From: Asterochloris sp. CNOR1
Taxonomy: Eukaryota > Chlorophyta > Trebouxiophyceae > Trebouxiales > Trebouxiaceae
Assembly: GCA_963969365.1 (NCBI GenBank)
Contig: OZ017764.1
Span: 46,057 to 110,056 of the forward strand
Reading direction: 5' to 3'
Length of the DNA: 64,000 bases
The position numbers were made by a program, and so were the translations under genes. Position 1 is the first letter of the stretch; the number at the start of each line of letters is the position of its first letter. Positions 1-64,000 of this stretch are shown here, in pieces. The notes under the pieces were generated by a model that worked only from the letters and a program-made list of their open reading frames with translations, was not told the DNA's origin and did no database searches.

Positions 1-1
1 C

Positions 2-109
2 AAAGTGCTTAAAACCCCTTCTGTTACTTCTATGAAAACAAATTCTCGTTTGCTCTGTAAAAAAGGGTACACAAATAGGAAGAGGGATTCTTTAGATTTA
101 AATAGATAA
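2..109 (+). CDS. rps10: 3' end of a CDS, possibly ribosomal protein S10 (uS10m)
   Basis: An open frame enters from outside the window and ends at TAA (107-109), giving 35 residues. The tail reads VLKTPSV, then a gap, SR, and TNRKRDSLDL. This resembles the end of bacterial and mitochondrial S10, where a VLRSPHV-like strand is followed by SRE...THKR.IDI. S10 binds the head of the small ribosomal subunit. Position also fits, because in the S10 operon rps10 lies upstream of rps19, and rps19 is the next protein gene here. The visible part is short and the similarity is judged by eye, so this is a tentative call. The segment is free of the repeats that start after about position 230. Confidence 0.4.
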   Translation, partial: KVLKTPSVTSMKTNSRLLCKKGYTNRKRDSLDLNR

Positions 110-128
110 ATAGTAAAAGTAAGAGTTA

Positions 129-160
129 ACGAGAAAACTAAATAGAGAAACCTTTCTCGT
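129..160 (+). terminator. Stem-loop just after the first CDS
   Basis: ACGAGAAA (129-136) pairs with TTTCTCGT (153-160), an 8-bp stem with a 16-nt loop, about 20 nt after the stop codon of the upstream reading frame. It is unlike the GTGACC-type repeat hairpins. A role in transcript 3'-end formation or processing is an inference from position only. Confidence 0.3.
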
Positions 161-229
161 ATTTCCTTTAAGTGATCAAATAAGGTCATAAAAAATTATT
201 GAGTTTTGTTATTGTTGCGCTGAATGCTT

Positions 230-1551
230 CGCTTATTGCTTCGCTTATTGCTTTGCACGTAGTAGTGCGAATTCTCTTGTTGCTATACCTTCGGTCGCAT
301 AGCAAAATATCCTTGTTGACCGTGACCGTGACCCTTCGCACGGTCACGGTCACGTAAAGCGTTCTACGCTGCAATTCACTTGTTGCTAGTGATGGTGACC
401 CGTAGCACAGGGTACAAAGGGATTGCGTGCATCCTTTGCTCTGCTTATTGCTTTGCGACCGAAGGTAGTAGCGCAGCACAGGACGGGTCACTTGTAGCCT
501 GTGCTACGCTGAATGCTTCGCACGTGATGCAGAGCAAGAAGGGTCGACTTGCTTCGCACGTAGTAAGGCAACACAACCTTTAAGCAATAAAGCGTACCAA
601 ACGAAAGAAGTGTTGCTTTAAGCAATACAAGTGATGGTACAATTCTCTTGTTGCTAGTGACTCTTCGCACCAATGAATTGCTTTTTGCTCTTTGCGCATG
701 CGAACCAATTCCGCCCTTCTAACCGAAGGTAGCACGACCTTGCTTCGCACTTGCTCTGCATCACTAGCAACAAGTGAATTGAAGGTAACAATTCTCTTGT
801 TGGTAGGGATTGTACCCTGTGCGAATTCTCTTGTTGCTATACTACCTTGTCCTTGCTTTGCTTATTGCTTCGCTGTGCTACCTTCGGTCGCGAAGCACGC
901 AAGAAGAGAGTATAGCAACAAGTGAATTGTGGTTTGCTTATTGTAAGGGAAGCAACACTACCTGCGGTCAGCACTTGCTTCGCATGTGCGAAGCAAGGAC
1001 GCAATAAGCAAAGGCAACACTTGTGAATTCTCTTGTTGCTAGTGCATAGGGTGCGTCCTTGCTTTGCATGGATGGGATTGCGCCCATCCTACGGACGCAA
1101 CTTGTTGCTATACTCTCTTCTTGCGTGCTTCGCGACCGAAGGTAGCACAGCGAAGCAATAAGCAAAGCAAAAGCAACAAGTTGATGCAGAGCACGGTCGA
1201 CTTGCTTCGCACGTAGTAAGGCAACACAACCTTTAAGCAAGACATGCAAAGCAACCACTTTTAAGTCAAGGGTGGCAAATAAGGAAAGCGTTGGTTGCAT
1301 TTGTATTTCTTGTAGGAGAAAAAAACACACACAACTTGTTGCGTCTCCTACTTGCGTGCTTCGCTGGCACGACCGCTTGCTACGGGTGCAAAGGGATTGC
1401 TTTGCACGTAAAGCGTAGCAAAGTATGGGTAGCAATTGCTCCATTGCTTGTGCTGACCGCAGGTAGTGTTGCTTCGCATGCAATAAAAGCAAGTAGGTAG
1501 CACAACAATGGATCTTAAGAAAACGGCTTTTTAAAGGTAGGCAAAAAAGCA
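230..1551. repeat. Interspersed repeat field upstream of trnL(caa)
   Basis: No gene is seen. The stretch is a mosaic of the genome-wide units. A hairpin lies at 322-353 (arms GTGACCGTGACC / GGTCACGGTCAC, loop CTTCGCAC). A nested composite (ATCCTTTGCTCTGC ... GCGCAGCACAGGAC) lies at about 428-484. There are many AGCAACAAG, ACCTTCGGTCGC and GCTTATTGCTTCGC modules in both orientations. Long open frames on both strands here are by-products of stop-poor repeats. Confidence 0.85.
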
Positions 1552-1632
1552 GCTCACTTGGTGAAACAGGTAAACACGGCAGACTCAAAATTTGTACCTT
1601 TCAGGTTATCGGTTCGAGTCCGATAGTGAGCA
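1552..1632 (+). tRNA. trnL(caa): tRNA-Leu (anticodon CAA)
   Basis: Class II cloverleaf of 81 nt. Acceptor GCTCACT pairs with AGTGAGC, discriminator A. Anticodon stem GCAGA/TTTGT encloses the loop CTCAAAA, so the anticodon is CAA and it reads UUG. The T-arm is ATCGG-TTCGAGT-CCGAT and there is a long variable arm as in leucine tRNAs. It closely matches trnL(uaa) at 35565-35645, with differences mainly at anticodon position 34 and in the variable arm, so the two look like duplicates. CCA is not encoded. Confidence 0.95.
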
Positions 1633-2094
1633 TCTCTGTTTCATAGGGCAAACATTCTAACCAATACCCGTTTGCTAAAAAAACACAAGCAACTTGTTAC
1701 TATTGCGTTGTGTTGCTTAAAGGTTGCCCTTCTTGCGCCCTTCTTGCGCACGCGAAGCAATTCCGCCCTTGTGCGTACCAAGCACAGCACAGCACAGGAT
1801 GCAATTCTTGCACAGGGATTGCTTCGCATGTACCAAGTGCAAAGCAATCCCTACCAACAAGTGAATTGAAGGTAACAATTCTCTTGTTGGCAGTTACGTG
1901 CGAAGCAAGGTCGTGCTACGTGTTGCTTGGCTTACAATAAGCGAAGGGCGGAAGAAGGGCGCAAAGAGCAAAAAGCAATTCATTGGCCCATCTGTGCAAA
2001 GCAAGGACGGGTCTTCTACCTTCTTGCGTGCTTCGCTCGCACAGCAAAGCAAGATCAGCAACAAGAGAATTGTACCATCACTTGCTTGCCACCT
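1633..2094. repeat. Repeat spacer between trnL(caa) and trnC
   Basis: No gene is recognised. After about 40 nt of unique sequence it consists of interspersed modules (GCACGCGAAGCAATTCCGCCC, AATTCTCTTGTTGGC, AGCGAAGGGCGGAAGAAGG). Confidence 0.75.
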
Positions 2095-2166
2095 GGTTAG
2101 GTAGCATAAAGGCTAATGTATGAGATTGCAAATCTTGTGATGGCAGTTCGATTCTGCCTCTAACCT
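2095..2166 (+). tRNA. trnC(gca): tRNA-Cys (anticodon GCA)
   Basis: Cloverleaf of 72 nt. Acceptor GGTTAGG pairs with TCTAACC including one G-U pair. Anticodon stem TGAGA/TCTTG encloses TTGCAAA, giving anticodon GCA. The T-arm is GGCAG-TTCGATT-CTGCC. The discriminator is T, the usual identity base for cysteine tRNAs. Confidence 0.92.
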
Positions 2167-2615
2167 CAATCTTTTCTTTGGAAATAACACTTGTATTACA
2201 ACGCTTGTACAGCCTATGTCTGTTCTTTGCTTTTACCGTAGCAAAGGCAATAGTATAGAGTTTACAGGGTAGAGTTGTAAGCAAAATAATACGCTTCGTC
2301 CTTTGTCCAAAGGATGGACGAAAAACGAAAAATAAAGGACGAAAAATGAAGGGCGCGTAATAAGCAATAACTCGTTTTACAGTAAACTAACTTCTTATTG
2401 TGCTACGTGATGATACGGGTGCAAAGGGATTGCGCCCATCCTACAGACGCAACTTGTTGCTATACTACCTTCTTCCGCCCTTGTGCTACCTACGGTCAGC
2501 AAGCACAGCGAAGCAATAAAAAAAGCAAAATATCCTTGTTGACCGTGACCGTGCGAAGGGTCACGGTCACCGTCACGTAAAGCTTTAAGCAAGTCAACAA
2601 AACAATTTCATGATA
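2167..2615. repeat. Repeat spacer between trnC and trnR(acg)
   Basis: No gene is seen. The first 230 nt are mostly non-repetitive, with a short local duplication (GGACGAAAAACGAAAAATAAAGGACGAAAAATGAAGG, given as a range 2313-2353). Repeat modules follow, including a GACCGTGACC-GTGCGAAG-GGTCACGGTC hairpin at about 2541-2568. Confidence 0.75.
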
Positions 2616-2689
2616 GTGCTTGTAACTCAATCGGATAGAGTGTCAAACTACGGATTTGAAAGCTGAGAGTTCGAATCTTTCCAAGCACG
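2616..2689 (+). tRNA. trnR(acg): tRNA-Arg (anticodon ACG)
   Basis: Cloverleaf of 74 nt. Acceptor GTGCTTG/CAAGCAC, D-stem ACTC/GAGT, anticodon stem TCAAA/TTTGA with loop CTACGGA (anticodon ACG), T-arm GAGAG-TTCGAAT-CTTTC, discriminator G. The encoded A34 would normally be deaminated to inosine to read CGN codons; this is known for bacterial-type tRNA-Arg(ACG) and is not shown here. It is distinct from the intron-containing trnR(ucu) at 36220. Confidence 0.93.
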
Positions 2690-3143
2690 AAGTTCTACTT
2701 TCTTCATTATTTTCCACTGACTCTAACCGTGACCCGTGAAAGCTTTACGTGACCCGTCCTTCCTTCTTGCACTTTGCGCCCTTCTTCCGCCCTTCGCTTA
2801 CTGTAAGCCAAGCAACACGTAGCACGACCTTGCTTCGCACTTGCTCTGCATCACTAGCAACAAATGAATTTAAGGTAACTAGCAACAAGTTGCGTCCGTA
2901 GGATGGGCGCAATCCTTTTGCACCCGTAGCAAAGACAAGGCAACACCCAACAATCAGTACGAGTTGTAAAAAATAATGTTGCGCGTGAAAAGCAAGTGCC
3001 AAGCAATATATTGCTGCACATGCAAAGGGATTGCAAAGCAAAAGCAACACTTGCTTAAAGGTTGTGCTTCCTACTAGCAACAAGTTGATGCAGAGCACGG
3101 TCGACCGAAGTACGTACCACTTGTGCAACCTGGAAAACATAAA
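2690..3143. repeat. Repeat spacer between trnR(acg) and trnT
   Basis: Interspersed repeats with no gene. It includes ACTTGCTCTGCATCACTAGCAAC at about 2840-2860, part of the longer unit that is duplicated at 26232 and 49192. Confidence 0.75.
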
Positions 3144-3216
3144 GCCTGCTTAGCTCAACTGGTAGAGTATCGGTTTTGTAAACCGACGGTTATCGGTTCA
3201 ATTCCGATAGCAGGCT
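3144..3216 (+). tRNA. trnT(ugu): tRNA-Thr (anticodon UGU)
   Basis: Cloverleaf of 73 nt. Acceptor GCCTGCT/AGCAGGC, D-stem GCTC/GAGT, anticodon stem TCGGT/ACCGA with loop TTTGTAA (anticodon TGT), T-arm ATCGG-TTCAATT-CCGAT, discriminator T. No intron. Confidence 0.94.
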
Positions 3217-3994
3217 TATTCTTTTTAGAAAAAAGTATACAATACCTACCTTGAGTTTCACTTAAGGGCCTAAAGAGGTTGCCTCTGGAAGTAGGGCGTG
3301 ACGTACGCCAGTCCTTTGCTTTGCTGTGCTGACCGCAGGTAGTGTTGCTTCCCTTACAATAAGCGAAGGGCGGAAGAAGGTAGTGTTGCTTCTTGCTACG
3401 GGTCACAAGTACTGTGGTGTGCTTTTTGCGCCCTTCTTGCGCATGCGAAGCAATTGCGTGGTACGCTTATTGTAAGGGAAGCAACACTACCTGCGGTCAG
3501 CACAGCACAGCAAAGCACACCACAGTACTTGCTTCGCACGTCACACAAAGCACAGGGTCACGAAAAAAACAGGCGTTGTCTTGCTTAAAGGTAGTGACCC
3601 TTCTCGTGCATCCTGACCGTGCGAAGCATCACAGGACGGGTCTTCTACCTTCTTCCGCCCTTCTAACCGAAGTTTGCACGAGCAACTTGTTGCTAGTGCG
3701 AAGCAAGGACGCAATTGTGACCCGTAGCAAGAAGCAACACGTTGCTTCGCACACAAGAGAATTCACCAAAACCAATTGCTTAAAGCTTGTGCTACTATTA
3801 CCTTCTTCCGCCCTTCGCAACTTGGTGACCGTGCATCCTACTAGCAACAAGAGAATTGGGTCACCGTCGACCGAAGTAGGTAGCACAGCGAAGCATTTAG
3901 CAATTGCTGTACAAAGCAACTAGTTGCTTCGCACCACAGCAATTTAAACGCAATTGTTGCTTCAACAACTCAAATCTTTTTCTTTGCATCTTTT
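3217..3994. repeat. Repeat spacer upstream of rps19
   Basis: No gene. A nested unit lies at 3824-3865: GGTGACC and GGTCACC arms enclose an AGCAACAAGAGAATT module set inside a GTGCATCCTA...GGGTCAC core. The last 35 nt before rps19 are AT-rich and unique. Confidence 0.8.
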
Positions 3995-4360
3995 ATGACA
4001 CGGTCTATTTATAAAGGCCCTTTTTCAGAAATAAAAATCGACAAAACCAATCTTTTAGACGGCCGATCAAATCAAAACGAATTAAGAAGCTCAAGAGAGT
4101 TTAAAAAAAGAAATCTCTCTGCTGTTCAAAACTTTAAGCAAGTAGGGGCAATTACGGGTTTTCAAAGTGGCAAACTTAGGTTGTGGTCACGTCGCTCTGT
4201 AATCTTGCCAGAAAATGTAGGTCTTGATTGTGAAGTCCATAACGGAAAAAGATTTGTTTCCCTGAAAGTGAGAGAGGAAATGGTAGGTCACAGATTTGGG
4301 GAGTTTGCTTTGACGCGAAAAAGGCCACAGCACAAAAGCAGCAAAAAGAAGCGCAGGTAG
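3995..4360 (+). CDS. rps19: Ribosomal protein S19 (uS19m)
   Basis: A 121-residue protein of the small-subunit head, where S19 contacts S13 and the 16S-like rRNA. Family features are RSIYKGPF near the N terminus (residues 3-10), RSVILPENVG (about 66-75), and the signature VHNGKRF followed by MVGHRFGEFALTRK (about 81-108), with a basic tail. Bacterial S19 is about 90 residues; the extra 30-40 residues sit between the N-terminal motif and RSVILPE. Only a short FKQVG stretch there looks repeat-derived, from a CTTTAAGCAAGT module. The start ATG at 3995 gives the canonical N terminus. Strong assignment. Confidence 0.95.
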   Translation: MTRSIYKGPFSEIKIDKTNLLDGRSNQNELRSSREFKKRNLSAVQNFKQVGAITGFQSGKLRLWSRRSVILPENVGLDCEVHNGKRFVSLKVREEMVGHRFGEFALTRKRPQHKSSKKKRR

Positions 4361-5157
4361 TGGTACACATCAAGTTGCTTTTATCAATTTAAACAGTTAG
4401 TGTTGCTTTGGTACGCACGTGATGGTAGGCACAAGGGTGTGCCAAGCAATTTAAACACAACCTTGTCCTTCTTGCGCGACTTGGTGCGAATTCTCTTGTT
4501 GCTATACGTACTTCTTGCGCCCTTCTAACCGAAGGTAGCACAGCCAAGCAATAAGCAGAGCAAAATATCCTTGTTGACCGTGACCCTTCGCACGGTCACG
4601 GTCACGGTCACGTAAAGCAAAATATCCTTGTTGCTACCTTCTTCCGCCCTTCGCTTATTGCGTCCTTGCTTCGCACTAGCAACAAGTTGCTTGTGCGAAA
4701 AAAGGGCGGAAGAAGTACGTAGCACAGCAATTGCTATTGAAATTTTGTGCGTACCAAGCACAGCACTACCATAACGTGAGAAATATCATGCAATACCAAC
4801 AGGATGGTACAATTCTCTTGTTGCTAGTGTTGCTTCGCACCAAAATTCTCTTGTTGCTAGTGATGGTAAAAGCTTGCCCTTCCTGACCCTTGGCACAGGA
4901 TGGGTCACAAGCTTGTTGCTTAAAGGTAGTGACCCTTCTCGTGCATCCTTTGCTCTGCTTATTGCTTTGCGACCGAAGGTAGTAGCGCAGCACAGGATGG
5001 GTCTTCTATCTTCTTGCGTGCTACGCTTATTGCTTTGCACGTAGCACAGATCCTTCGGACGCAATTGTAAGCGAAGCAACGCCAGCAACAAGAGAATTCA
5101 CCAAAACCAAGTGTTTGCTTCCACAAGAAACTTTACAAGTCACATAAAACACAACAA
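4361..5157. repeat. Repeat spacer between rps19 and rpl10
   Basis: No gene. It holds a GACCGTGACC-CTTCGCAC-GGTCACGGTC hairpin at 4576-4603, a reverse-oriented nested composite at about 4940-5010 and several AATTCTCTTGTTGCTAGTG modules. Confidence 0.8.
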
Positions 5158-6270
5158 ATGAATAAAATCTCGGGAAAAAAATTAAATCTCTTAAAAACCT
5201 TGGAAATCCTAAAATCCAATCAGTTTGTATCCTTTTACCATTTCAACAACCTGTCCAAAAGAGAATGGGATACAATCAAGCTTCAACTTAGAAAGATTGA
5301 AACACAAGATATCCCTTCCAACGAAAGCGAAGGGGGGGACAAAGAAAAAAAGGCAAGGACGCAAGTATTGCCTTTGCTGACCGCAGGTAGCACGCGCAGC
5401 AATTTATTGCTTGAACGTACAGCACTTGTGTTGCCTCGCACCAAAAGCAATTTGTTGCTAAAGCAAGTGCCTAGCAATAGCAACAAGTTGGTTAAGGGTG
5501 TTACAACAAAAAGAAAGTTAAAAGGCGCAGAAGTTGAACTTTTAGTCTTAAAATCAAAAGCCGTTGTTAAGGCCCTGTATCCGTTTCTCTTTTATTCCCA
5601 GAGTTGTCTTGCTTCGCACGGGGTTGAGCAAACAGTTCATACTTATCCTCTTGCTTTGCGTGGTACTAGTACTACGTGCGAAGCAAGTCGCGAAGCAATA
5701 AGCAAAGCAATAAAGCAAAGGGATCGCTTTGCGACCGAAGGTAGTGACCCGTTAAGCATAACCGTTGCTACGCGACTTGGTGACCGTGACCGTGACCCTT
5801 CGCACGGTCACCGTCACGGTCACACCCTTACGCACAAGCAATCCCTTTTAAATGTAAGCGATTCGCTGTTACCGGAAAAAAGCGCGTGCTACCTGCGGTC
5901 AGCAAATAACCAATTAGGGTTCACTTTAAACCCTGTGCCTGCGGCAAGAATAAACTCGCTAATAAACGCTTTTTATCTTATAGAGGGGCCTACCCTTCTA
6001 GTAGGAGCTTCTACGATAGAAGGGTTTAAAGAATCTGCCAGGCAACTAGAAAAGGAAAAAAGTTTGGTCTTTGTAGGTGGTGTTCTTGAAAATCAATTCA
6101 TTAACCACCTAGATTTAAAAGATTGTTTAAAAACGTCTCTTCCAACCTCTGCAAATTTGTTGCAAACTTTGAACTACCCTTTAATGATACCCCCTCTTAA
6201 TTATTACTCCAATAAGTTGCTTTTCTCGCTCCAAAAAAGGCAAGAATCGTTGAAAAAGGAGGAACTTTAA
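5158..6270 (+). CDS. rpl10: Ribosomal protein L10 (uL10m), expanded by repeat insertions
   Basis: A 370-residue frame. L10 anchors the L7/L12 stalk on the large subunit and is usually about 160-175 residues. Three separated blocks look like L10: residues 1-47 (FVSFYHFNNLSKREWDTIK, the first helix and strand), about 120-148 (AEVELLVLKSKAVVKAL, the V-K-N-x-L region) and about 266-370 (EGPTLLVGASTIEGF, then LVFVGGVLENQ and the C-terminal helices). Between them lie peptides read from the interspersed repeats, including a (GTGACC)3 hairpin at 5780-5823 translated as DRDRDPSHGH. No stop or frameshift occurs. Assignment rests on motif order judged by eye; rpl10 is known from several plant and algal mitochondria. 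Confidence 0.75.
   Translation: MNKISGKKLNLLKTLEILKSNQFVSFYHFNNLSKREWDTIKLQLRKIETQDIPSNESEGGDKEKKARTQVLPLLTAGSTRSNLLLERTALVLPRTKSNLLLKQVPSNSNKLVKGVTTKRKLKGAEVELLVLKSKAVVKALYPFLFYSQSCLASHGVEQTVHTYPLALRGTSTTCEASREAISKAIKQRDRFATEGSDPLSITVATRLGDRDRDPSHGHRHGHTLTHKQSLLNVSDSLLPEKSACYLRSANNQLGFTLNPVPAARINSLINAFYLIEGPTLLVGASTIEGFKESARQLEKEKSLVFVGGVLENQFINHLDLKDCLKTSLPTSANLLQTLNYPLMIPPLNYYSNKLLFSLQKRQESLKKEEL
5780..5823. repeat. GTGACC-arm hairpin inside rpl10
   Basis: (GTGACC)3, loop CTTCGCAC, then GGTCAC-CGTCAC-GGTCAC. The arms pair fully except for one base in the middle unit. It is translated in frame with rpl10. Confidence 0.9.
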
Positions 6271-7023
6271 ACTTCGTGCTGTGCTGTGCTTGGTACGCAC
6301 AAACTTTCAATAGCAATTGCGTCCTTGCTTCGCACAAGCAACTTGTTGCTAGTGCGAGCTTTGCACGCAATTGCTTCGCACGTGCAAGTAGTTGCTTCGC
6401 TTATTGCTTCGCTGTGCGAGCGAAGCACGCAAGAAGTACGTGTAGCAACAAGAGAATTTTGCTTGGGCGCAAGAAGGGGGCAACCGATTAGTTCCGGGTA
6501 TTGCTTTAAATTGCTTGTCCTGATGGTGAAAGCTTGTGCTACGGGTCACAAGCTTTGCGTGCAGAGTAAAGGGATTGCTTTGCGACTTGCTTCGCACGTA
6601 GTGCGTACCATCTTGTTGCTAGTGGTAAGCAATTCATTGCTTCGCTTATTGCGTCCTTGCTTCTAACCGAAGGTATAGCAACAAGTTGCTCGTGCAAACT
6701 TCGGTTAGAAGGGCGGAAGAAGTACGTAGTGCGAACCATCACAAGCAATTGCTAGTAGTGCTGTGCTACCTTCGGTTAGAAGGGCGGAAGAAGGGCGCAA
6801 AGAACACTTGTAAGCGAAGCAACACTACCTGCGGTCAGCAAAGCAAGGCAAACATCTTAATACGCACGTGATAGTACGCACAAGCAATTGCTTGTGTTGG
6901 TGCGAAGGGTCTTCTACCTTCTTCCGCCCTTCTAACCGAAGTTTGCACAGCAAAGCAAGATCAGCAACAAGTTGCTTTAGGTAGCACAACAATACAAAAA
7001 TAAACTATTTTCTAAACTTCAGT
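6271..7023. repeat. Repeat spacer upstream of trnI(gau)
   Basis: No gene. It is composed of GCTTATTGCTTCGC, AAGGGCGGAAGAAG and AGCAACAAGTTGC modules. A long open + frame (6286-6666) is entirely repeat-derived and is not proposed as a gene. Confidence 0.8.
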
Positions 7024-7062
7024 GGGCATATAACTCAGCAGGTTAGAGTATACGCCTGATAA

Positions 7063-9380
7063 TTGTGGTCGGAGGCAGATTAGAATCAGTAAAGGTAAAT
7101 TCCTTTCACATTGGCACATAATGTGTAAATCACCAGCTCTACTCATTTTGCGAAAGCAATAGGGGGTTGTAACATGCTGGGAAGATGTTGTGGTAAAATA
7201 GTACTTGCTTTGCATGTAAAGGATGCTACGCACGTGACCGTGACCGTGACCCTTCGCACGGTCACGGTCACGTAGTGCATCCTACTAGCAACAAGTTGAT
7301 GCAGAGCACGGTCGACTTGCTTCGCACGTAGTAGTCGTTGCTTAAAGCTTGTGGTACGCTTTATTGCTTTGCACTTGCTCTTTGCCTGTGGCACGACCTT
7401 GCTTCGCACTTGCTCTGCATCACTAGCAACAAGTGAATTTGCATAAGCAAATCTAATCTAAGTTTGTATTTTTTTGCGATAACACATCTTCGTGAAAAGT
7501 AGGTATGGTGAAAGCGTAATTGTTTGAAATCTGAATGCAAATCGAGGTTTGCGTGCCTCCCCTAAGAGTTAGGGTCTTAATTGTGTTTTCTTTAGCTTAT
7601 CAGAAGAAAACAAGTGTTCAACATTAAGAGGTGCCCTTTAATTAAGGGTTCAAGCAGCAACAGGAACACCTAACCCTTTTTTTCCTAAGGAGATAAAACA
7701 GGTAAATGCCTTGCCTTTGGTACGCACATCTTTGTGCCTACCAAAATTCTCTTGTTGCTAGGAATGTATTTAAAGCTTGTTGCAAGTGTTGCTTAAAGCT
7801 TGTGCTTACCATCACTAGCAACAAGAGAATTGTCTCTATCTCAGGAAATGGATTCTAATATAACCCGGCGGGCTCACTAAAGCGAGAAATAGTATCTTTA
7901 AGCAGTTTTCATGTAAAAAGCACGTGTTGCTCGGCACACAAAAGCTTGCTCCCTGTTGTTGCTTGGCTTATTGTAAGCCAAGCAACACGTAGTGCTGCCC
8001 TTGCTTGTGCTGTGCTGACCGCAGGTAGTGTTGCTTGGCTTACAATAAGCGAAGGGCGCAATTGCTTCGCACGCGCAAGTAGGTAGCACAAGCAGGCAAG
8101 AAGCAACACTTGTTCGAAAACAACTTACTTATTGCTATGTGAGGAGAAGAATCGGGAATCACATGATTTTGAAAGGTAATCTCTTTCAAGCGTAACTCCT
8201 TAATTTTGTTGTTTTTATCGTGTTCCTGTTCTTTATCAATCTTTTTAGAGAAGTTAGGAGGGATAAAAACGCACAGCGAGAGCACATACAACAAAGAAAA
8301 GAATATATGCGTCGTGTTCTTTGCTTAAACAACACAACCCTTAAGCAATTGCTGGTAGTGCTGTGCTACCTTCGGTTAGAAGGGCGGAAGAAGGGCGGAA
8401 AGAACACATGTAGAGCAACGGATGCCTTGCACCCTTAAGCACGTGCGTTCCTAGTGGTGTGCTGTGCTTGGTAGGCACAAGGGCGGAATTGCTTCGCACG
8501 CGCAAGAAGCACTTTTGTTTTACACACAAAAGTGTTTTTGTTCTTTGCTTTAAATTGCTTTTTGCTCTGCATTACCCTTGCCCGTGCGAAGCAATTCCGC
8601 CCTTCGCTGTGCTGACCGCAGGTAGTGTTGCTTGGCTTACAATAAGCACAGCACTACCAACTGCTACCTACTTGCTTTTATTGCTTCGCGACTTTTGCGT
8701 GCTTCGCTCGCACAGCACGTAGTAGCACAAGCAAGTGTTCTGATTTACAAGCAACTTGTTGCTAGTGTGCGCAGCACAAGGGTTGTGGTCCGTAGCAAGA
8801 AGCAAGACTCTCTTCTTGCGTGGTACGCTTATTGTAAGCCAAGCAACACTACCTGCGGTCAGCACAGCAAAGCAATTCATTGGTGACCGTGCGAAGGGTC
8901 ACGTGCATACATTTTTTTTGTTTATAAGGGGTTTGCTGCCAAGGATTCTAGGATAAGAAGGGTACATTTTTTGCAATTCAAAATGAAACAGTTGTAAGTA
9001 AAAGCAACATCCTTGGATCCGTAGGAAGGATTGAAGGCACAACTTTTTGTAATAGGCCGCAAAGCAAACTCACGATCATACAAGAATAGCCTTTTTGTTG
9101 AAACAACAAACTCGTCCTTTGCTACGCTTTATTGCTTCGCGACCAAAGAGAATAAAGCAACGCTTGTTGCTCTACTACTCTCTTCTTGCGTGCTTCGCTT
9201 ATTGCTTTGCACGTAGCACAGATCGTGCGAAGCAAGGACGCAATAGGCAAAGTAATAAAGAATCGTAATCTTTCTTCTTATCTAGAGAGCCGTATGCATT
9301 GAAAGGTGCCTGTACGGTTCGGGAAGAGGAGCTTTAATAAGATAAGAGTTGTATCTTACATAGAACCCTCCTACTTTCAT
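7063..9380 (+). mobile_element. Group II intron in trnI(gau), no ORF, filled with repeats
   Basis: A 2318-nt intron defined by exon pairing. It starts TTGTGGTCGGAGG, not the canonical GTGYG, and ends CTACTTTCAT, the same 3' end as the trnR intron. Domain V lies at 9287-9320. Conserved core islands shared with the trnR and trnH introns occur at 7063-7200 (including AACATGCTGGGAAGATG), about 7490-7680 (GGTATGGTGAAAGC; GAACACCTAACCC) and about 8140-8300. Repeat modules separate these islands. No reverse transcriptase/maturase frame is present, so splicing would need proteins supplied in trans (inference). Confidence 0.88.
9287..9320 (+). other. Group II intron domain V (trnI intron)
   Basis: 34-nt hairpin. 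GAGCCGTAT pairs with GTACGGTTC, upper stem GCATT/GGTGC, GAAA tetraloop and a two-base CT bulge. The AGC triad near the 5' end is the catalytic metal-binding signature. Identical to the domain V in the trnR intron. Confidence 0.93.
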
Positions 9381-9415
9381 GCGTAAAGTCGAAGGTTCAA
9401 GTCCTTCTATGCCCA

Positions 9416-10084
9416 AGTAATTAGAGAAACCAGTTGTAAGATATGGTATTGCGTTTTACGTGCAAAGCAATTGGTGAATTCTCTTGTTGCTAGTAGCAAG
9501 AAGCAACACAAGCGTACCAATTGCATTTGTAGGAAGCACGAGGCCGGTCCTTGCTTTACACAAAAAAACACAAGCAGTTGATGCAGAGCACAAGGTTGTG
9601 CTTGTCGTTGCTTCTTGCTCTTTGCGCCCTTCTTCCGCCCTTCGCTGTGCGAGCGTACCACGCAAGAAGGTAGCACGACCTTGCTTCGCACTTGCTCTGC
9701 ATCACTAGCAACAAGTGAATTGAAGGTAACTAGCAACAAGTGAATTGTTACCTTCGGTCAGCAGAGCACAGGCTCTTGGTACCCATCACTAGCAATTGCT
9801 GTGCTACCTTCTTGCGTGGTACGCTCGCACAGCGAAGGGCGGAAGTAGTTGCTTCGCTTATTGCTTCGCACGTATAGCAACAAGTTGCTTTTGCTTGCAT
9901 CACGACAAAAGTCCACGCAACCACTTGCGTGCATCCTGATGCGCAGCACAGGACGGGTCACGTAAAGGTTTTACTTTGTCGTGGTACGTACTTCGGTCGA
10001 CCCAATTCTCTTGTTGCTAGTAGGATGCATAAGGAAACAATACATTAAGAAAAAACACATAAAAAACAAGAAAAAGAAACATCT
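9416..10084. repeat. Repeat spacer between trnI and rps3
   Basis: No gene. It carries CACTTGCTCTGCATCACTAG modules related to the 213-bp duplicated unit. The last 60 nt before rps3 are A-rich and unique. Confidence 0.78.
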
Positions 10085-12013
10085 ATGGGACAAAAAATTA
10101 ACCCTATCTCTTTAAGGTTGCAAAAGACCAATAGAAGATATGACTCCTCGTGGTACAGTAATTACCATTACGGTGAACTGTTTCTCTTTGATCTAAAGGT
10201 TAGAGATTATTTAGAACGAATCTTGAAACAGCTCAACTATCCAGAGGGCCGTGCTTTAATTAGTCATTTCTCCAAGGGTTCTAAAATAAATCTCTTTGCT
10301 TTTAATCCCACTTCCTCCCGCCAACAAAAATTGGGCGCTTTTGGTTTGAAAGGTGGTGTGCGACTTGGTGCGAAGGGTCACACCCTTACGCACAAGCAAG
10401 AACGCCAGCGAAAACTATCGCCTGTCCTTGCTAAAAGCTTTGAACACAGGAACGAGTTGAAAAGGCCGTTAAAAGCTTTGAGCAGCAAGAGCAAAGCACT
10501 TTCAATCGATCAAGAAGTCTTGTTAGTAAATCAAGTGACCCTTCGCACGGTCACGTGTTCTGAAAAAAAAAACAGTGACCGTGACCCTTCGCACGGTCAC
10601 TTGCTAGGCACAAGCTTTAAGCAAAACGCTAACAAGACTGGCAACAAATGGAATCCTTTTTTACCATACCTTGCGTTGTCTTGGTACGCGTGCGAAGCCA
10701 GAATCCCTTGGCTCGGGATTCTGGCTTCGCACGCGAAGCAGGACAAGTTTTCAATCTTCGATGAGAAAACTCATGGTGATCTTCTTCTACGTGCAAAGCA
10801 AGTCGCAAAGCAAGATGCATTGCTTGTGCCTAGCAAAGCACGTGGAGCCAAATTGAATGATTTGGGAAGAAAAACTTTTTTCTCTGTTAATGATTCCTTG
10901 TTTTTAAAACCTTATCTTTCGTGCGTAGCAAAGCAACAGGCACATAACACGGGTGACCCGTCAAGCACAAGCTTTAAGCAAGTGTTCAATGCGAGCAACT
11001 TGTTGCTATACTACGTGCGAAGCAATAAGCAAAGCAATAAGCAAAGCAAGACGAGCAAAGAAATTCCTTTTTGCTACGCATCAGGTACCAAGTGTGTTCC
11101 TTCTGACTGGCAACACAACGGTTCACACTTGGTACCTTTTTTTGCTTTAAAGGATACTTTGAACCCTTCTTACTTACTCAAAACAAAGAGATTGAGAGAC
11201 TCGTGTTTTGCTCTGCACATGCAACAAGAGAATTGTGCAAGCCTAACACAATGCTTTGCGACCGAAGGTAGTGTTGCTTCGCACACCCGTACGCACAAGC
11301 AACAAGTGGTTTCAAAAACACTCTCTCTTTGGTACCAAAGAGCCCAAGGTTCAACCCACCCTATTTTAGTATCCCTTGGTGCAGATAAGAAAACAATCCC
11401 TTTCTTGACTAAAGAAACTACCTTCGCGACCGAAAAGAGTAAAGCGGTTGCCAAAAGTAACCCTTACGTGACCGTGCGAAGGGTGACCAATAAGCAAAGC
11501 AAAACGTCCGAGCGAAGGGCGGAAAACAGATTGCTCGTACCACTAGCAACAAGTTGCTTCCCGTTAAGCACAAGCTTTAAGCAAAAGCAACAATCATTTT
11601 CTTGCCATAGGCACGAAAACTCTCTTTATAGATGTCACGTAGAAGGCGTGTTGGACCAACAGACAGGAAGCTCAGTGAAACTGGTACCTTTTCAAGTGTC
11701 TACAGAAAAGCAAAGTGCTTTGTTCTTGGCTCAAGAAGTGGTTTACTTTCTGGAGAAAAGAGTTTCTTTTCGAAAGATAAAAGACCAAATCTTAAAGGAA
11801 TTGAAAAACAGTAAAATCATTAAGGGAGTACGGATTACCTGTTCAGGGCGTGTGGGGGGTAAATCTAAGAAAGCACAAAAAGCTAAAACAGAAACGGTAA
11901 AACAAGGTCAAACCTCCTTGGGTGTTTTTTCCTCGAAAATTGATTTTGCACAAAAGAGTGCTTTAACCAGTTTTGGCCTTATTGGGGTTAAGGTTTGGAT
12001 TTGTTTTTACTAA
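10085..12013 (+). CDS. rps3: Ribosomal protein S3 (uS3m), expanded by repeat insertions
   Basis: A 642-residue frame; bacterial S3 is about 230. The N terminus (residues 1-87) has MGQKINPISLRL and the helical block typical of S3. The C terminus (about 518-642) carries the S3 C-terminal domain with IKGVRITCSGRVGG, a KSKKAQK stretch and the closing GLIGVKVWI. The roughly 430 residues between are largely translated repeats (DRDPSHGHL, SNLLLYYVRSN, FATEGSVASH) mixed with unique segments. Two CTTCGCAC hairpins (10535-10554, 10575-10600) and a perfect 20-bp stem hairpin (10688-10734) lie inside. S3 forms the mRNA entry site of the small subunit. The frame is intact throughout. Confidence 0.93.
   Translation: MGQKINPISLRLQKTNRRYDSSWYSNYHYGELFLFDLKVRDYLERILKQLNYPEGRALISHFSKGSKINLFAFNPTSSRQQKLGAFGLKGGVRLGAKGHTLTHKQERQRKLSPVLAKSFEHRNELKRPLKALSSKSKALSIDQEVLLVNQVTLRTVTCSEKKNSDRDPSHGHLLGTSFKQNANKTGNKWNPFLPYLALSWYACEARIPWLGILASHAKQDKFSIFDEKTHGDLLLRAKQVAKQDALLVPSKARGAKLNDLGRKTFFSVNDSLFLKPYLSCVAKQQAHNTGDPSSTSFKQVFNASNLLLYYVRSNKQSNKQSKTSKEIPFCYASGTKCVPSDWQHNGSHLVPFFALKDTLNPSYLLKTKRLRDSCFALHMQQENCASLTQCFATEGSVASHTRTHKQQVVSKTLSLWYQRAQGSTHPILVSLGADKKTIPFLTKETTFATEKSKAVAKSNPYVTVRRVTNKQSKTSERRAENRLLVPLATSCFPLSTSFKQKQQSFSCHRHENSLYRCHVEGVLDQQTGSSVKLVPFQVSTEKQSALFLAQEVVYFLEKRVSFRKIKDQILKELKNSKIIKGVRITCSGRVGGKSKKAQKAKTETVKQGQTSLGVFSSKIDFAQKSALTSFGLIGVKVWICFY
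10535..10600. repeat. Two GTGACC/CTTCGCAC hairpins inside rps3
   Basis: GTGACC-CTTCGCAC-GGTCAC at 10535-10554, and (GTGACC)2-CTTCGCAC-GGTCAC at 10575-10600. Both are translated in frame (VTLRTVTC and DRDPSHGH). Confidence 0.9.
10688..10734. repeat. Perfect 47-nt hairpin inside rps3
   Basis: GCGTGCGAAGCCAGAATCCC (10688-10707) is the exact reverse complement of the segment at 10715-10734, around a TTGGCTC loop. The outer part contains the common GTGCGAAG unit. The partial motif GGTACGCGTGCGAAGCCAGA also occurs in rps7 near 22358. Confidence 0.93.
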
Positions 12014-13174
12014 TTGCATTCCATTTGTAGCCTGTGCGAATTCTCTTGTTGCTTGTGTTGCTTGGCTTACAATAAGCAATAAGCAAAGGCAAATGGAGCA
12101 AGGACGTACTTTTTGGGCAAATTACAATTCACTTGTTGCTAGTTACGTGCAAAGCAATAAAGGGTACCAAGAAGCAACACGTGACCCAATTCTCTTGTTG
12201 CTAGTAGGATGCACGGTCACGCAATTGCTAGTGCTGCGCTGTGCTACTACCTTCGGTCGACCGTGACCGTGATGCTTCGCACGGTCACGGTCACCAATAA
12301 GCGTAGCAGGCAAGAAAAGCGCAATTGTGACCCAGAGCAAGAAGCAACACGCGCAAGAAAAAAGCAAAAAGCACAAGTAATGGCTTAAGCAACTTGTTGC
12401 TGATCTTGCTTTGCTGTGCGAGCGAAGCACGCAAAAAGGTAGAAGACCCTTCGCACCAAGTGTTCTGATTTACGAGCAGTAGTTAAAGCTTTACGTGACC
12501 GTGCTCTGCATCAACTTGTTACTAGTAGGATGCACGCAATCCCTAGCAACAAGTGAATTGTGCGTAGCAAGACGGGTGCTGTGCTTATTGCTTTGCGACC
12601 GAAGGTAGTATAGCAACAAGTTGCTTTACCATCACTAGCATTCGTGCAAAGCAATTCATTGGTTGCCCTTGTGCAAATTACTTGCGTGGTACGCTCGCAC
12701 AAGCAAGGGCAGCACTTGCTTTGCTCTGCACGCAAAGAACAAAAACACTTGGAAGATAGGAACGGGTCTGCTTTTGCGGCCTTGACACTTGTGTCCTTGC
12801 TTGTGTTTTTTTTACCAAACGGAAGCACGTGGTACGGGTCAAGTAAACCTTCTCCCTACTAGCAACAAGAGAATTTACCAATTTCTAGTGTTGCTTCGCA
12901 TGCAACCACTACGTGACCGTGACCGTGCGAAGGGTCACGGTCAACAAGGATATTTTGCTCTGCTTATTGCTTCGCTGTGCTACCTTCGGTTAGAAGGGCG
13001 CAAGAAGTACGTATAGCAACAAGAGAATTCGCACTACTCTCTTCTTGCGTGGTACGCTTATTGTAAGCCAAGCAACACTACCTGCGGTCAGCACAGCGAA
13101 GCAAGTCGCGAAGCAATCCCTTTGCACCCGTAGCAACAAGTTGCTCGTCAAAAACTAAACCACTTCAAGTTTTC
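12014..13174. repeat. Repeat spacer between rps3 and nad2
   Basis: No gene. It holds a nested unit at about 12180-12222 (GTGACCCAATTCTC ... GGATGCACGGTCAC), an imperfect hairpin at about 12259-12295 (GATGCTTCGCAC loop) and another at about 12912-12941. Confidence 0.8.
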
Positions 13175-14893
13175 ATGTTACAAGATTCAATTAACAAACC
13201 ACTTCTTACTCAGGTGTACGAGTTACCTATTTTGATAAAAAACAATTTCTCCCATTTTTCATTCAATTCTTTGATTTTTGAAAATGATATAAAAGGCGTT
13301 TTTCCAGAGGTTTTCTTGGTGAGTGTTACCTTACTCCTTCTTATGTATGGAGTAGTCCTCACAACCTCAAAAAGTCAAAAGTACCCCCTTTTAGTTGGCA
13401 ATGTGAGTGGATTAAGCCTTCTTTCCCTTTTCTTTGTTTTGCTTTTACTGGCTAACAATCCCCTAAAACACGGGTTTCTGTTTTACAACACCCTTTTCTT
13501 GGATTCATCCACTTTTTTCGCTAAATGGCTAGTGGTTTGTGGCACCTTTTTTAGCCTTTTAATTGCTCTAGATTACATAAAATTAGAAGGGTTAAACAGC
13601 TTTGAGTTTGTGATATTGTACTTGCTTTCACTGTCAAGTATGATGTTTTTGATTTCTTCTGCAGACTTTCTTTCAATGTACCTAGGAATAGAATTCCAAA
13701 GTTTGTGTTTTTATGTGATCGCCGCTTTAAAAAGAGACTCTGAATTTTCTACGGAAGCGGGTTTGAAATACTTTATTCTAGGAGCCTTTTCCTCTGGCCT
13801 TCTTCTTTTCGGTATATCCCTTATCTATGGATTTACTGGAACTACTTCTTTTACGGAGTGTAGCAAGTTGTTTGCTTGCGGTGGCTCTGCCTCTGAATTC
13901 TTTTCCTTCAGGGGATGCCAACTAGGTATGATCTTCATTATAGTAGGCTTTCTGTTTAAGTTAACCGCCTTCCCTTTTCACATGTGGGCGCCTGATGTTT
14001 ACGAGGGAGCCCCTACTCCTGTAACAGCCTTTTTCTCAATAGCGCCGAAAGTCTCTGTGTTGGCAATCTTTGTGCGTTTGTTTTTAGAAGGTTTTTATGA
14101 TTTCTTTCTATCCTGGCAGAAAATTCTTATCTTCTCGAGTATAGGGTCTATGATCTTAGGAGCGCTTGCCGCTATGTCTCAAAACAAGATTAAAAGACTT
14201 TTAGCTTATAGCTCTATTGGACACGTAGGTTACATGCTTGTAGGTCTTTGCTGTGGAACGGTGGAAGGTATCCAAGCCCTTCTGATCTATCTTGTAATCT
14301 ATTTAGTAATCACAGTCAACATTTTTGCGATTATTTTGTTACCTGTGAAAAGAGTGGCAACCCTTGGAAACTCTTCTTATTCCTTAACGCACAACCCAAG
14401 CAAAGGTGTTGCTTCAAATAGAGTTGCTTTGCACCACAAGCAACCTGTTGGAACTTCGGTCGAAGCAGAAACAAAAAGCCCTATCTTGTCGGAGAAGGGA
14501 CGTCTCAAATATACTACTGATTTGGCTCTAATGGCCAAGACAAACCCGTTAGTGGCTTTCAACCTCACTCTTACAATGTTTTCAATTGCAGGAATACCAC
14601 CACTTGCAGGATTTTACAGTAAGGCTTATCTTTTTTTCGCAGCGATGAGCAGTGGACAATTCCTATTAGCTGTTGTGGGTGTTGTAACAAGTGTAATAAG
14701 CTGTTTTTACTACATAAGGTTAGTGAAAATCATGTATTTTGAAACACCCCGAAATTGGCTATCCTTTAAAAGGGTACCTAAAGAGATAGGAATCACCTTA
14801 GGAAGTTGCTTGTTTTTTCTGCTCTTCTTTATTCTTTATCCATCGCCGCTATATTTGCTTACTCACAAGGTAGCTCTTGTCTTGTCTTTTTAA
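13175..14893 (+). CDS. nad2: NADH dehydrogenase subunit 2 (complex I)
   Basis: A 572-residue multi-spanning inner-membrane protein of the antiporter-like family in the proton-pumping arm of complex I. Family features include LKYFILGAFSSGLLLFG, FHMWAPDVYEGAPTPVTAF, LLAYSSIGHVGYMLVG and FSIAGIPPLAGFYSK. An insertion of about 40 residues (about 399-440) follows ILLPVKR and contains VALHHKQ and TSVEAET, which look like repeat-derived sequence. This is the only clear intrusion into a respiratory gene in the window. The insertion lies in a loop between transmembrane segments. The start at 13175 is the first ATG after a repeat tract. Confidence 0.96.
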   Translation: MLQDSINKPLLTQVYELPILIKNNFSHFSFNSLIFENDIKGVFPEVFLVSVTLLLLMYGVVLTTSKSQKYPLLVGNVSGLSLLSLFFVLLLLANNPLKHGFLFYNTLFLDSSTFFAKWLVVCGTFFSLLIALDYIKLEGLNSFEFVILYLLSLSSMMFLISSADFLSMYLGIEFQSLCFYVIAALKRDSEFSTEAGLKYFILGAFSSGLLLFGISLIYGFTGTTSFTECSKLFACGGSASEFFSFRGCQLGMIFIIVGFLFKLTAFPFHMWAPDVYEGAPTPVTAFFSIAPKVSVLAIFVRLFLEGFYDFFLSWQKILIFSSIGSMILGALAAMSQNKIKRLLAYSSIGHVGYMLVGLCCGTVEGIQALLIYLVIYLVITVNIFAIILLPVKRVATLGNSSYSLTHNPSKGVASNRVALHHKQPVGTSVEAETKSPILSEKGRLKYTTDLALMAKTNPLVAFNLTLTMFSIAGIPPLAGFYSKAYLFFAAMSSGQFLLAVVGVVTSVISCFYYIRLVKIMYFETPRNWLSFKRVPKEIGITLGSCLFFLLFFILYPSPLYLLTHKVALVLSF

Positions 14894-15849
14894 GGTGAAG
14901 CAAGTAAACCTTCTCCCTACTAGCAACAAGTTGCATCCTACGGACCCAATTGCTAGTGTTGCTTTGCATGCAAAGGAATTGCTTTGCTGTGCTACCTTCG
15001 GTTAGAAGCACGCAAGAAGAGAGTAAAGTCTTATAATGTAAACCTTTTTGTAGCAATTGTGTGCATCCTGACCGTGCGAAGGGTCACAGGACGCAACACG
15101 TGTAATATACTTGTAGTGCTGTGCGAAAAAAGCACGCAATTGCTTCGCACGCGCAACAAGCACAAGCAACTTGTCGCTAGCGTTGCGTCCGTAGGATGCA
15201 CAAGAGCAAGAAGAAAGGACATTACGCATCACGCGCGAGTAAATCACAACACTTGGTGACCCGTAGCACAGCACAAGCTTTCCTGTGCTTTGTGATGGTG
15301 AAGCAACTTGTTGCTAGTAGCACAGCACAACCTTCAAGCAAGTGCGGACCAAGTAGGGTCAATGCTTCGCACGTGATGCAGAGCAAGAAGGGTCACGTAA
15401 AACAAAGGACAGGACGGGACAAAACACACGTCTTACTATAGGCTTGTGTGACCCGTAGCAAGAAGCAACACTTGCTTTGTGAGCAAAGGCAAAAAACAGT
15501 TGCTTGCCTTCTTTGCCCCCTTTTTCCGCCCTTTTTTCGCACAGCACTACAAGCAGACGAAAAAAGCGACCCTACGCACCCGTCCGTAGGATACAATTGC
15601 TTTGCACTTGCTACGCACAACCTTTGCTAAAAGATTTTCGTGACCCGTGACCGTGCGAAGGATCACGGTCACGCAAGACTTGTGTGCGAATTCTCTTGTT
15701 GCTGATCTTGCTTTGCGACCCAAGGTAGAAGTGACGGTGATGGTGCGAAGGGTCACGGTCACCAATAAGCGTAGCAAGACGCAACACGTTGCTTCGCACA
15801 CAAGTTGCTTATATTAGGTAACCAAATAACACACAAATAAAAAACTCTT
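14894..15849. repeat. Repeat spacer between nad2 and rpl16
   Basis: No gene. It contains a TCCTGACC-GTGCGAAG-GGTCACAGGA palindrome at about 15065-15091 and GTGACC hairpins at about 15646-15673 and 15733-15761. About 35 nt of unique AT-rich sequence precede rpl16. Confidence 0.8.
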
Positions 15850-16257
15850 ATGTTAACGCCTAAAAGATCAAAATATCGTAAACAGCAAAAAGGTAGATGT
15901 ACGGGTATCAAAGAAAATACTAGCACCTTACAGTTTGGGCGGTATGGTTTAAGGTCTTTAGAACCAGGACGGATCAGTGCAAGAGTGATAGAAGCTGTCC
16001 GCCGAGTAATGACCCGAAAATTCAAACGGACAGGGCAAATCTGGATAAGAGTATTCCCAGATCATCCGGTTACCGCAAAACCAGCAGAAGTGAGAATGGG
16101 AAAAGGAAAAGGTAGCGTTTCCTATTGGGCCTGTAAAGTACAATCTGGCCAGATACTCTATGAGATGGATGGGGTTTCCCTACAGACAGCGAGAAAGGGT
16201 TTTGCTTTAGCTTACCATAAACTACCAATTAAAACCGCTTTTACCTACCAAGAATAG
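15850..16257 (+). CDS. rpl16: Ribosomal protein L16 (uL16m)
   Basis: 135 residues, the normal family length (about 135-140). L16 binds the large subunit near the A-site tRNA elbow. Diagnostic stretches are [16 protein letters not shown] at the N terminus, [16 protein letters not shown] (about 37-52), [20 protein letters not shown] (about 61-80) and [12 protein letters not shown] (about 81-92). There is no repeat-derived insertion, in contrast to most other ribosomal-protein genes here. Confidence 0.97.
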
Positions 16258-16418
16258 CAAAACAAAGCAAACGGCTTTTAAAAGCAACGTCTTGCTTCTT
16301 GCTCTTTCCGCCCTTCGCTTTTGGGAACCTTTATTGCTTTGCACTTGCTCTTTGCCTGTGGCACGACCTTGCTTCGCACGTAACTAGCAACAAGTTCCTT
16401 AACCATCACCTGATTTTT

Positions 16419-18638
16419 ATGAAAAGAAAACCATTAAACAAATCACGTTTCACTTACCTTAAACAGAACACACCACTTAATGTGGTTCCCGAAAAAAAAC
16501 TAAAAAAAGCCGATTTGGCTGGTTTGATCGAGAACAGGGGAAAATCACGCTTTAGAACAAAGAAATTGAGAGAGAGAGTAGAAACTTTAATAAGGTCAGA
16601 CCTTGTGTTTAAGAACAAAACAAACGCTAGCAACAAAAGAATTGTACCATCACCCCTTACTTTGGTACGCACAACGTTCGTTCCACAGGCAAGAAACACT
16701 CTCAAAGCAAAATATCCTTTCCATCTCAATATGAACGCAAAACGTACCGTGCACTTGCTTGTGGTACTACCTTCGGTCGACCGTGACCGTGACCGTGCGA
16801 AGGGTCACGGTCACGGTCACGTAGTCAAGCAAGTAGGTAGCACAAGCGCAGCAAGTGTTGGTGTTGGTGTTGGTGTTGGTGTTGCTTCGCACCAACACCA
16901 ACACCAACACCAACAAGCTTCTTGCTCTGGGTCTTCTACTACTACGTGCGAAGCAATAAGCAAAGCAATAAGCGAAGCAATAAGCAAAGCACAAAGCAAT
17001 TGCGTGCCTAGCAAAGCACACGAACAAAAGAAAATGGTAGAAAAAGATGAGATTGGTACCAAATACATTGTCAAAAGAACAGTATTAGGTTCAACAAGGA
17101 TGTTTTCTAATACAAGGTTTAAAGTTCATTCCCAGGATTTAAAACAACTTATTGAGGGAAGAGGGAGAAAGGTTTCCCCATATAAAGCTTGTCTTTTAGA
17201 GCGTAAAAAGTTGAGTTTGATTTACGGGAATTTAGGGTGGAGAGAGCTAAGAAAGTGTGTACTACAGAGTAAACACAAAAAAGGAGTAGCTTCCCCAAAA
17301 AGTGGGAATAAGAAAACAAGACCACAAACAAGCTCTCTTCCAGAGAATTTGATTACACTGTTAGAAAGCAGGCTGGACGTGGTTCTTTATCGTTGTCGTT
17401 TTTTCCCTTCTTTTTCTAGTTGCAAACAGGCAATTAACCATGGCAAGATTTTTGTAAACCACAGACAGGTAAGAATTGCGGGTCATCTTTTAAAGGGCGG
17501 AGATCTCATACAAGTAAACCCCCAATCTAAACAATCCTTACTTGTGGTACTACCTTCGGTCGACCGTGACCGTGATGCTTCGCACGGTCACGCGAGTAAA
17601 TCAGAACACAAGCAATTCCAAAGGAATGCTACTAAAACATTTGTTCCTTGTCCTGGCTCTGCACGCAAAGAACAGGAACACGTGGTTTCTAAGAAAGCAA
17701 ATTATCTGCTTGCTCTTGAAAATGAAAAGCAAAAAACTCTTTTGTATTTTCAAAACAAGATAAAATCGAGACCCTTTTCCCCTTTTCTTCCGTCTGCTTT
17801 GTTGACAAGATTTGACCCGTTACACCACTTTCCTTGGAATACAAAGCAAAAACCCAACCAGTTAAACAATACTACGTGCAAAGCAATAAGCAAAGCAATT
17901 GCTTTGCACAACAAACAAGATTATGGTTCTTGTTTTTTGCGCCCTTCTTGCCTTGGCACAGCAGTACCAGCAAGTGACCCGTTAAGCACAACCTTTAACC
18001 GTACCACTTCGTGCAAAGCACGATCACCACTTTCTCTAAATCTAGAGAATCGAGCAAACAGCTTGTTTAGAGATCTAAAGGAAAGAAAAAGGATCTTGCG
18101 TACCCTTTCCTCTAGGTCTAATGAAAGATTAGACGGTGATGGTAAAAGCTTTGATCACGTGACCCATACCACAGGCAGGTTAATAAAACCTTTACGTAAT
18201 AGAGATAACCCTTTTCTTTTCCTACGTCCTCAATCAAAAAGCGGGGTGATGCGTAGCAATCCCTTGGCTCGCACTAACAACAAGGGAATTGCTGGTAGTG
18301 GTACAGGCAAAGAACACAACACTTTGTCGACCGTAGGTACCGCGCGCGCAGCAACCGGTTTAAGGGGTCTTATGCTGTGCCAAGGCAAAAAGCACGAAAG
18401 TAAATCAGAACATGTTTTGCGTGCTACTACTACGTGCGAAGCAAGTCGCGAAGCAATAAGCAAAGCAATAAAGCAAAGCACAGGGTTGAAAAAATTGTTT
18501 CCTCCTTTTTACAGGGCTGTAAAACCTTTAAACCTGGAAGTATCGTATCAAACCTTAACGGCTATCTTTCTTTTTCCACCTCAAAAAATATATTTCCCGG
18601 CTCATATAGACTTGGAAATGATAGGCAAGTCAATCTAA
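16419..18638 (+). CDS. rps4: Ribosomal protein S4 (uS4m), expanded by repeat insertions
   Basis: 739 residues from the ATG at 16419; the open frame extends upstream to 16299 but that part is repeat-derived. Bacterial S4 is about 205 residues and nucleates small-subunit assembly. Recognisable blocks are the N-terminal basic region (1-80), ERKKLSLIYGN (about 260-270), NLITLLESRLDVVLYR (about 309-324) and the S4 RNA-binding domain to GDLIQV (about 365). The C-terminal block ends SYQTLTAIFLFPP...IDLEMIGKSI. Two major repeat-rich insertions occur: about 105-205, with VDRDRDRAKGHGHGH and (VG)n/(HQ)n tracts, and about 370-690. The S4 domain itself is uninterrupted. Confidence 0.93.
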   Translation: MKRKPLNKSRFTYLKQNTPLNVVPEKKLKKADLAGLIENRGKSRFRTKKLRERVETLIRSDLVFKNKTNASNKRIVPSPLTLVRTTFVPQARNTLKAKYPFHLNMNAKRTVHLLVVLPSVDRDRDRAKGHGHGHVVKQVGSTSAASVGVGVGVGVASHQHQHQHQQASCSGSSTTTCEAISKAISEAISKAQSNCVPSKAHEQKKMVEKDEIGTKYIVKRTVLGSTRMFSNTRFKVHSQDLKQLIEGRGRKVSPYKACLLERKKLSLIYGNLGWRELRKCVLQSKHKKGVASPKSGNKKTRPQTSSLPENLITLLESRLDVVLYRCRFFPSFSSCKQAINHGKIFVNHRQVRIAGHLLKGGDLIQVNPQSKQSLLVVLPSVDRDRDASHGHASKSEHKQFQRNATKTFVPCPGSARKEQEHVVSKKANYLLALENEKQKTLLYFQNKIKSRPFSPFLPSALLTRFDPLHHFPWNTKQKPNQLNNTTCKAISKAIALHNKQDYGSCFLRPSCLGTAVPASDPLSTTFNRTTSCKARSPLSLNLENRANSLFRDLKERKRILRTLSSRSNERLDGDGKSFDHVTHTTGRLIKPLRNRDNPFLFLRPQSKSGVMRSNPLARTNNKGIAGSGTGKEHNTLSTVGTARAATGLRGLMLCQGKKHESKSEHVLRATTTCEASREAISKAIKQSTGLKKLFPPFYRAVKPLNLEVSYQTLTAIFLFPPQKIYFPAHIDLEMIGKSI
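16783..16820. repeat. GTGACC-arm hairpin inside rps4
   Basis: GTGACCGTGACC, loop GTGCGAAG, then (GGTCAC)3. Translated in frame. Confidence 0.9.
16855..16914. repeat. Hexanucleotide-arm hairpin (GTGTTG)5 inside rps4
   Basis: (GTGTTG)5, loop CTTCGCAC, then three CAACAC units plus CAAC. The arms are complementary. In the rps4 frame they read as alternating V-G and H-Q. It has the same architecture and loop as the GTGACC family but a different hexamer. Confidence 0.93.
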
Positions 18639-19175
18639 TTGGATAAAAAGCTTTTCACTTAATGTTGATCTTGTTTTGCACACCCTTGTGCCTACCATCA
18701 CGTGGTACGTCTTGCTTTGCGTGACCGTGACCCGTCCTGTGCTGCGCTACTACCTTCGGTCGCAAAGCAATAAGCAGAGCAAAGGATGCACGGTCACCAA
18801 TAAGCGTAGCAAACAAATTGCTACTACCTTTTTCCGCCCTTCGCTTATTGTAAGCCAAGCAACACTACCTGCGGTCAGCACAGCAAAGCAAGTGCGTGCA
18901 TCCTACTAGCAACAAGAGAATTGGGTCGACTTGCTTCGCACGTAGTAAAGCAATTGCTTGTGAAGCAATAAGTTGCTTCGCACGAATGCTAGTGCTGCCC
19001 TTGCTTGTGCTGTGCTACCTTCGGTTAGAAGGGCGCAAGTAGGGCGCAAGTAGTTTGCACAAGGGCGCAATTGTGACCCATCCTGACCGTGCGAAGGGTC
19101 ACAGGACGCAAGAAGCAACACGCGAAAGAAAGGCGCAATTGCAACCATTGAAACATATCTTTTTTTGTATTTTGT
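18639..19175. repeat. Repeat spacer between rps4 and rps12
   Basis: No gene. A nested composite lies at about 18721-18799 (GACCGTGACCCGTCCTGTG ... GGATGCACGGTCAC). A TCCTGACC-GTGCGAAG-GGTCACAGGA palindrome lies at about 19079-19105. The last 35 nt before rps12 are unique. Confidence 0.8.
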
Positions 19176-19556
19176 ATGCCCACTTTAAACCAGCTTGTAA
19201 GAGAAAAAAACTCCAGAATACCAAAAAAGAAACAGGTAAAGAAGCCAGCCTTGAAGGGCTCACCGCAGAAACAAGGGGTCTGTCTCCGAGTTTACACTAG
19301 AAATCCCAAAAAACCTAATTCCGCAGTTAGAAAAGTGGCTAAAATTAGACTCAAGAACAGGGCTTTGATTATAGCTTCTATCCCCGGAGAAGGACACAAC
19401 CTACTAGAGCACTCTATTGTTTTAGTTCGAGGCGGTCGAGTAAAAGACTTGCCTGGCGTCAAATACCGTGTAATTCGTGGTGTTCTTGATACACAAGGAG
19501 TGGTTAAGCGCAAACAGGGAAGGTCGAAATACGGTACTAAGAAAAGAAGGGTTTAG
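19176..19556 (+). CDS. rps12: Ribosomal protein S12 (uS12m)
   Basis: 126 residues, the normal family length. S12 lies at the decoding centre. The N terminus MPTLNQLVR, the [16 protein letters not shown] motif (about 44-59) and [19 protein letters not shown] (about 87-105), which carries the PGVRYH-like loop, are diagnostic. There are no insertions, consistent with its position at the functional core. It is separated from rps7 by about 530 nt of mostly repeats, whereas these genes are adjacent in the bacterial str operon. Confidence 0.97.
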
Positions 19557-20087
19557 ATTAACGTGGTGCTGTGCTGACCGCAGGTAGTGTTGCTTGGCTT
19601 ACAATAAGCGAAGGGCGGAATTGCTTCGCACGCGGAAGAAGAACGGAAGAAGGGCGCATTGCTTGTGCGTGTTGCTTCGCATGCAATAAAAGCAAGTAGG
19701 TAGCACGTGACCGTGACCCTTCGCACGGTCACGGTCACGTGTTCTGAAAAAAAATACCAGCAAGTGTTTTGCGCCCATCCTGACCGTGCGAAGGGTCACA
19801 GGACGCAACAGGTCAATGCTGAAAGCTTGCCCTTCCTACTAGCAACAAGAGAATTGGGTCACTTAGGCAAGTTTTGCCGTGAGCGCTCATAGCGCCCCAC
19901 CTGTAAGGTTTAGTTCTTTAGGTTGTACCCTTAAATCGAAAGTAATTAATCAATTCGTTTGCTACGCACGTGCGAAGCAAGTCCTGTGCTGCGCTACGTG
20001 CAAAGCAATAAGCGTAGCAAAGGATGCAGTTGCGTGCGAAGAATCATTAGCAACAAGTTGCTTCAGCAAGGCCACCAAAAAACAAAG
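19557..20087. repeat. Repeat spacer between rps12 and rps7
   Basis: No gene. Hairpins lie at about 19710-19737 and 19778-19804, and part of the nested composite at about 19981-20028. A unique segment at about 19865-19960 contains the palindrome GAGCGCTC and CGCCCCACCTGTAAGG; I see no tRNA or ribozyme fold in it. Confidence 0.7.
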
Positions 20088-23000
20088 ATGAAATCTCTTC
20101 TTACCTCTTATTCCCAACTTTCTCTTTTGAGCCCTTTACGTTCTCGTATAGAGAACAGGTGTTGCCACGAGCCTACTTATTTGTTGAAAACCGGGTTGTC
20201 GTCTTTTGCTTGCTTTACTACATGGAGATGTAATCGCTTTACATGCCAAGCAACCACATCTGCAACTACAGCAAACTTTTCCTCAAAAGATTTTTACCCC
20301 ACACAACTTCATACCAAGCAAGACAGGCACGCAAAGCCAGAGGGCCGCCCTTTCTACCCAAAGTCTTTCCTCTTATCGGAAAACAGGAACAACCCAAAAA
20401 ACATTATAGCAAAAAACGAGTTTTCGGTTTTAGGCGTTAGAAAACGTCTTCCTCTTGGTGCAAAGCAACGTTACGTGCAAAGCAATAAGCAAAGCAACTA
20501 CTTGCCGTGTGCTCGTGTTGGTGTTGGTGTTGGTGTTGGTGTTGGTGTTGGTGTTGGTGCGAAGCAACACCAACACCAACACCAACACGGTCAGCAAATA
20601 AGCAAGGAGGAAATATTTGCTTCGCGACCGAAGATAAAGCGCGCGACACTTGGTACGCACTTGTGCGAAGCAAGGACAAGCAAGTGTTCTGAAAAAAAAA
20701 TACCAGCAAGTGTTTTGGGTGCTCCGCACAACACAACCGTTGCTACGCGACTTGGTGACCCTTCGCACGGTTACGTAAAGCAATCTATTGCTTTGGGTGG
20801 TACGTGCAAAGCAATAAAGCAAAGCACAGGCACAAAAGTACTTGACACAACACCGTGTTCTGATCTACCAGCAAGACTGAGTGAGAGTTTTTTAGTCCAC
20901 CGTACAGGTAGAGGGGTTTTCGAGCGATCTTTTCTGCCTGAAAAGTTTATCAATCTATTGATGGCTAACGGAGAAAAAGACAAAGCTCGTAGATGCTTGA
21001 CTCAAGCTTTGTTTTCAATAACCACTCACTGCCAGAAACACAATCTACAAAACAACAGCCCATTAAAAATTTTTACTGATTCTTTTTTTAAACAAGAGTC
21101 AACAGAATCTAAACCTAGTACCGCACACAATTCTCTTCAAAGAGCTTCGACTTGGTGCGAAGGGTCGACTTGCTTCGCACGTAGTAAGGGTACCGTTCAG
21201 CAAAAAACAGGTACCAACGAGTTGCTTCCCCTTTTACCTAAGGACAAAAATAACACGTTGCTTTACGTGCAAAGCAATAAGCGTACGGGTGTGGAAAGCA
21301 ATAAGCGTACGGATGTGGAAAGCAATAAGCAGAGCAAACGGAACGCCAATCCAGGAAAATCCTCCAATGTTTTGCGTGATGTAGGCCTTGTTTTGCTAGA
21401 GACCAGGTTAGACAATCTTTTCAATGGAAGATACTCTGGTGCGAAAAAAAGGAAACTATATCCTTCTGTTAAAGAAGGCCAACGTTTACTTTCTATGGCT
21501 AAAGGTACGTCTATCTTTCGGTTAAGCCATATTGAGAGGGTAGAAAAAAGGTTGTTGTCCAAACAAAATGGTTTCTTTTTTCTTTTCGTGAAACAGAAGG
21601 GAAAGCTGGTTGCAGGGGAAAAACAAACCGGTAAATTTAAGTTACCTCTTTCTTTACCTTTTTGTGGGAAAAGTTTTGAAACAACGTTTCCTGTTTTCTT
21701 GCCTCTACGTGACCGTGACCGTGACCCTTCGCACGGTCACGGTCACCAAGTCGCAAAGCAAAACAACCCTTTTCTATCGTTAATACGGTTATCATTGAAA
21801 GAAAGATTTCTTATAAGCGAAAAAGGTTTTGCATTTCTTGCTTTGCATAAAAAGGTTCAACAGAGTTACCTGTGTTCGGCTCTTTTGCATCTTTACCTTC
21901 GATCGCGTAGCAAAAGTAATGAAAAAAGATATCAAATCCTAGCAACAAGTGAATTGTGCGAAGCAATAAAGCGTACCAAGTATCGTACGTATACAACAAC
22001 TCTTCTACTACCTTCGGTCGACCGTGACCGTGACCGTGACCCTTCGCACGGTCACCGTCACCAAGTCGCAAAACAAGATCAGCAACAAATACACTTTCTA
22101 CCTTTTCTTCCCTACTCTGCACTTTTTAACTGGAGAGAAAAAAGTTTAAATCCCTTGTTTGGCTTCGCTAAACAGAGCCAAAGGTTTTTGCTGGAGTTGT
22201 GCAAAGCAAGTGCAAACCGTTCCGTTAAAGGTACGGAAAAAATCAGACAGAACAATCCCTTTGGATCTTTCCCATTATTGTCGTGTTTCTATTCCGCCCG
22301 TACTCCTTCATCCCTTTTCTCGTGCGTAGCAACACCTTCGATAATAATAAAATTTGTTGGTACGCGTGCGAAGCCAGAAAACAACCCATTTTCTGGACCA
22401 AAGGCAAAGAAGTCGAGCTCTTACAAGGATGAGTATGTACAACAAGATACTAAATTAGAAACAAAAGGATTAGATAAATTTGTTGCTGATCTTGCTTTGC
22501 GACTACGTGACCCTTCGCACGGTCACGTAGAAATGTCAGATAGGTTGGTTTTGCTAAATGGTTCGCGACTACGTGACCGTGACCCTTCGCACGGTCACGG
22601 TCACGTAGTGCGAAGGGTCACAAGCGTTGCTAGTAGTGCTGTGCCAAGGCAAGAAGGGGGCAAAGAACACAAGCAACCTCCACAAAACTTATCACACAGC
22701 AATACCAAAGAGAAAAAAACTCCCCATTGTTTCACACAGGGGATTCCTCCTCTTGCAAAAAAAGTTTTTTCACAAGAAAAAGATGCCAAGAGTGTTCATA
22801 CGGAAGTGCTTTTAAAAGGGATCCAAAGAGTTCAACCCACTCTGGAGGTGCGACGTGTGAGAAAGGGACGCAACACTTTTCAAGTACCCTCAGTTGTAAA
22901 GCAAAAGCGAGGTGAGAAGGTTGGAATAAAATGGATCATAGATTCAGCGAAAAGGTCAAAACGAAAAGGAAACAAACTGTTTTCAGACTCTTTAGCCAAT

Positions 23001-23108
23001 CAACTGGTTCAAAGCTTTGACAGATTGGGAGAAGCTCGCTCAAAAAGAAACGAATTGCTTAAACTTGCAGAATCGAACAGACCTTTTCTCAGGTTCCGTT
23101 GGTGGTGA
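20088..23108 (+). CDS. rps7: Ribosomal protein S7 (uS7m), giant, split by repeat insertions
   Basis: About 1006 residues from the ATG at 20088 (the open frame runs back to 19959 through repeats); S7 is usually 150-160. S7 organises the small-subunit head near the E site. Two S7 blocks are clear. FLPEKFINLLMANGEKDKAR with its helix lies at about 275-312. A C-terminal block (about 910-1006) has PTLEVRRVRKGRNTFQVPS, GIKWIIDSAKRSK, SLANQLVQSFDRLGEARSKR and ESNRPFLRFRWW. About 600 residues lie between them, a mix of translated repeats (at least four GTGACC hairpins) and unique lysine-rich sequence. No stop codon occurs in 3 kb. The true N terminus is uncertain. A segment near 440-450 (LLETRLDN) resembles the start of an S4 domain. 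Confidence 0.87.
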   Translation: MKSLLTSYSQLSLLSPLRSRIENRCCHEPTYLLKTGLSSFACFTTWRCNRFTCQATTSATTANFSSKDFYPTQLHTKQDRHAKPEGRPFYPKSFLLSENRNNPKNIIAKNEFSVLGVRKRLPLGAKQRYVQSNKQSNYLPCARVGVGVGVGVGVGVGAKQHQHQHQHGQQISKEEIFASRPKIKRATLGTHLCEARTSKCSEKKIPASVLGAPHNTTVATRLGDPSHGYVKQSIALGGTCKAIKQSTGTKVLDTTPCSDLPARLSESFLVHRTGRGVFERSFLPEKFINLLMANGEKDKARRCLTQALFSITTHCQKHNLQNNSPLKIFTDSFFKQESTESKPSTAHNSLQRASTWCEGSTCFARSKGTVQQKTGTNELLPLLPKDKNNTLLYVQSNKRTGVESNKRTDVESNKQSKRNANPGKSSNVLRDVGLVLLETRLDNLFNGRYSGAKKRKLYPSVKEGQRLLSMAKGTSIFRLSHIERVEKRLLSKQNGFFFLFVKQKGKLVAGEKQTGKFKLPLSLPFCGKSFETTFPVFLPLRDRDRDPSHGHGHQVAKQNNPFLSLIRLSLKERFLISEKGFAFLALHKKVQQSYLCSALLHLYLRSRSKSNEKRYQILATSELCEAIKRTKYRTYTTTLLLPSVDRDRDRDPSHGHRHQVAKQDQQQIHFLPFLPYSALFNWREKSLNPLFGFAKQSQRFLLELCKASANRSVKGTEKIRQNNPFGSFPLLSCFYSARTPSSLFSCVATPSIIIKFVGTRAKPENNPFSGPKAKKSSSYKDEYVQQDTKLETKGLDKFVADLALRLRDPSHGHVEMSDRLVLLNGSRLRDRDPSHGHGHVVRRVTSVASSAVPRQEGGKEHKQPPQNLSHSNTKEKKTPHCFTQGIPPLAKKVFSQEKDAKSVHTEVLLKGIQRVQPTLEVRRVRKGRNTFQVPSVVKQKRGEKVGIKWIIDSAKRSKRKGNKLFSDSLANQLVQSFDRLGEARSKRNELLKLAESNRPFLRFRWW
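20515..20588. repeat. Hexanucleotide-arm hairpin (GTGTTG)7 inside rps7
   Basis: (GTGTTG)7, loop GTGCGAAG, then (CAACAC)4. The arms are complementary over four units. Translated as V-G and H-Q dipeptide tracts, like the element in rps4, but the loop is in the opposite orientation. Confidence 0.93.
21712..22608. repeat. Cluster of GTGACC-arm hairpins inside rps7
   Basis: Copies at about 21714-21746, 22023-22062, 22507-22526 and 22575-22606, each with a CTTCGCAC loop. All are read in the same relative frame, giving RDPSHGH-type peptides. Unique coding sequence lies between them. Confidence 0.85.
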
Positions 23109-23939
23109 TCTTGCTTTACGTGACCGTGACCGTGACCGTGCGAAGGGTCACGGTCACGGTCACCAAGTCTTTGGTTCGCACAACCAATGGTGGTATTTTT
23201 TTTTCGTGCAAAGGGTCTTCTACCTTCTTGCGCCCTTCTAACCGAAGGTAGCACAGCAAAGCAAGATCAGACCCTTTGCACGAAAAAATTGTGATGCAAA
23301 GCAATTGCGCGTGTTGCGTCCTGTGACCCTTCGCACGGTCAGGATGCACACAATTGCGCCCTTTGCTCGCACTACGTGACCGTGACCGTGACCGTGCGAA
23401 GGGTCACGGTCACGTAGTCGCGAAGCATTCAGCACAAGTGCTTGCTCTGCAAGGGTCACGGGTGCCAAGTGTCACGTGCCTGCTTTTTAACCATCTAGCA
23501 ACAAATTTCTTAAGGTAGGCATTGTGAGCAAAGCAACACGTGTTGCGTCCTGTGACCCTTCGCACGGTCAGGATGGACGCAAAACAGATTGCTTAAGTAT
23601 GCAAAATACCAACCGCCTTGCTTGTCCTTGCGTTGTGTTGCCTTACTACGTGCGAAGCAAGTCGACCCGTGACCGTGACCGTGCGAAGGGTCACGGTCAC
23701 GCAATCCCTTTGCACCATATGCAGAGGGTACAGTGTGATGCTACGCACTTGCTTTAAGCAAGTAAAGTGCTACCTTGTCCTTGCTTTGCACGGAAGTGCT
23801 ACGCTGTGCTGACCGCAGGTAGTGTTGCTTGGCTTACAATAAGCGAAGGGCGGAAGAAGTACGCACAGCGAAGGGCGTGTTTTTTTTTAGCAAAGAGCAA
23901 GAGATTCCAGATCAAAAACAAAACCAAAAGACAAAAAAA
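23109..23939. repeat. Repeat spacer between rps7 and rps11
   Basis: No gene. Hairpins at about 23120-23163, 23378-23416 and 23671-23700, plus two CCTGTGACC-CTTCGCAC-GGTCAGGA variants at about 23320-23346 and 23550-23576. The rps11 frame is open upstream to 23829, but that part translates a GCTTGGCTTACAATAAGCG repeat. Confidence 0.8.
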
Positions 23940-24884
23940 ATGACTTCTAAAGAAAGTGATTCTTTAAATCTCCATAACTTTCTCCCAACAAAGGGTAAAA
24001 TTCCACGCCTTCCGCATGCAAAGCAAAATATCCTTGTTGCTAGTGAATCTTTTGCTTTGCGTGCTACTACTACGTGCTGTGCTACTACGTGCAAAGCAAT
24101 AAGCAAAGCAATAAGCGTACCACGCAAAAGTCGCGAAGCAATAAGCAAAGCAATAAAGCAAAGCACAAGGAATGATTTGTCTGAAAAAAAAAACAGTGTT
24201 TTGCTAAATGCTTCAAGCAACTTGTTGCTAGTGCGAAGGGTCACAAGCATTGCTAGTAGTGCGAGCAAAGCACGCAAACAACATAAGCAATTGTTGGATA
24301 ACATAAAGAAAAAGCACGCCCTTAAGCCAGTCCGTTCCTGTTGGGTGGAAAACAGAAACAACAACGGCAAACCTTTCAATTCTGCCCTTGGCAAACAACC
24401 GTCTTTTTCTAGCAACAAGTTGCTAGAAAAAGACCAAAGATCTCCCCACGGCAAGCCACAGTTCCAAAAAAAGACGTTGCTTCGCGACCGAAGGTATACC
24501 AACAGAACTCAAATAAAAACGCCAAGAGATTTTGATAAAGCAAAAACGGGAGTAATCTATCTCACTTACACTTCAAACAATACCGTTTGTACCTTAGTAG
24601 ACTTCAAAGGGGTTACTAAAGGATGGAGCAGCTGTGGAAGTTTAGGCTTCAAAAGCGCACGCAAAAGCACTGCCTATGCGTCACAAGCTACGACAGAAAG
24701 AATTGGTTTAAAGGCTAAAGAAGTAGGATTTAAGTGGGCTTTTCTTGTATTAAAGGGGATAGGCCGGGGCAAAGAGAGTGGAGTCCGAGCTCTTCGCAAA
24801 AGCGGGATCGAGATTCTAGGTATCTTAGAAAAGACAGGGATTCCCCACAACGGGTGCCGTGCGCCAAGAAAAAGGCGTATTTAG
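23940..24884 (+). CDS. rps11: Ribosomal protein S11 (uS11m) with a long repeat-rich N-terminal extension
   Basis: 314 residues from the ATG at 23940; S11 is usually about 125-130. The whole conserved domain is at the C terminus (about 203-314): GVIYLTYTSNNTVCTLVDFKG, SCGSLGFKSARKSTAYASQ, and ILEKTGIPHNGCRAPRKRRI, the classic S11 ending. S11 forms the platform near the Shine-Dalgarno/E-site region. The first 200 residues are partly unique and partly repeat-derived (ATTTCKAISKAIS, SREAISKAIKQST, NLLLVRRVTS). The 23940 start is chosen because upstream sequence is a known repeat. A later internal start is possible, but no ATG lies close to the conserved domain. Confidence 0.92.
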   Translation: MTSKESDSLNLHNFLPTKGKIPRLPHAKQNILVASESFALRATTTCCATTCKAISKAISVPRKSREAISKAIKQSTRNDLSEKKNSVLLNASSNLLLVRRVTSIASSASKARKQHKQLLDNIKKKHALKPVRSCWVENRNNNGKPFNSALGKQPSFSSNKLLEKDQRSPHGKPQFQKKTLLRDRRYTNRTQIKTPRDFDKAKTGVIYLTYTSNNTVCTLVDFKGVTKGWSSCGSLGFKSARKSTAYASQATTERIGLKAKEVGFKWAFLVLKGIGRGKESGVRALRKSGIEILGILEKTGIPHNGCRAPRKRRI

Positions 24885-25375
24885 GAGTATGGGATTGCTT
24901 TGTACAAACTTGTTGCTAGTGATGCAAAGCAAGTGCGAAGCAAGGTCGTGCCACAGGCAAAGAGCAAGAGGCAACGACAAGCACAAGATTTAAGCAAAAA
25001 CGTGCTGAATGCTTCGCGACTACGTGACCCTTCGCACGGTCGACCGAAGGTAGTAGTGCGAGCGTAGCACGCAATTGCTTCGCACGCGCAACAAGCACGC
25101 AACACGAAAGAAAAAACTCTTCTGATGGTGAAGCAACTTGTTGCTATACTACCTTCGGTCGCAAAGCAATAAGCACAGCACATCCTTCGGACAACGCAAG
25201 CAGAAGCAACTTATTGCTAGTTACCTTCAATTCACTTGTTGCTAGTGATGCAGAGCAAGTGCGAAGCAAGGTCGTGCTACCTTTTTGCGTGGTACGCTCG
25301 CACAGCGAAGGGCGGAAGAAGGGCGCAAAGAGCAAGAAGCAACACAAAGACTAAGAAAGCGATAGATTAAAAACA
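24885..25375. repeat. Repeat spacer between rps11 and rpl6
   Basis: No gene. It contains GTGATGCAGAGCAAGTGCGA (about 25247), part of the 213-bp duplicated unit, and a single-unit hairpin GTGACC-CTTCGCAC-GGTC at about 25024-25041. Confidence 0.78.
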
Positions 25376-26203
25376 ATGAAGCATTTAAAAAGTTCTCAAT
25401 CTCTAATCAAAGTACCCTCAAACGTGAAGTGTGAGTTGAAGAACGGTCATCTACTCTTTTCGGGACCTCTAGGTTTGTCTTTTCTCTCGTTTACAGATAG
25501 ATTGAGCTCTTATTGCTTTGCGACTGGGTGCGAAGGGTCACGTAGTAACAAATCAGTGTTTGACTATGGTAAATTGATTTTAGTGGAAGACCGAAAGCAG
25601 TTTGAACACTTGCTGGTAGTGCCTGCGGCAAAGAACACAAGCAATAAAGAAAAAATGGTAGAGAAAGCAAAGGGCTTGTTTGTGCTACCTACTTGCTTGA
25701 CCGTAGGTAGCACAAGCAATGCAAAGAACACAAAACATTTAAAACTTGCTGATACCCAATCCGTTTCAAGCAATAAAGAAGGAATGGTAGAGGAAGAAGA
25801 AACAAAAAATTCAAACAGCCAAACTCTTTGTCTGTCTTTTAAGGACAAATCTATGTTGGAAACATTTAAAAAGCTAATTTCTAACAGATTTCACGGTGTA
25901 AGATTTGGCTTTACTCTTTACCTGAGGGTAGTGGGGGTGGGATACCGTGTTTCTTACAAATCTCAAAACCATAAATTGATTTTTAAAGTGGGACTTAGTC
26001 ACGACGTTGAATTTCAACTTCCCCCGTCAATTCGCGTTTTCGTTTTGGAGCCTACTCTTTTCTGTTTGTTTGGTATTAACAAGAATCAAGTCACTCAGGT
26101 AGGTGCTAAAATTAGAATGATAAAGCCTCCAGAGGTTTACAAAGGAAAGGGTATTCGTCTCGTTGAGGAAAAAATAAAACTGATTCAAGGAAAGCGAAAA
26201 TAA
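25376..26203 (+). CDS. rpl6: Ribosomal protein L6 (uL6m) with a repeat-rich insertion
   Basis: 275 residues; bacterial L6 is about 177. L6 sits near the sarcin-ricin loop and the L7/L12 stalk base. The N-terminal domain starts SLIKVPSNVKCELKNGHLLFSGPLG (residues 10-34). The C-terminal domain (about 159-275) has LRVVGVGYRVSY, LIFKVGLSHDVEFQLP and the diagnostic KIRMIKPPEVYKGKGIRL. About 105 residues between (about 47-152) are an insertion with repeat-derived parts (YCFATGCEGSRSN, LPTCLTVGSTSN) and two similar SNKE.MVE motifs. The insertion falls between the two L6 folds. Confidence 0.95.
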   Translation: MKHLKSSQSLIKVPSNVKCELKNGHLLFSGPLGLSFLSFTDRLSSYCFATGCEGSRSNKSVFDYGKLILVEDRKQFEHLLVVPAAKNTSNKEKMVEKAKGLFVLPTCLTVGSTSNAKNTKHLKLADTQSVSSNKEGMVEEEETKNSNSQTLCLSFKDKSMLETFKKLISNRFHGVRFGFTLYLRVVGVGYRVSYKSQNHKLIFKVGLSHDVEFQLPPSIRVFVLEPTLFCLFGINKNQVTQVGAKIRMIKPPEVYKGKGIRLVEEKIKLIQGKRK

Positions 26204-26974
26204 ATGGACGCGTGGTTGGTGGTTCTTGTTTAATTCACTTGTTGCTAGTGATGCAGAGCAAGTGCGAAGCAAGGTCGTGCCACAGGCAAAGAGCAAGTGC
26301 GAAGCAAGGTCCTGCCACAGGCAAAGAGCAAGTGCAAAGCAATCCCTTTGCACCCGTACCACACCCTCTTGGTACCCATCACAAGCAATTGCTGTGCTTA
26401 TTGCTTCGCTGTGCTGACCGCAGGTAGTGTTGCTTGGCTTACAAGTCGCCTGGCACGCAAGAAGTACTTCGTGCAAAGCAATTGCTTCGCACAAGCAACA
26501 AGTTGCTTCACCATCACTAGCATTCGTGCAAAGCAATTTATTGCTTGTACCACAGTTTTTTCTTCGACAAAAAAGGATCAAAATTAAGAACCTTTTTCTA
26601 TCTGTTATTTTTACCTTGCCCTTTGTTGTTTTTGTGATACGTTGCAAGTGTTGTTTAAAGCTTGTACTACCCGACTACGTGACCGTGACCGTGACCGTGC
26701 GAAGGGTCACGGTCACGGTCGACCGAAGGTAGTAACACAAGTCCTTGCTGTGCTACCTACGGTCAGCAAGTAAGAAGGTATTGCTTTGCGACCGTAGGTT
26801 GCTTTGCTACCCTTGTGTTGCTTCTTGCTACGGGTCACAAGTAGGTACCAATAAGTGTTGCTTAAAGCTTGTGCTACGCGACTACGTGACCGTGACCGTG
26901 CGAAGGGTCACGGTCACGGTCACGTAACAAGCGATCATTATCCCCAAACTAACGAAACTCTTGTAAAAGGTGCT
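26204..26974. repeat. Repeat spacer between rpl6 and rps13
   Basis: No gene. It holds one copy of the 213-bp duplicated unit (26232-26444) and GTGACC hairpins at about 26678-26724 and 26886-26924. The rps13 frame is open back to 26855 through the second hairpin. Confidence 0.82.
26232..26444. repeat. 213-bp dispersed duplicate, copy 1
   Basis: Matches 49192-49404 over its whole length with two differences seen by eye (GTCGTGC/GTCCTGC and CACC/CATC). Internally it holds a tandem pair of AGTGCGAAGCAAGGTC...AGGCAAAGAGC. The first half recurs at about 44838-44943. Confidence 0.9.
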
Positions 26975-27331
26975 ATGGTATATATTCTAAACACAAATTT
27001 AAACTCAGAAAAAAGAGTAAGAGACAGCCTGCAAAAGATCCGCGGTATTGGCCCTTTTTTGGCCAATCAGGTTTGTGATCAGCTAGGACTAGCCGGCGAA
27101 ACTCGCGTAAAACAACTATCATTCAACCAGATAGACGAACTCAAGTCATTGATATCCCAAAGTCATTTAACGGGAAACGAGTTGTCTCGATTCAACCGTA
27201 GAAACAAGGGGAGGATTGGTCTCATTGGTACTTACAGGGGAGTTCGGCAAAGCATAGGTCTTCCCCTTCGAGGACAGCGAACCCATGGCAACAGTAAAAC
27301 TGCTAGAAGATTAAAGGGTAGAAACTTCTAA
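26975..27331 (+). CDS. rps13: Ribosomal protein S13 (uS13m)
   Basis: 118 residues from the ATG at 26975, the normal family length. S13 lies in the head and contacts the large subunit and P-site tRNA. Diagnostic features are the helix-hairpin-helix IRGIGPFLANQVCDQLGL (about 23-40), RNKGRIGLIGTYRGVR (about 77-92) and LPLRGQRTHGNSKTARR (about 97-113). The upstream in-frame extension to 26855 is a GTGACC hairpin (DRDRAKGHGHGH) and is excluded. No internal insertions. Confidence 0.96.
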   Translation: MVYILNTNLNSEKRVRDSLQKIRGIGPFLANQVCDQLGLAGETRVKQLSFNQIDELKSLISQSHLTGNELSRFNRRNKGRIGLIGTYRGVRQSIGLPLRGQRTHGNSKTARRLKGRNF

Positions 27332-28081
27332 AAGGGGATGGTACGCAGTAGCAACAAGTTGCTTTCCCTACATCTGTGCTGTGCTTATTGCTTTTGCTTC
27401 GCACTAGCAACAAGTTGCTCGTGCAAACTTCGGTTAAAAGGGCGGAAGAAGTACTTCGTGCAAAGCAATTGCTTCGCACAAGCAACAAGTTGCTTCACCA
27501 TCAGTTAGTTGTGTTTTGCTGTGCTTTATTGCGTACTTCTTCCGCCCTTTGCTTATTGTAAGCCAAGCAACACTACCTGCGGTCAGCACAGATCGTGCGA
27601 AGCAAAAGCAACTTGTTGATGCAGAGCACGGTCACGTAAAACTTTAAGCAAGTGTGATGTTTTTGCGAGCTTGCTACTTGCCTGTGCTTTGCTTTATTGC
27701 GACGTAAGGCACGACCGCTTGCTTGGCTTGCTTAAAGCTTTACGTGACCGTGCTCTGCATCAACTTGTTGCTTTTGCTTCGCTTATTGCTTCGCTGTGCT
27801 ACCTTCGGTCGCGAAGCACGCAAGAAGAGAGTATAGCAACAAGTTGCGTCCGTAGGATGGGCGCAATCCCTTTGCACCCTGTGCTACGGGTCACCAAGAC
27901 ATACAAGTTGGTTCGCTGACCGGATTGGTACTTGCCTGTGGTACGCATTCAAAGGGATTGTTACGTGTTGCTTCGCTTACAATAAGCGAAGGGTCACTAG
28001 CAACAAGAGAATTCACCAATAAGCGTATTAAAGGCAACACAAATAAGAACAAGTAGAAAATATTTACTTTATAAAATTTAT
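27332..28081. repeat. Repeat spacer between rps13 and rps14
   Basis: No gene. It carries AGCAACAAGTTGCTCGTGCAAACTTCGG-type composites near 27410 and AACTTGTTGATGCAGAGCACGG near 27608. About 45 nt of AT-rich sequence precede rps14. Confidence 0.78.
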
Positions 28082-28381
28082 ATGATTCAGCCTATACAAC
28101 TTGATGAAAAACGTAGGCTTCTTTTCAAAAAACTGGAAGGGTCCCGAGCTTTTCTAAAATCCATAATAAAAAACAAGAGCCTCTCTCAAAACAGCAGATC
28201 TTTCTTTATAAGGAAACTTCACGAAAAACCCAGAAACAGCTCAAAAGTAAGGATTAGAAATAGATGCATACTGACTGGTCGAGGGCGAGGAGTATTTAAA
28301 GAGTTTAGGATATCACGAATAAAGTTTCGTGAGTTGGCATCTCAGGGACTTATCCCAGGGGTAACAAAAACGAGCTGGTAA
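28082..28381 (+). CDS. rps14: Ribosomal protein S14 (uS14m)
   Basis: 99 residues, the standard length of the long, zinc-free form. It has the N-terminal helix [45 protein letters not shown] (about 45-74, where the family has RNRC..TGR.RG) and the ending [14 protein letters not shown], which is diagnostic for S14. Only the first Cys is present in the RNRC region, as expected for the C-minus form. No repeat insertion. Confidence 0.97.
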
Positions 28382-29367
28382 GACAGTTCTTTCCAAAAAC
28401 CTTTGATCAATTCTCTTGTGTGCGAAGCAACGTGTTGCTTCTTGCTACTAGCAACAAGAGAATTCACCAATTGCTTTGCACACCCTTAAGCACGTGAAGC
28501 AAGGACGCAATCTCAAGCAATAAATTGCTTTGCGACCGAAGGTATAGCAACAAGTTGGTTGTAGTGCAAAGGGTGGACGGGTTGCAAAAAAGGTTGTGTT
28601 TTTTTTTGAGCAATTGCTGGTATTCTTATTTTTTTTTCGTGCAAAGCAAGTGTTGCCTGTTGCCTGACCCTTGGCACAGGCTACAAGTGTTATTTTTAGC
28701 AAATGTTGCTTTACTCTCTTCTTGCGTGCTACTAACCGAAGGTAGCACAGCAAAGCAATAAGCGTAAGGGTGTGCTGTGCTACGTGCAAAGCAATAAGCG
28801 TAGCACGCAATTGCTTCGCATGCGCAACAAGCACGCAAAAGTCGCGTAGCAACGCGTTACGTGACCGTGACCGTGCGAAGGGTCACGGTCAACAAGGATA
28901 TTTTGCTTGTGTTGCATGCTATGCACAGGCTACAAACGGATGCGCGCAACAAAGCGTAGGGTCACTAGCATTCGTGCAAAGCAATTTGTTGCTGATCTTG
29001 CTTTGCTGTGCCACCTTCGGTTAGAAGGGCGGAAGAAGGTAGAAGAACCTTTGGGCGGAAAAAATACCAGCAATTGCGTGCAAACTACTGTCTTTTATTG
29101 GGTGCCAAGCAACACTTGTTACCTTCGGTCGTGCCACAGGCAAAGAGCAAGAAGAAACACTAGCAACAAGTGAATTCAAGCAACGGGTGAAGACCGGCTT
29201 CTTGTTCTTGTTTGTGCTACCTACTTGTAACCTGTGCTGTGCTTATTGCTTTGCTGTGCTGACCGCAGGTAGTGTTGCTTGGCTTACAATAAGCGTACCA
29301 CGCAAGAAGAGAGTAAGGCAAATGGAGCAAAACAACAATCAAATTTAAACCCTTTAAGAGATAAGAT
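28382..29367. repeat. Repeat spacer between rps14 and nad7
   Basis: No gene. A GTGACCGTGACC-GTGCGAAG-GGTCACGGTC hairpin lies at about 28861-28891. A unit starting AATTGCGTGCAAACTACTG at 29072 is repeated at 48550. Confidence 0.8.
29072..29153. repeat. Dispersed 80-bp repeat, copy 1
   Basis: AATTGCGTGCAAACTACTG through GGCAAAGAGCAAGAAG matches 48550-48632 with one difference seen (GGTGCC/GGTGCT). Confidence 0.85.
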
Positions 29368-30564
29368 ATGGCAATTGAAAAAGCAATTCAACAATCAAAA
29401 ATCAAAAACTTTACTATCAACTTTGGCCCTCAGCACCCTGCTGCTCACGGGGTGCTTCGCTTGGTTCTAGAAATGAACGGTGAAGTGGTACAGCGAGCTG
29501 ACCCTCATATAGGTCTTCTTCACAGAGGTACAGAGAAATTAATAGAGTACAAAACGTACCTGCAAGCCCTTCCCTATTTTGATAGGTTAGATTATGTTTC
29601 AATGATGTGCCAAGAGCATGCTTACTCTCTGGCGGTAGAAAAGCTTTTAAACTGCCAGGTGCCGGAAAGAGGTCAGTACATAAGGGTACTTTTCTCCGAA
29701 ATCACTCGCATCTTAAACCATTTGTTAGCTTTAACCTGCCACGCTATGGATGTAGGTGCTTTAACACCCTTTTTATGGGGGTGGGAGGAGCGCGAGAAGT
29801 TGCTTGAGTTTTATGAAAGGGTGTCTGGAGCAAGAATGCACGCCGCTTATTTTCGTCCAGGTGGGGTAGCTCAAGATTTACCGATCGGTCTTTGCGAAGA
29901 TATCTTTAAATTTACTCAACAATTCGGATCCCGCATTGATGAAATGGAGGAAATGCTGACAAGTAACAGAATCTGGAAACAAAGACTGGTTGACGTTGGC
30001 CGCGTTACAGGGTCTCAAGCAATGGATTGGGGTTTCTCTGGTGTGATGTTAAGAGGTTCTGGGGTACCTTGGGACCTTCGAAAAACACAACCTTATGATA
30101 AATATAGCAAGATTCATTTTGATGTCCCTGTAGGTTCGAACGGTGACTGCTACGACAGGTATTTGATTAGGATCGAGGAGATGCGCCAAAGCTGCCGAAT
30201 CATACATCAGGTTTTGAACGAAATGCCTTTTGGAATGATTAAGGCAGACGACCGAAAAGTAACTCCCCCATCTCGATCCCAAATGAAGCAATCAATGGAG
30301 TCTTTGATTCATCATTTTAAACTTTATACCGAAGGTTATTCCGTCCCTCGTGGCGAAACTTACACCGCAGTAGAGGCGCCTAAAGGAGAGTTTGGAGTCT
30401 ATCTGGTGAGTAATGGCACAAACAGACCTTATCGTTGTAAGATAAGAGCTCCCGGCTTTGCCCATCTACAAGGGATCGACTTTATGGCTCGCAATCACAT
30501 GTTAGCTGACGTTGTAACAATTATAGGTACACAAGATATTGTTTTTGGTGAAGTGGACCGTTAA
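29368..30564 (+). CDS. nad7: NADH dehydrogenase subunit 7 (complex I, 49-kDa)
   Basis: 398 residues, the usual length for mitochondrial Nad7 (NuoD family). It lies in the peripheral arm where it forms part of the quinone-binding cavity next to Nad9 and the N2 cluster subunit. Motifs are [20 protein letters not shown] (about 16-35), [16 protein letters not shown] (about 42-57), [11 protein letters not shown] (about 70-80) and the C-terminal [15 protein letters not shown] and [12 protein letters not shown]. No repeat-derived residues, and the start ATG follows a short unique A-rich leader. Confidence 0.98.
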
Positions 30565-31148
30565 TTGTGTGCTAACTACTTGTACCCAATTCTCTTGTTG
30601 CTAGTGACCCTTCTTGCTACGCATCACCAAGACCAGCAATTGCTTGTGTTGCACCCTATGCTGACCTTGGTGATGCGTAGCAAGAAGGGTCACTAGCAAC
30701 AAGATGGTACGCACTACGTGCGAAGCAAGTCGCGAAGCAATCCCTTTGCATTGCTTGTAGTGCTGTGCTACGTACTTCTTCCGCCCTTCTAACCGAAGTT
30801 TGCACGAGCAACTTGTTGCTAGTGCGAAGCAAGGACGCAATAAGCGAACGGCGGAAGGAGGGCGCAAAGGACACAAGCAAGAAAAGTTTTTTGTGTTCTT
30901 CTGTGTTTGCCAAAAAAAAAACACAACCTTGCTGATCTTGCTTTGCTGTGCTACCTTCCGTTAGAAGGGCGGAAGAAGGTAGAAGACCCAAGGTAAAGCA
31001 ACATTTGTGGTGCAAAGCAACTACTTGCTTTGCACCACAAGTAAGCAAAACGTGAAGCAAGTGTCCCTTCTTGCTCTGGGTCACAATTGCTACCATCACA
31101 AAACTTTTTTTAATAACTGTAACTGAAAAGAATAAACAGAATCTTGTT
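30565..31148. repeat. Repeat spacer between nad7 and cox2
   Basis: No gene. It includes an inverted pair around 30600-30705: CTAGTGACCCTTCTTGCTAC and its reverse complement near 30672-30691. The last 70 nt are AT-rich and unique. Confidence 0.78.
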
Positions 31149-31925
31149 ATGATTTCTCGAATTTTACTAATCTTACTATCTCCTGTTTTTACTTTGGCAG
31201 ACGCTCCAGAGAGTTGGCAAATGGGTTTCCAAGACCCAGCAACACCAGTAATGCAAGGAATTATAGATTTGCACCATGACATAATGTTTTTTATGTTTGT
31301 GATTCTGGTTTTCGTGGTATGGATGTTAAGTCGTACCCTTTATCATTTTCATCAAAGCAGAAACCCAATTCCAGAGAAAATTATTCATGGAACCACTATA
31401 GAGATTGCTTGGACAGTAGCACCAAGTTTAATCCTTGTTCTAATAGCCATTCCGTCTTTTGCCTTACTTTATAGCATGGATGAGGTGGTCGATCCGGCTG
31501 TTACCATTAAGGCGATAGGTCACCAATGGTATTGGTCTTACGAGTATTCTGATTACAACCAATCAGACTCAGAGGGAATAAATTTTGATAGCTACATGAT
31601 ACCAGAGGATGAATTAGAGTTGGGTCAATTAAGGTTGTTGGAAGTTGACAATCGTGTTGTAATACCAGTAAACACTCACGTAAGAATGATCATGACAAGT
31701 GCCGATGTGCTTCATAGCTGGGCTGTCCCCTCATTGGGAGTGAAAACTGATGCTGTTCCTGGTAGATTAAACCAAACCCCAATCTTTGTTAAAAGAGAAG
31801 GCGTTTTCTATGGTCAATGCAGCGAGCTTTGCGGAGCTAACCATGCGTTCATGCCTATAGTGGTTGAAGCTGTATCTCTTGACAACTACATTTCTTGGGT
31901 CTCTAACAAGTTGGAAGAGGAGTAA
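31149..31925 (+). CDS. cox2: Cytochrome c oxidase subunit 2
   Basis: 258 residues from the ATG at 31149, a normal length; the frame is open 26 codons further upstream without homology. It accepts electrons from cytochrome c through the binuclear CuA centre. There is a cleavable-looking hydrophobic N terminus ([19 protein letters not shown]), two transmembrane helices (about 40-60 and 85-107), the aromatic segment [10 protein letters not shown], and CuA ligands in [10 protein letters not shown] and [12 protein letters not shown] (C224, C228, H232, M235). Intact single-piece cox2, unlike the split forms in some chlorophycean algae. Confidence 0.98.
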
Positions 31926-32563
31926 TTAAGGTAAACATATCTTCCCTTTGGGTTTGATGGTATGCTAACTGAAGGTAAAGCACCTAGTCTGAAAAGATTG
32001 CGCTCAAGCAAGTGTTGCTTCTTGTTACTAGCAACAAGAGAATTCACCAATTGGTATTGCGCGAATGCTTTGCACGTGCATCCGTTTGTACCCTTACGTG
32101 CAAAGCAATAAAGGGTAGGGTGCAAGTAAAGCAAAATATCCTTGTTTTGCTCTGCACGTGACCGTGACCGTGATGCTTCGCACGGTCACGGTCACGGTCG
32201 CGTAAAGCAAGGATTTGCTTTGCACAACTTTACTACCTTCGGTCGACCCTTCTCGTGCGAAGGGTCACTAGCAACAAGAGAATTTACCAATAAAGCGAAG
32301 CAACACACTACCTTCGGTCGACCCAATTCTCTTGTTGCTACTAGGATGCACCAAGTGGTACGGGTCACGTGTGTTGCACCCTATGCACTAGCAACAAGTT
32401 GGTTCACTACCTTGTCCTTGCTTTGCTTATTGCTTCGCTGTGCTACGTGCAAAGCAATAAGCAAAGCAAGGACGCAAGATTTGCTTGAGCATACCATACA
32501 AGAGACCGTTACCAACTTGTTAATTGCAATACTACAATTATTTTTATACATAGATTATCGCTT
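31926..32563. repeat. Repeat spacer between cox2 and cox3
   Basis: No gene. An imperfect GTGACC hairpin with GATGCTTCGCAC loop lies at about 32158-32198. Two ACCTTCGGTCGACC modules and several AATTCTCTTGTTGCT modules are present. The last 80 nt are AT-rich. Confidence 0.78.
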
Positions 32564-33352
32564 ATGAGAAAACATCCATTCCATTTAGTTGATCCGAGCC
32601 CGTGGCCTCTTTTTGCCTCCTTTGCCGCCTTTCTCAGCACAGTTGGAGGTGTTATGTATATGCATGCCTACAGCGGTGGAGGGGTTGTTTTATCTTTCGG
32701 AATAAGTATGATCCTCTACAGTATGTTTGTATGGTGGAGAGATGTTATACGAGAGGCTACTTTTGAGGGACATCATACGTCCTACGTGCAACTTGGTTTG
32801 CGTTACGGTATGATTTTGTTTATTGTGTCTGAGGTTATGTTTTTCTTGGCATTCTTTTGGGCCTTTTTCCATTCAAGTTTGGCACCCACAGTAGAAATAG
32901 GAGCTGTTTGGCCACCAAAGGGTATACAAGTGTTGAACCCTTGGGAGGTGCCGTTCTTAAACACAATCATATTGCTATCTTCGGGGGCAGCTGTAACTTG
33001 GGCTCACCACGCTATACTTGCAGGAGATCGCAAGGGAGGAGTTGTTGCTTTGATTATTACTGTGACGTTAGCAGTTTTCTTTACCGGGTTTCAAATGTAT
33101 GAATACTTGGAAGCCCCTTTTACTATTTCTGATGGTATTTATGGTTCTACCTTTTTTATGGCAACTGGTTTCCACGGATTTCATGTTTTCGTGGGAACCG
33201 TTTTCCTTTTAGTGTGTTTGCTGCGACTGATGAGCTTTCATTTTACAAAAAAACACCACTTTGGATTCGAAGCAGCAGCCTGGTACTGGCATTTTGTAGA
33301 TGTAGTTTGGCTTTTTCTTTTCGTTTGCATTTACTACTGGGGAGGTGCCTAG
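32564..33352 (+). CDS. cox3: Cytochrome c oxidase subunit 3
   Basis: 262 residues, the usual length. Seven-helix inner-membrane subunit of complex IV. Motifs are [20 protein letters not shown] (residues 4-23), [20 protein letters not shown] (about 52-71), [17 protein letters not shown], the conserved [10 protein letters not shown] and the C-terminal [14 protein letters not shown]. No insertion. Confidence 0.98.
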
Positions 33353-34481
33353 GAAATAATTCACTTGACCCCTACCACAAGCTTGTGGTAGGGGTCACTA
33401 GCAACGAGTTGCTTTACTCTCTTGTCCTTGCTTTGCGACCGAAGGTATAGCAACAAGAGAATTGTGGTTTGCTTATTGTAAGGGAAGCAACACTACCTGC
33501 GGTCAGCACAGATCGTGCAAAGCAAGGACGCAATAAGCAAACCAATTGTTAGGTGATGGTGAAGCAACTTGTTGCTATACCTTCGGTCGCACAGCACCCG
33601 TCTTGCTACGCACGGATGGGATTGCGTGCATCCTACGGACGGGTCACGTAAAGCTTTGAGCAATGAATTGCTTCAAACTTTACGTGACCGTGCGAAGGGT
33701 CAACAAGGATATTTTGCTCCACTTGCACCCTATGCACAGGGTACAAACGGATGCACGCAATTGCGTGCTTGTTGCGCGTGTTGCGTCCTTGCTTGGCTTA
33801 TTGCTTCGCTGTGCTACGTGCAAAGCAATAAGCGTACCACGCAAGAAGTACTTGGTGCAAAGCAATTGTAAGCCAAGCAACACAAGCAACAAGAGAATTC
33901 GCACACAATTGAAACCTTCTTGCGTGGTACGCGACTTGGTGCGAAGGGAGGAAAAAGGGCGCAAAAAGCACACCACTTAGAAAATAGGAACGCACGTGAC
34001 CGTGACCGTGCGAAGGGTCACGGTCACGAGTCACGTCAAGCGGCCTTGCAAAGCAAGTGTTTTGCTTGTCATGCCAGTCATCCGTAGGATGCAGTTGCTT
34101 GTATTTTGCTGTGCTGTGCTTGGTACGCACAAGGGCGCAAAACCCCAAGCAACTGCATCCTACGGAGGCGATTGCTAGTGCAAAGCAACCGTCTTTCGAT
34201 GGTGTTAGGCAATTTATTGCTACTTGCGCCCTTCTTGCGCATGCGAAGCAACTCCGCCCTTGTGCGTAGCAAGCACAGCACCAGCCAAGTACGCAACCGT
34301 AGCGAGGGCGATAGCAACTGCGTCTTGCTTCGCACTTGCTTTGCACGGATTGTTTGGGTTGTAAATCAGAACACTTGTACCCTGTGCTTTGCTACTACGT
34401 GCGAAGCAAGTCGACGGTGACCGTGCGAAGGGTCACCAAGTGGTACGGGTCACGTGTTCAAAAACAAAACTTTCACCTTAT
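33353..34481. repeat. Repeat spacer between cox3 and atp4
   Basis: No gene. A GTGACCGTGACC-GTGCGAAG hairpin lies at about 33996-34027. A tract at 33827-33901 (GCGTACCACGCAAGAAGTAC through GAGAATTCGCAC) recurs just after the second 213-bp copy (about 49405-49480). Confidence 0.8.
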
Positions 34482-35078
34482 ATGATTAGTAACGATAAAC
34501 TTAGACCTTATATCTTTCTTTTCTTAGGTTTCTGCGTCCTAAGCTCAAAAAACATTATCATTTACAATGAAGAAACTTTAGTGGCTCTTAGCTTTGTATT
34601 ATTCGTTTATTTTGTTTTCTATTACTTTGGCAATAACATTAAAGAGTCTCTTGATGAAAGAAGTGAAACTATTAAAGCAGAATTGCAAAACTTCTTGAAA
34701 TTAAAGAAAAGCTCCCTTGAAAACCTTTACGCCGAGCACAAGAAGGTAGCCAAACTCGGAAAGGTTCTATCTCAAGTTTCCTCCTTTACAATTAGTGAGA
34801 TAAATAAAAGCACGCGTTTAGGGAAAGAAAGCTTGTATGCAGGAATCACTTCTCAAGTGAAAAACAGGTTAACTCTTTTATCCGATTCTTCGTCTTTATT
34901 GCAACAAAAACTACAACAGGTTATAGCTAGTAGCTTATTAAATGCCGTTTTAGTGAAACGTGTAAAGGACAGGCAGAACAAGGGTTCTGAAAAAGAAACA
35001 AGAGCGAAAGCAACTAAAATCAATAGGAAAGTGATTGATAGCACAATTCAGCTTTTACTTTCGTCAAATAAAGGTTAA
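34482..35078 (+). CDS. atp4: ATP synthase F0 subunit 4 (b subunit, Ymf39)
   Basis: 198 residues from the ATG at 34482. The frame upstream to 34389 is repeat-derived. The protein has an N-terminal hydrophobic segment (about 10-28), a second (NEETLVALSFVLFVYFVFYYF, about 28-48), and then a long charged helical stretch beginning IKESLDERSETIKAELQNFLKLK, the peripheral-stalk pattern of the b subunit. The EETLVAL and IKESLDERS features match Atp4/Ymf39 of plants and green algae. It links F0 to F1. No repeat insertions. Confidence 0.9.
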   Translation: MISNDKLRPYIFLFLGFCVLSSKNIIIYNEETLVALSFVLFVYFVFYYFGNNIKESLDERSETIKAELQNFLKLKKSSLENLYAEHKKVAKLGKVLSQVSSFTISEINKSTRLGKESLYAGITSQVKNRLTLLSDSSSLLQQKLQQVIASSLLNAVLVKRVKDRQNKGSEKETRAKATKINRKVIDSTIQLLLSSNKG

Positions 35079-35564
35079 CACACCCTTTGCACAGCAATTT
35101 GTTTTGCTCTCTTCTTGCGTGGTACGCTTATTGTAAGCCAAGCAACACTACCTGCGGTCAGCACAGCGAAGCAATAAGCAAAGCAAAGGCAAATGGAGCA
35201 AGGACGTACCGCAAAAAAAAACGATTACCCTAAGGCGGGATTGCTTTGCACTTGCTTATGCTTCGCTTATTGCTTTGCGACCAAAGGTAGTATAGCAACA
35301 AGAGAATTGTCGAGAGTTTGAATTGGACTATAGTAAGAGCCATTTTCTTGCCATAAGCACGTGCATCCTACTAGCAACAAGAGAATTGGGTCACTCGCAC
35401 AGCAATTGTAAGCCCAGCAAGTGTTGCCTTTGCTTTGCACGCAAAGCACAGGCTACAAGTGCAAAGCAAGTGTTGCTTTCGGCTACAAGTGCAAAGCCAG
35501 TGTTTGCTTAAAGGTTGTGTTCTTTTTTTCAGCAATTGCTTAAAGCAAGTGCGCAACATCACGT
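35079..35564. repeat. Repeat spacer between atp4 and trnL(uaa)
   Basis: No gene. Interspersed modules, with a local duplication of AAGTGTTGC...GCTACAAGTGCAAAGC near 35417-35505. Confidence 0.78.
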
Positions 35565-35645
35565 GCTCACTTGGTGAAACAGGCAAACACGACAGACTTA
35601 AAATTTGTTCCCAAAGGGTTATCGGTTCAAGTCCGATAGTGAGCA
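35565..35645 (+). tRNA. trnL(uaa): tRNA-Leu (anticodon UAA)
   Basis: 81-nt class II tRNA. Acceptor GCTCACT/AGTGAGC, anticodon loop CTTAAAA (anticodon TAA), T-arm ATCGG-TTCAAGT-CCGAT, discriminator A. It is a near copy of trnL(caa) at 1552, differing at position 34, the variable arm and a few other bases. Confidence 0.95.
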
Positions 35646-36219
35646 TCTTTTATTCTAATCATTCAAGAAATACTTTTTTCTTCGTGTAAAGCAAAATATC
35701 CTTGTTGCTAAAGCAATTGCTGTTTGCTTGTGATGGTGACCGTGACCGTGCGAAGGGTCACGGTCACAGGGTGCGTCCGTAGGATGGGATTGCTACGTGC
35801 AAAGCAATAAGCGAAGGGTCACGTAAAGTTTTCACCATCACCTGCTTGTTACGCATGAATGCCCTTCCCTTTAAAAACTAAAATAATAACTAGTTATATG
35901 ACAAAAGCATTTTGTTGCTGTGCTGTGCTACATGTTGCTTCGCTTACAAGTCGCGAAGCACGCAACAAGGGGGCAACAAACACGCAAAAAGGGCGCAAGA
36001 GGCGTTTTAAGGGATGCCTGCATTGAAGGTTGTGCTCCGCATTACCTTTATAAGTGGCCCTTTGTTGTGCTGTGCTGTGCTGTGCGAAAAAAGCACAGCA
36101 CTTGCTGGTATTGCTGTGGTACGTGTTGCTTGGCTTACAATAAGCGTACCACGCAAGAAGGTTTCAATTGCTTTGCATCACGCGCAATTGTATTAAGAAG
36201 AAAGGGTAAAAGAATTGCT
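35646..36219. repeat. Repeat spacer between trnL(uaa) and trnR(ucu)
   Basis: No gene. A GTGACCGTGACC-GTGCGAAG-GGTCACGGTCAC hairpin lies at about 35735-35766. A unique AT-rich patch lies at about 35860-35915. Confidence 0.78.
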
Positions 36220-36258
36220 GCGTCCTTAGCTCAGTTGGATAGAGCAACAACCTTCTAA

Positions 36259-39200
36259 TTGCGGTCGGAGAGAGATTAAGACTACTAAAGGAGTTGCCTG
36301 TGTTGGTTCACACGTACCCGCTGTTTATGCAAAACAATAAACTTGAAGCAACTCGTTGCTAGTGATGCAGAGCAAGAAGGAACACATGCAAAAATCAACA
36401 CTTAAGCAATTTGTTGCTATTGCATGTGTGGTTTAATGAACAAATTTGTAAGCAAAGGTATGCAAAATATCCTTGTTGCTAGTGTACCATGTTTCTTATG
36501 CCCTTTCTGCGAGCGTTTGGTACACATGCTTTGCACTTGTAGCCGAAAGCAACACTTGGTACGGGTGCAAAGCAAGTGCGTGCATCCTACTAGCAACAAG
36601 AGAATTGGGTCACGTAAAGCTTTAAGCAACACAGCAATAGCAACAGGTTGCTTCAACAAAGGGCAGTATGGTGGTACGTGACCGGTGCAAAGGGTTATGC
36701 AATCCCTTTGCACCCTGTGCTACGGGTCACCAACAGCTAAGCAATTCCTTTTACATTAATATCGAAATGTATAAATCACCAACTAAGTCCAAGGCGAAAG
36801 CTTAAGACAACAACAGCATGTTGGAAAATGATTCTCTATTAGAGATCAATCAGAGAAGAAAGGCAAGGTGAAAGCTAGATTGCTTGAAGTCTAAGCGCGT
36901 ATCGGTTACCTTATAGGTTACCTTCACAGTTTTCTACTAGCAACAAGCTTGTGCTACGTACTTCGGTCGCAAAGCAATAAAAGCAAGTAGTAGACAATAA
37001 AATCTAATTGTTTGTTTGGTTTACTTAGAAGGCTAAACAAAGATGTTACATTAGAGATAGCTACGTGCGTACCTTCTTGTGCTTGCTACGCTTTATTGGT
37101 GCTTCCTACGGACGCATCACGTAGTCCTTGCTTTGCATCACACTGCTTAATAAACTTGGTCCTTGCAGACCCTTGTGACCGTGACCGTGCGAAGGGTCAC
37201 GTGTCGCTTCTTGCGTCCTGTGACCCTTCGCACGGTCAGGATGTGTCACAAGCGGTCAGCATAGCAAGTGCAAAGCAAGTGCGAAGCAAGACGCACAAGG
37301 GGTGCCGTTCTAAGGAACTGGGCACGTGGCCACACAAGTGCGAATAGAACACCTAACCCTAGAGTAGATTTTTTACGTTTTCAAAAATAAGATTTTCCTG
37401 AGAAAAAAGGTCACAACAATCCAGAATTCACTTGTTGCTAGTGCTGTGCTTGCTACGCACAAGCACGCGTCCTTGCTCCATTTGCCTTTGCTTTGCACGC
37501 AAAGCACAGGCTACAAACGGATGCAATTGCTTGTGCTACGTGTTGCGTCCTGTGACCCTTCGCACGGTCAGGATGGGTGCAATAAAAGCAAGTAGTTGCT
37601 TTGCACGGATTGCTTTACGTGCTGTGCTGACCGCAGGTAGTGTTGCTTGGCTTACAATAAGCGAAGGGCGGAATTGCTTCGCAAGCGCAAGAAGTGCATC
37701 AACTGGTTTTGCTGGTATTTTCTTTTTTCAGAACACAACCGTGAATTTCCTACATGTAGTCTTAAATCAACCCGGCATTTTTACTAAAAAAAAAGAAAAC
37801 TCTTTTGGTCTCGCACTGGCAACAAGTTGCTTCGATAACAATTACCCTATAATTCCCTCTAATTATTGGTTAATGGTTAATCTTAAACAACCAGCAAAAG
37901 CTTTACGTGATGCTTGGCACGCAATAAGTGCTGTGCTGTGCCTATGGCAAGAAGCACGCAAGAAGCACGCAAGTAGCACAAGCTTTGAAAAAGCAAAGGC
38001 GAGTGCAGGCCGAGGATTTAACACTCTATCAGTAAAAAGAAGAATCGGAAACTGTGTTACTTTTGTTTATGTTTTGCTTTACTTATTGGTGACCGTGACC
38101 CTTCGCACGGTCACGGTCGACTTGCTTCGCACGTAGTAAGGGTTAGTTTTCTCAACTAGATCTCTTAGCGCAGGTGTTGCTCCGCACCTCGTTGCTAGGC
38201 TCTCTACCATGTGTTCTTTGCATTGCTACGCTTATTGGTGACCGTGCATCCTACTAGCAACAAGAGAATTGGGTCACGGTCACTTCTACCTTCGGTCGCA
38301 AAGCAATTGTAAGCGAAGCAACACCAGCAACAAGCTTTGAAAAAGCAAGGCCCAAAAACAGACAAGCAACACGGTTTAAAAGGTTAATCCCTAGGCTTAA
38401 AAAATATAATCACTAGAGTGATTATAGATTTGCCTCCAAAAATTCTAAGAAAGCTAGTGTCTGTTATATCAAAGAAACTTAAAACAGGTAATGCTATGCA
38501 CAACCCACTTGTACCCTGGCTCTGCTTAAAGCAAAGAACACAGCGCAGCACTTGCTTCGCATGTACGCTTATTGCGTCCTTGCTTCGCACATGCGAAGCA
38601 AGTGCTGACCGCAGGTAGTGACCGTGCGAAGGGTCACGTAGTCGCGAAGCACGCAACAAGGTAATAAAGCAACACGTGTGACCCATCCTGTGCCAAGGGT
38701 CAGGAAGGGTTTGCTTTAAGCAACACGTGACCCATCCGTAGGAAACACTTGCTTTAAGCACGTGCTGTGCTATGCGAGCAAAAGGCGCAAAAAGGACGCA
38801 ATTGCGTCCGCAGGATGCACGGCGCAATTGCGTTTGTAGTTGGTACTTGCCACAGGCACTTATTGCTACCTTCTTCCGCCTTTTTTTCGCACAGATTCTA
38901 CGGACGGGTCGACCGAAGGTAGTAACGCGCAATTTTTTCAAAACACCTGCGTTCCTGTTTTCTAAGTACAAGGAAGGACGGCATTACTGGGTTGATTGAC
39001 TTTCTAAAAAGAACAGTCGTCGCTTTCTGGAGAGCCGTATGCATTGAAAGGTGCCTGTACGGTTCGGGAAGAGGGAGTTTTCTGCGTTTCTACAAGCAAC
39101 TTGTTACTTTGGTACGCTTGTGTTGCTTGCTACGCTTATTGCTTATTGCTTTGCTGTGCTACCTTCGGTTAGAAGGGCGGAAGAAGGTAGTAGTAGCAAA

Positions 39201-39578
39201 GCACAGGCTACAAGCAGGTAGCGTTGTGTTCTTTGCTTGTTGACCGTGCATCCTTTGCTCTGCTTATTGCTTTGCGACCGAAGGTAGTAGCGCAGCACAG
39301 GACGGGTCACGGTCACCTAAAGCTTTAAGCAACACAAGCAACGCTTTACGTGCTATGCTTTCTTCGGTCGCGTAGCACGCAAAAGTCGCGTAGCACGCAA
39401 AAGTCGCGTAGCACAAGCGATGACACCGCAAATTCCAGGTTTTGTAATCGTTATGCAACTGCTTGCTTTGGACGGAGTCTCGAGCAACGGTTGCCACAAA
39501 ATCTCCTTGCTGAAGGGTTTTCAAGGGATTGCTTTGCATACCCTAGCAACAAGTTGCTTTGCACCTCTCTACTTTCAT
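36259..39578 (+). mobile_element. Group II intron in trnR(ucu), 3.3 kb, no maturase
   Basis: Starts TTGCGGTCGGAG and ends CTACTTTCAT, as in the trnI intron. Core islands shared with the other two introns lie near 36259-36310, 36760-36910 (CAACAGCATGTTGGAAAATG, AGGTGAAAGCTAG), 37340-37370 (GAACACCTAACCC) and 38035-38060. Domain V is at 39032-39065. About 510 nt separate domain V from the 3' splice site, because a repeat cluster interrupts domain VI. A 234-codon frame at 37432-38136 is mostly repeat translation with some unique sequence (MVNLKQPAKAL) and shows no reverse-transcriptase motif such as YADD. Confidence 0.87.
39032..39065 (+). other. Group II intron domain V (trnR intron)
   Basis: Same 34 nt as in the trnI intron: GAGCCGTAT/GTACGGTTC lower stem, GCATT/GGTGC upper stem, GAAA loop, CT bulge. 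Confidence 0.93.
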
Positions 39579-39613
39579 GTTGATGGTCGTAGGTTCGAAT
39601 CCTACAGGACGCA

Positions 39614-40421
39614 ATACGGACAAAAAACAAAATTACTACTTTATGTCTAACTTGTAAGGCTTTGTGTTGCTGATCTTGCTTTGCACGAAGACCCGTACCA
39701 GAAGCTTTAAATTGGTGACCGTGCGAAGGGTCAACAAGGATATTTTGCTCTGCTTATTGCTTCGCTGTGCGAGCGAAGCACGCAAGAAGTACGTATAGCA
39801 ACAAGAGAATTCGCACGTGACTCTTAAGCACGTGCTGCCCTTGCTTGTGCTGTGCTGACCGCAGGTAGTGTTGCTTGGCTTACAATAAGCGTACCACACA
39901 ATTGCTTCGCACGCGGAAGTAGTTTGCACAAGGGCACATTGGTGACCGTGACCCAATTCTCTTGTTGCTAGTAGGATGCACGGTCACGGTCACTACGTGC
40001 GAAGCAATAAGCAAAGGGTCTTGTTGCTATACTACCTTCTTGCCTACGGCACAGCAAAGCAATAAGGGTAGCAATTGCGCTTAAGCAACTTGTAGCCTGT
40101 GCATAGCGTGCAGAGCAAAGGCAACACGTGACCGTGCGAAGGGTCACGTGACCGTGACCGTGCATCCTACTAGCAACAAGAGAATTGGGTCACGGTCACC
40201 AATCCCTTTGCTCGTATCGCTGTAGATGGTTTGTAGAGCATTTTGCCAGACAAGCAAATGTTGCTTCTTGCGTCCTGTGACCCTTCGCACGGTCAGGATG
40301 GGTCACAATTGCTAGTGTGACCCAAGCATTGCTGAAAGCTTTTTGCTCTTTGCCTGTGGCACGACCTTGCTTTGCACGTAACAAGCAACAAAAATAAGAA
40401 CAAACCAAATCAATAACCATT
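39614..40421. repeat. Repeat spacer between trnR(ucu) and nad5
   Basis: No gene. Two 52-nt nested units lie at 39942-39993 and 40148-40199; they are reverse complements of one another. Each has GTGACCGTGACC/GGTCACGGTCAC arms enclosing an AGCAACAAGAGAATT module. A CCTGTGACC-CTTCGCAC-GGTCAGGA palindrome lies at about 40273-40299. Confidence 0.85.
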
Positions 40422-42473
40422 ATGTATTTGCTTTTAGTTTTTTTACCTTTGCTAGGAACCCTGTTAGCTGGCGGATTTGGTCGCTTTCTAGGTTTTAGGG
40501 GGGGTGCTCTAATAACCACATCTTGCGTAGCAATTTCTTTTCTTTGTAGCATAATAGCGTTCTACGAAGTGGGACTCTCCGGAAGCACCTGTTTTGTCAA
40601 GTTTACCCCCTGGTTCTGGAGTGAAATGTTTGACTCGTCTTGGGGTTTCTACTTTGATACTCTCACTGTGGTTATGCTAATTGTGATCACATCAGTTAGC
40701 ACCTTAGTGCACGTTTACTCTATCTCTTACATGTCAGAGGATCCGCATCTTCCTCGTTTCATGAGTTACCTTTCTATTTTTACTTTCTTTATGTTGACTC
40801 TTGTTACGGCTGACAACTTTGTGCAAATGTTTTTTGGTTGGGAAGGAGTGGGTCTTGCTTCTTACCTTTTAATCAATTTTTGGTTCACAAGGTTGCAGGC
40901 GTCAAAAAGCTCCATAAAAGCTATGTTAATGAATAGAATAGGTGATTTTGGCCTTGCTTTGGGGATCATGACCCTGTTTGCCAACTTTAAAAGCGTGGAT
41001 TTTGCTACCGTTTTTGCATTATCTCCCTTTTACGCAAATCACTCTTTTATGTTTTGCAACATAGAAATGGATTTTCTGAATGTGGTCTGTGTGCTCCTTT
41101 TTATTGGGGCGGTTGGTAAATCAGCTCAATTAGGATTGCATACTTGGCTCCCTGATGCAATGGAAGGACCAACCCCCGTTTCTGCTCTTATTCACGCCGC
41201 CACAATGGTGACTGCAGGTGTGTTTATGATTGCTCGCTGTTCCCCTCTTTTCGAATACGCCCCCTTTTCTCTAACTCTTGTCACCTTTGTGGGGGGAATG
41301 ACAACCTTCTTTGCGGCAACAACAGGTATTGTGCAAAATGATTTGAAAAGAGTTATTGCTTACTCAACTTGTAGCCAATTGGGTTACATGGTTTTTGCGT
41401 GTGGCCTTTCCAATTATTCTGTAGGGGTGTTTCACCTGATGAATCATGCCTTTTTCAAGGCTCTTCTCTTCTTGAGCGCAGGATCAGTAATTCATGCCTT
41501 ATCGGATGAACAAGATATGCGAAAAATGGGAGGGGTTCGACAACTTTTACCCTTTACATATGCAATGATGTTAATAGGTAGTTTATCACTGGCCGGTTTC
41601 CCTTTTTTGACAGGTTTCTACTCCAAAGATGTCATTTTAGAGTGTGCCTTTGCACATTATACTGTAACTGGTAATTTTGCCTTCTGGTTAGGTGCTATTT
41701 CCGTTTTGTTTACCTCTTATTACTCCTTTCGATTGCTTTTTCTGACCTTTTTAACAAGTACCAGCGCTTACAAGAGCACGTTAGAGAAAGCTCACGATTC
41801 TCCATTTCTCATGGCTTTCCCTTTGTTTCTTTTAGCTTTAGGAAGCTTATTCGTGGGTTACTTGGGAAAAGATATGATGATAGGATTGGGCACAAACTTT
41901 TGGGGTCATTCTATCTTTGTTCTACCAGAGAACCTTTCGTTGCTAGAATCTGAATACATTCCTCAATCTCAAAAGATGTTGCCCTTGTTTTGTACTCTTT
42001 TAGGAGCCGTTTCTGCTGGACTATTGTCTTACCCGAAAGGGATGCAGAAATTGGTTTACCAATTCAAAAGTTCTAGATTTGGTAGAAGCTTGTACCTGTT
42101 TTTAAACAAACGTTGGCTTTTTGATAAGGTTTACAACGACTTTGTAGCCGAGAAAAGTTTACACTTTGGTTACCACATCTCTTTTAAAACCCTAGACAAG
42201 GGTTGCTTTGAGATATTAGGTCCTTATGGGGTCTCAAACCTTTTCCAAAGATTTACAACCCACGTAGCGAGATTACAAAGCGGTATGATTTATCACTATG
42301 CCGTTTTCATCTTGATAGGGTTAACGTTTCTGATAAGTGTGATAGGCCTTTGGGATTTTTTAGAGCTATTTGTAGACAATAGGCTTTATTTCTTGTTTCT
42401 TACTACTTTCCTTTTCTACAACTACTACACTTCTGTACGCGGTAACTCTGTTACCCGTAAAGTGGGCTCTTAA
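40422..42473 (+). CDS. nad5: NADH dehydrogenase subunit 5 (complex I)
   Basis: 683 residues, a typical length. Largest antiporter-like membrane subunit of complex I, at the distal end of the proton-pumping arm. Motifs are [20 protein letters not shown] at the start, [18 protein letters not shown] (about 142-159), [27 protein letters not shown] (about 241-267), [16 protein letters not shown] and [15 protein letters not shown]. The C-terminal lateral helix region is present. No repeat-derived residues. Confidence 0.98.
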
Positions 42474-43180
42474 GGTTTGGTAGTGCTGCCCTTGCTTGTG
42501 CTGTGCTGACCGCAGGTAGTGTTGCTTGGCTTACAATAAGCAAACCACGCAAGAAGGTAGTAGCAAAGCACAGGGTACAAACGGATGGGATTGATTTACA
42601 ATTCTCTTGTTGCTGGTGTTGCTTCGCTTACAATTGCTTTGCACGAAGTGTTCTGATTTAAAAGCAAGTGACCCAATTCTCTTGTTGCTAGTAGGATGCA
42701 CTACTACCTTCGGTCGACCCTTTTCGTGCGAAGGGTCACTAGCAACAAGAGAATTCACCAATAAGTGCTACTTGCGCCCTTCTTGCGCATGCGAAGCAAT
42801 AAGTGCTTTGCTGTGCTACCTTCTTCCGCCCTTCTAACCGAAGGTAGCACAGCACAGCACTTATTGCGTCCTTGCTTTTTTTATTGCGTCCTTGCTTTGC
42901 ATGATCTGTGCTGACCGCAGGTAGTGTTGCTTCCCTTACAATAAGCAAACCACAATTCTCTTGTTGCTATACTCTCTTCTTGCGTGCTTCGCGACCGAAG
43001 GTAGCACAGCGAAGCAATAAGCAAAGCAAGGACAAGGTAGTAAAGCAATTGCTTTTAAATCAGAAGACTTTTTCCTCTTTTTTTAGCAAGGACGTCCTTA
43101 TCGCAACACTAGCAACAGGTTGCTTTTGCATGCATAGCACAGGCTACAAAAAGTTTGTAATCGATAAAAACAGAAACCTT
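42474..43180. repeat. Repeat spacer between nad5 and nad4
   Basis: No gene. Two GCTGACCGCAGGTAGTGTTGC units lie at about 42504 and 42910. The nad4 frame stays open through this repeat tract back to 42908. Confidence 0.8.
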
Positions 43181-44692
43181 ATGAATTTGCTTTTGTGTGT
43201 TTTACTAGTTCCTTTTGTGGGGGCTTTTCTATTGCTTTTTGTACCTAGTTGGAATGAGAAACTGATACGACGTACTGCACTAAACATCTCATCCTTTAAT
43301 TTTCTATTGTCTCTTTTGCTTTGGATACAGTTTGACAACTCGACAGGTAAGTTTCAGTTTTTTCAAAGTTTTGGTTTTGTTGACCCGCTTGTGCCTGGGA
43401 ATGCAGGAGAGATTTCTACTCCATTTTATGTGTCTCACTCTATATTAAATTTTGTTATTGGGATTGATGGTGTTTCTTTGTTTTTTATTATTCTAACCAC
43501 TCTCCTTACCCCGATCTGCATCCTAGTTGGCTGGAAATCAATCCAAAGTTACGTGAAAGAATACTGTATAGCCTTTCTAGTTTTAGAGAGTTTAATGATT
43601 GCAGTTTTTTCAGTTCTGGATCTTCTACTTTTTTATGTATTCTTTGAAAGTGTTCTAATTCCCATGTTCCTTATTATTGGTGTCTGGGGGTCTCGTGCTC
43701 GAAAGATAAGAGCAGCCTACCAGTTTTTTCTTTACACCCTTTTTGGTAGTGTTTTAATGCTATTAGGAATCCTTTTAATTTACTTTCAAACAGGGAGCTT
43801 AGATTTGAGTGTTCTTTATACCACTAAGTTTAGTGAGAGTCGGGAGATATTGCTCTGGTTAGCTTTCTTTGCCTCTTTTGCCGTTAAAGTGCCTATGCTT
43901 CCTGTTCACATTTGGCTGCCTGAAGCTCACGTAGAAGCGCCTACCGCCGGATCTGTAATCTTAGCGGGAATACTTTTAAAGTTGGGGACTTATGGCTTTC
44001 TAAGGTTTTCTATCCCACTTTTTCCATATGCCTCTATCTACTTTACACCGTTGATTTATACAATGAGTGTGATTGCGATTGTGTACACCTCCCTTACCAC
44101 TCTTCGACAGGTGGACTTGAAAAAGATTATAGCTTACTCGTCAGTAGCGCATATGAACTTTGTAACAATAGGCCTTTTTAGCTTGAACGCCCAAGGTGTG
44201 GAGGGAAGTGTGATGCTAATGCTTAGTCATGGGTTGGTTTCTCCTGCTCTTTTTCTTTTAGTAGGTATCCTATATGATCGACACAAAACCCGACTTTTGA
44301 AATACTATGCTGGTTGTGGCCGTACGATGCCTCTTTTTGCTATATTGTTTCTCTTTTTTACAATGGCCAATATTAGTTTGCCAGGAACAAGCAGTTTTAT
44401 AGGTGAGTTTCTAGTACTAGTTGGGGCCTTTCAAAGCAACACATTTGTAGCTGTCCTTACAACCAGTGGGATCGTGTTTGGAGCAGCTTATGCCTTGTGG
44501 TTATGCAATCGAATTCTATATGGGTTTGGAAAGGTTTACTATATTAACACGTTTGCCGATCTCTCTCGAAGAGAGTTTGCTCTTTTCGTGCCTATTATTA
44601 TTGGTGTTCTTTGGATAGGATTAAATCCAGAACCTTTTCTAGACACTTTACACTTTTCGGTAGCCAACATCATTAATCACCCTGCAATCTAA
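43181..44692 (+). CDS. nad4: NADH dehydrogenase subunit 4 (complex I)
   Basis: 503 residues from the ATG at 43181; the open frame starts 91 codons earlier but that part translates repeats. Antiporter-like membrane subunit. Motifs are VIGIDGVSLFFIILTTLLTP, FESVLIPMFLIIGVWGSR, PVHIWLPEAHVEAPTAGSVILAG, LKKIIAYSSVAHMNFV and NISLPGTSSFIGEFLVL. The length and N terminus (MNLLLCVLLVPFVGAFLLLF) match the family when started at 43181. Confidence 0.97.
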   Translation: MNLLLCVLLVPFVGAFLLLFVPSWNEKLIRRTALNISSFNFLLSLLLWIQFDNSTGKFQFFQSFGFVDPLVPGNAGEISTPFYVSHSILNFVIGIDGVSLFFIILTTLLTPICILVGWKSIQSYVKEYCIAFLVLESLMIAVFSVLDLLLFYVFFESVLIPMFLIIGVWGSRARKIRAAYQFFLYTLFGSVLMLLGILLIYFQTGSLDLSVLYTTKFSESREILLWLAFFASFAVKVPMLPVHIWLPEAHVEAPTAGSVILAGILLKLGTYGFLRFSIPLFPYASIYFTPLIYTMSVIAIVYTSLTTLRQVDLKKIIAYSSVAHMNFVTIGLFSLNAQGVEGSVMLMLSHGLVSPALFLLVGILYDRHKTRLLKYYAGCGRTMPLFAILFLFFTMANISLPGTSSFIGEFLVLVGAFQSNTFVAVLTTSGIVFGAAYALWLCNRILYGFGKVYYINTFADLSRREFALFVPIIIGVLWIGLNPEPFLDTLHFSVANIINHPAI

Positions 44693-45576
44693 CCGTTGTT
44701 GTGTTTTGGTGAATTCTCTTGTTGCTAGTAGCACAGGGTGCAAAGAAATTGGTGACCGTGACCGTGACCCTTCGCACGGTCACGGTCACTACGTGCGAAG
44801 CAATAAGCAAAGGGTTTTGTTGCTAATTACCTTCAATTCACTTGTTGCTAGTGATGCAGAGCAAGTGCGAAGCAAGGTCCTGCCACAGGCAAAGAGCAAG
44901 TGCGAAGCAAGGTCCTGCCACAGGCAAAGAGCAAGTGCAAAGCAATAAAGGTTCCCAAGAGCGAAGGGCGCAAGTAGCAAGAAGCGTCACTTGTGAATTC
45001 TCTTGTTGCTAGTGCATAGGGTGCAAAGGGATTGCGCCCATCCTACGGACGCAACTTGTTGCTAGTGATGCAGAGCAAGAAGCAGGGACGGGTCGACTTG
45101 CTTCGCACGTAGTAAGGCAAATGGAGCAATGCTTGTCTATGGTAGAACAAAAACAAGATAAGTGCAAAGCATTTGTGTGCTACTACGTACTTCTTCCGCT
45201 CTTCTAACCCAAGTTTGCACAATTCTCTTGTTGCTATACTACCTTCGGTCGCCAAGCAATAAGCAAAGCAAAAACGCAATAAGCATAGCAATAAAGCAAT
45301 TGCGCACTCTTAAAGCTTTACGTGCGAAGCAATCCCTTTGCATGGGTAGCATTACATGGTTTGCACTCGCTTCGCACACGTAATTGCTCCATTTGCCTTA
45401 CTACGTGCGAAGCAAGTCGACCCGTGACCGTGACCGTGCGAAGGGTCACGGTCACGGTCACGCAATCCCTTTGCACCCTATGCACTAGCAACAAGAGAAT
45501 TCACAAGTAGTTTGCACAAGCAGAGATTTGCACACGCTTGTGCTACGGGTCACGTGTTACTTTGTTCACAAAAGTG
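44693..45576. repeat. Repeat spacer between nad4 and trnW
   Basis: No gene. GTGACC hairpins lie at about 44757-44788 and 45424-45461. A partial copy (about 44838-44943) of the 213-bp unit carries the AGTGCGAAGCAAGGTCCTGC tandem. Confidence 0.8.
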
Positions 45577-45649
45577 AGGAGAATAATTTCAACGGTAGAA
45601 TAGTGGTTTCCAAAACCAAAGGTTAAGGGTTCAAATCCCTTTTCTCCTG
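45577..45649 (+). tRNA. trnW(cca): tRNA-Trp (anticodon CCA)
   Basis: 73-nt cloverleaf. Acceptor AGGAGAA/TTCTCCT, D-stem ATTT/GAAT, anticodon stem GTGGT/ACCAA with loop TTCCAAA (anticodon CCA), T-arm AAGGG-TTCAAAT-CCCTT, discriminator G. Anticodon CCA fits TGG-only tryptophan and the standard code. Confidence 0.94.
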
Positions 45650-46223
45650 GCTTTGTTATTAGAGGAATATGTGCTTTGGATAGAGCTTTGTGAAAGAGAT
45701 TACAACTTTTTGTGGGCGAATTCTCTTGTTGCTTGTGTTGCTTGGCTTACAATTGCTTTGCACCAAGTACTTCTTCCGCCCTTGTGCAAACTACTTGCGC
45801 CCTACTTGCGCCCTTCTAACCGAAGGTAGCACAGCACAAGCAAGGGCAGCGAAGCAACCTTCTTCCGCCCTTCGCTTATTGTAAGCCAAGCAACACTACC
45901 TGCGGTCAGCACAGCAAAGCAAGACGCAACACGTGGTACGTCTTGCTTGTGCGTAAGGGTGTGCTGTGCTGTGCTACTACTACGTGCGAAGCAAATCGCG
46001 AAGCAATAAGCAAAGCAATAAGCAATAAGCGAAAAGCGGAAGTAGGGCGCAAAAGTCGCGTAGCAAATGAATTGGTACGCACGTGACCGTGGCCGTGACC
46101 GTGACCCTTCGCACGGTCACGGTCACGTGCGTACCAAGTCTGTAATCTTTCATTTAAAGGAATTGCCGGCCTTCCTCTTTAACTAAAACATACCCTGACC
46201 GTAGGTTGGGCAAGAAGAATTTT
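45650..46223. repeat. Repeat spacer between trnW and atp1
   Basis: No gene. A long GTGACC palindrome lies at about 46078-46137; its flanks GGTACGCAC/GTGCGTACC also pair. A GC-rich unique spot (GGAATTGCCGGCCTTCC) at about 46161 lies in the atp1 leader. Confidence 0.78.
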
Positions 46224-47759
46224 ATGGCTTTAAAACTAAGTGAAATCTCAACTCTATTAGAACAGAAGATATCAAACAATTACTCTAAATTAAACATCGA
46301 CGAAGTGGGTCGAGTTCTTTCTATTGGTGATGGTATTGCTCGTGTTTACGGTTTAAACAAGATACAAGCCGGAGAGATGGTAGAATTCTCTGGTGGAGTT
46401 AAAGGAATGGCCCTAAACTTAGAGAGTGATAATGTTGGTGTTGTACTTTTTGGTAGTGATGCAAACATCAGTGAGGGTGACATTGTAAAACGAACTGGAA
46501 ACATTGTAGACGTGCCAGTTGGAAAAGGAACTCTAGGACGTGTTCTAGACGCCCTAGGAAACCCAATTGATGGTAAAGGAGTTTTAAAAGATGTTTCACG
46601 TAGCCGAGTTGAAGTGAAAGCTCCTGGTATTATCGCTAGAAGATCAGTACATGAGCCTATGCAAACTGGACTTAAAGCGGTTGACAGTTTGGTGCCGATT
46701 GGCCGTGGTCAGCGTGAGCTTATTATTGGAGACCGTCAAACGGGTAAAACGGCTATTGCAATTGACGCAATTATTAACCAAAAGTCTATAAATGACAAAA
46801 AGGATAGCGATGAGAAATCAAAGCTTTATTGCGTTTATGTAGCAGTTGGACAGAAAAGGTCTACTGTAGCACAGCTAGTAAAGATCTTGGAAAATGCAGG
46901 CGCTCTACAGTATTCAATTATAGTTGCAGCAACAGCATCTGACCCAGCTCCTTTACAATTCCTAGCCCCTTACTCCGGTAGCGCGATGGGTGAATATTTT
47001 AGAGACAATGGTATGCACTCCCTAATAATCTTTGATGACTTAAGTAAGCAATCAGTAGCTTACCGTCAAATGTCATTGTTGTTAAGACGTCCTCCAGGTC
47101 GTGAGGCTTTCCCGGGAGATGTGTTCTACTTACACTCTCGTCTTCTTGAAAGGGCAGCCAAGATGTCGGAAGCCAAGAAAGGAGGCTCAATGACAGCCCT
47201 TCCAGTTATCGAAACACAAGCAGGGGACGTTTCTGCGTATATCCCAACAAACGTGATTAGTATTACTGACGGTCAAATCTTTCTAGAGACTGAGCTCTTT
47301 TATAAAGGTATCAGACCTGCAATCAACGTGGGATTATCAGTAAGTCGTGTAGGTTCTGCAGCCCAACTGAAAGCTATGAAGCAAGTTGCCGGAACCTTAA
47401 AGTTAGAGCTTGCTCAGTATCGTGAAGTGGCAGCTTTTGCACAGTTTGGAAGTGACTTGGATGCCGCAACGCAATACCTTTTAAACCGTGGGGCTCGTTT
47501 AACAGAGATGTTAAAACAAGGACAGTTCCAACCTATGCCAATCGAACAGCAAGTTGTAGTAGTTTATGCTGCAACAAAAGGTTATTTGGACAAAATGAAT
47601 GTTTCAGACATCTTGAAGTTTGAACAGCAACTTTTAAAGGAGATAGACCCTGAGATCTTGAAAATGATTCGAGAGCAAAAAAGCATATCTCCTGAACTCG
47701 ACAAAAAGATCAAGTCTTTTTTCGACACATTCACTGAAAAGTTTTTAGCAAGCCGATAA
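46224..47759 (+). CDS. atp1: ATP synthase F1 subunit alpha
   Basis: 511 residues from ATGGCTTTA at 46224; a start six codons upstream is possible but lacks homology. Alpha forms the F1 hexamer with beta and binds non-catalytic nucleotides. The Walker A loop GDRQTGKT is at 169-176, [15 protein letters not shown] follows, and the arginine-finger region [14 protein letters not shown] is near residue 373. N-terminal crown, nucleotide-binding and C-terminal helical domains are complete. No repeat insertion and smooth codon use. Encoding atp1 in mtDNA is usual in plants and green algae of this gene-rich type. Confidence 0.98.
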
Positions 47760-48934
<1,175 letters not shown>

Positions 48935-49780
48935 TTAAGTAGACCCGTACCACTACCTGCGGTCAGCAAAGCAAGGCAGGTGGTACGCTTACCCTTGTTG
49001 CGCCCTTTTTGCGCTTATTGCGTCCTTGCTTCGCACTAGCAACAAGTTGCTCGTGCAAACTTGGGTTAGAAGGGCGGAAGAAGAGAGTAAAGCAAGTATC
49101 CCTTGTTGCGTCCTGTGCATAGGGTCAGGATGGGTCACAATTGCTATTGAAAGTTTGTGCGTACCGAGCACAGCACTAGCAATTGCGTGCAAATTCACTT
49201 GTTGCTAGTGATGCAGAGCAAGTGCGAAGCAAGGTCCTGCCACAGGCAAAGAGCAAGTGCGAAGCAAGGTCCTGCCACAGGCAAAGAGCAAGTGCAAAGC
49301 AATCCCTTTGCACCCGTACCACATCCTCTTGGTACCCATCACAAGCAATTGCTGTGCTTATTGCTTCGCTGTGCTGACCGCAGGTAGTGTTGCTTGGCTT
49401 ACAATAAGCGTACCACGCAAGAAGTACTTGGTGCAAAGCAATTGTAAGCCAAGCAACACAAGCAACAAGAGAATTCGCACGCAAGGCACACCCTACGTGA
49501 CCGTGACCGTGCGAAGGGTCACGGTCAACAAGGATATTTTGCTTCTTGCTCTTTGCCTGTGGCAGGACCTTGCTTCGCACTTGCTCTGCATCACTAGCAA
49601 CAAGTGAATTGAAGGTAGAGGTTTCAATAGCAATTGTGACCCATCCTGACCCTATGCACAGGACGCAACAAGGGACACTTGCTTGGGCGTAAGAAGGAAG
49701 CACCTAAACTCAGATTTTTTAATTTTTTTGCAAAGAACTTGCTGGTATTTTTTTCACAACATAATAAACACAAACTTTTA
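48935..49780. repeat. Repeat spacer between atp9 and rrn5
   Basis: No gene. It contains copy 2 of the 213-bp duplicate, a GTGACC hairpin at about 49498-49528 and a reverse-oriented GGCAGGACCTTGC tract at about 49559-49612. Confidence 0.82.
49192..49404. repeat. 213-bp dispersed duplicate, copy 2
   Basis: Direct-oriented near-identical match to 26232-26444, about 23 kb apart. Confidence 0.9.
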
Positions 49781-49902
49781 TACCCTTTTCACTTTCATAA
49801 ATCGGCAAAAAAACCCGAACCCATTCCGAACTCGACCAGTAAAATTTCCGATTGCCATACGTACTGCTTTTTGCGGGAGGCGTGGTTGAAGTGAAAAGGG
49901 TA
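49781..49902 (+). rRNA. rrn5: 5S ribosomal RNA
   Basis: The loop C/helix III core AACCCATTCCGAACTCGACC (about 49818-49837) matches the universal 5S ACCCCATGCCGAACTC segment at the right distance from both ends. The ends pair: TACCCTTTTCACTT (from 49781) with AGTGAAAAGGGTA (to 49902), and the pairing extends outward to CTTTTATA (49775-49782)/TATAAAAG (49901-49908). The unusually long terminal helix of about 20 bp means the mature ends are uncertain by several nucleotides. The 3' half GGGAGGCGTGGTTGAAGTG fits helices IV and V. Total of about 122 nt is normal for 5S. Confidence 0.88.
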
Positions 49903-50293
49903 TAAAAGCTTGTGATGGTGACCGTGACCGTGCGAAGCATCACGGTCACAGGGTGCGTTTTTGCTTTACTCTTCTTTGCTTTATTGCGTAAACCTACCCG
50001 TGCGAAGCAATGAATTGCTTGTGCTACGTGACCGTGACCGTGACCGTGCGAAGGGTCACGGTCACGTAGCACGCAAGAAGTACTTCGTGCAAAGCAAGAT
50101 CAGCAAGTGTCCCTTGTTGCGTCCTTGCTTGTGTTGCACCCTATGCTGACCTTGTAAGCGAAGCAACACGTAAGGGTACAAACCGATGCACAAGAGCAAG
50201 AAGCAAGGACGCATTTGCTTATACCACAACCTTTAAGCAGAAGATTGGTAATAGATTCGTTTTGTGGTTTTATATCTCGCAATTATAAAGGCT
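49903..50293. repeat. Repeat spacer between rrn5 and the unidentified ORF
   Basis: No gene. Hairpins at about 49918-49948 (GTGCGAAGCATC loop variant) and 50029-50066. The last 60 nt are unique AT-rich sequence. Confidence 0.75.
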
Positions 50294-51058
50294 ATGATTT
50301 GTATTGTTCTTTCTCTTTTAAATCTACTACAACCTGTTCTTGTGGAACTACTTGGCTTGGTGGTATTACCAATGGACCACCAGTCACTGTACGTCTCGCT
50401 TTTGCTTCGCACGTGTACCTGCTCTTTGCTTTTAGCAAAGTGCGGCCTGTGTTTTTTAAGTACAGGAAGATTGTGTTTTTTTAGCAACACTAACAATATT
50501 TTAGAGTACGGTTTAATTCTAACAAAGCCAACATTCTTAACCGATACATCAATCTTAATAGAGAACCAGCACGCAAGTCTCGCACCCGTGATTTGCTCTA
50601 CACACGGTGTAGAAGAAACCAGAGGTCGCAGAGTGTCCCCTTTTATAACAATGATAATACGTGTCTTTGGCGGTAAGGGTTCTACTGAAGAAATTTTAAA
50701 GCTTGCGGTATGTGCTGAATTGTTGTTGTTAATAAACCTACTATCTTTTGCCTTTTTTCTACCAATAAACAAAGAGTACCTTGACGACAAACTAAGCAGG
50801 TCGACCCTACGCACGTGGTTACAAAAATGGGTTAAAACCACCAATACCGATACCAATATCAATACCGATACCAATACCGATACCAATACCAATACCAATA
50901 CCGATACCAATACCGATACCAAGAAGAGTGAAAAAGAAAAGAATAGTTTTTTTTTAAAGACTCCACTTTTTCAAGGGAAAGAGAAAGAATTTCGTGGGGT
51001 ATATTATTATCGGCCCTTTTGTTGTGTTTTGCTGTGTTGTATCTTATGTGGCAAATAA
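50294..51058 (+). CDS. Unidentified ORF of 254 residues with hydrophobic segments and an (NTDT)n tract
   Basis: I do not recognise this protein. From the ATG at 50294 (GTG at 50264 is an alternative) it has a hydrophobic N terminus (IVLSLLNLLQPVLVELLGLV), a central part including IENQHASLAPVICSTHGVEE and ITMIIRVFGGKGS, a strong hydrophobic segment (LKLAVCAELLLLINLLSFAF, about 143-162), an N-T-D-T tandem tract (about 183-209) and a short charged tail. It lies on the coding strand in a slot where a membrane-protein gene could sit. A 229-codon minus-strand frame overlaps it and one repeat module (GCTTCGCAC) is inside, so reality is not certain. A diverged complex I, ATPase or protein-export subunit is possible but unsupported. 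Confidence 0.45.
   Translation: MICIVLSLLNLLQPVLVELLGLVVLPMDHQSLYVSLLLRTCTCSLLLAKCGLCFLSTGRLCFFSNTNNILEYGLILTKPTFLTDTSILIENQHASLAPVICSTHGVEETRGRRVSPFITMIIRVFGGKGSTEEILKLAVCAELLLLINLLSFAFFLPINKEYLDDKLSRSTLRTWLQKWVKTTNTDTNINTDTNTDTNTNTNTDTNTDTKKSEKEKNSFFLKTPLFQGKEKEFRGVYYYRPFCCVLLCCILCGK
50840..50920. repeat. Hexanucleotide tandem repeat (ACCAAT/ACCGAT)n
   Basis: About 13 hexamer units, in frame with the unidentified ORF (Asn-Thr-Asp-Thr). Unlike the GTGTTG tracts in rps4 and rps7 it has no complementary arm nearby. Confidence 0.92.
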
Positions 51059-51397
51059 AATAAACTATCTTCTTGCGTGGTACGCTTATTGTAAGGGAAG
51101 CAACACGTACCACAATTCTCTTGTTGCTATACTCTCTTCTTGCGTGCTTCGCGACCGAAGGTAGCACAGCGAAGCAATAAGCAAAGCAAAAATGCAATAA
51201 AAGCAAAGGTACTACTACCTTCGGTCGCAAAGCAATAAGCGAAGCAATAAAAGTAAGTAGTTTGCACAAGGGCGCGTCCTTGCTTCACTTGCACCCTATG
51301 CACAGGGTACAAACGGATGCAATTGGTTGTGGTACGTGACCGTGACCGTGCGAAGGGTCACGGTCACGGTCAACAAGTTGGTTAAGCAAGAAATAAG
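51059..51397. repeat. Repeat spacer upstream of trnE
   Basis: No gene. Interspersed modules and a GTGACCGTGACC-GTGCGAAG-GGTCACGGTCAC hairpin at about 51336-51367. Confidence 0.78.
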
Positions 51398-51469
51398 GTC
51401 CCTTTCGTCTAGTGGTAAGGACATCGCTTTTTCAAGGCGGAGACACGGGTTCAATTCCCGTAGGGGATA
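51398..51469 (+). tRNA. trnE(uuc): tRNA-Glu (anticodon UUC)
   Basis: 72-nt cloverleaf. Acceptor GTCCCTT/AGGGGAT with G-U pairs, anticodon stem TCGCT/GGCGG with loop TTTTCAA (anticodon TTC), T-arm ACGGG-TTCAATT-CCCGT, discriminator A. Confidence 0.94.
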
Positions 51470-52325
51470 TATTTTGTTCAAAGTCTTAATCGGTACAAAG
51501 TTTATAGATTTCCAACGGGAAGCAACTTGTTGCTGATCTTGCTTTGCTGTGCTACCTTCGGTTAGAAGGGCGGAAGAAGGTAGAAGACCCAGAGCACAAG
51601 CAACAGGTGTTGCTACGTACTTCTTCCGCCCTTGTGCTACTTACGGTCAGCAAGCACAGATCGTGCGAAGCAAGGACGCAATAAGCGAAGGGTCACACAA
51701 AAGCATTACTTTGCACCCTACCTACGGTCAGCAAAGCACGCAATTGCTTGTGCGTGTCCCTTCTTGCTCTGGGTCACAAGTATTGCTTGTGGTACGCGAC
51801 TTGCGGCTGTAGCAAGCACGTAATGCAATAAAAGCAAGTACTTTGCACGCGCAAGAAGCGGTAAAAAAAAGGCAGGCAAGTGTAGCAATTCCATTTGCTG
51901 ACCGTAGGTAGGGTACGTCCTTGGAAAATAGGAACGGGATTGCTTTGCACTTGTACCCTGTGCATAGCATACAAAGGGATTGCTACCTTCTTGCGTGCTT
52001 GGCTCGCACAGCGAATTCTCTTGTTGTTATACTACCTTCGGTCGACCGTGCGAAGGGTCACGTAGTCGCCAAGCAAAATATCCTTGTTGACCGTGACCGT
52101 GACCCTTCGCACGGTCACGGTCACGGTCACGTAAGGCAACACTTGCTTTGCACGGATTGCGCCAATCCGTTTCTAGCCTGTGCATAGGGTGAAGAGCAAA
52201 GCAAGGACGGTTTACTTGTGAAGCAATAAGTTGCTTTGCACGAATGTTAGTGACCGTGACCGTGCGAAGGGTCACGGTCACGGTCACGGTGAAGAGTGGA
52301 GCAAGGACGTCAACAAATTGATTTT
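51470..52325. repeat. Repeat spacer between trnE and rpl5
   Basis: No gene. GTGACC hairpins at about 52089-52131 and 52253-52289, CCTACGGTCAGCA modules, and AAAATAGGAACG, which also occurs near 12757, 33980 and 54841. Confidence 0.8.
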
Positions 52326-53039
52326 ATGAAAAAAGAAACTAAAGTACAAAGTCTTGGTCCTACCTACAGTCAGCAGGCAGGTAGCACACAGCAAGAGAAA
52401 AAGCAACTGTCTTGCGTGCTACTCCCTTCGGTCGGGAAGCAAGTCAGCAAATTTAAAGATAAAAGATATCAGTCAACTAGATTTTCAAACCTTTATTCTA
52501 AAGGGTTTGTTCAAGACTTTTATTTAAAAAAGGGTTTCTCTTGTCAAAACACTCACCATTTTCCAAAAATAAACAAATTGGTTGTCAATAAGAGTTCTAA
52601 AGAGTTTGTTAGAGACAGGTTGGAAATATTGCCCTCCTTTCTCTCACTCCTCCTTGTTACCAACCAGAAGATTCTTCCAAGATTAGCTTTAAAGTCCATA
52701 GCTGGGTTTAAATTGCGGGAAAAACAAATTATTGGTTGCAAAGTAACTCTACGAAAATTTAAAAGTTTAGAATTGCTGGAAAGAGTCACGCAATTAGTTT
52801 TGCCCCTCTCTCGAGACTTTTCAGGGATATCAGCAACAAGTTTTGACTTTTACGGTAACTTAACCATAGGGTGTAAAGAGAGTTTACTTTTTCCAGAATT
52901 AAGTGAAAACTTTGAGTTCTTTGAAAGAGTAGGAGGGTTTGACCTTTGTCTTTCCATTTCTCCAGGAAACTCTGTGTTCAAACCTTCAAGTAAGGAAAGC
53001 GCTTTACTTTGCACCGGAATGCAACTCCCTCTGTCCTAA
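52326..53039 (+). CDS. rpl5: Ribosomal protein L5 (uL5m)
   Basis: 237 residues from the ATG at 52326; bacterial L5 is about 179. L5 binds 5S rRNA in the central protuberance, and rrn5 is encoded 2.5 kb upstream. Motifs are FPKINKLVVNKSSKE (about 78-92), TNQKILPRLALKSIAGFKLRE (about 115-135), GCKVTLR (about 139-145), LPLSRDFSGIS and SFDFYGNLTIGCKESLLFPEL (about 176-196). The extra N-terminal 45 or so residues include repeat-derived GPTYSQQAGSTQQ and CVLLPSVGKQ. The rest of the domain is uninterrupted. Confidence 0.93.
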   Translation: MKKETKVQSLGPTYSQQAGSTQQEKKQLSCVLLPSVGKQVSKFKDKRYQSTRFSNLYSKGFVQDFYLKKGFSCQNTHHFPKINKLVVNKSSKEFVRDRLEILPSFLSLLLVTNQKILPRLALKSIAGFKLREKQIIGCKVTLRKFKSLELLERVTQLVLPLSRDFSGISATSFDFYGNLTIGCKESLLFPELSENFEFFERVGGFDLCLSISPGNSVFKPSSKESALLCTGMQLPLS

Positions 53040-53536
53040 CGGCAGGGCACACTTTGTGACCCGTACCACAATCATTGCTTGCCCAAGCAACTTGTTGCTA
53101 TTGAAACCTTCTTGCGCTTATTGCGTCTTTGCTTCGCACGATCTGTGCTTGCTTGTGCTACTACGTGCAAAGCAATAAGCAAAGCACGCAAGTAGTTTGC
53201 ACAAGGGCGGAAGAAGAGAGTAAAGCAACTTGTTGCTAGTGCAAAGCAAGGACGCAATAAGCAGAGCAAAGGATGCACGGTCACCAATAAGCGTAGCAAG
53301 CGTTTGTGCAAACTACTTGCGTGCTTTGCTTATTGCGTCCTTGCTTTGCACGATCTGTGCTTGCTTGTGCCTAAGCAAGTAGTTTGCACAAGGGCGGAAG
53401 AAGTACGTAGTACCACGTAAAGCTTTCACAGCACGTAAGGCAACACAACCAAGGACGCAACACTTGTAATACGTACCAAGAAGGGACACGCACAAGGTTG
53501 TGCTACGGGTCACTACCAATTCAACTTTATTACTAT
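53040..53536. repeat. Repeat spacer between rpl5 and trnH
   Basis: No gene. It carries AGTAGTTTGCACAAGGGCGG twice (about 53190 and 53381) and the right end of the nested composite (GCAGAGCAAAGGATGCACGG) at about 53261-53280. Confidence 0.78.
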
Positions 53537-53576
53537 GGCGAATATAACTTAGATGGTCAAAGTGTCAGACTGTGAC

Positions 53577-55539
53577 GTGCGATCCGAGGAAGAATTCAAA
53601 TCGTTAAGAGGTTTTTTTTGTACATAAGTTGCAGTACTTCTTGCTTTACGTAACGGTTTAAACCTGTCTTTGATAGTAAAGAATTGGCTTTTTTTATTAA
53701 AAAATAAAAACAACACCTGTTTTGCTTATGGTATTGGTACTACTCTCTTCGGTTGGGAAGCAAGTACCTGGCAATACACATAACAAGTTGGTTCAGCAAG
53801 AAGACAATTTCCTTTTGTATGCAATTAAGAACCTTTTCACACCCAATACAGAGTGTGTAAATCAACAGCTCCGCTTTGAACGAAAGAGGTAAAAGCAAAA
53901 ATAGCATGCTGTAAAGAGTGAGATCGACCCCCAAGCAAGTGTCCCTTCTTGCTACTAGCAACAAGTTGCTGAAGCAATTGCAATTGCAATTGCTATTGCG
54001 TTCTTTAAATTGCTTGTGCGCAGCAGGTTTACTCTCTTCTTGCGTGGTACGCTTATTGTAAGCCAAGCAACACGTACCACAGATCGTGCGAAGCAAGGAC
54101 GCAAGGACCAGGACATAAGGGTTATTACTCTTTAGACAAAAAGGTATGGTGAAAACTGAATTGTTTGAAGTCCAAGTAGAGGCTGGGGTTACTGACCCCT
54201 CCACTTGTTTAGGAGTGATGTAAGTATCTAAGGAGCGTGCAACGCAACAATAGAAAACTCTTTGCCCTAAAAAAGAGGATAAGGTTTTCAAGGTTAAAGA
54301 GTCACATTACCTTTGAAAGTGTTGAAACCTAAAGCCACAATTTGATGTTGTTAAATACTGAAAAGAACACCTAACCCTTTAATAAGGAAAGAACTATCAC
54401 TTGCTGATGGTACGCATGTGCTGTGCTGTGGGAGAAAAGGTTTCAATAGCAACAAGTTGCTTTACTACCTTGTCCTTGCTTTGCACGGAAGTGCTACGCG
54501 ACCTGTAAGCGAAGCAACACGTACCACAGATCGTGCAAAGCAAAGACGCAATAAGCGCAAAAGTCGCGAAGCAACACGTACCAATTTATTGCTTGTCGTT
54601 GTTGCTTTACTCTCTTCGGTCGACCCGTCCTTGTTTTGCACGGATGCACCAATAAGCAAAGCAATACCAAGCAACTTGTTTTGCGTGACCCTTCGCTTAT
54701 TGCTTTGCGACCCAAGGTAGTACCAACACGTGCAAACTACTTGCTTTTATTGCACTCATCCTGACCGTGCGAAGGGTCACAGGACGCAACACTTGTGACC
54801 CAGAGCAAGAAGGGACACGCACAAGCAATGCGCCCTTGGAGAATAGGAACGCACAGCACAGCACGAGTTTCTTGGAACGTACGCAAATCAGACGTTCTAC
54901 TTTCCTTAAGATTTGACTGAAACCGGATTTGCTCACTAAGGAAAAGATTTTCTATGTGAGGAGAGAGGCGAAGATTCTATTACTTTTCATTCCCCGTGAC
55001 CCGTGCGAACGGTGTAGAAAGGGCAACCTTGTGGTACGGGTCAAGTGTTATTTGAAACCTTTTTTCGCAGTACCAGCAAGTGTTCCTACCTTTAACGAAG
55101 TGGTAGGTTTTATGCAAAGCAAAGATTGCCACCTTACCAGTTATGCAGCCTAGAAGCTTTTTGTGCTAATTGCTAGGGTCGACCGAAGTACGTACCACTA
55201 ACAATTGCTGTGCTGTGCTGACCGCAGGTAGTGTTGGTTGGCTTACAATAAGCGTACCACGCAATTGCTTCGCACGCGGAAATAGTTGCTTCGCTGTGCA
55301 AACTTCGGTTAGAAGGGCGGAAGAAGGTAGCAACAAGGATATTTTGCTTGAACAAGGGAATGGAAACAAAGATTTCTTCAAAAGTAGGCCTCAAGAAGAC
55401 TTTTTTAATTATTGAGAGCAGTATTACCTTATTTCTAGGTAATGCGTTGACCCCTCCTTGTTTTTAGAGTCTTTAGAGAGCCGTATGCGTTAAAAGGCGC
55501 CTGTACGGTTCGGGAACGAGCAGTTATGTTTAGTTTCAT
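53577..55539 (+). mobile_element. Group II intron in trnH(gug), 2.0 kb, no maturase
   Basis: Starts with canonical GTGCG (GTGCGATCCGAGG) and ends TAGTTTCAT. Core islands match the other tRNA introns: AATAGCATGCTGTAAAGAG (about 53909), GGTATGGTGAAAAC (about 54143), GAACACCTAACCC (about 54364), TATGTGAGGAGAG (about 54953) and domain V (55478-55511). This is the least expanded of the three. No reverse-transcriptase or maturase frame is seen; a 74-codon frame at 54929 has no recognised motif. Confidence 0.89.
55478..55511 (+). other. Group II intron domain V (trnH intron)
   Basis: GAGCCGTAT/GTACGGTTC lower stem, GCGTT/GGCGC upper stem, loop AAAA instead of GAAA, CT bulge. Compared with the other two copies, an A-to-G change in the upper stem is compensated by T-to-C (A-T to G-C), supporting selection on pairing. 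Confidence 0.93.
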
Positions 55540-55852
55540 TCTGAAAAGATGGGTTCAAGTCCCATTATTCGCCTTTTGGTTTGTTAACCGCTTCTGTCCT
55601 TGCTCCACTTGTGACCCAGAGCAAGAAGCAACACTAGCAATTGCTGTGCTGTGCTACGTACTTCGGTCGACGGTGACCCAATTCTCTTGTTGCTAGTAGG
55701 ATGCACTACCTTCTTCCGCCCTTTGCTTATTGTAAGCCAACCAACACTACCTGCGGTCAGCACAGCGTAGCAAAACAAGGATATTTTGCTTTACCTTCGT
55801 TTGTCACAAGTTTCATTGTTTTATATAAAAAACTGTTTTCTACGCTTTCATT

Positions 55853-56839
55853 ATGAGTTTATTAATTTTTGGTATTGTCTCAAAGATATTGTCTATAACA
55901 GTACCACTCTTATTGGGAATAGCCTTTCTCACTTTAGCCGAACGAAAGGTAATGGCTTCTATGCAACGTCGAAAAGGGCCCAATGTTGTAGGTATTTTTG
56001 GCATCTTTCAACCTATCGCCGACGGTTTAAAGCTTTTGGTAAAGGAGCCAGTTCTTCCTAGTAGCGCTAACCTTTTTATTTTCCTTTTTGCCCCTGTTTT
56101 AACCTTTCTCTTGAGTCAAGTGGCATGGGCTGTTATACCTTTCGGGGAAGGGTTAGTACTATCTGACCTCAACGTGGGTCTTCTGTACCTGTTTGCAATC
56201 TCTTCTTTAGGTGTTTACGGGATTATAACAGCAGGGTGGTCGAGTAACTCTAAATACGCATTCTTAGGGAGTTTACGTTCTGCTGCCCAAATGGTTTCCT
56301 ACGAGGTATCGATAGGGTTGATACTTATAACTGTTTTGCTTTGTGTGGGCTCTTTGAATCTAACGCAAGTGGTTGATGCGCAGCGAAAGGTCTGGTTCTG
56401 TGTGCCTCTTTTCCCTGTTTTGATTCTTTTCTTTATATCTACTTTAGCGGAAACCAATCGTGCCCCTTTTGATTTGCCTGAAGCGGAAGCCGAATTGGTA
56501 GCGGGTTACAACGTGGAATACTCTTCAATGGGGTTTGCTCTCTTTTTCCTTGGGGAGTATGCTAACATGATTGTAATGAGTAGCCTTTCTGCCCTTTTCT
56601 TTTTAGGTGGTTGGTTGCCTCCTATCAACTTCTACCTGACCCTTTGGATCCCAGGCGTGTTTTGGTTTGGAATAAAGATTGTGTTTTTCCTATTTCTCTT
56701 TATCTGGGTCCGAGCTGCTTTTCCTCGATACCGTTACGATCAACTAATGAGATTGGGGTGGAAAGTGTTTCTACCTCTCTCTCTAGCTTGGGTGGTATTG
56801 GTTTCGGGTATTCTTATTAGTTTTGACTGGCTACCGTAA
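55853..56839 (+). CDS. nad1: NADH dehydrogenase subunit 1 (complex I)
   Basis: 328 residues, the usual length. Membrane subunit at the quinone entrance next to Nad7. Motifs are [20 protein letters not shown] (25-44), [15 protein letters not shown], the [18 protein letters not shown] segment and [20 protein letters not shown] (about 202-221), followed by [20 protein letters not shown]. It is a single uninterrupted exon, unlike the trans-spliced nad1 of flowering plants. No repeat insertion. Confidence 0.98.
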
Positions 56840-58049
56840 AATTAATACTTGTTTCCGCCCTTCGCTTATTGCGTTTTTGCTTTGCACGATCTGTGCAAAT
56901 TTCTTGCGTGGTACGCTTATTGCTTTGCTTATTGCGTCCTTGCTTTGCACTAGCAACAAGTTGCTCGTGCAAACTTCGGTCGCAAAGCACGCAAGAAGGT
57001 AGTAGTAGCACAGCGAAGGGCGGAAGAAGTACGTAGCACTAGGAACGTTCGTGATGATACGGACGTGACCCTTCTTGCTACGGGTCACCAAGTTGGTAGT
57101 TGCTTTGCTGTGCTGACCGCGGGTAGTGTTGCTTGGCTTACAATAAGCGAAGGGCGGAAGAAGTACGTAGCACAAGCAACTTGTTGCTAGTGCGAAGCAA
57201 GGACGCAATAAAGCAGAGCACAGGGTACAAGTGTTGCCTTACGTGCTATGCTGTGCTACGTACTTCGGTCGACCGTGACCCGTCCTGTGCTGCGCTACGT
57301 ACTTCTTCCGCCCTTCTAACCCAAGTTTGCACGAGCAACTTGTTGCTAGTGCAAAGCAAGGACGCAATAAGCAGAGCAAAGGATGCACGGTCACCAATAA
57401 GCGTACCACGCAAGTAGGGCGCAAAAGTGGCTACCCATGCAAAGGGATTGCTTTGCACGTAAGGGTAGTACCTTCTTGCGTGGTACGCTTATTGTAAGCT
57501 AACCAACACTACCTGCGGTCAGCACAGCAAAGCAAAGAGGCAACCTCTTTTCTCGCACAGCACGTGATGCAAGCAACTTGTTGGTAGTGACCGTGACCGT
57601 GACCGTGCGAAGGGTCACGGTCACATGCAGAGCAAAACAAGGATATTTTGCTTTATTTGCCTTTGCTCTGCTTATTGCTTTGCTTATTGCGTTTTTGCTT
57701 TGCTTATTGCTTCGCTGTGCTACCTTCGGTCGCGAAGCACGCAAGAAGAGAGTATAGCAACAAGAGAATTGTGGTACGTGTTGCTTCCCTTACAATAAGC
57801 GTACCACAATTCTCTTGTTGCTAGTGCAAAGCAAGGACAAGGTAGTAGTAGCAAAGCACAGGGTACAAACGGATGGGCCAAGTGTTGCGTCCGTAGGATA
57901 CACACAAGGACAAGCAACAAGCTTTGTTCTTATTTACCAACAAGAATTCGCAAAATATCCTTGTTTTGCTCTGCACGTGACCGTGACTGTGACCGTGACC
58001 CTTCGTACGGTCACGGTCACTAGCAAGCGGTTTTCTCGCACTCACGCCC
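56840..58049. repeat. Repeat spacer between nad1 and trnD
   Basis: No gene. It contains copy 2 of the 133-bp nested composite (57277-57409) and GTGACC hairpins at about 57588-57624 and 57978-58019. In the latter the loop has changed to CTTCGTAC. Confidence 0.82.
57277..57409. repeat. 133-bp nested composite repeat, copy 2
   Basis: Same boundaries and content as 48263-48395, through the closing CAATAAGCGTACCAC. Preceded by GACCGT, which extends the outer hairpin arm. Confidence 0.9.
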
Positions 58050-58123
58050 GAGGACATAGCTCAATTGGTTAGAGTATCCGCTTGTCACGCGGAAGGTCGC
58101 GGGTTCGAGTCCCGTTGTTCTCG
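58050..58123 (+). tRNA. trnD(guc): tRNA-Asp (anticodon GUC)
   Basis: 74-nt cloverleaf. Acceptor GAGGACA/TGTTCTC, D-stem GCTC/GAGT, anticodon stem TCCGC/GCGGA with loop TTGTCAC (anticodon GTC), T-arm GCGGG-TTCGAGT-CCCGT, discriminator G. Confidence 0.95.
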
Positions 58124-58199
58124 CAAAAGAGAAGCTGGTCTTGCTTGTCCTTGTGTGATGAAACAAGTTGGTTGGGCGCAGAGAACACAAAACAAGTCA

Positions 58200-58281
58200 G
58201 GGAAAGTGGCCGAGCGGTTCATGGCGACTGATTGTAAATCAGTTGATTTATTCATCGTAGGTTCAAATCCTGCCTTTCCCA
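58200..58281 (+). tRNA. trnY(gua): tRNA-Tyr (anticodon GUA)
   Basis: 82-nt class II tRNA. Acceptor GGGAAAG/CTTTCCC, anticodon stem ACTGA/TCAGT with loop TTGTAAA (anticodon GTA), a long variable arm (TGATTTATTCATC), T-arm GTAGG-TTCAAAT-CCTGC, discriminator A. A class II tyrosine tRNA is the bacterial/organellar form. Only about 76 nt separate it from trnD. Confidence 0.94.
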
Positions 58282-58855
58282 ATAACCCTTGGGTTTTGTG
58301 TGCATCCGTTTGTAGCCGTACTGCTACAAACTTCTTGCGTGGTACGCTGTGCTGACCGCAGGTAGTGTTGCTTGGCTTACAATAAGCGAAGCACTTCCTT
58401 CGGGCTTGCTTTGCTTATTGCTTTGCTGTGCTGACCGCAGGTAGTGTTGCTTGGCTTACAATAAGCGTACCACGCAAGAAGAGAGTAGTAGCACAGATCG
58501 TGCGAAGCAAGGACGCAATAAGCAAAGCACGCAACACAAACAAGAACGCAACACTTGCTTTATAAGTAGAGATAAAGTACCGTGTCTGTTGTAAGAAATA
58601 CGCTTCCTTTTTGCGTGGAGCCTCGCAACTTGTTTTGCTTCTTGCTCTGCTTTATTGCGCCCTAGCAATTGCGTCCTTGCTTTGCACTAGCAACAAGAGA
58701 ATTGTGCTGTGCTACTACCCCAAAATCAATACGGCTACAAACGGATGCACACAATTGCTACTGCAAAGCAAAAATGCAAGTACCACACTTTATATTGATA
58801 AGAAAAAGGTTGAGTGTTTCTTTGCTTTAAATTGCTTTGCACAAAGTAGATCTGA
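58282..58855. repeat. Repeat spacer between trnY and trnN
   Basis: No gene. Two GCTGACCGCAGGTAGTGTTGC units about 80 nt apart (58352 and 58432). A unique patch lies at about 58555-58612. Confidence 0.78.
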
Positions 58856-58927
58856 TCCTCAATAGCTCAGCGGTAGAGCAAATGGCTGTTAACCATTGGG
58901 TCGTTGGTTCAATTCCAACTTGGGGAG
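58856..58927 (+). tRNA. trnN(guu): tRNA-Asn (anticodon GUU)
   Basis: 72-nt cloverleaf. Acceptor TCCTCAA/TTGGGGA, D-stem GCTC/GAGC, anticodon stem AATGG/CCATT with loop CTGTTAA (anticodon GTT), T-arm GTTGG-TTCAATT-CCAAC, discriminator G. Confidence 0.95.
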
Positions 58928-59800
58928 TTTGGTAGTGCGAAGCAAAACAAGTAAAGGTTGTGTTGGTTACAATTGATGCAAAACAACTTTTTGCTAAAAA
59001 AAGAACACAAAACTAATCATTTGTGTTCTTTGCATTGCTTGCCCGTGCAAAACTACTTGCTTTTATTGCTTCGCTTATTGCGTCCTTGCTTCGCACGATC
59101 TGTGCAAACTTCTTGCGTGCTACGCTCGTACAGCGAAGGGCGGAAGAAGGTAGTAAAGCAACTTGTTGGTACTGACCCATCCGTTTGTACCTTTACGTGC
59201 GAAGCAAGGTCAGCATAGGGTCAGGCAAGTAAAGCAAAATATCCTTGTTTTGCTCTGCACGTGACCGTGCATCCTTTGCTCTGCTTATTGCTTTGCGACC
59301 GAAGGTAGTAGCGCAGCACAGGACGGGTCACGGTCACCGTCACGGTCGACCGAAGTACGTACCACTTGCTTGTTAATCAAAACAACACACGTATCTTCTT
59401 TCTCTTTTCTTTAATTCTGCGTTAGTGCACTCTTAATAGAGAGAAACAAGTGATGGTAATTGCTTGGCACAACACAACCATTAAAAATTACGTGCCAAAC
59501 AATTTTGTCCTATGGATGCACTTGGTACATGCCAAGCAAGTGTTGTGTTGCCTTACGTGACCGTGACCCGTCCTGTGCTGCGCTACTACCTTCGGTCGCA
59601 AAGCAATAAGCAGAGCAAAGGATGCACGGTCACGGTCACGTAAGGCAACACTTGTGAATTCTCTTGTTGCTAGTGCATAGCGTGCAGAGCAAAGGCAACA
59701 CTTGTACCCTGTGCGAATTCTCTTGTTGCTATACTACGTGTTGCTTCGCTTACAATAAGCAAAGCAATAACCAGAGCAAAGGCAACAGTAGCAGGTAGTT
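58928..59800. repeat. Repeat spacer between trnN and the AT-rich island
   Basis: No gene. A nested composite in reverse orientation lies at about 59261-59336 and in forward orientation at 59557-59639, the latter flanked by full GTGACCGTGACC/GGTCACGGTCAC arms. About 90 nt of unique sequence lie at 59373-59470. Confidence 0.8.
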
Positions 59801-59821
59801 TTTTTTAAGAACAAAACTATA

Positions 59822-59878
59822 CTCACGGTATAAATTTACTTTTATCGTGACGGTTCTTATAAATTAGTATACCGTGAG
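59822..59878. promoter_or_regulatory. AT-rich inverted repeat upstream of the 145-residue ORF
   Basis: CTCACGGTATA (59822-59832) pairs exactly with TATACCGTGAG (59868-59878). The 35-nt loop is AT-rich. It ends 35 nt before the ORF start and is unlike any repeat unit elsewhere in the window. A regulatory site or a scar of insertion are both possible. Confidence 0.5.
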
Positions 59879-59913
59879 CTTCTTAATCTATAAACCAAAC
59901 AAAATGTATCATT

Positions 59914-60351
59914 ATGGTAAAAAAATTAAGACAACCAGTTAATATGCAAGAGCAATTAACTGATACATCCTTTTCTGAAATTTTGGAACTATGTTTAGAC
60001 CACCCCTTAATACGGGATGATTTTTACTTTATAAATGACAAAGATAAAGAGAAAAGAGTAGATCCAGTAAAGGCTAGTCAAGTTTTACTGAAAGAAACTT
60101 ATTTAAAGTACATTCGTATCTGTATCAATACTAAGACAAGTTACATGTGTGATCCCTTGAAAGGTATATATGGGCCACTAACAAAAAACGGAGTAAAAGT
60201 GCTTCTAACTAACATAATAGGAAGAGTGGAAGTAGAAGAATTACTAAAACCCAACTATATAGACCAGATTTTCAAAGCACTCAAGTATAACCCAAACGTG
60301 GCTATAAATGGTTATTTATTGTTTAAAGGTTTAAACACAAAGGCCACCTAA
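59914..60351 (+). CDS. Unidentified ORF of 145 residues in an AT-rich, repeat-free island
   Basis: I do not recognise this protein. It is a soluble, charged, mainly helical-looking protein with no membrane segment: MVKKLRQPVNMQEQLTDTS at the start, DPVKASQVLLKETYLKYIR in the middle, DPLKGIYGPLTKNGVKVLL (about 86-104) and IDQIFKALKYNPNVAING near the end. The NGVKVLL...I..I segment vaguely recalls the linker before superfamily 3 helicase domains of plasmid or phage primases, a weak impression only. Codon use is visibly more A/T-rich than the neighbours, no repeat module interrupts it, and flanks return to dense repeats at once. This suggests recent arrival from a plasmid, virus or other organelle DNA (inference). 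Confidence 0.6.
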   Translation: MVKKLRQPVNMQEQLTDTSFSEILELCLDHPLIRDDFYFINDKDKEKRVDPVKASQVLLKETYLKYIRICINTKTSYMCDPLKGIYGPLTKNGVKVLLTNIIGRVEVEELLKPNYIDQIFKALKYNPNVAINGYLLFKGLNTKAT

Positions 60352-61431
60352 AGCTTTATGTGCTTGCTACTTGGGCCCAACCAACTTGTTTTCCTTTGCT
60401 GACCGCTTGTGTTGCGTCTTGCTTTGCTGTGCTGACCGCAGGTAGTGTTGCTTGGCTTACAATAAGCGAAGGGCGGAAGAAGGTTGCTTCGCTGTGGTAC
60501 TATTACCTTCTTGCGTGCTTCGCTCGCACTAGCAACAAGTTGCTTGTGCGAAGCAAGGACGCAATAAGCAAAGCAATAAGCAGAGGGCGCAAGAAGAGAG
60601 TATAGCAACAAGTTGCGTCCTTGCTATTTCCGCCCTTCGCTCTTGGGAACCTTTATTGCTTTGCACTTGCTCTGCATCACTAGCAACAAGTGAATTGAAG
60701 GTAACTAGCAACAAGTTGCGTCCTTGCTTGTGCTACCTACGGTCAAGCAAGTACCCATCACTAGCAACAAGTTGCTTTGCACAAAAGCAAGAAGCAATCC
60801 CTAGCAACAAGTGAATTGTGATGGGTACTTGCTTTTATTGCTTCGCTATGCTGACCACAGGTAGTGTTGCTTGGCTTACAATAAGCGTACCACGCAAGAA
60901 GTACGTAGCACAAGCAATTCATTGCTTCGCACGGGTAGGTTTACGCAATAAAGCAAAGAAGAGTGGAGCAAGCACTTGGTGACCGTGACCGTGCGAAGGG
61001 TCACCGTCACAATCACGTGCGTATCATCTTGTTGCTATACTCTCTTCTTGCGTGGTACGCTTATTGGTGACCGTGCATCCTACTAGCAACAAGAGAATTG
61101 GGTCACCGTCGACCGAAGTACGTAGCACAGATCGTGCGAAGCAAGGACGCAATAAGCAAAGCAAGGACCAGCAGTAGGGTCACGCGTAGCAAACGGAAAA
61201 CGCAACTTTACGTGCTTTGCACTTGTGACTCATCCTGACCCTATGCACAGGACGCAAGAAGGCAAATAAAGCAATTGCTGTGCTGATCGCAGGTAGTGTT
61301 GCTTGGCTTACAATAAGCGAAGGGCGGAAGTAGTTGCTTCGCTTATTGCTTCGCTGTGCCGTAGGCAAGAAGTACGTATAGCAACAAGAGAATTTTGCTT
61401 GAACAAAAACATAACAAACCCTGAGAGATTT
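60352..61431. repeat. Repeat spacer between the 145-residue ORF and rps2
   Basis: No gene. Three GCTGACCGCAGG-type units lie at about 60430, 60850 (one base changed, GACCACAGG) and 61283 (GATCGCAGG). A hairpin lies at about 60980-61011 and a nested AGCAACAAGAGAATT unit at about 61068-61106. Confidence 0.8.
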
Positions 61432-62595
61432 ATGAAGCCCAATCTTTTACAATCCATTCTTCCTTTTCTCCTATCTTCGCGCTCACATTTAGGACAAAGG
61501 GCCCAACCTCTTTGGAGTAAAAAGGGGATTGACTCGTCTTCTGTATTTTCTGTTCTAGGAAAAAGAGAAAAACTATTTCTTACTAACCCCTTGGTTACAT
61601 TAAAGGGTCTTTTAAAGAGCTTACGTGCCGTCCAAACGGTATCTAATTACAATGGTTCTATTTTGATAATAAACACAAATCCTTCTCTTTCCCTTTTATG
61701 TGAAAGGTTTTCGTTCTTTTCTTCCCTAAATAAAGTTGGTTTTGCTACCCTTATTGGTGACGGTGACCGTGACCCTTCGCACGGTCACGGTCACGTAAAG
61801 AAGGCCAATCTCAAGCAAGTCCGAAGGAATGTTAATGTAAAGCAAAACCAAACAGCTGCTGTTATGGCGGACAGGCAAAAGGCGAGAAATGAAACACCTC
61901 CAAATAGACTAAAGGTTGTGGTAGGTGATCAAAGCTTTAAGCAAGTCAGCAAAACACTCTCTCTTGAAAATGAAAAGAGTAGGAATTTTAGTGGAAAAAT
62001 CTTTTTTTGTAACGAGAAATGGACGGGAGGTCTTTTATCAAACTGGAAAAAGGTATCTAATTCTGTGGAAACCTTTGACAGGTTCTCTAAGGCGTTTGGT
62101 CCTTTCTTGCGTGAAAACAAGATACAGTTTTCTACTTACAAAGAGATGAAGAAAAGGTACAATGGCCTACTAGAGTTTCAATTGAGAAAACTTAAAGAAG
62201 AAAGCTTATTCCTGGGCGCAGATGCGAAGCAATCCCAAAGCAAACATTTGCTAAAAAAAAACACTATAGTGCAGAGCAAAGTACTAGCAACAAGAGAATT
62301 GGGGAAAAAAAAAGAGCGAGTAGACAAAAAGAATTTTAATGAGAAATTACTTGGGACAGGAAACTTTAATGAAAAGCCAGACCTTATATTTCTAATTAAT
62401 TGTAATGAAAATGCGCACGTTTTGCAAGAGGCTGCCTCTTTAAAAATCCCAGTTATAGGTATTACAAACACGTCAACACATCAAACAGGAATAACATACC
62501 CTATCCCTGGAAACAGCGAATCTGCTGAATTTGTTTTTTTCTGTTTAAAGTGGGTGTCAGCTATTTCTACTGCTCCTTCCCACTTTTCTCTTTAA
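61432..62595 (+). CDS. rps2: Ribosomal protein S2 (uS2m), expanded by repeat insertions
   Basis: 387 residues from the ATG at 61432; bacterial S2 is about 235-240. The open frame upstream to 61303 is repeat-derived. S2 joins the small subunit late, at the back near the mRNA exit. Blocks seen: HLGQRAQPLWSKKGID near the N terminus (the H.G...W.P motif), NYNGSILIINTNPSL (about 71-86), EKWTGGLLSNWKKVS (about 194-208, the RW.GG.LTN motif) and the C-terminal PDLIFLINCNENAHVLQEAASLKIPVIGITNT (about 315-346). Insertions at about 109-180, starting with a GTGACC hairpin (GDRDPSHGHGH type), and at about 262-310 separate them. Frame intact. Confidence 0.9.
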   Translation: MKPNLLQSILPFLLSSRSHLGQRAQPLWSKKGIDSSSVFSVLGKREKLFLTNPLVTLKGLLKSLRAVQTVSNYNGSILIINTNPSLSLLCERFSFFSSLNKVGFATLIGDGDRDPSHGHGHVKKANLKQVRRNVNVKQNQTAAVMADRQKARNETPPNRLKVVVGDQSFKQVSKTLSLENEKSRNFSGKIFFCNEKWTGGLLSNWKKVSNSVETFDRFSKAFGPFLRENKIQFSTYKEMKKRYNGLLEFQLRKLKEESLFLGADAKQSQSKHLLKKNTIVQSKVLATRELGKKKERVDKKNFNEKLLGTGNFNEKPDLIFLINCNENAHVLQEAASLKIPVIGITNTSTHQTGITYPIPGNSESAEFVFFCLKWVSAISTAPSHFSL

Positions 62596-63533
62596 CTTTT
62601 TTGCTAATCATACAATAAGGAAAGAACACCTATCTCTTGTGACCCAGAGCAAGAAGCAACACACTACCTTCGGTCGACCGTGACCGTGACCGTGCGAAGC
62701 ACCACGGTCACGGTCACCAAGTAGTACGGGTCGACCGAAGGTAGTGTGTTGCACCCTATGCACTAGCGACAAGTTGGTTCACTACCTTCGGTCGCAAAGC
62801 AAGACTTGCTGTGCTACCTTCTTGCGCCCTTCGCTCGCACAGCGAAGGGCGCAAGAAGGGCGCAAAGTAAAGACTTGCGTTTTGGTACGCGACTTTTGCT
62901 AGTGCATCCTGCGGACGCATTTGCGTGGTACGCTTATTGGTGAATTCTCTTGTGTGCGAAGCAACGTGTTGCTTCGCTTACAATTGCGTCCTTGCTTTGC
63001 GACCGAAGGTATAGCAACAAGTTGCTCGTGCAAACTTGGGTTAGAAGGGCGGAAAAAGGTAGAAGACCCGTCCTGTGATGCTTCGCACGGTCAGGATGCA
63101 CGAGAAGGGTCGACCGAAGTACGTACCACAGCACAGCACACCCTTACGCTTATTGCTTTCCACACCCGTATGCACAAGCAACACGTCTTGTTTATTCAAC
63201 AACACGCGTGTTCCTATAAAAAAATAAGGATAAACCTGCCCTGTGCGAGCAAAGCACGTGGCCGTGACCCGTCCTGTGCTGCGCTACGTACTTCTTCCGC
63301 CCTTCTAACCCAAGTTTGCACGAGCAACTTGTTGCTAGTGCAAAGCAAGGACGCAATAAGCAGAGCAAAGGATGCACGGTCACCAAGTCTTGCTTTGCAT
63401 GAATTGGTACGCCTACGGTACCTGCTTGTGATGGGTACCAAGAAGCAATCCCTAGCAACAAGAGAATTATGCGAAGCAAGGACGCACCCTGTGACCCTTC
63501 GCACGGTCAGCAAGGGCGCAAAAAAGGTTGTTT
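62596..63533. repeat. Repeat spacer between rps2 and trnQ
   Basis: No gene. It holds a hairpin with GTGCGAAGCACC loop at about 62678-62717, an AAGGGCGCAAGAAGGGCGC palindromic tract near 62820-62862, and copy 3 of the nested composite. Confidence 0.8.
63266..63385. repeat. Nested composite repeat, copy 3
   Basis: Matches 48263-48395 and 57277-57409 up to GGTCACCAA, after which the flank differs. Confidence 0.9.
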
Positions 63534-63605
63534 TGGGGCGTCGCCAAGTGGTAAGGCATCGGATTTTGGTTCCGACATTCAAAGGTTCGACCCCTTTCGC
63601 CCCAG
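63534..63605 (+). tRNA. trnQ(uug): tRNA-Gln (anticodon UUG)
   Basis: 72-nt cloverleaf. Acceptor TGGGGCG/CGCCCCA, D-stem GCCA/AGGC, anticodon stem TCGGA/TCCGA with loop TTTTGGT (anticodon TTG), T-arm AAAGG-TTCGACC-CCTTT, discriminator G. Confidence 0.94.
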
Positions 63606-64000
63606 AGGTTACCCACCGTAAAGTCTTTCTACTAGTTTAGTTTGCTACGCACTTGATGCGTACCACGTGCTACTACGTACTTCTTCCGCCCTTCGCTGTG
63701 CTGACCGCAGGTAGTGTTGCTTGGCTTACAATAAGCGTACCACGCAAGAAGTACGTAGCTTCGCGACTTGGTGACCGTGACCCGTCCGTAGGATGCACGG
63801 TCACGGTCACGTAGTAGCTTCGCGACTTTTGCGACCTACTGGCCGCAGGCACAGCACGTAGTAGGGCAAGCAAGGGTAGCACAGCACAAGTGTACCAATC
63901 AACGACGTAAGCAAAGCAAGTGTTTCTTCTTGCTCTTGTGATGCGTAGCAAGAAGCAACACTAGCAACAAGGATATTTTGCTATTGCGTGAATTCTTTTT
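63606..64000. repeat. Repeat field at the right edge
   Basis: No gene. At about 63771-63811 lies GTGACCGTGACCCGTCC-GTAGGATGCAC-GGTCACGGTCAC, which looks like the un-nested base form of the composite repeats found elsewhere. Confidence 0.8.

Follow-up and report, generated by a model that had tools for sequence, protein, structure and literature searches.

Short hairpin-forming repeats lie in frame within seven ribosomal-protein genes of a putative green-algal mitochondrial genome

Repeats in spacers and coding sequence

The window, a 64,000-nucleotide stretch of DNA that looks like a green-algal mitochondrial genome, contains short hairpin-forming repeats that fill its spacers and also lie inside seven ribosomal-protein genes, where the reading frame is intact. 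Judging from the sequence, it is likely that these repeats are translated and remain in the proteins as loops or extensions, while selection acts against stops and frameshifts and perhaps also against peptides that are hydrophobic. Long loops encoded in part by repeat DNA would then probably be present in the mitochondrial ribosome. From the patterns described below we infer that the repeats are mobile, that they are translated and stay in the assembled mitoribosome, and that their products are disordered and without function. Dispersed repeats are also present in Pseudendoclonium mtDNA. Among the titles and abstract openings listed by our literature searches, in which subscription papers are thinly covered, none described repeats lying in frame within mitochondrial ribosomal-protein genes of green algae.

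We masked as repeats all 12-mers occurring at least five times, both strands counted. This mask covered 40.7% of the window, and none of three dinucleotide shuffles contained any 12-mer at five or more copies. Within coding sequence, repeats amounted to 759 bp in rps7, 531 in rps4, 459 in rps3, 259 in rpl10, 237 in rps11, 128 in rps2 and 118 in rpl6. An earlier note on this DNA had assigned translated repeat units to these seven genes, as we found, and also to rpl5 (237 aa; 52326..53039; this and all other features are on the + strand), which turned out to be nearly devoid of them (27 bp). The genes listed there as free of repeats were indeed so, with 0 bp in nad1, nad4, nad5, nad7, cox2, cox3, atp9, rps12, rps13, rps14 and rpl16 (11 genes) and 12 bp each in atp1 and atp4. 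The compact ribosomal proteins were spared as well. In nad2 (572 aa; 13175..14893), alignment with plant Nad2 bore out the single loop insertion claimed for it, at about 14339-14497 (residues 389-441), though just 15 bp of the gene count as repeat. Genes with at least 50 bp of repeat were thus seven of the 13 ribosomal versus none of the ten respiratory ones (Fisher P = 0.0075). This enrichment upholds part of the initial idea that repeats invade ribosomal-protein genes and spare respiratory ones, but a clean divide is too simple, since six of the 13 ribosomal-protein genes (rps12, rps13, rps14, rps19, rpl16 and rpl5) hold only 0-27 bp of repeat and nad2 took a loop insert.

For comparison with other genomes, we searched genome contigs with rpl16 and kept the best 80 of 590 relatives, all titled bacteria, which served as yardsticks. 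Among viral contigs, neither the exact hairpin pattern nor nad5 found a match.

Conserved blocks and inserts

Profile searches found conserved blocks in frame on both flanks of the inserts in rps3, rps7, rpl6 and rps2. In rps3 (642 aa; 10085..12013), the conserved ends match bacterial HMM blocks and enclose an insert at about 10238-11653; the KH domain of S3 was not recognised by profile. The product of rps7 (1006 aa; 20088..23108) comprises an N-terminal extension, a conserved block at 20940-21050 whose score was reached by none of 200 shuffles, an insert at 21051-22778 and a C-terminal block at 22779-23108. A similar layout was seen in rpl6 (275 aa; 25376..26203), with an N-terminal block at 25406-25498 (score reached by 0/200 shuffles), an insert at 25499-25834 and a C-terminal block. 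In rps2 (387 aa; 61432..62595), blocks at about 61528-61731, 61960-62076 and 62296-62595 are separated by two gaps that both hold repeat tracts; the S2 N-terminal profile, built from a single E. coli sequence, was matched by one of 200 shuffles. MAFFT alignments placed the N-terminal blocks of S7 (13/14 loci) and L6 (24/43 loci) next to the C-terminal block, in conflict with the HMM placement, and therefore only S3 was folded.

The remaining genes depart from this scheme. The S4 block of rps4 (739 aa; 16419..18638) lies at 17163-17543 and is flanked on either side by stretches that carry repeats; HMM searches confirmed neither end of the protein. In rps11 (314 aa; 23940..24884), a repeat-bearing N-terminal extension reaches to about 24533 and is followed by the conserved S11 domain. 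Finally, rpl10 (370 aa; 5158..6270) is an ORF with repeat tracts of at least 15 bp between 5372 and 5906. Its identity rests on synteny, as the gene downstream of rps19 in the account of PMC6547736; its product had no Pfam or NCBIfam match and did not match an L10 profile, a weak negative since that profile was built from a single E. coli sequence.

The genes with inserts are 1.6 to 5.6 times as long as their E. coli counterparts. In the six genes mapped, repeats account for six of the 817 conserved codons versus 683 of the 2546 others (27%; P about 1e-83), in agreement with the claim that insertions fall between conserved blocks. A looser mask (12-mers present three times) touched 22 conserved codons. 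Most of the extra length in these six genes is therefore unique sequence and repeats are a minority of it, so that the description 'hundreds of codons' applies to the inserts and not to the repeats. To see whether the non-repeat part of the inserts might be decayed repeats, we measured its density of repeat-associated 9-mers, which was 0.0121, versus 0.0070 after codon shuffling, but 0.0105 in the spared genes.

Architecture of the repeat elements

The repeat element has a core of eight bases, CTTCGCAC or GTGCGAAG, with arms of hexamer units on its flanks in some copies. A complete palindrome runs from (GTGACC)n through CTTCGCAC or GTGCGAAG to (GGTCAC)n. We counted 39 of them, nine in coding sequence, with a search pattern that itself imposed a length of 20+6n bp. 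As perfect stem-loops, the nine genic copies measure 20, 20, 20, 40, 32, 20, 28, 42 and 32 bp. One of the nine, with the CTTCGCAC core, lies in rps7 at 21709..21746, and the longest spacer copy (23120..23163) is immediately 3' of the same gene. Palindromes of a second type, (GTGTTG)n, are found in rps4 (16855..16915), with a 23-bp perfect stem (16862-16915), and in rps7 (20515..20588), with a 24-bp perfect stem (20533-20588). RNA folding gave -55.1 kcal/mol for each, over 16845-16925 and 20500-20600, respectively. Matches of the palindromes to Rfam miRNA models were far below gathering scores and we took them as chance matches of hairpins.

We considered whether frame safety could come from a repeat unit that is a multiple of three and rejected this in part. 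Gain or loss of units in the hexamer arms does preserve the frame, but whole elements are mostly not multiples of three: this was so for eight of the nine genic (GTGACC)n palindromes, the exception being that of 42 bp, with the reservation that element ends are uncertain. The 93 genic repeat tracts have lengths of all three classes (38, 25 and 30 with remainders 0, 1 and 2 modulo 3).

Open reading frames and the peptides encoded by repeats

As the earlier note had stated, the repeat-bearing genes contain no stop: there was none in the 3733 codons of the seven genes, nor in their 767 repeat codons, whereas the two remaining sense frames, of 3726 codons each, contain 234 and 242 stops. All 93 genic repeat tracts are open, whereas spacer repeats resampled 2001 times gave 73.1 +/- 3.7 open tracts (maximum 84). 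The result held after removal of related tracts (38/38 open versus 31.2 +/- 2.2), 38 being reached in none of 5000 simulations.

These counts also bear on the idea that the genes are decaying and accumulate inserts freely while functional copies reside in the nucleus. Ribosomal-protein genes do often move to the nucleus, and the insert peptides lack conservation: across 24 comparisons with spacer copies, mismatches numbered 25, 28 and 24 at codon positions 1, 2 and 3, an absence of third-position excess that gives no sign of selection on the repeat peptide. Nevertheless, the stop-free frames and the intact, almost repeat-free conserved blocks argue against decay, which we regard as very improbable.

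The reading frame used was more hydrophilic than the other open frames in 45 of the 61 testable tracts among the 93 (Wilcoxon P = 1.7e-5), and in 40 of 56 (P = 0.003) when only sense alternatives were considered. The mean GRAVY of the frames used was -0.57, versus a null of 0.04 +/- 0.16 (minimum -0.40 in 1000 draws). However, among genic tracts sharing no 12-mer the effect was not significant (13/20, P = 0.12) and may therefore mirror a few copy lineages, so that a hydropathy filter on the repeat peptides is suggestive only. The hydrophilic bias would also suit a recruitment of the repeat peptides to a mitoribosome function such as binding RNA or attaching the ribosome to a membrane. We find such a recruitment extremely improbable, given the loss of significance in non-redundant tracts and the lack of third-position excess already mentioned.

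The CTTCGCAC core octamer is read in a single phase in 13 of its 15 genic copies; the GTGCGAAG cores (4, 4 and 8 copies in the three phases) show no such preference. When inserts were pooled, their codon score was highest in the reading frame, with small differences to which no P value is attached, a pattern that fails in rps11.

Retention, removal or skipping of the inserts

Three fates had been proposed for the inserts: they could be tolerated as loops, removed from RNA or protein, or skipped during translation. Of these, tolerance agrees best with the sequence, since spliced or skipped inserts need not be stop-free, although there is still a small chance that inserts are taken out whole and in frame. 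Under tolerance, hairpin repeats would spread through the spacers of the mitochondrial genome and land in genes too. Copies would survive only at expandable protein sites, namely at the sites of long inserts or extensions in S2, S3, S4, S7, S11, L6 and L10, with a rare copy tolerated in a membrane-protein loop (nad2). Those in genes would be transcribed, translated and retained as loops or extensions, probably largely unstructured, while selection would purge copies with stops or frameshifts, and perhaps hydrophobic readings.

Alternatively, inserts or single repeat elements might be excised from RNA, as unrecognised introns or otherwise, or skipped by the ribosome as in Magnusiomyces capitatus, where the frame-disrupting byp elements are skipped at 81 positions in 12 of 15 genes (PMC5009743). 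The elements described here do fold into strong hairpins, and byp elements are GC clusters that translation bypasses within mitochondrial coding regions (PMC8811140, PMC5009743). Both sets of elements are palindromic, but byp inserts break the frames whereas all our tracts leave them open, and here the respiratory genes are nearly free of them. Moreover, if a single element were exactly lost or skipped, the frame would in most cases be shifted, given the eight palindromes whose lengths are not multiples of three; this argument is modest because chance alone would give about six of nine and the element ends are uncertain. We found no Rfam intron at any E up to 1 in 10000-26300 (rps3 to rpl6), nor at gathering score in rpl10 or rps2. 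Taken together, excision or byp-like skipping appears unlikely. We grant a somewhat better, still small, chance to near-normal ribosomal proteins being made by skipping of inserts in frame, or by their in-frame removal from RNA or protein. PMC5009743 leaves open whether other mitochondria bypass sequence in frame and states, with regard to in-frame hopping, that no occurrences are known.

Another possibility is that inserts are translated and then cut or trimmed at the protein level, the conserved blocks assembling as pieces or being rejoined. This would require open frames too, and in an AF2 model of S3 (MAFFT alignment as input, 24/80 loci) the confident parts are the conserved ends, around residues 30-70 and through most of 511-642, with pLDDT <50 over most of 77-509. 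Low pLDDT in inserts is also expected from a shortage of homologues, and the corresponding plant insert seems partly ordered. The seven proteins matched only ribosomal Pfam domains at E up to 0.01, and thus no intein. Plant mitoribosomal uS3 (6xyw, 556 aa) is likewise long, with conserved blocks at 1-75 and 423-541 and, at the same site as in the rps3 product, about 350 residues between them. The uS3m chains of 9evs and 9gyt have 467 modelled residues; much of the plant insert is therefore present in the solved ribosome. These data make protein-level removal a quite unlikely fate. A long S3 is also seen in the solved ribosome 28jw (uS3c, 712 aa), which we take to be an algal chloroplast ribosome. 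The inserts in our window are composed in part of genome-wide repeats, which is not known of those in plant uS3m or 28jw.

One observation from another alga counts against retention. In Lobosphaera, palindromes with stems of at least 21 nt break RNA-Seq coverage (PMC4524435); if this effect held for the 23-24 bp stems in rps4 and rps7, these mRNAs would be cut.

Comparison with known systems

The closest precedent for tolerated repeats is the yeast mitochondrial var1/rps3 gene, in which GC clusters, short palindromes found mostly in spacers, occur in frame and alter protein size (PMC8811140, PMC4464245). Shared features are palindromic repeats common to spacers and coding sequence and in-frame inserts in mitoribosomal-protein genes. 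In contrast with var1, the repeats described here seem to differ in sequence from the yeast family with its terminal AG/TAG repeats, belong to a different organism and affect seven genes, with inserts that run to hundreds of codons and consist of repeats only in minor part. The single-gene precedent of yeast becomes a genome-wide pattern. If translated, the inserts would amount to a natural experiment that shows how large a load of additional, probably unstructured sequence a ribosome can bear, and non-coding repeats would supply raw sequence to essential proteins in seven genes simultaneously. The pattern also sets insert-accepting proteins (S2, S3, S4, S7, S11, L6 and L10) apart from refusing ones, a distinction that can be compared with mitoribosome structures.

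In-frame palindromic repeats within protein genes have also been described in Rickettsia (PMC10969869), but those bacterial elements are about 150 bp long and encode a conserved peptide, whereas ours are shorter modules of mixed reading phase, CTTCGCAC lying mostly in one phase and GTGCGAAG in all three. In architecture, the elements most resemble the LIMP of Lobosphaera incisa mitochondria, which combine short unit repeats, an invariant loop in either orientation and complementary repeats (PMC4524435), as do (GTGACC)n, the CTTCGCAC or GTGCGAAG core and (GGTCAC)n. They differ in having hexamers and an 8-nt core instead of AACCA/TGGTT pentamers and a 7-nt loop, and in lying also within genes, the dispersed repeats of Lobosphaera being termed intergenic in that source. 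Abundant short palindromes, nested in one another, are likewise known from the organelles of the green alga Volvox carteri, where they are reported from spacers and non-ORF intron parts (PMC2670323), whereas in our window they extend into coding sequence.

Gene content and repeat family

The genes nad1, nad2, nad4, nad5 and nad7, cox2 and cox3, and atp1, atp4 and atp9, together with 13 ribosomal-protein genes, 11 tRNAs, one 5S rRNA and three group II intron domains, mark the window as a gene-rich mitochondrial genome. Except for nad2 and atp4, the nad, cox and atp names were assigned by reading the translations, not by search. For the group II intron matches (9285-9380, 39030-39113 and 55476-55539, all +), tRNA genes are candidate hosts, since such introns occupy tRNA genes in some Trebouxiophyceae (PMC6547736). 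rpl10 directly follows rps19, an order that the same study gives for all the Trebouxiophyceae it covers except two (PMC6547736), which makes a trebouxiophyte green alga the likely source. rps19 itself (3995-4360, +) encodes 121 aa versus 92 in E. coli, with the additional residues separating two conserved pieces, and is nearly devoid of repeats. A repeat-free ORF of 145 aa (59914-60351, +) had no Pfam match at E up to 0.01 (top match at E up to 5: DUF6385, 0.02) and none in NCBIfam or PDB sequences (best E 0.25); it is possibly an unrecognised mitochondrial gene. Another ORF (50255-51058, +; 267 aa), without match in Pfam or NCBIfam, carries close to its end an ACCAAT hexamer array encoding TNTD repeats.

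Repeats (12-mers with at least 5 occurrences) cover 40.7% of the window, and no 12-mer reached that count in three shuffles; for 14-mers with at least 3 occurrences, coverage of non-genic DNA is 61%. The commonest module is an octamer that the + strand carries as CTTCGCAC or as its complement (79 and 92 copies, ~1 expected for each). At 39 sites the octamer, in one orientation or the other, forms the loop of a palindrome whose arms are hexamer units, (GTGACC)n - core - (GGTCAC)n. Two palindromes with (GTGTTG)n arms are found only in rps4 and rps7; their stems, at 23 and 24 bp, are the longest around this core. Minimal palindromes show an orientation bias: 8 of the 16 with a CTTCGCAC core lie within coding sequence, versus 1 of the 23 with a GTGCGAAG core (5780-5811, 10535-10554, 10575-10600, 21709-22604 and 61763-61794), though by reading both kinds have two open frames. 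One 35-bp tandem array of 2.5 copies recurs at three spacer sites (26255-26342, 44858-44945 and 49215-49302), pointing to copying of longer blocks.

Repeats lie between conserved blocks of ribosomal-protein genes

The earlier note had placed the repeats in ribosomal-protein but not respiratory genes. This holds in part: seven of the 13 ribosomal-protein genes (rpl10, rps2, rps3, rps4, rps7, rps11 and rpl6) contain 118-759 bp of repeat and none of the ten respiratory genes reaches 50 bp, but the other six ribosomal-protein genes have 0-27 bp. Since every gene is flanked on both sides by repeats at most 126 bp away, neighbourhood does not account for the repeat-free genes. As had also been proposed, insertions fall between conserved blocks: in six mapped genes, repeats occupy 6 of 817 conserved codons versus 683 of 2546 others. 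Profiles from bacterial proteins placed the conserved blocks of rps3 and rps7 in order and in frame around long inserts, and for S7 and L6 no match to the short N-terminal block appeared in 200 shuffles. In rps2 three blocks keep their order, and a Polytomella mitoribosomal uS2 matches the first. The small loop insertion noticed in nad2 is indeed single, comprising ~50 residues at the junction of two conserved parts of plant Nad2.

Inserts are probably translated

Inserts that are spliced out or skipped would have no need to avoid stops, so that open frames bear on translation. All 93 genic tracts (runs of repeat inside genes) are open, versus 73.1 +/- 3.7 when length-matched spacer tracts are read on a random strand and in a random frame; after dropping tracts sharing a 12-mer, 38 of 38 are open, which 0 of 5000 simulations reached. 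The seven repeat-bearing genes contain no stop in 3733 codons, as the claim of uninterrupted translated repeats required, and their other two sense frames contain 234 and 242. For the insert codons taken together, codon scores trained on genes carrying few or no repeats peaked in the reading frame, by small differences that carry no significance test; rps11 inserts lacked this advantage. No Rfam intron was found in the repeat-bearing ribosomal-protein genes. Coding sequence contains nine complete (GTGACC)n palindromes; measured as perfect stem-loops, eight have lengths that are not multiples of 3 and one has a length that is, so that for most of them the precise loss or skipping of a single element would put the following codons out of frame. 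This speaks modestly against skipping of single elements, because ~6 of 9 would be expected by chance and the true element ends are uncertain. On the one defining feature tested, the repeats differ from the byp system, the palindromic inserts skipped in translation in Magnusiomyces capitatus mitochondria.

The most economical account of these sequence patterns would be that the repeat-bearing inserts are translated and retained at tolerant sites. Selection would filter them, removing stops and frameshifts, and perhaps acting against hydrophobic peptides as well. In-frame GC clusters of the yeast mitoribosomal-protein gene var1 work alike, although the scale is wider here (portions of PMC8811140 and PMC4464245). 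The LIMP palindrome of Lobosphaera incisa mitochondria, as described in part of PMC4524435, has a similar plan but different repeat units.

A plant mitoribosomal S3 holds a long insert

Plant mitochondrial uS3 (556 residues) matches both ends of the window S3, with ~350 residues between, and a chloroplast uS3 of 712 residues matches it too. For the plant chain, 281 residues are present in 6xyw, against 467 in each of 9evs and 9gyt; much of its insert is therefore modelled in the latter two, and thus kept in the ribosome and not wholly disordered. The AlphaFold model of the window S3, which matches S3 in solved ribosomes, has its confident parts around residues 30-70 and across most of 511-642; pLDDT is below 50 for most of 77-509. 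The plant uL6m of solved mitoribosomes is 102 residues long, and its match to the window L6 is confined to the C-terminal part, so the part holding the insert may be dispensable.

Hydropathy of the encoded peptides

In 45 of 61 testable tracts, hydrophilicity in the frame used exceeded the average over the remaining open frames (Wilcoxon 1.7e-5); the rest of the 93 were under 15 bp or had no open alternative frame. Mean GRAVY was -0.57 for genic tracts versus 0.04 +/- 0.16 for open spacer repeats. The effect persisted on omitting any single gene, and also when the alternatives were restricted to the sense strand (40 of 56, P = 0.003), but was lost in the non-redundant set (13 of 20 testable tracts, P = 0.12); the hydrophilic bias is thus suggestive. 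Compared with their nearest spacer copies, genic repeats differ about equally often at codon positions 1, 2 and 3 (25, 28 and 24 differences), which indicates no conservation of the peptide sequence as such; the 24 comparisons gave 51 nonsynonymous and 8 synonymous codons.
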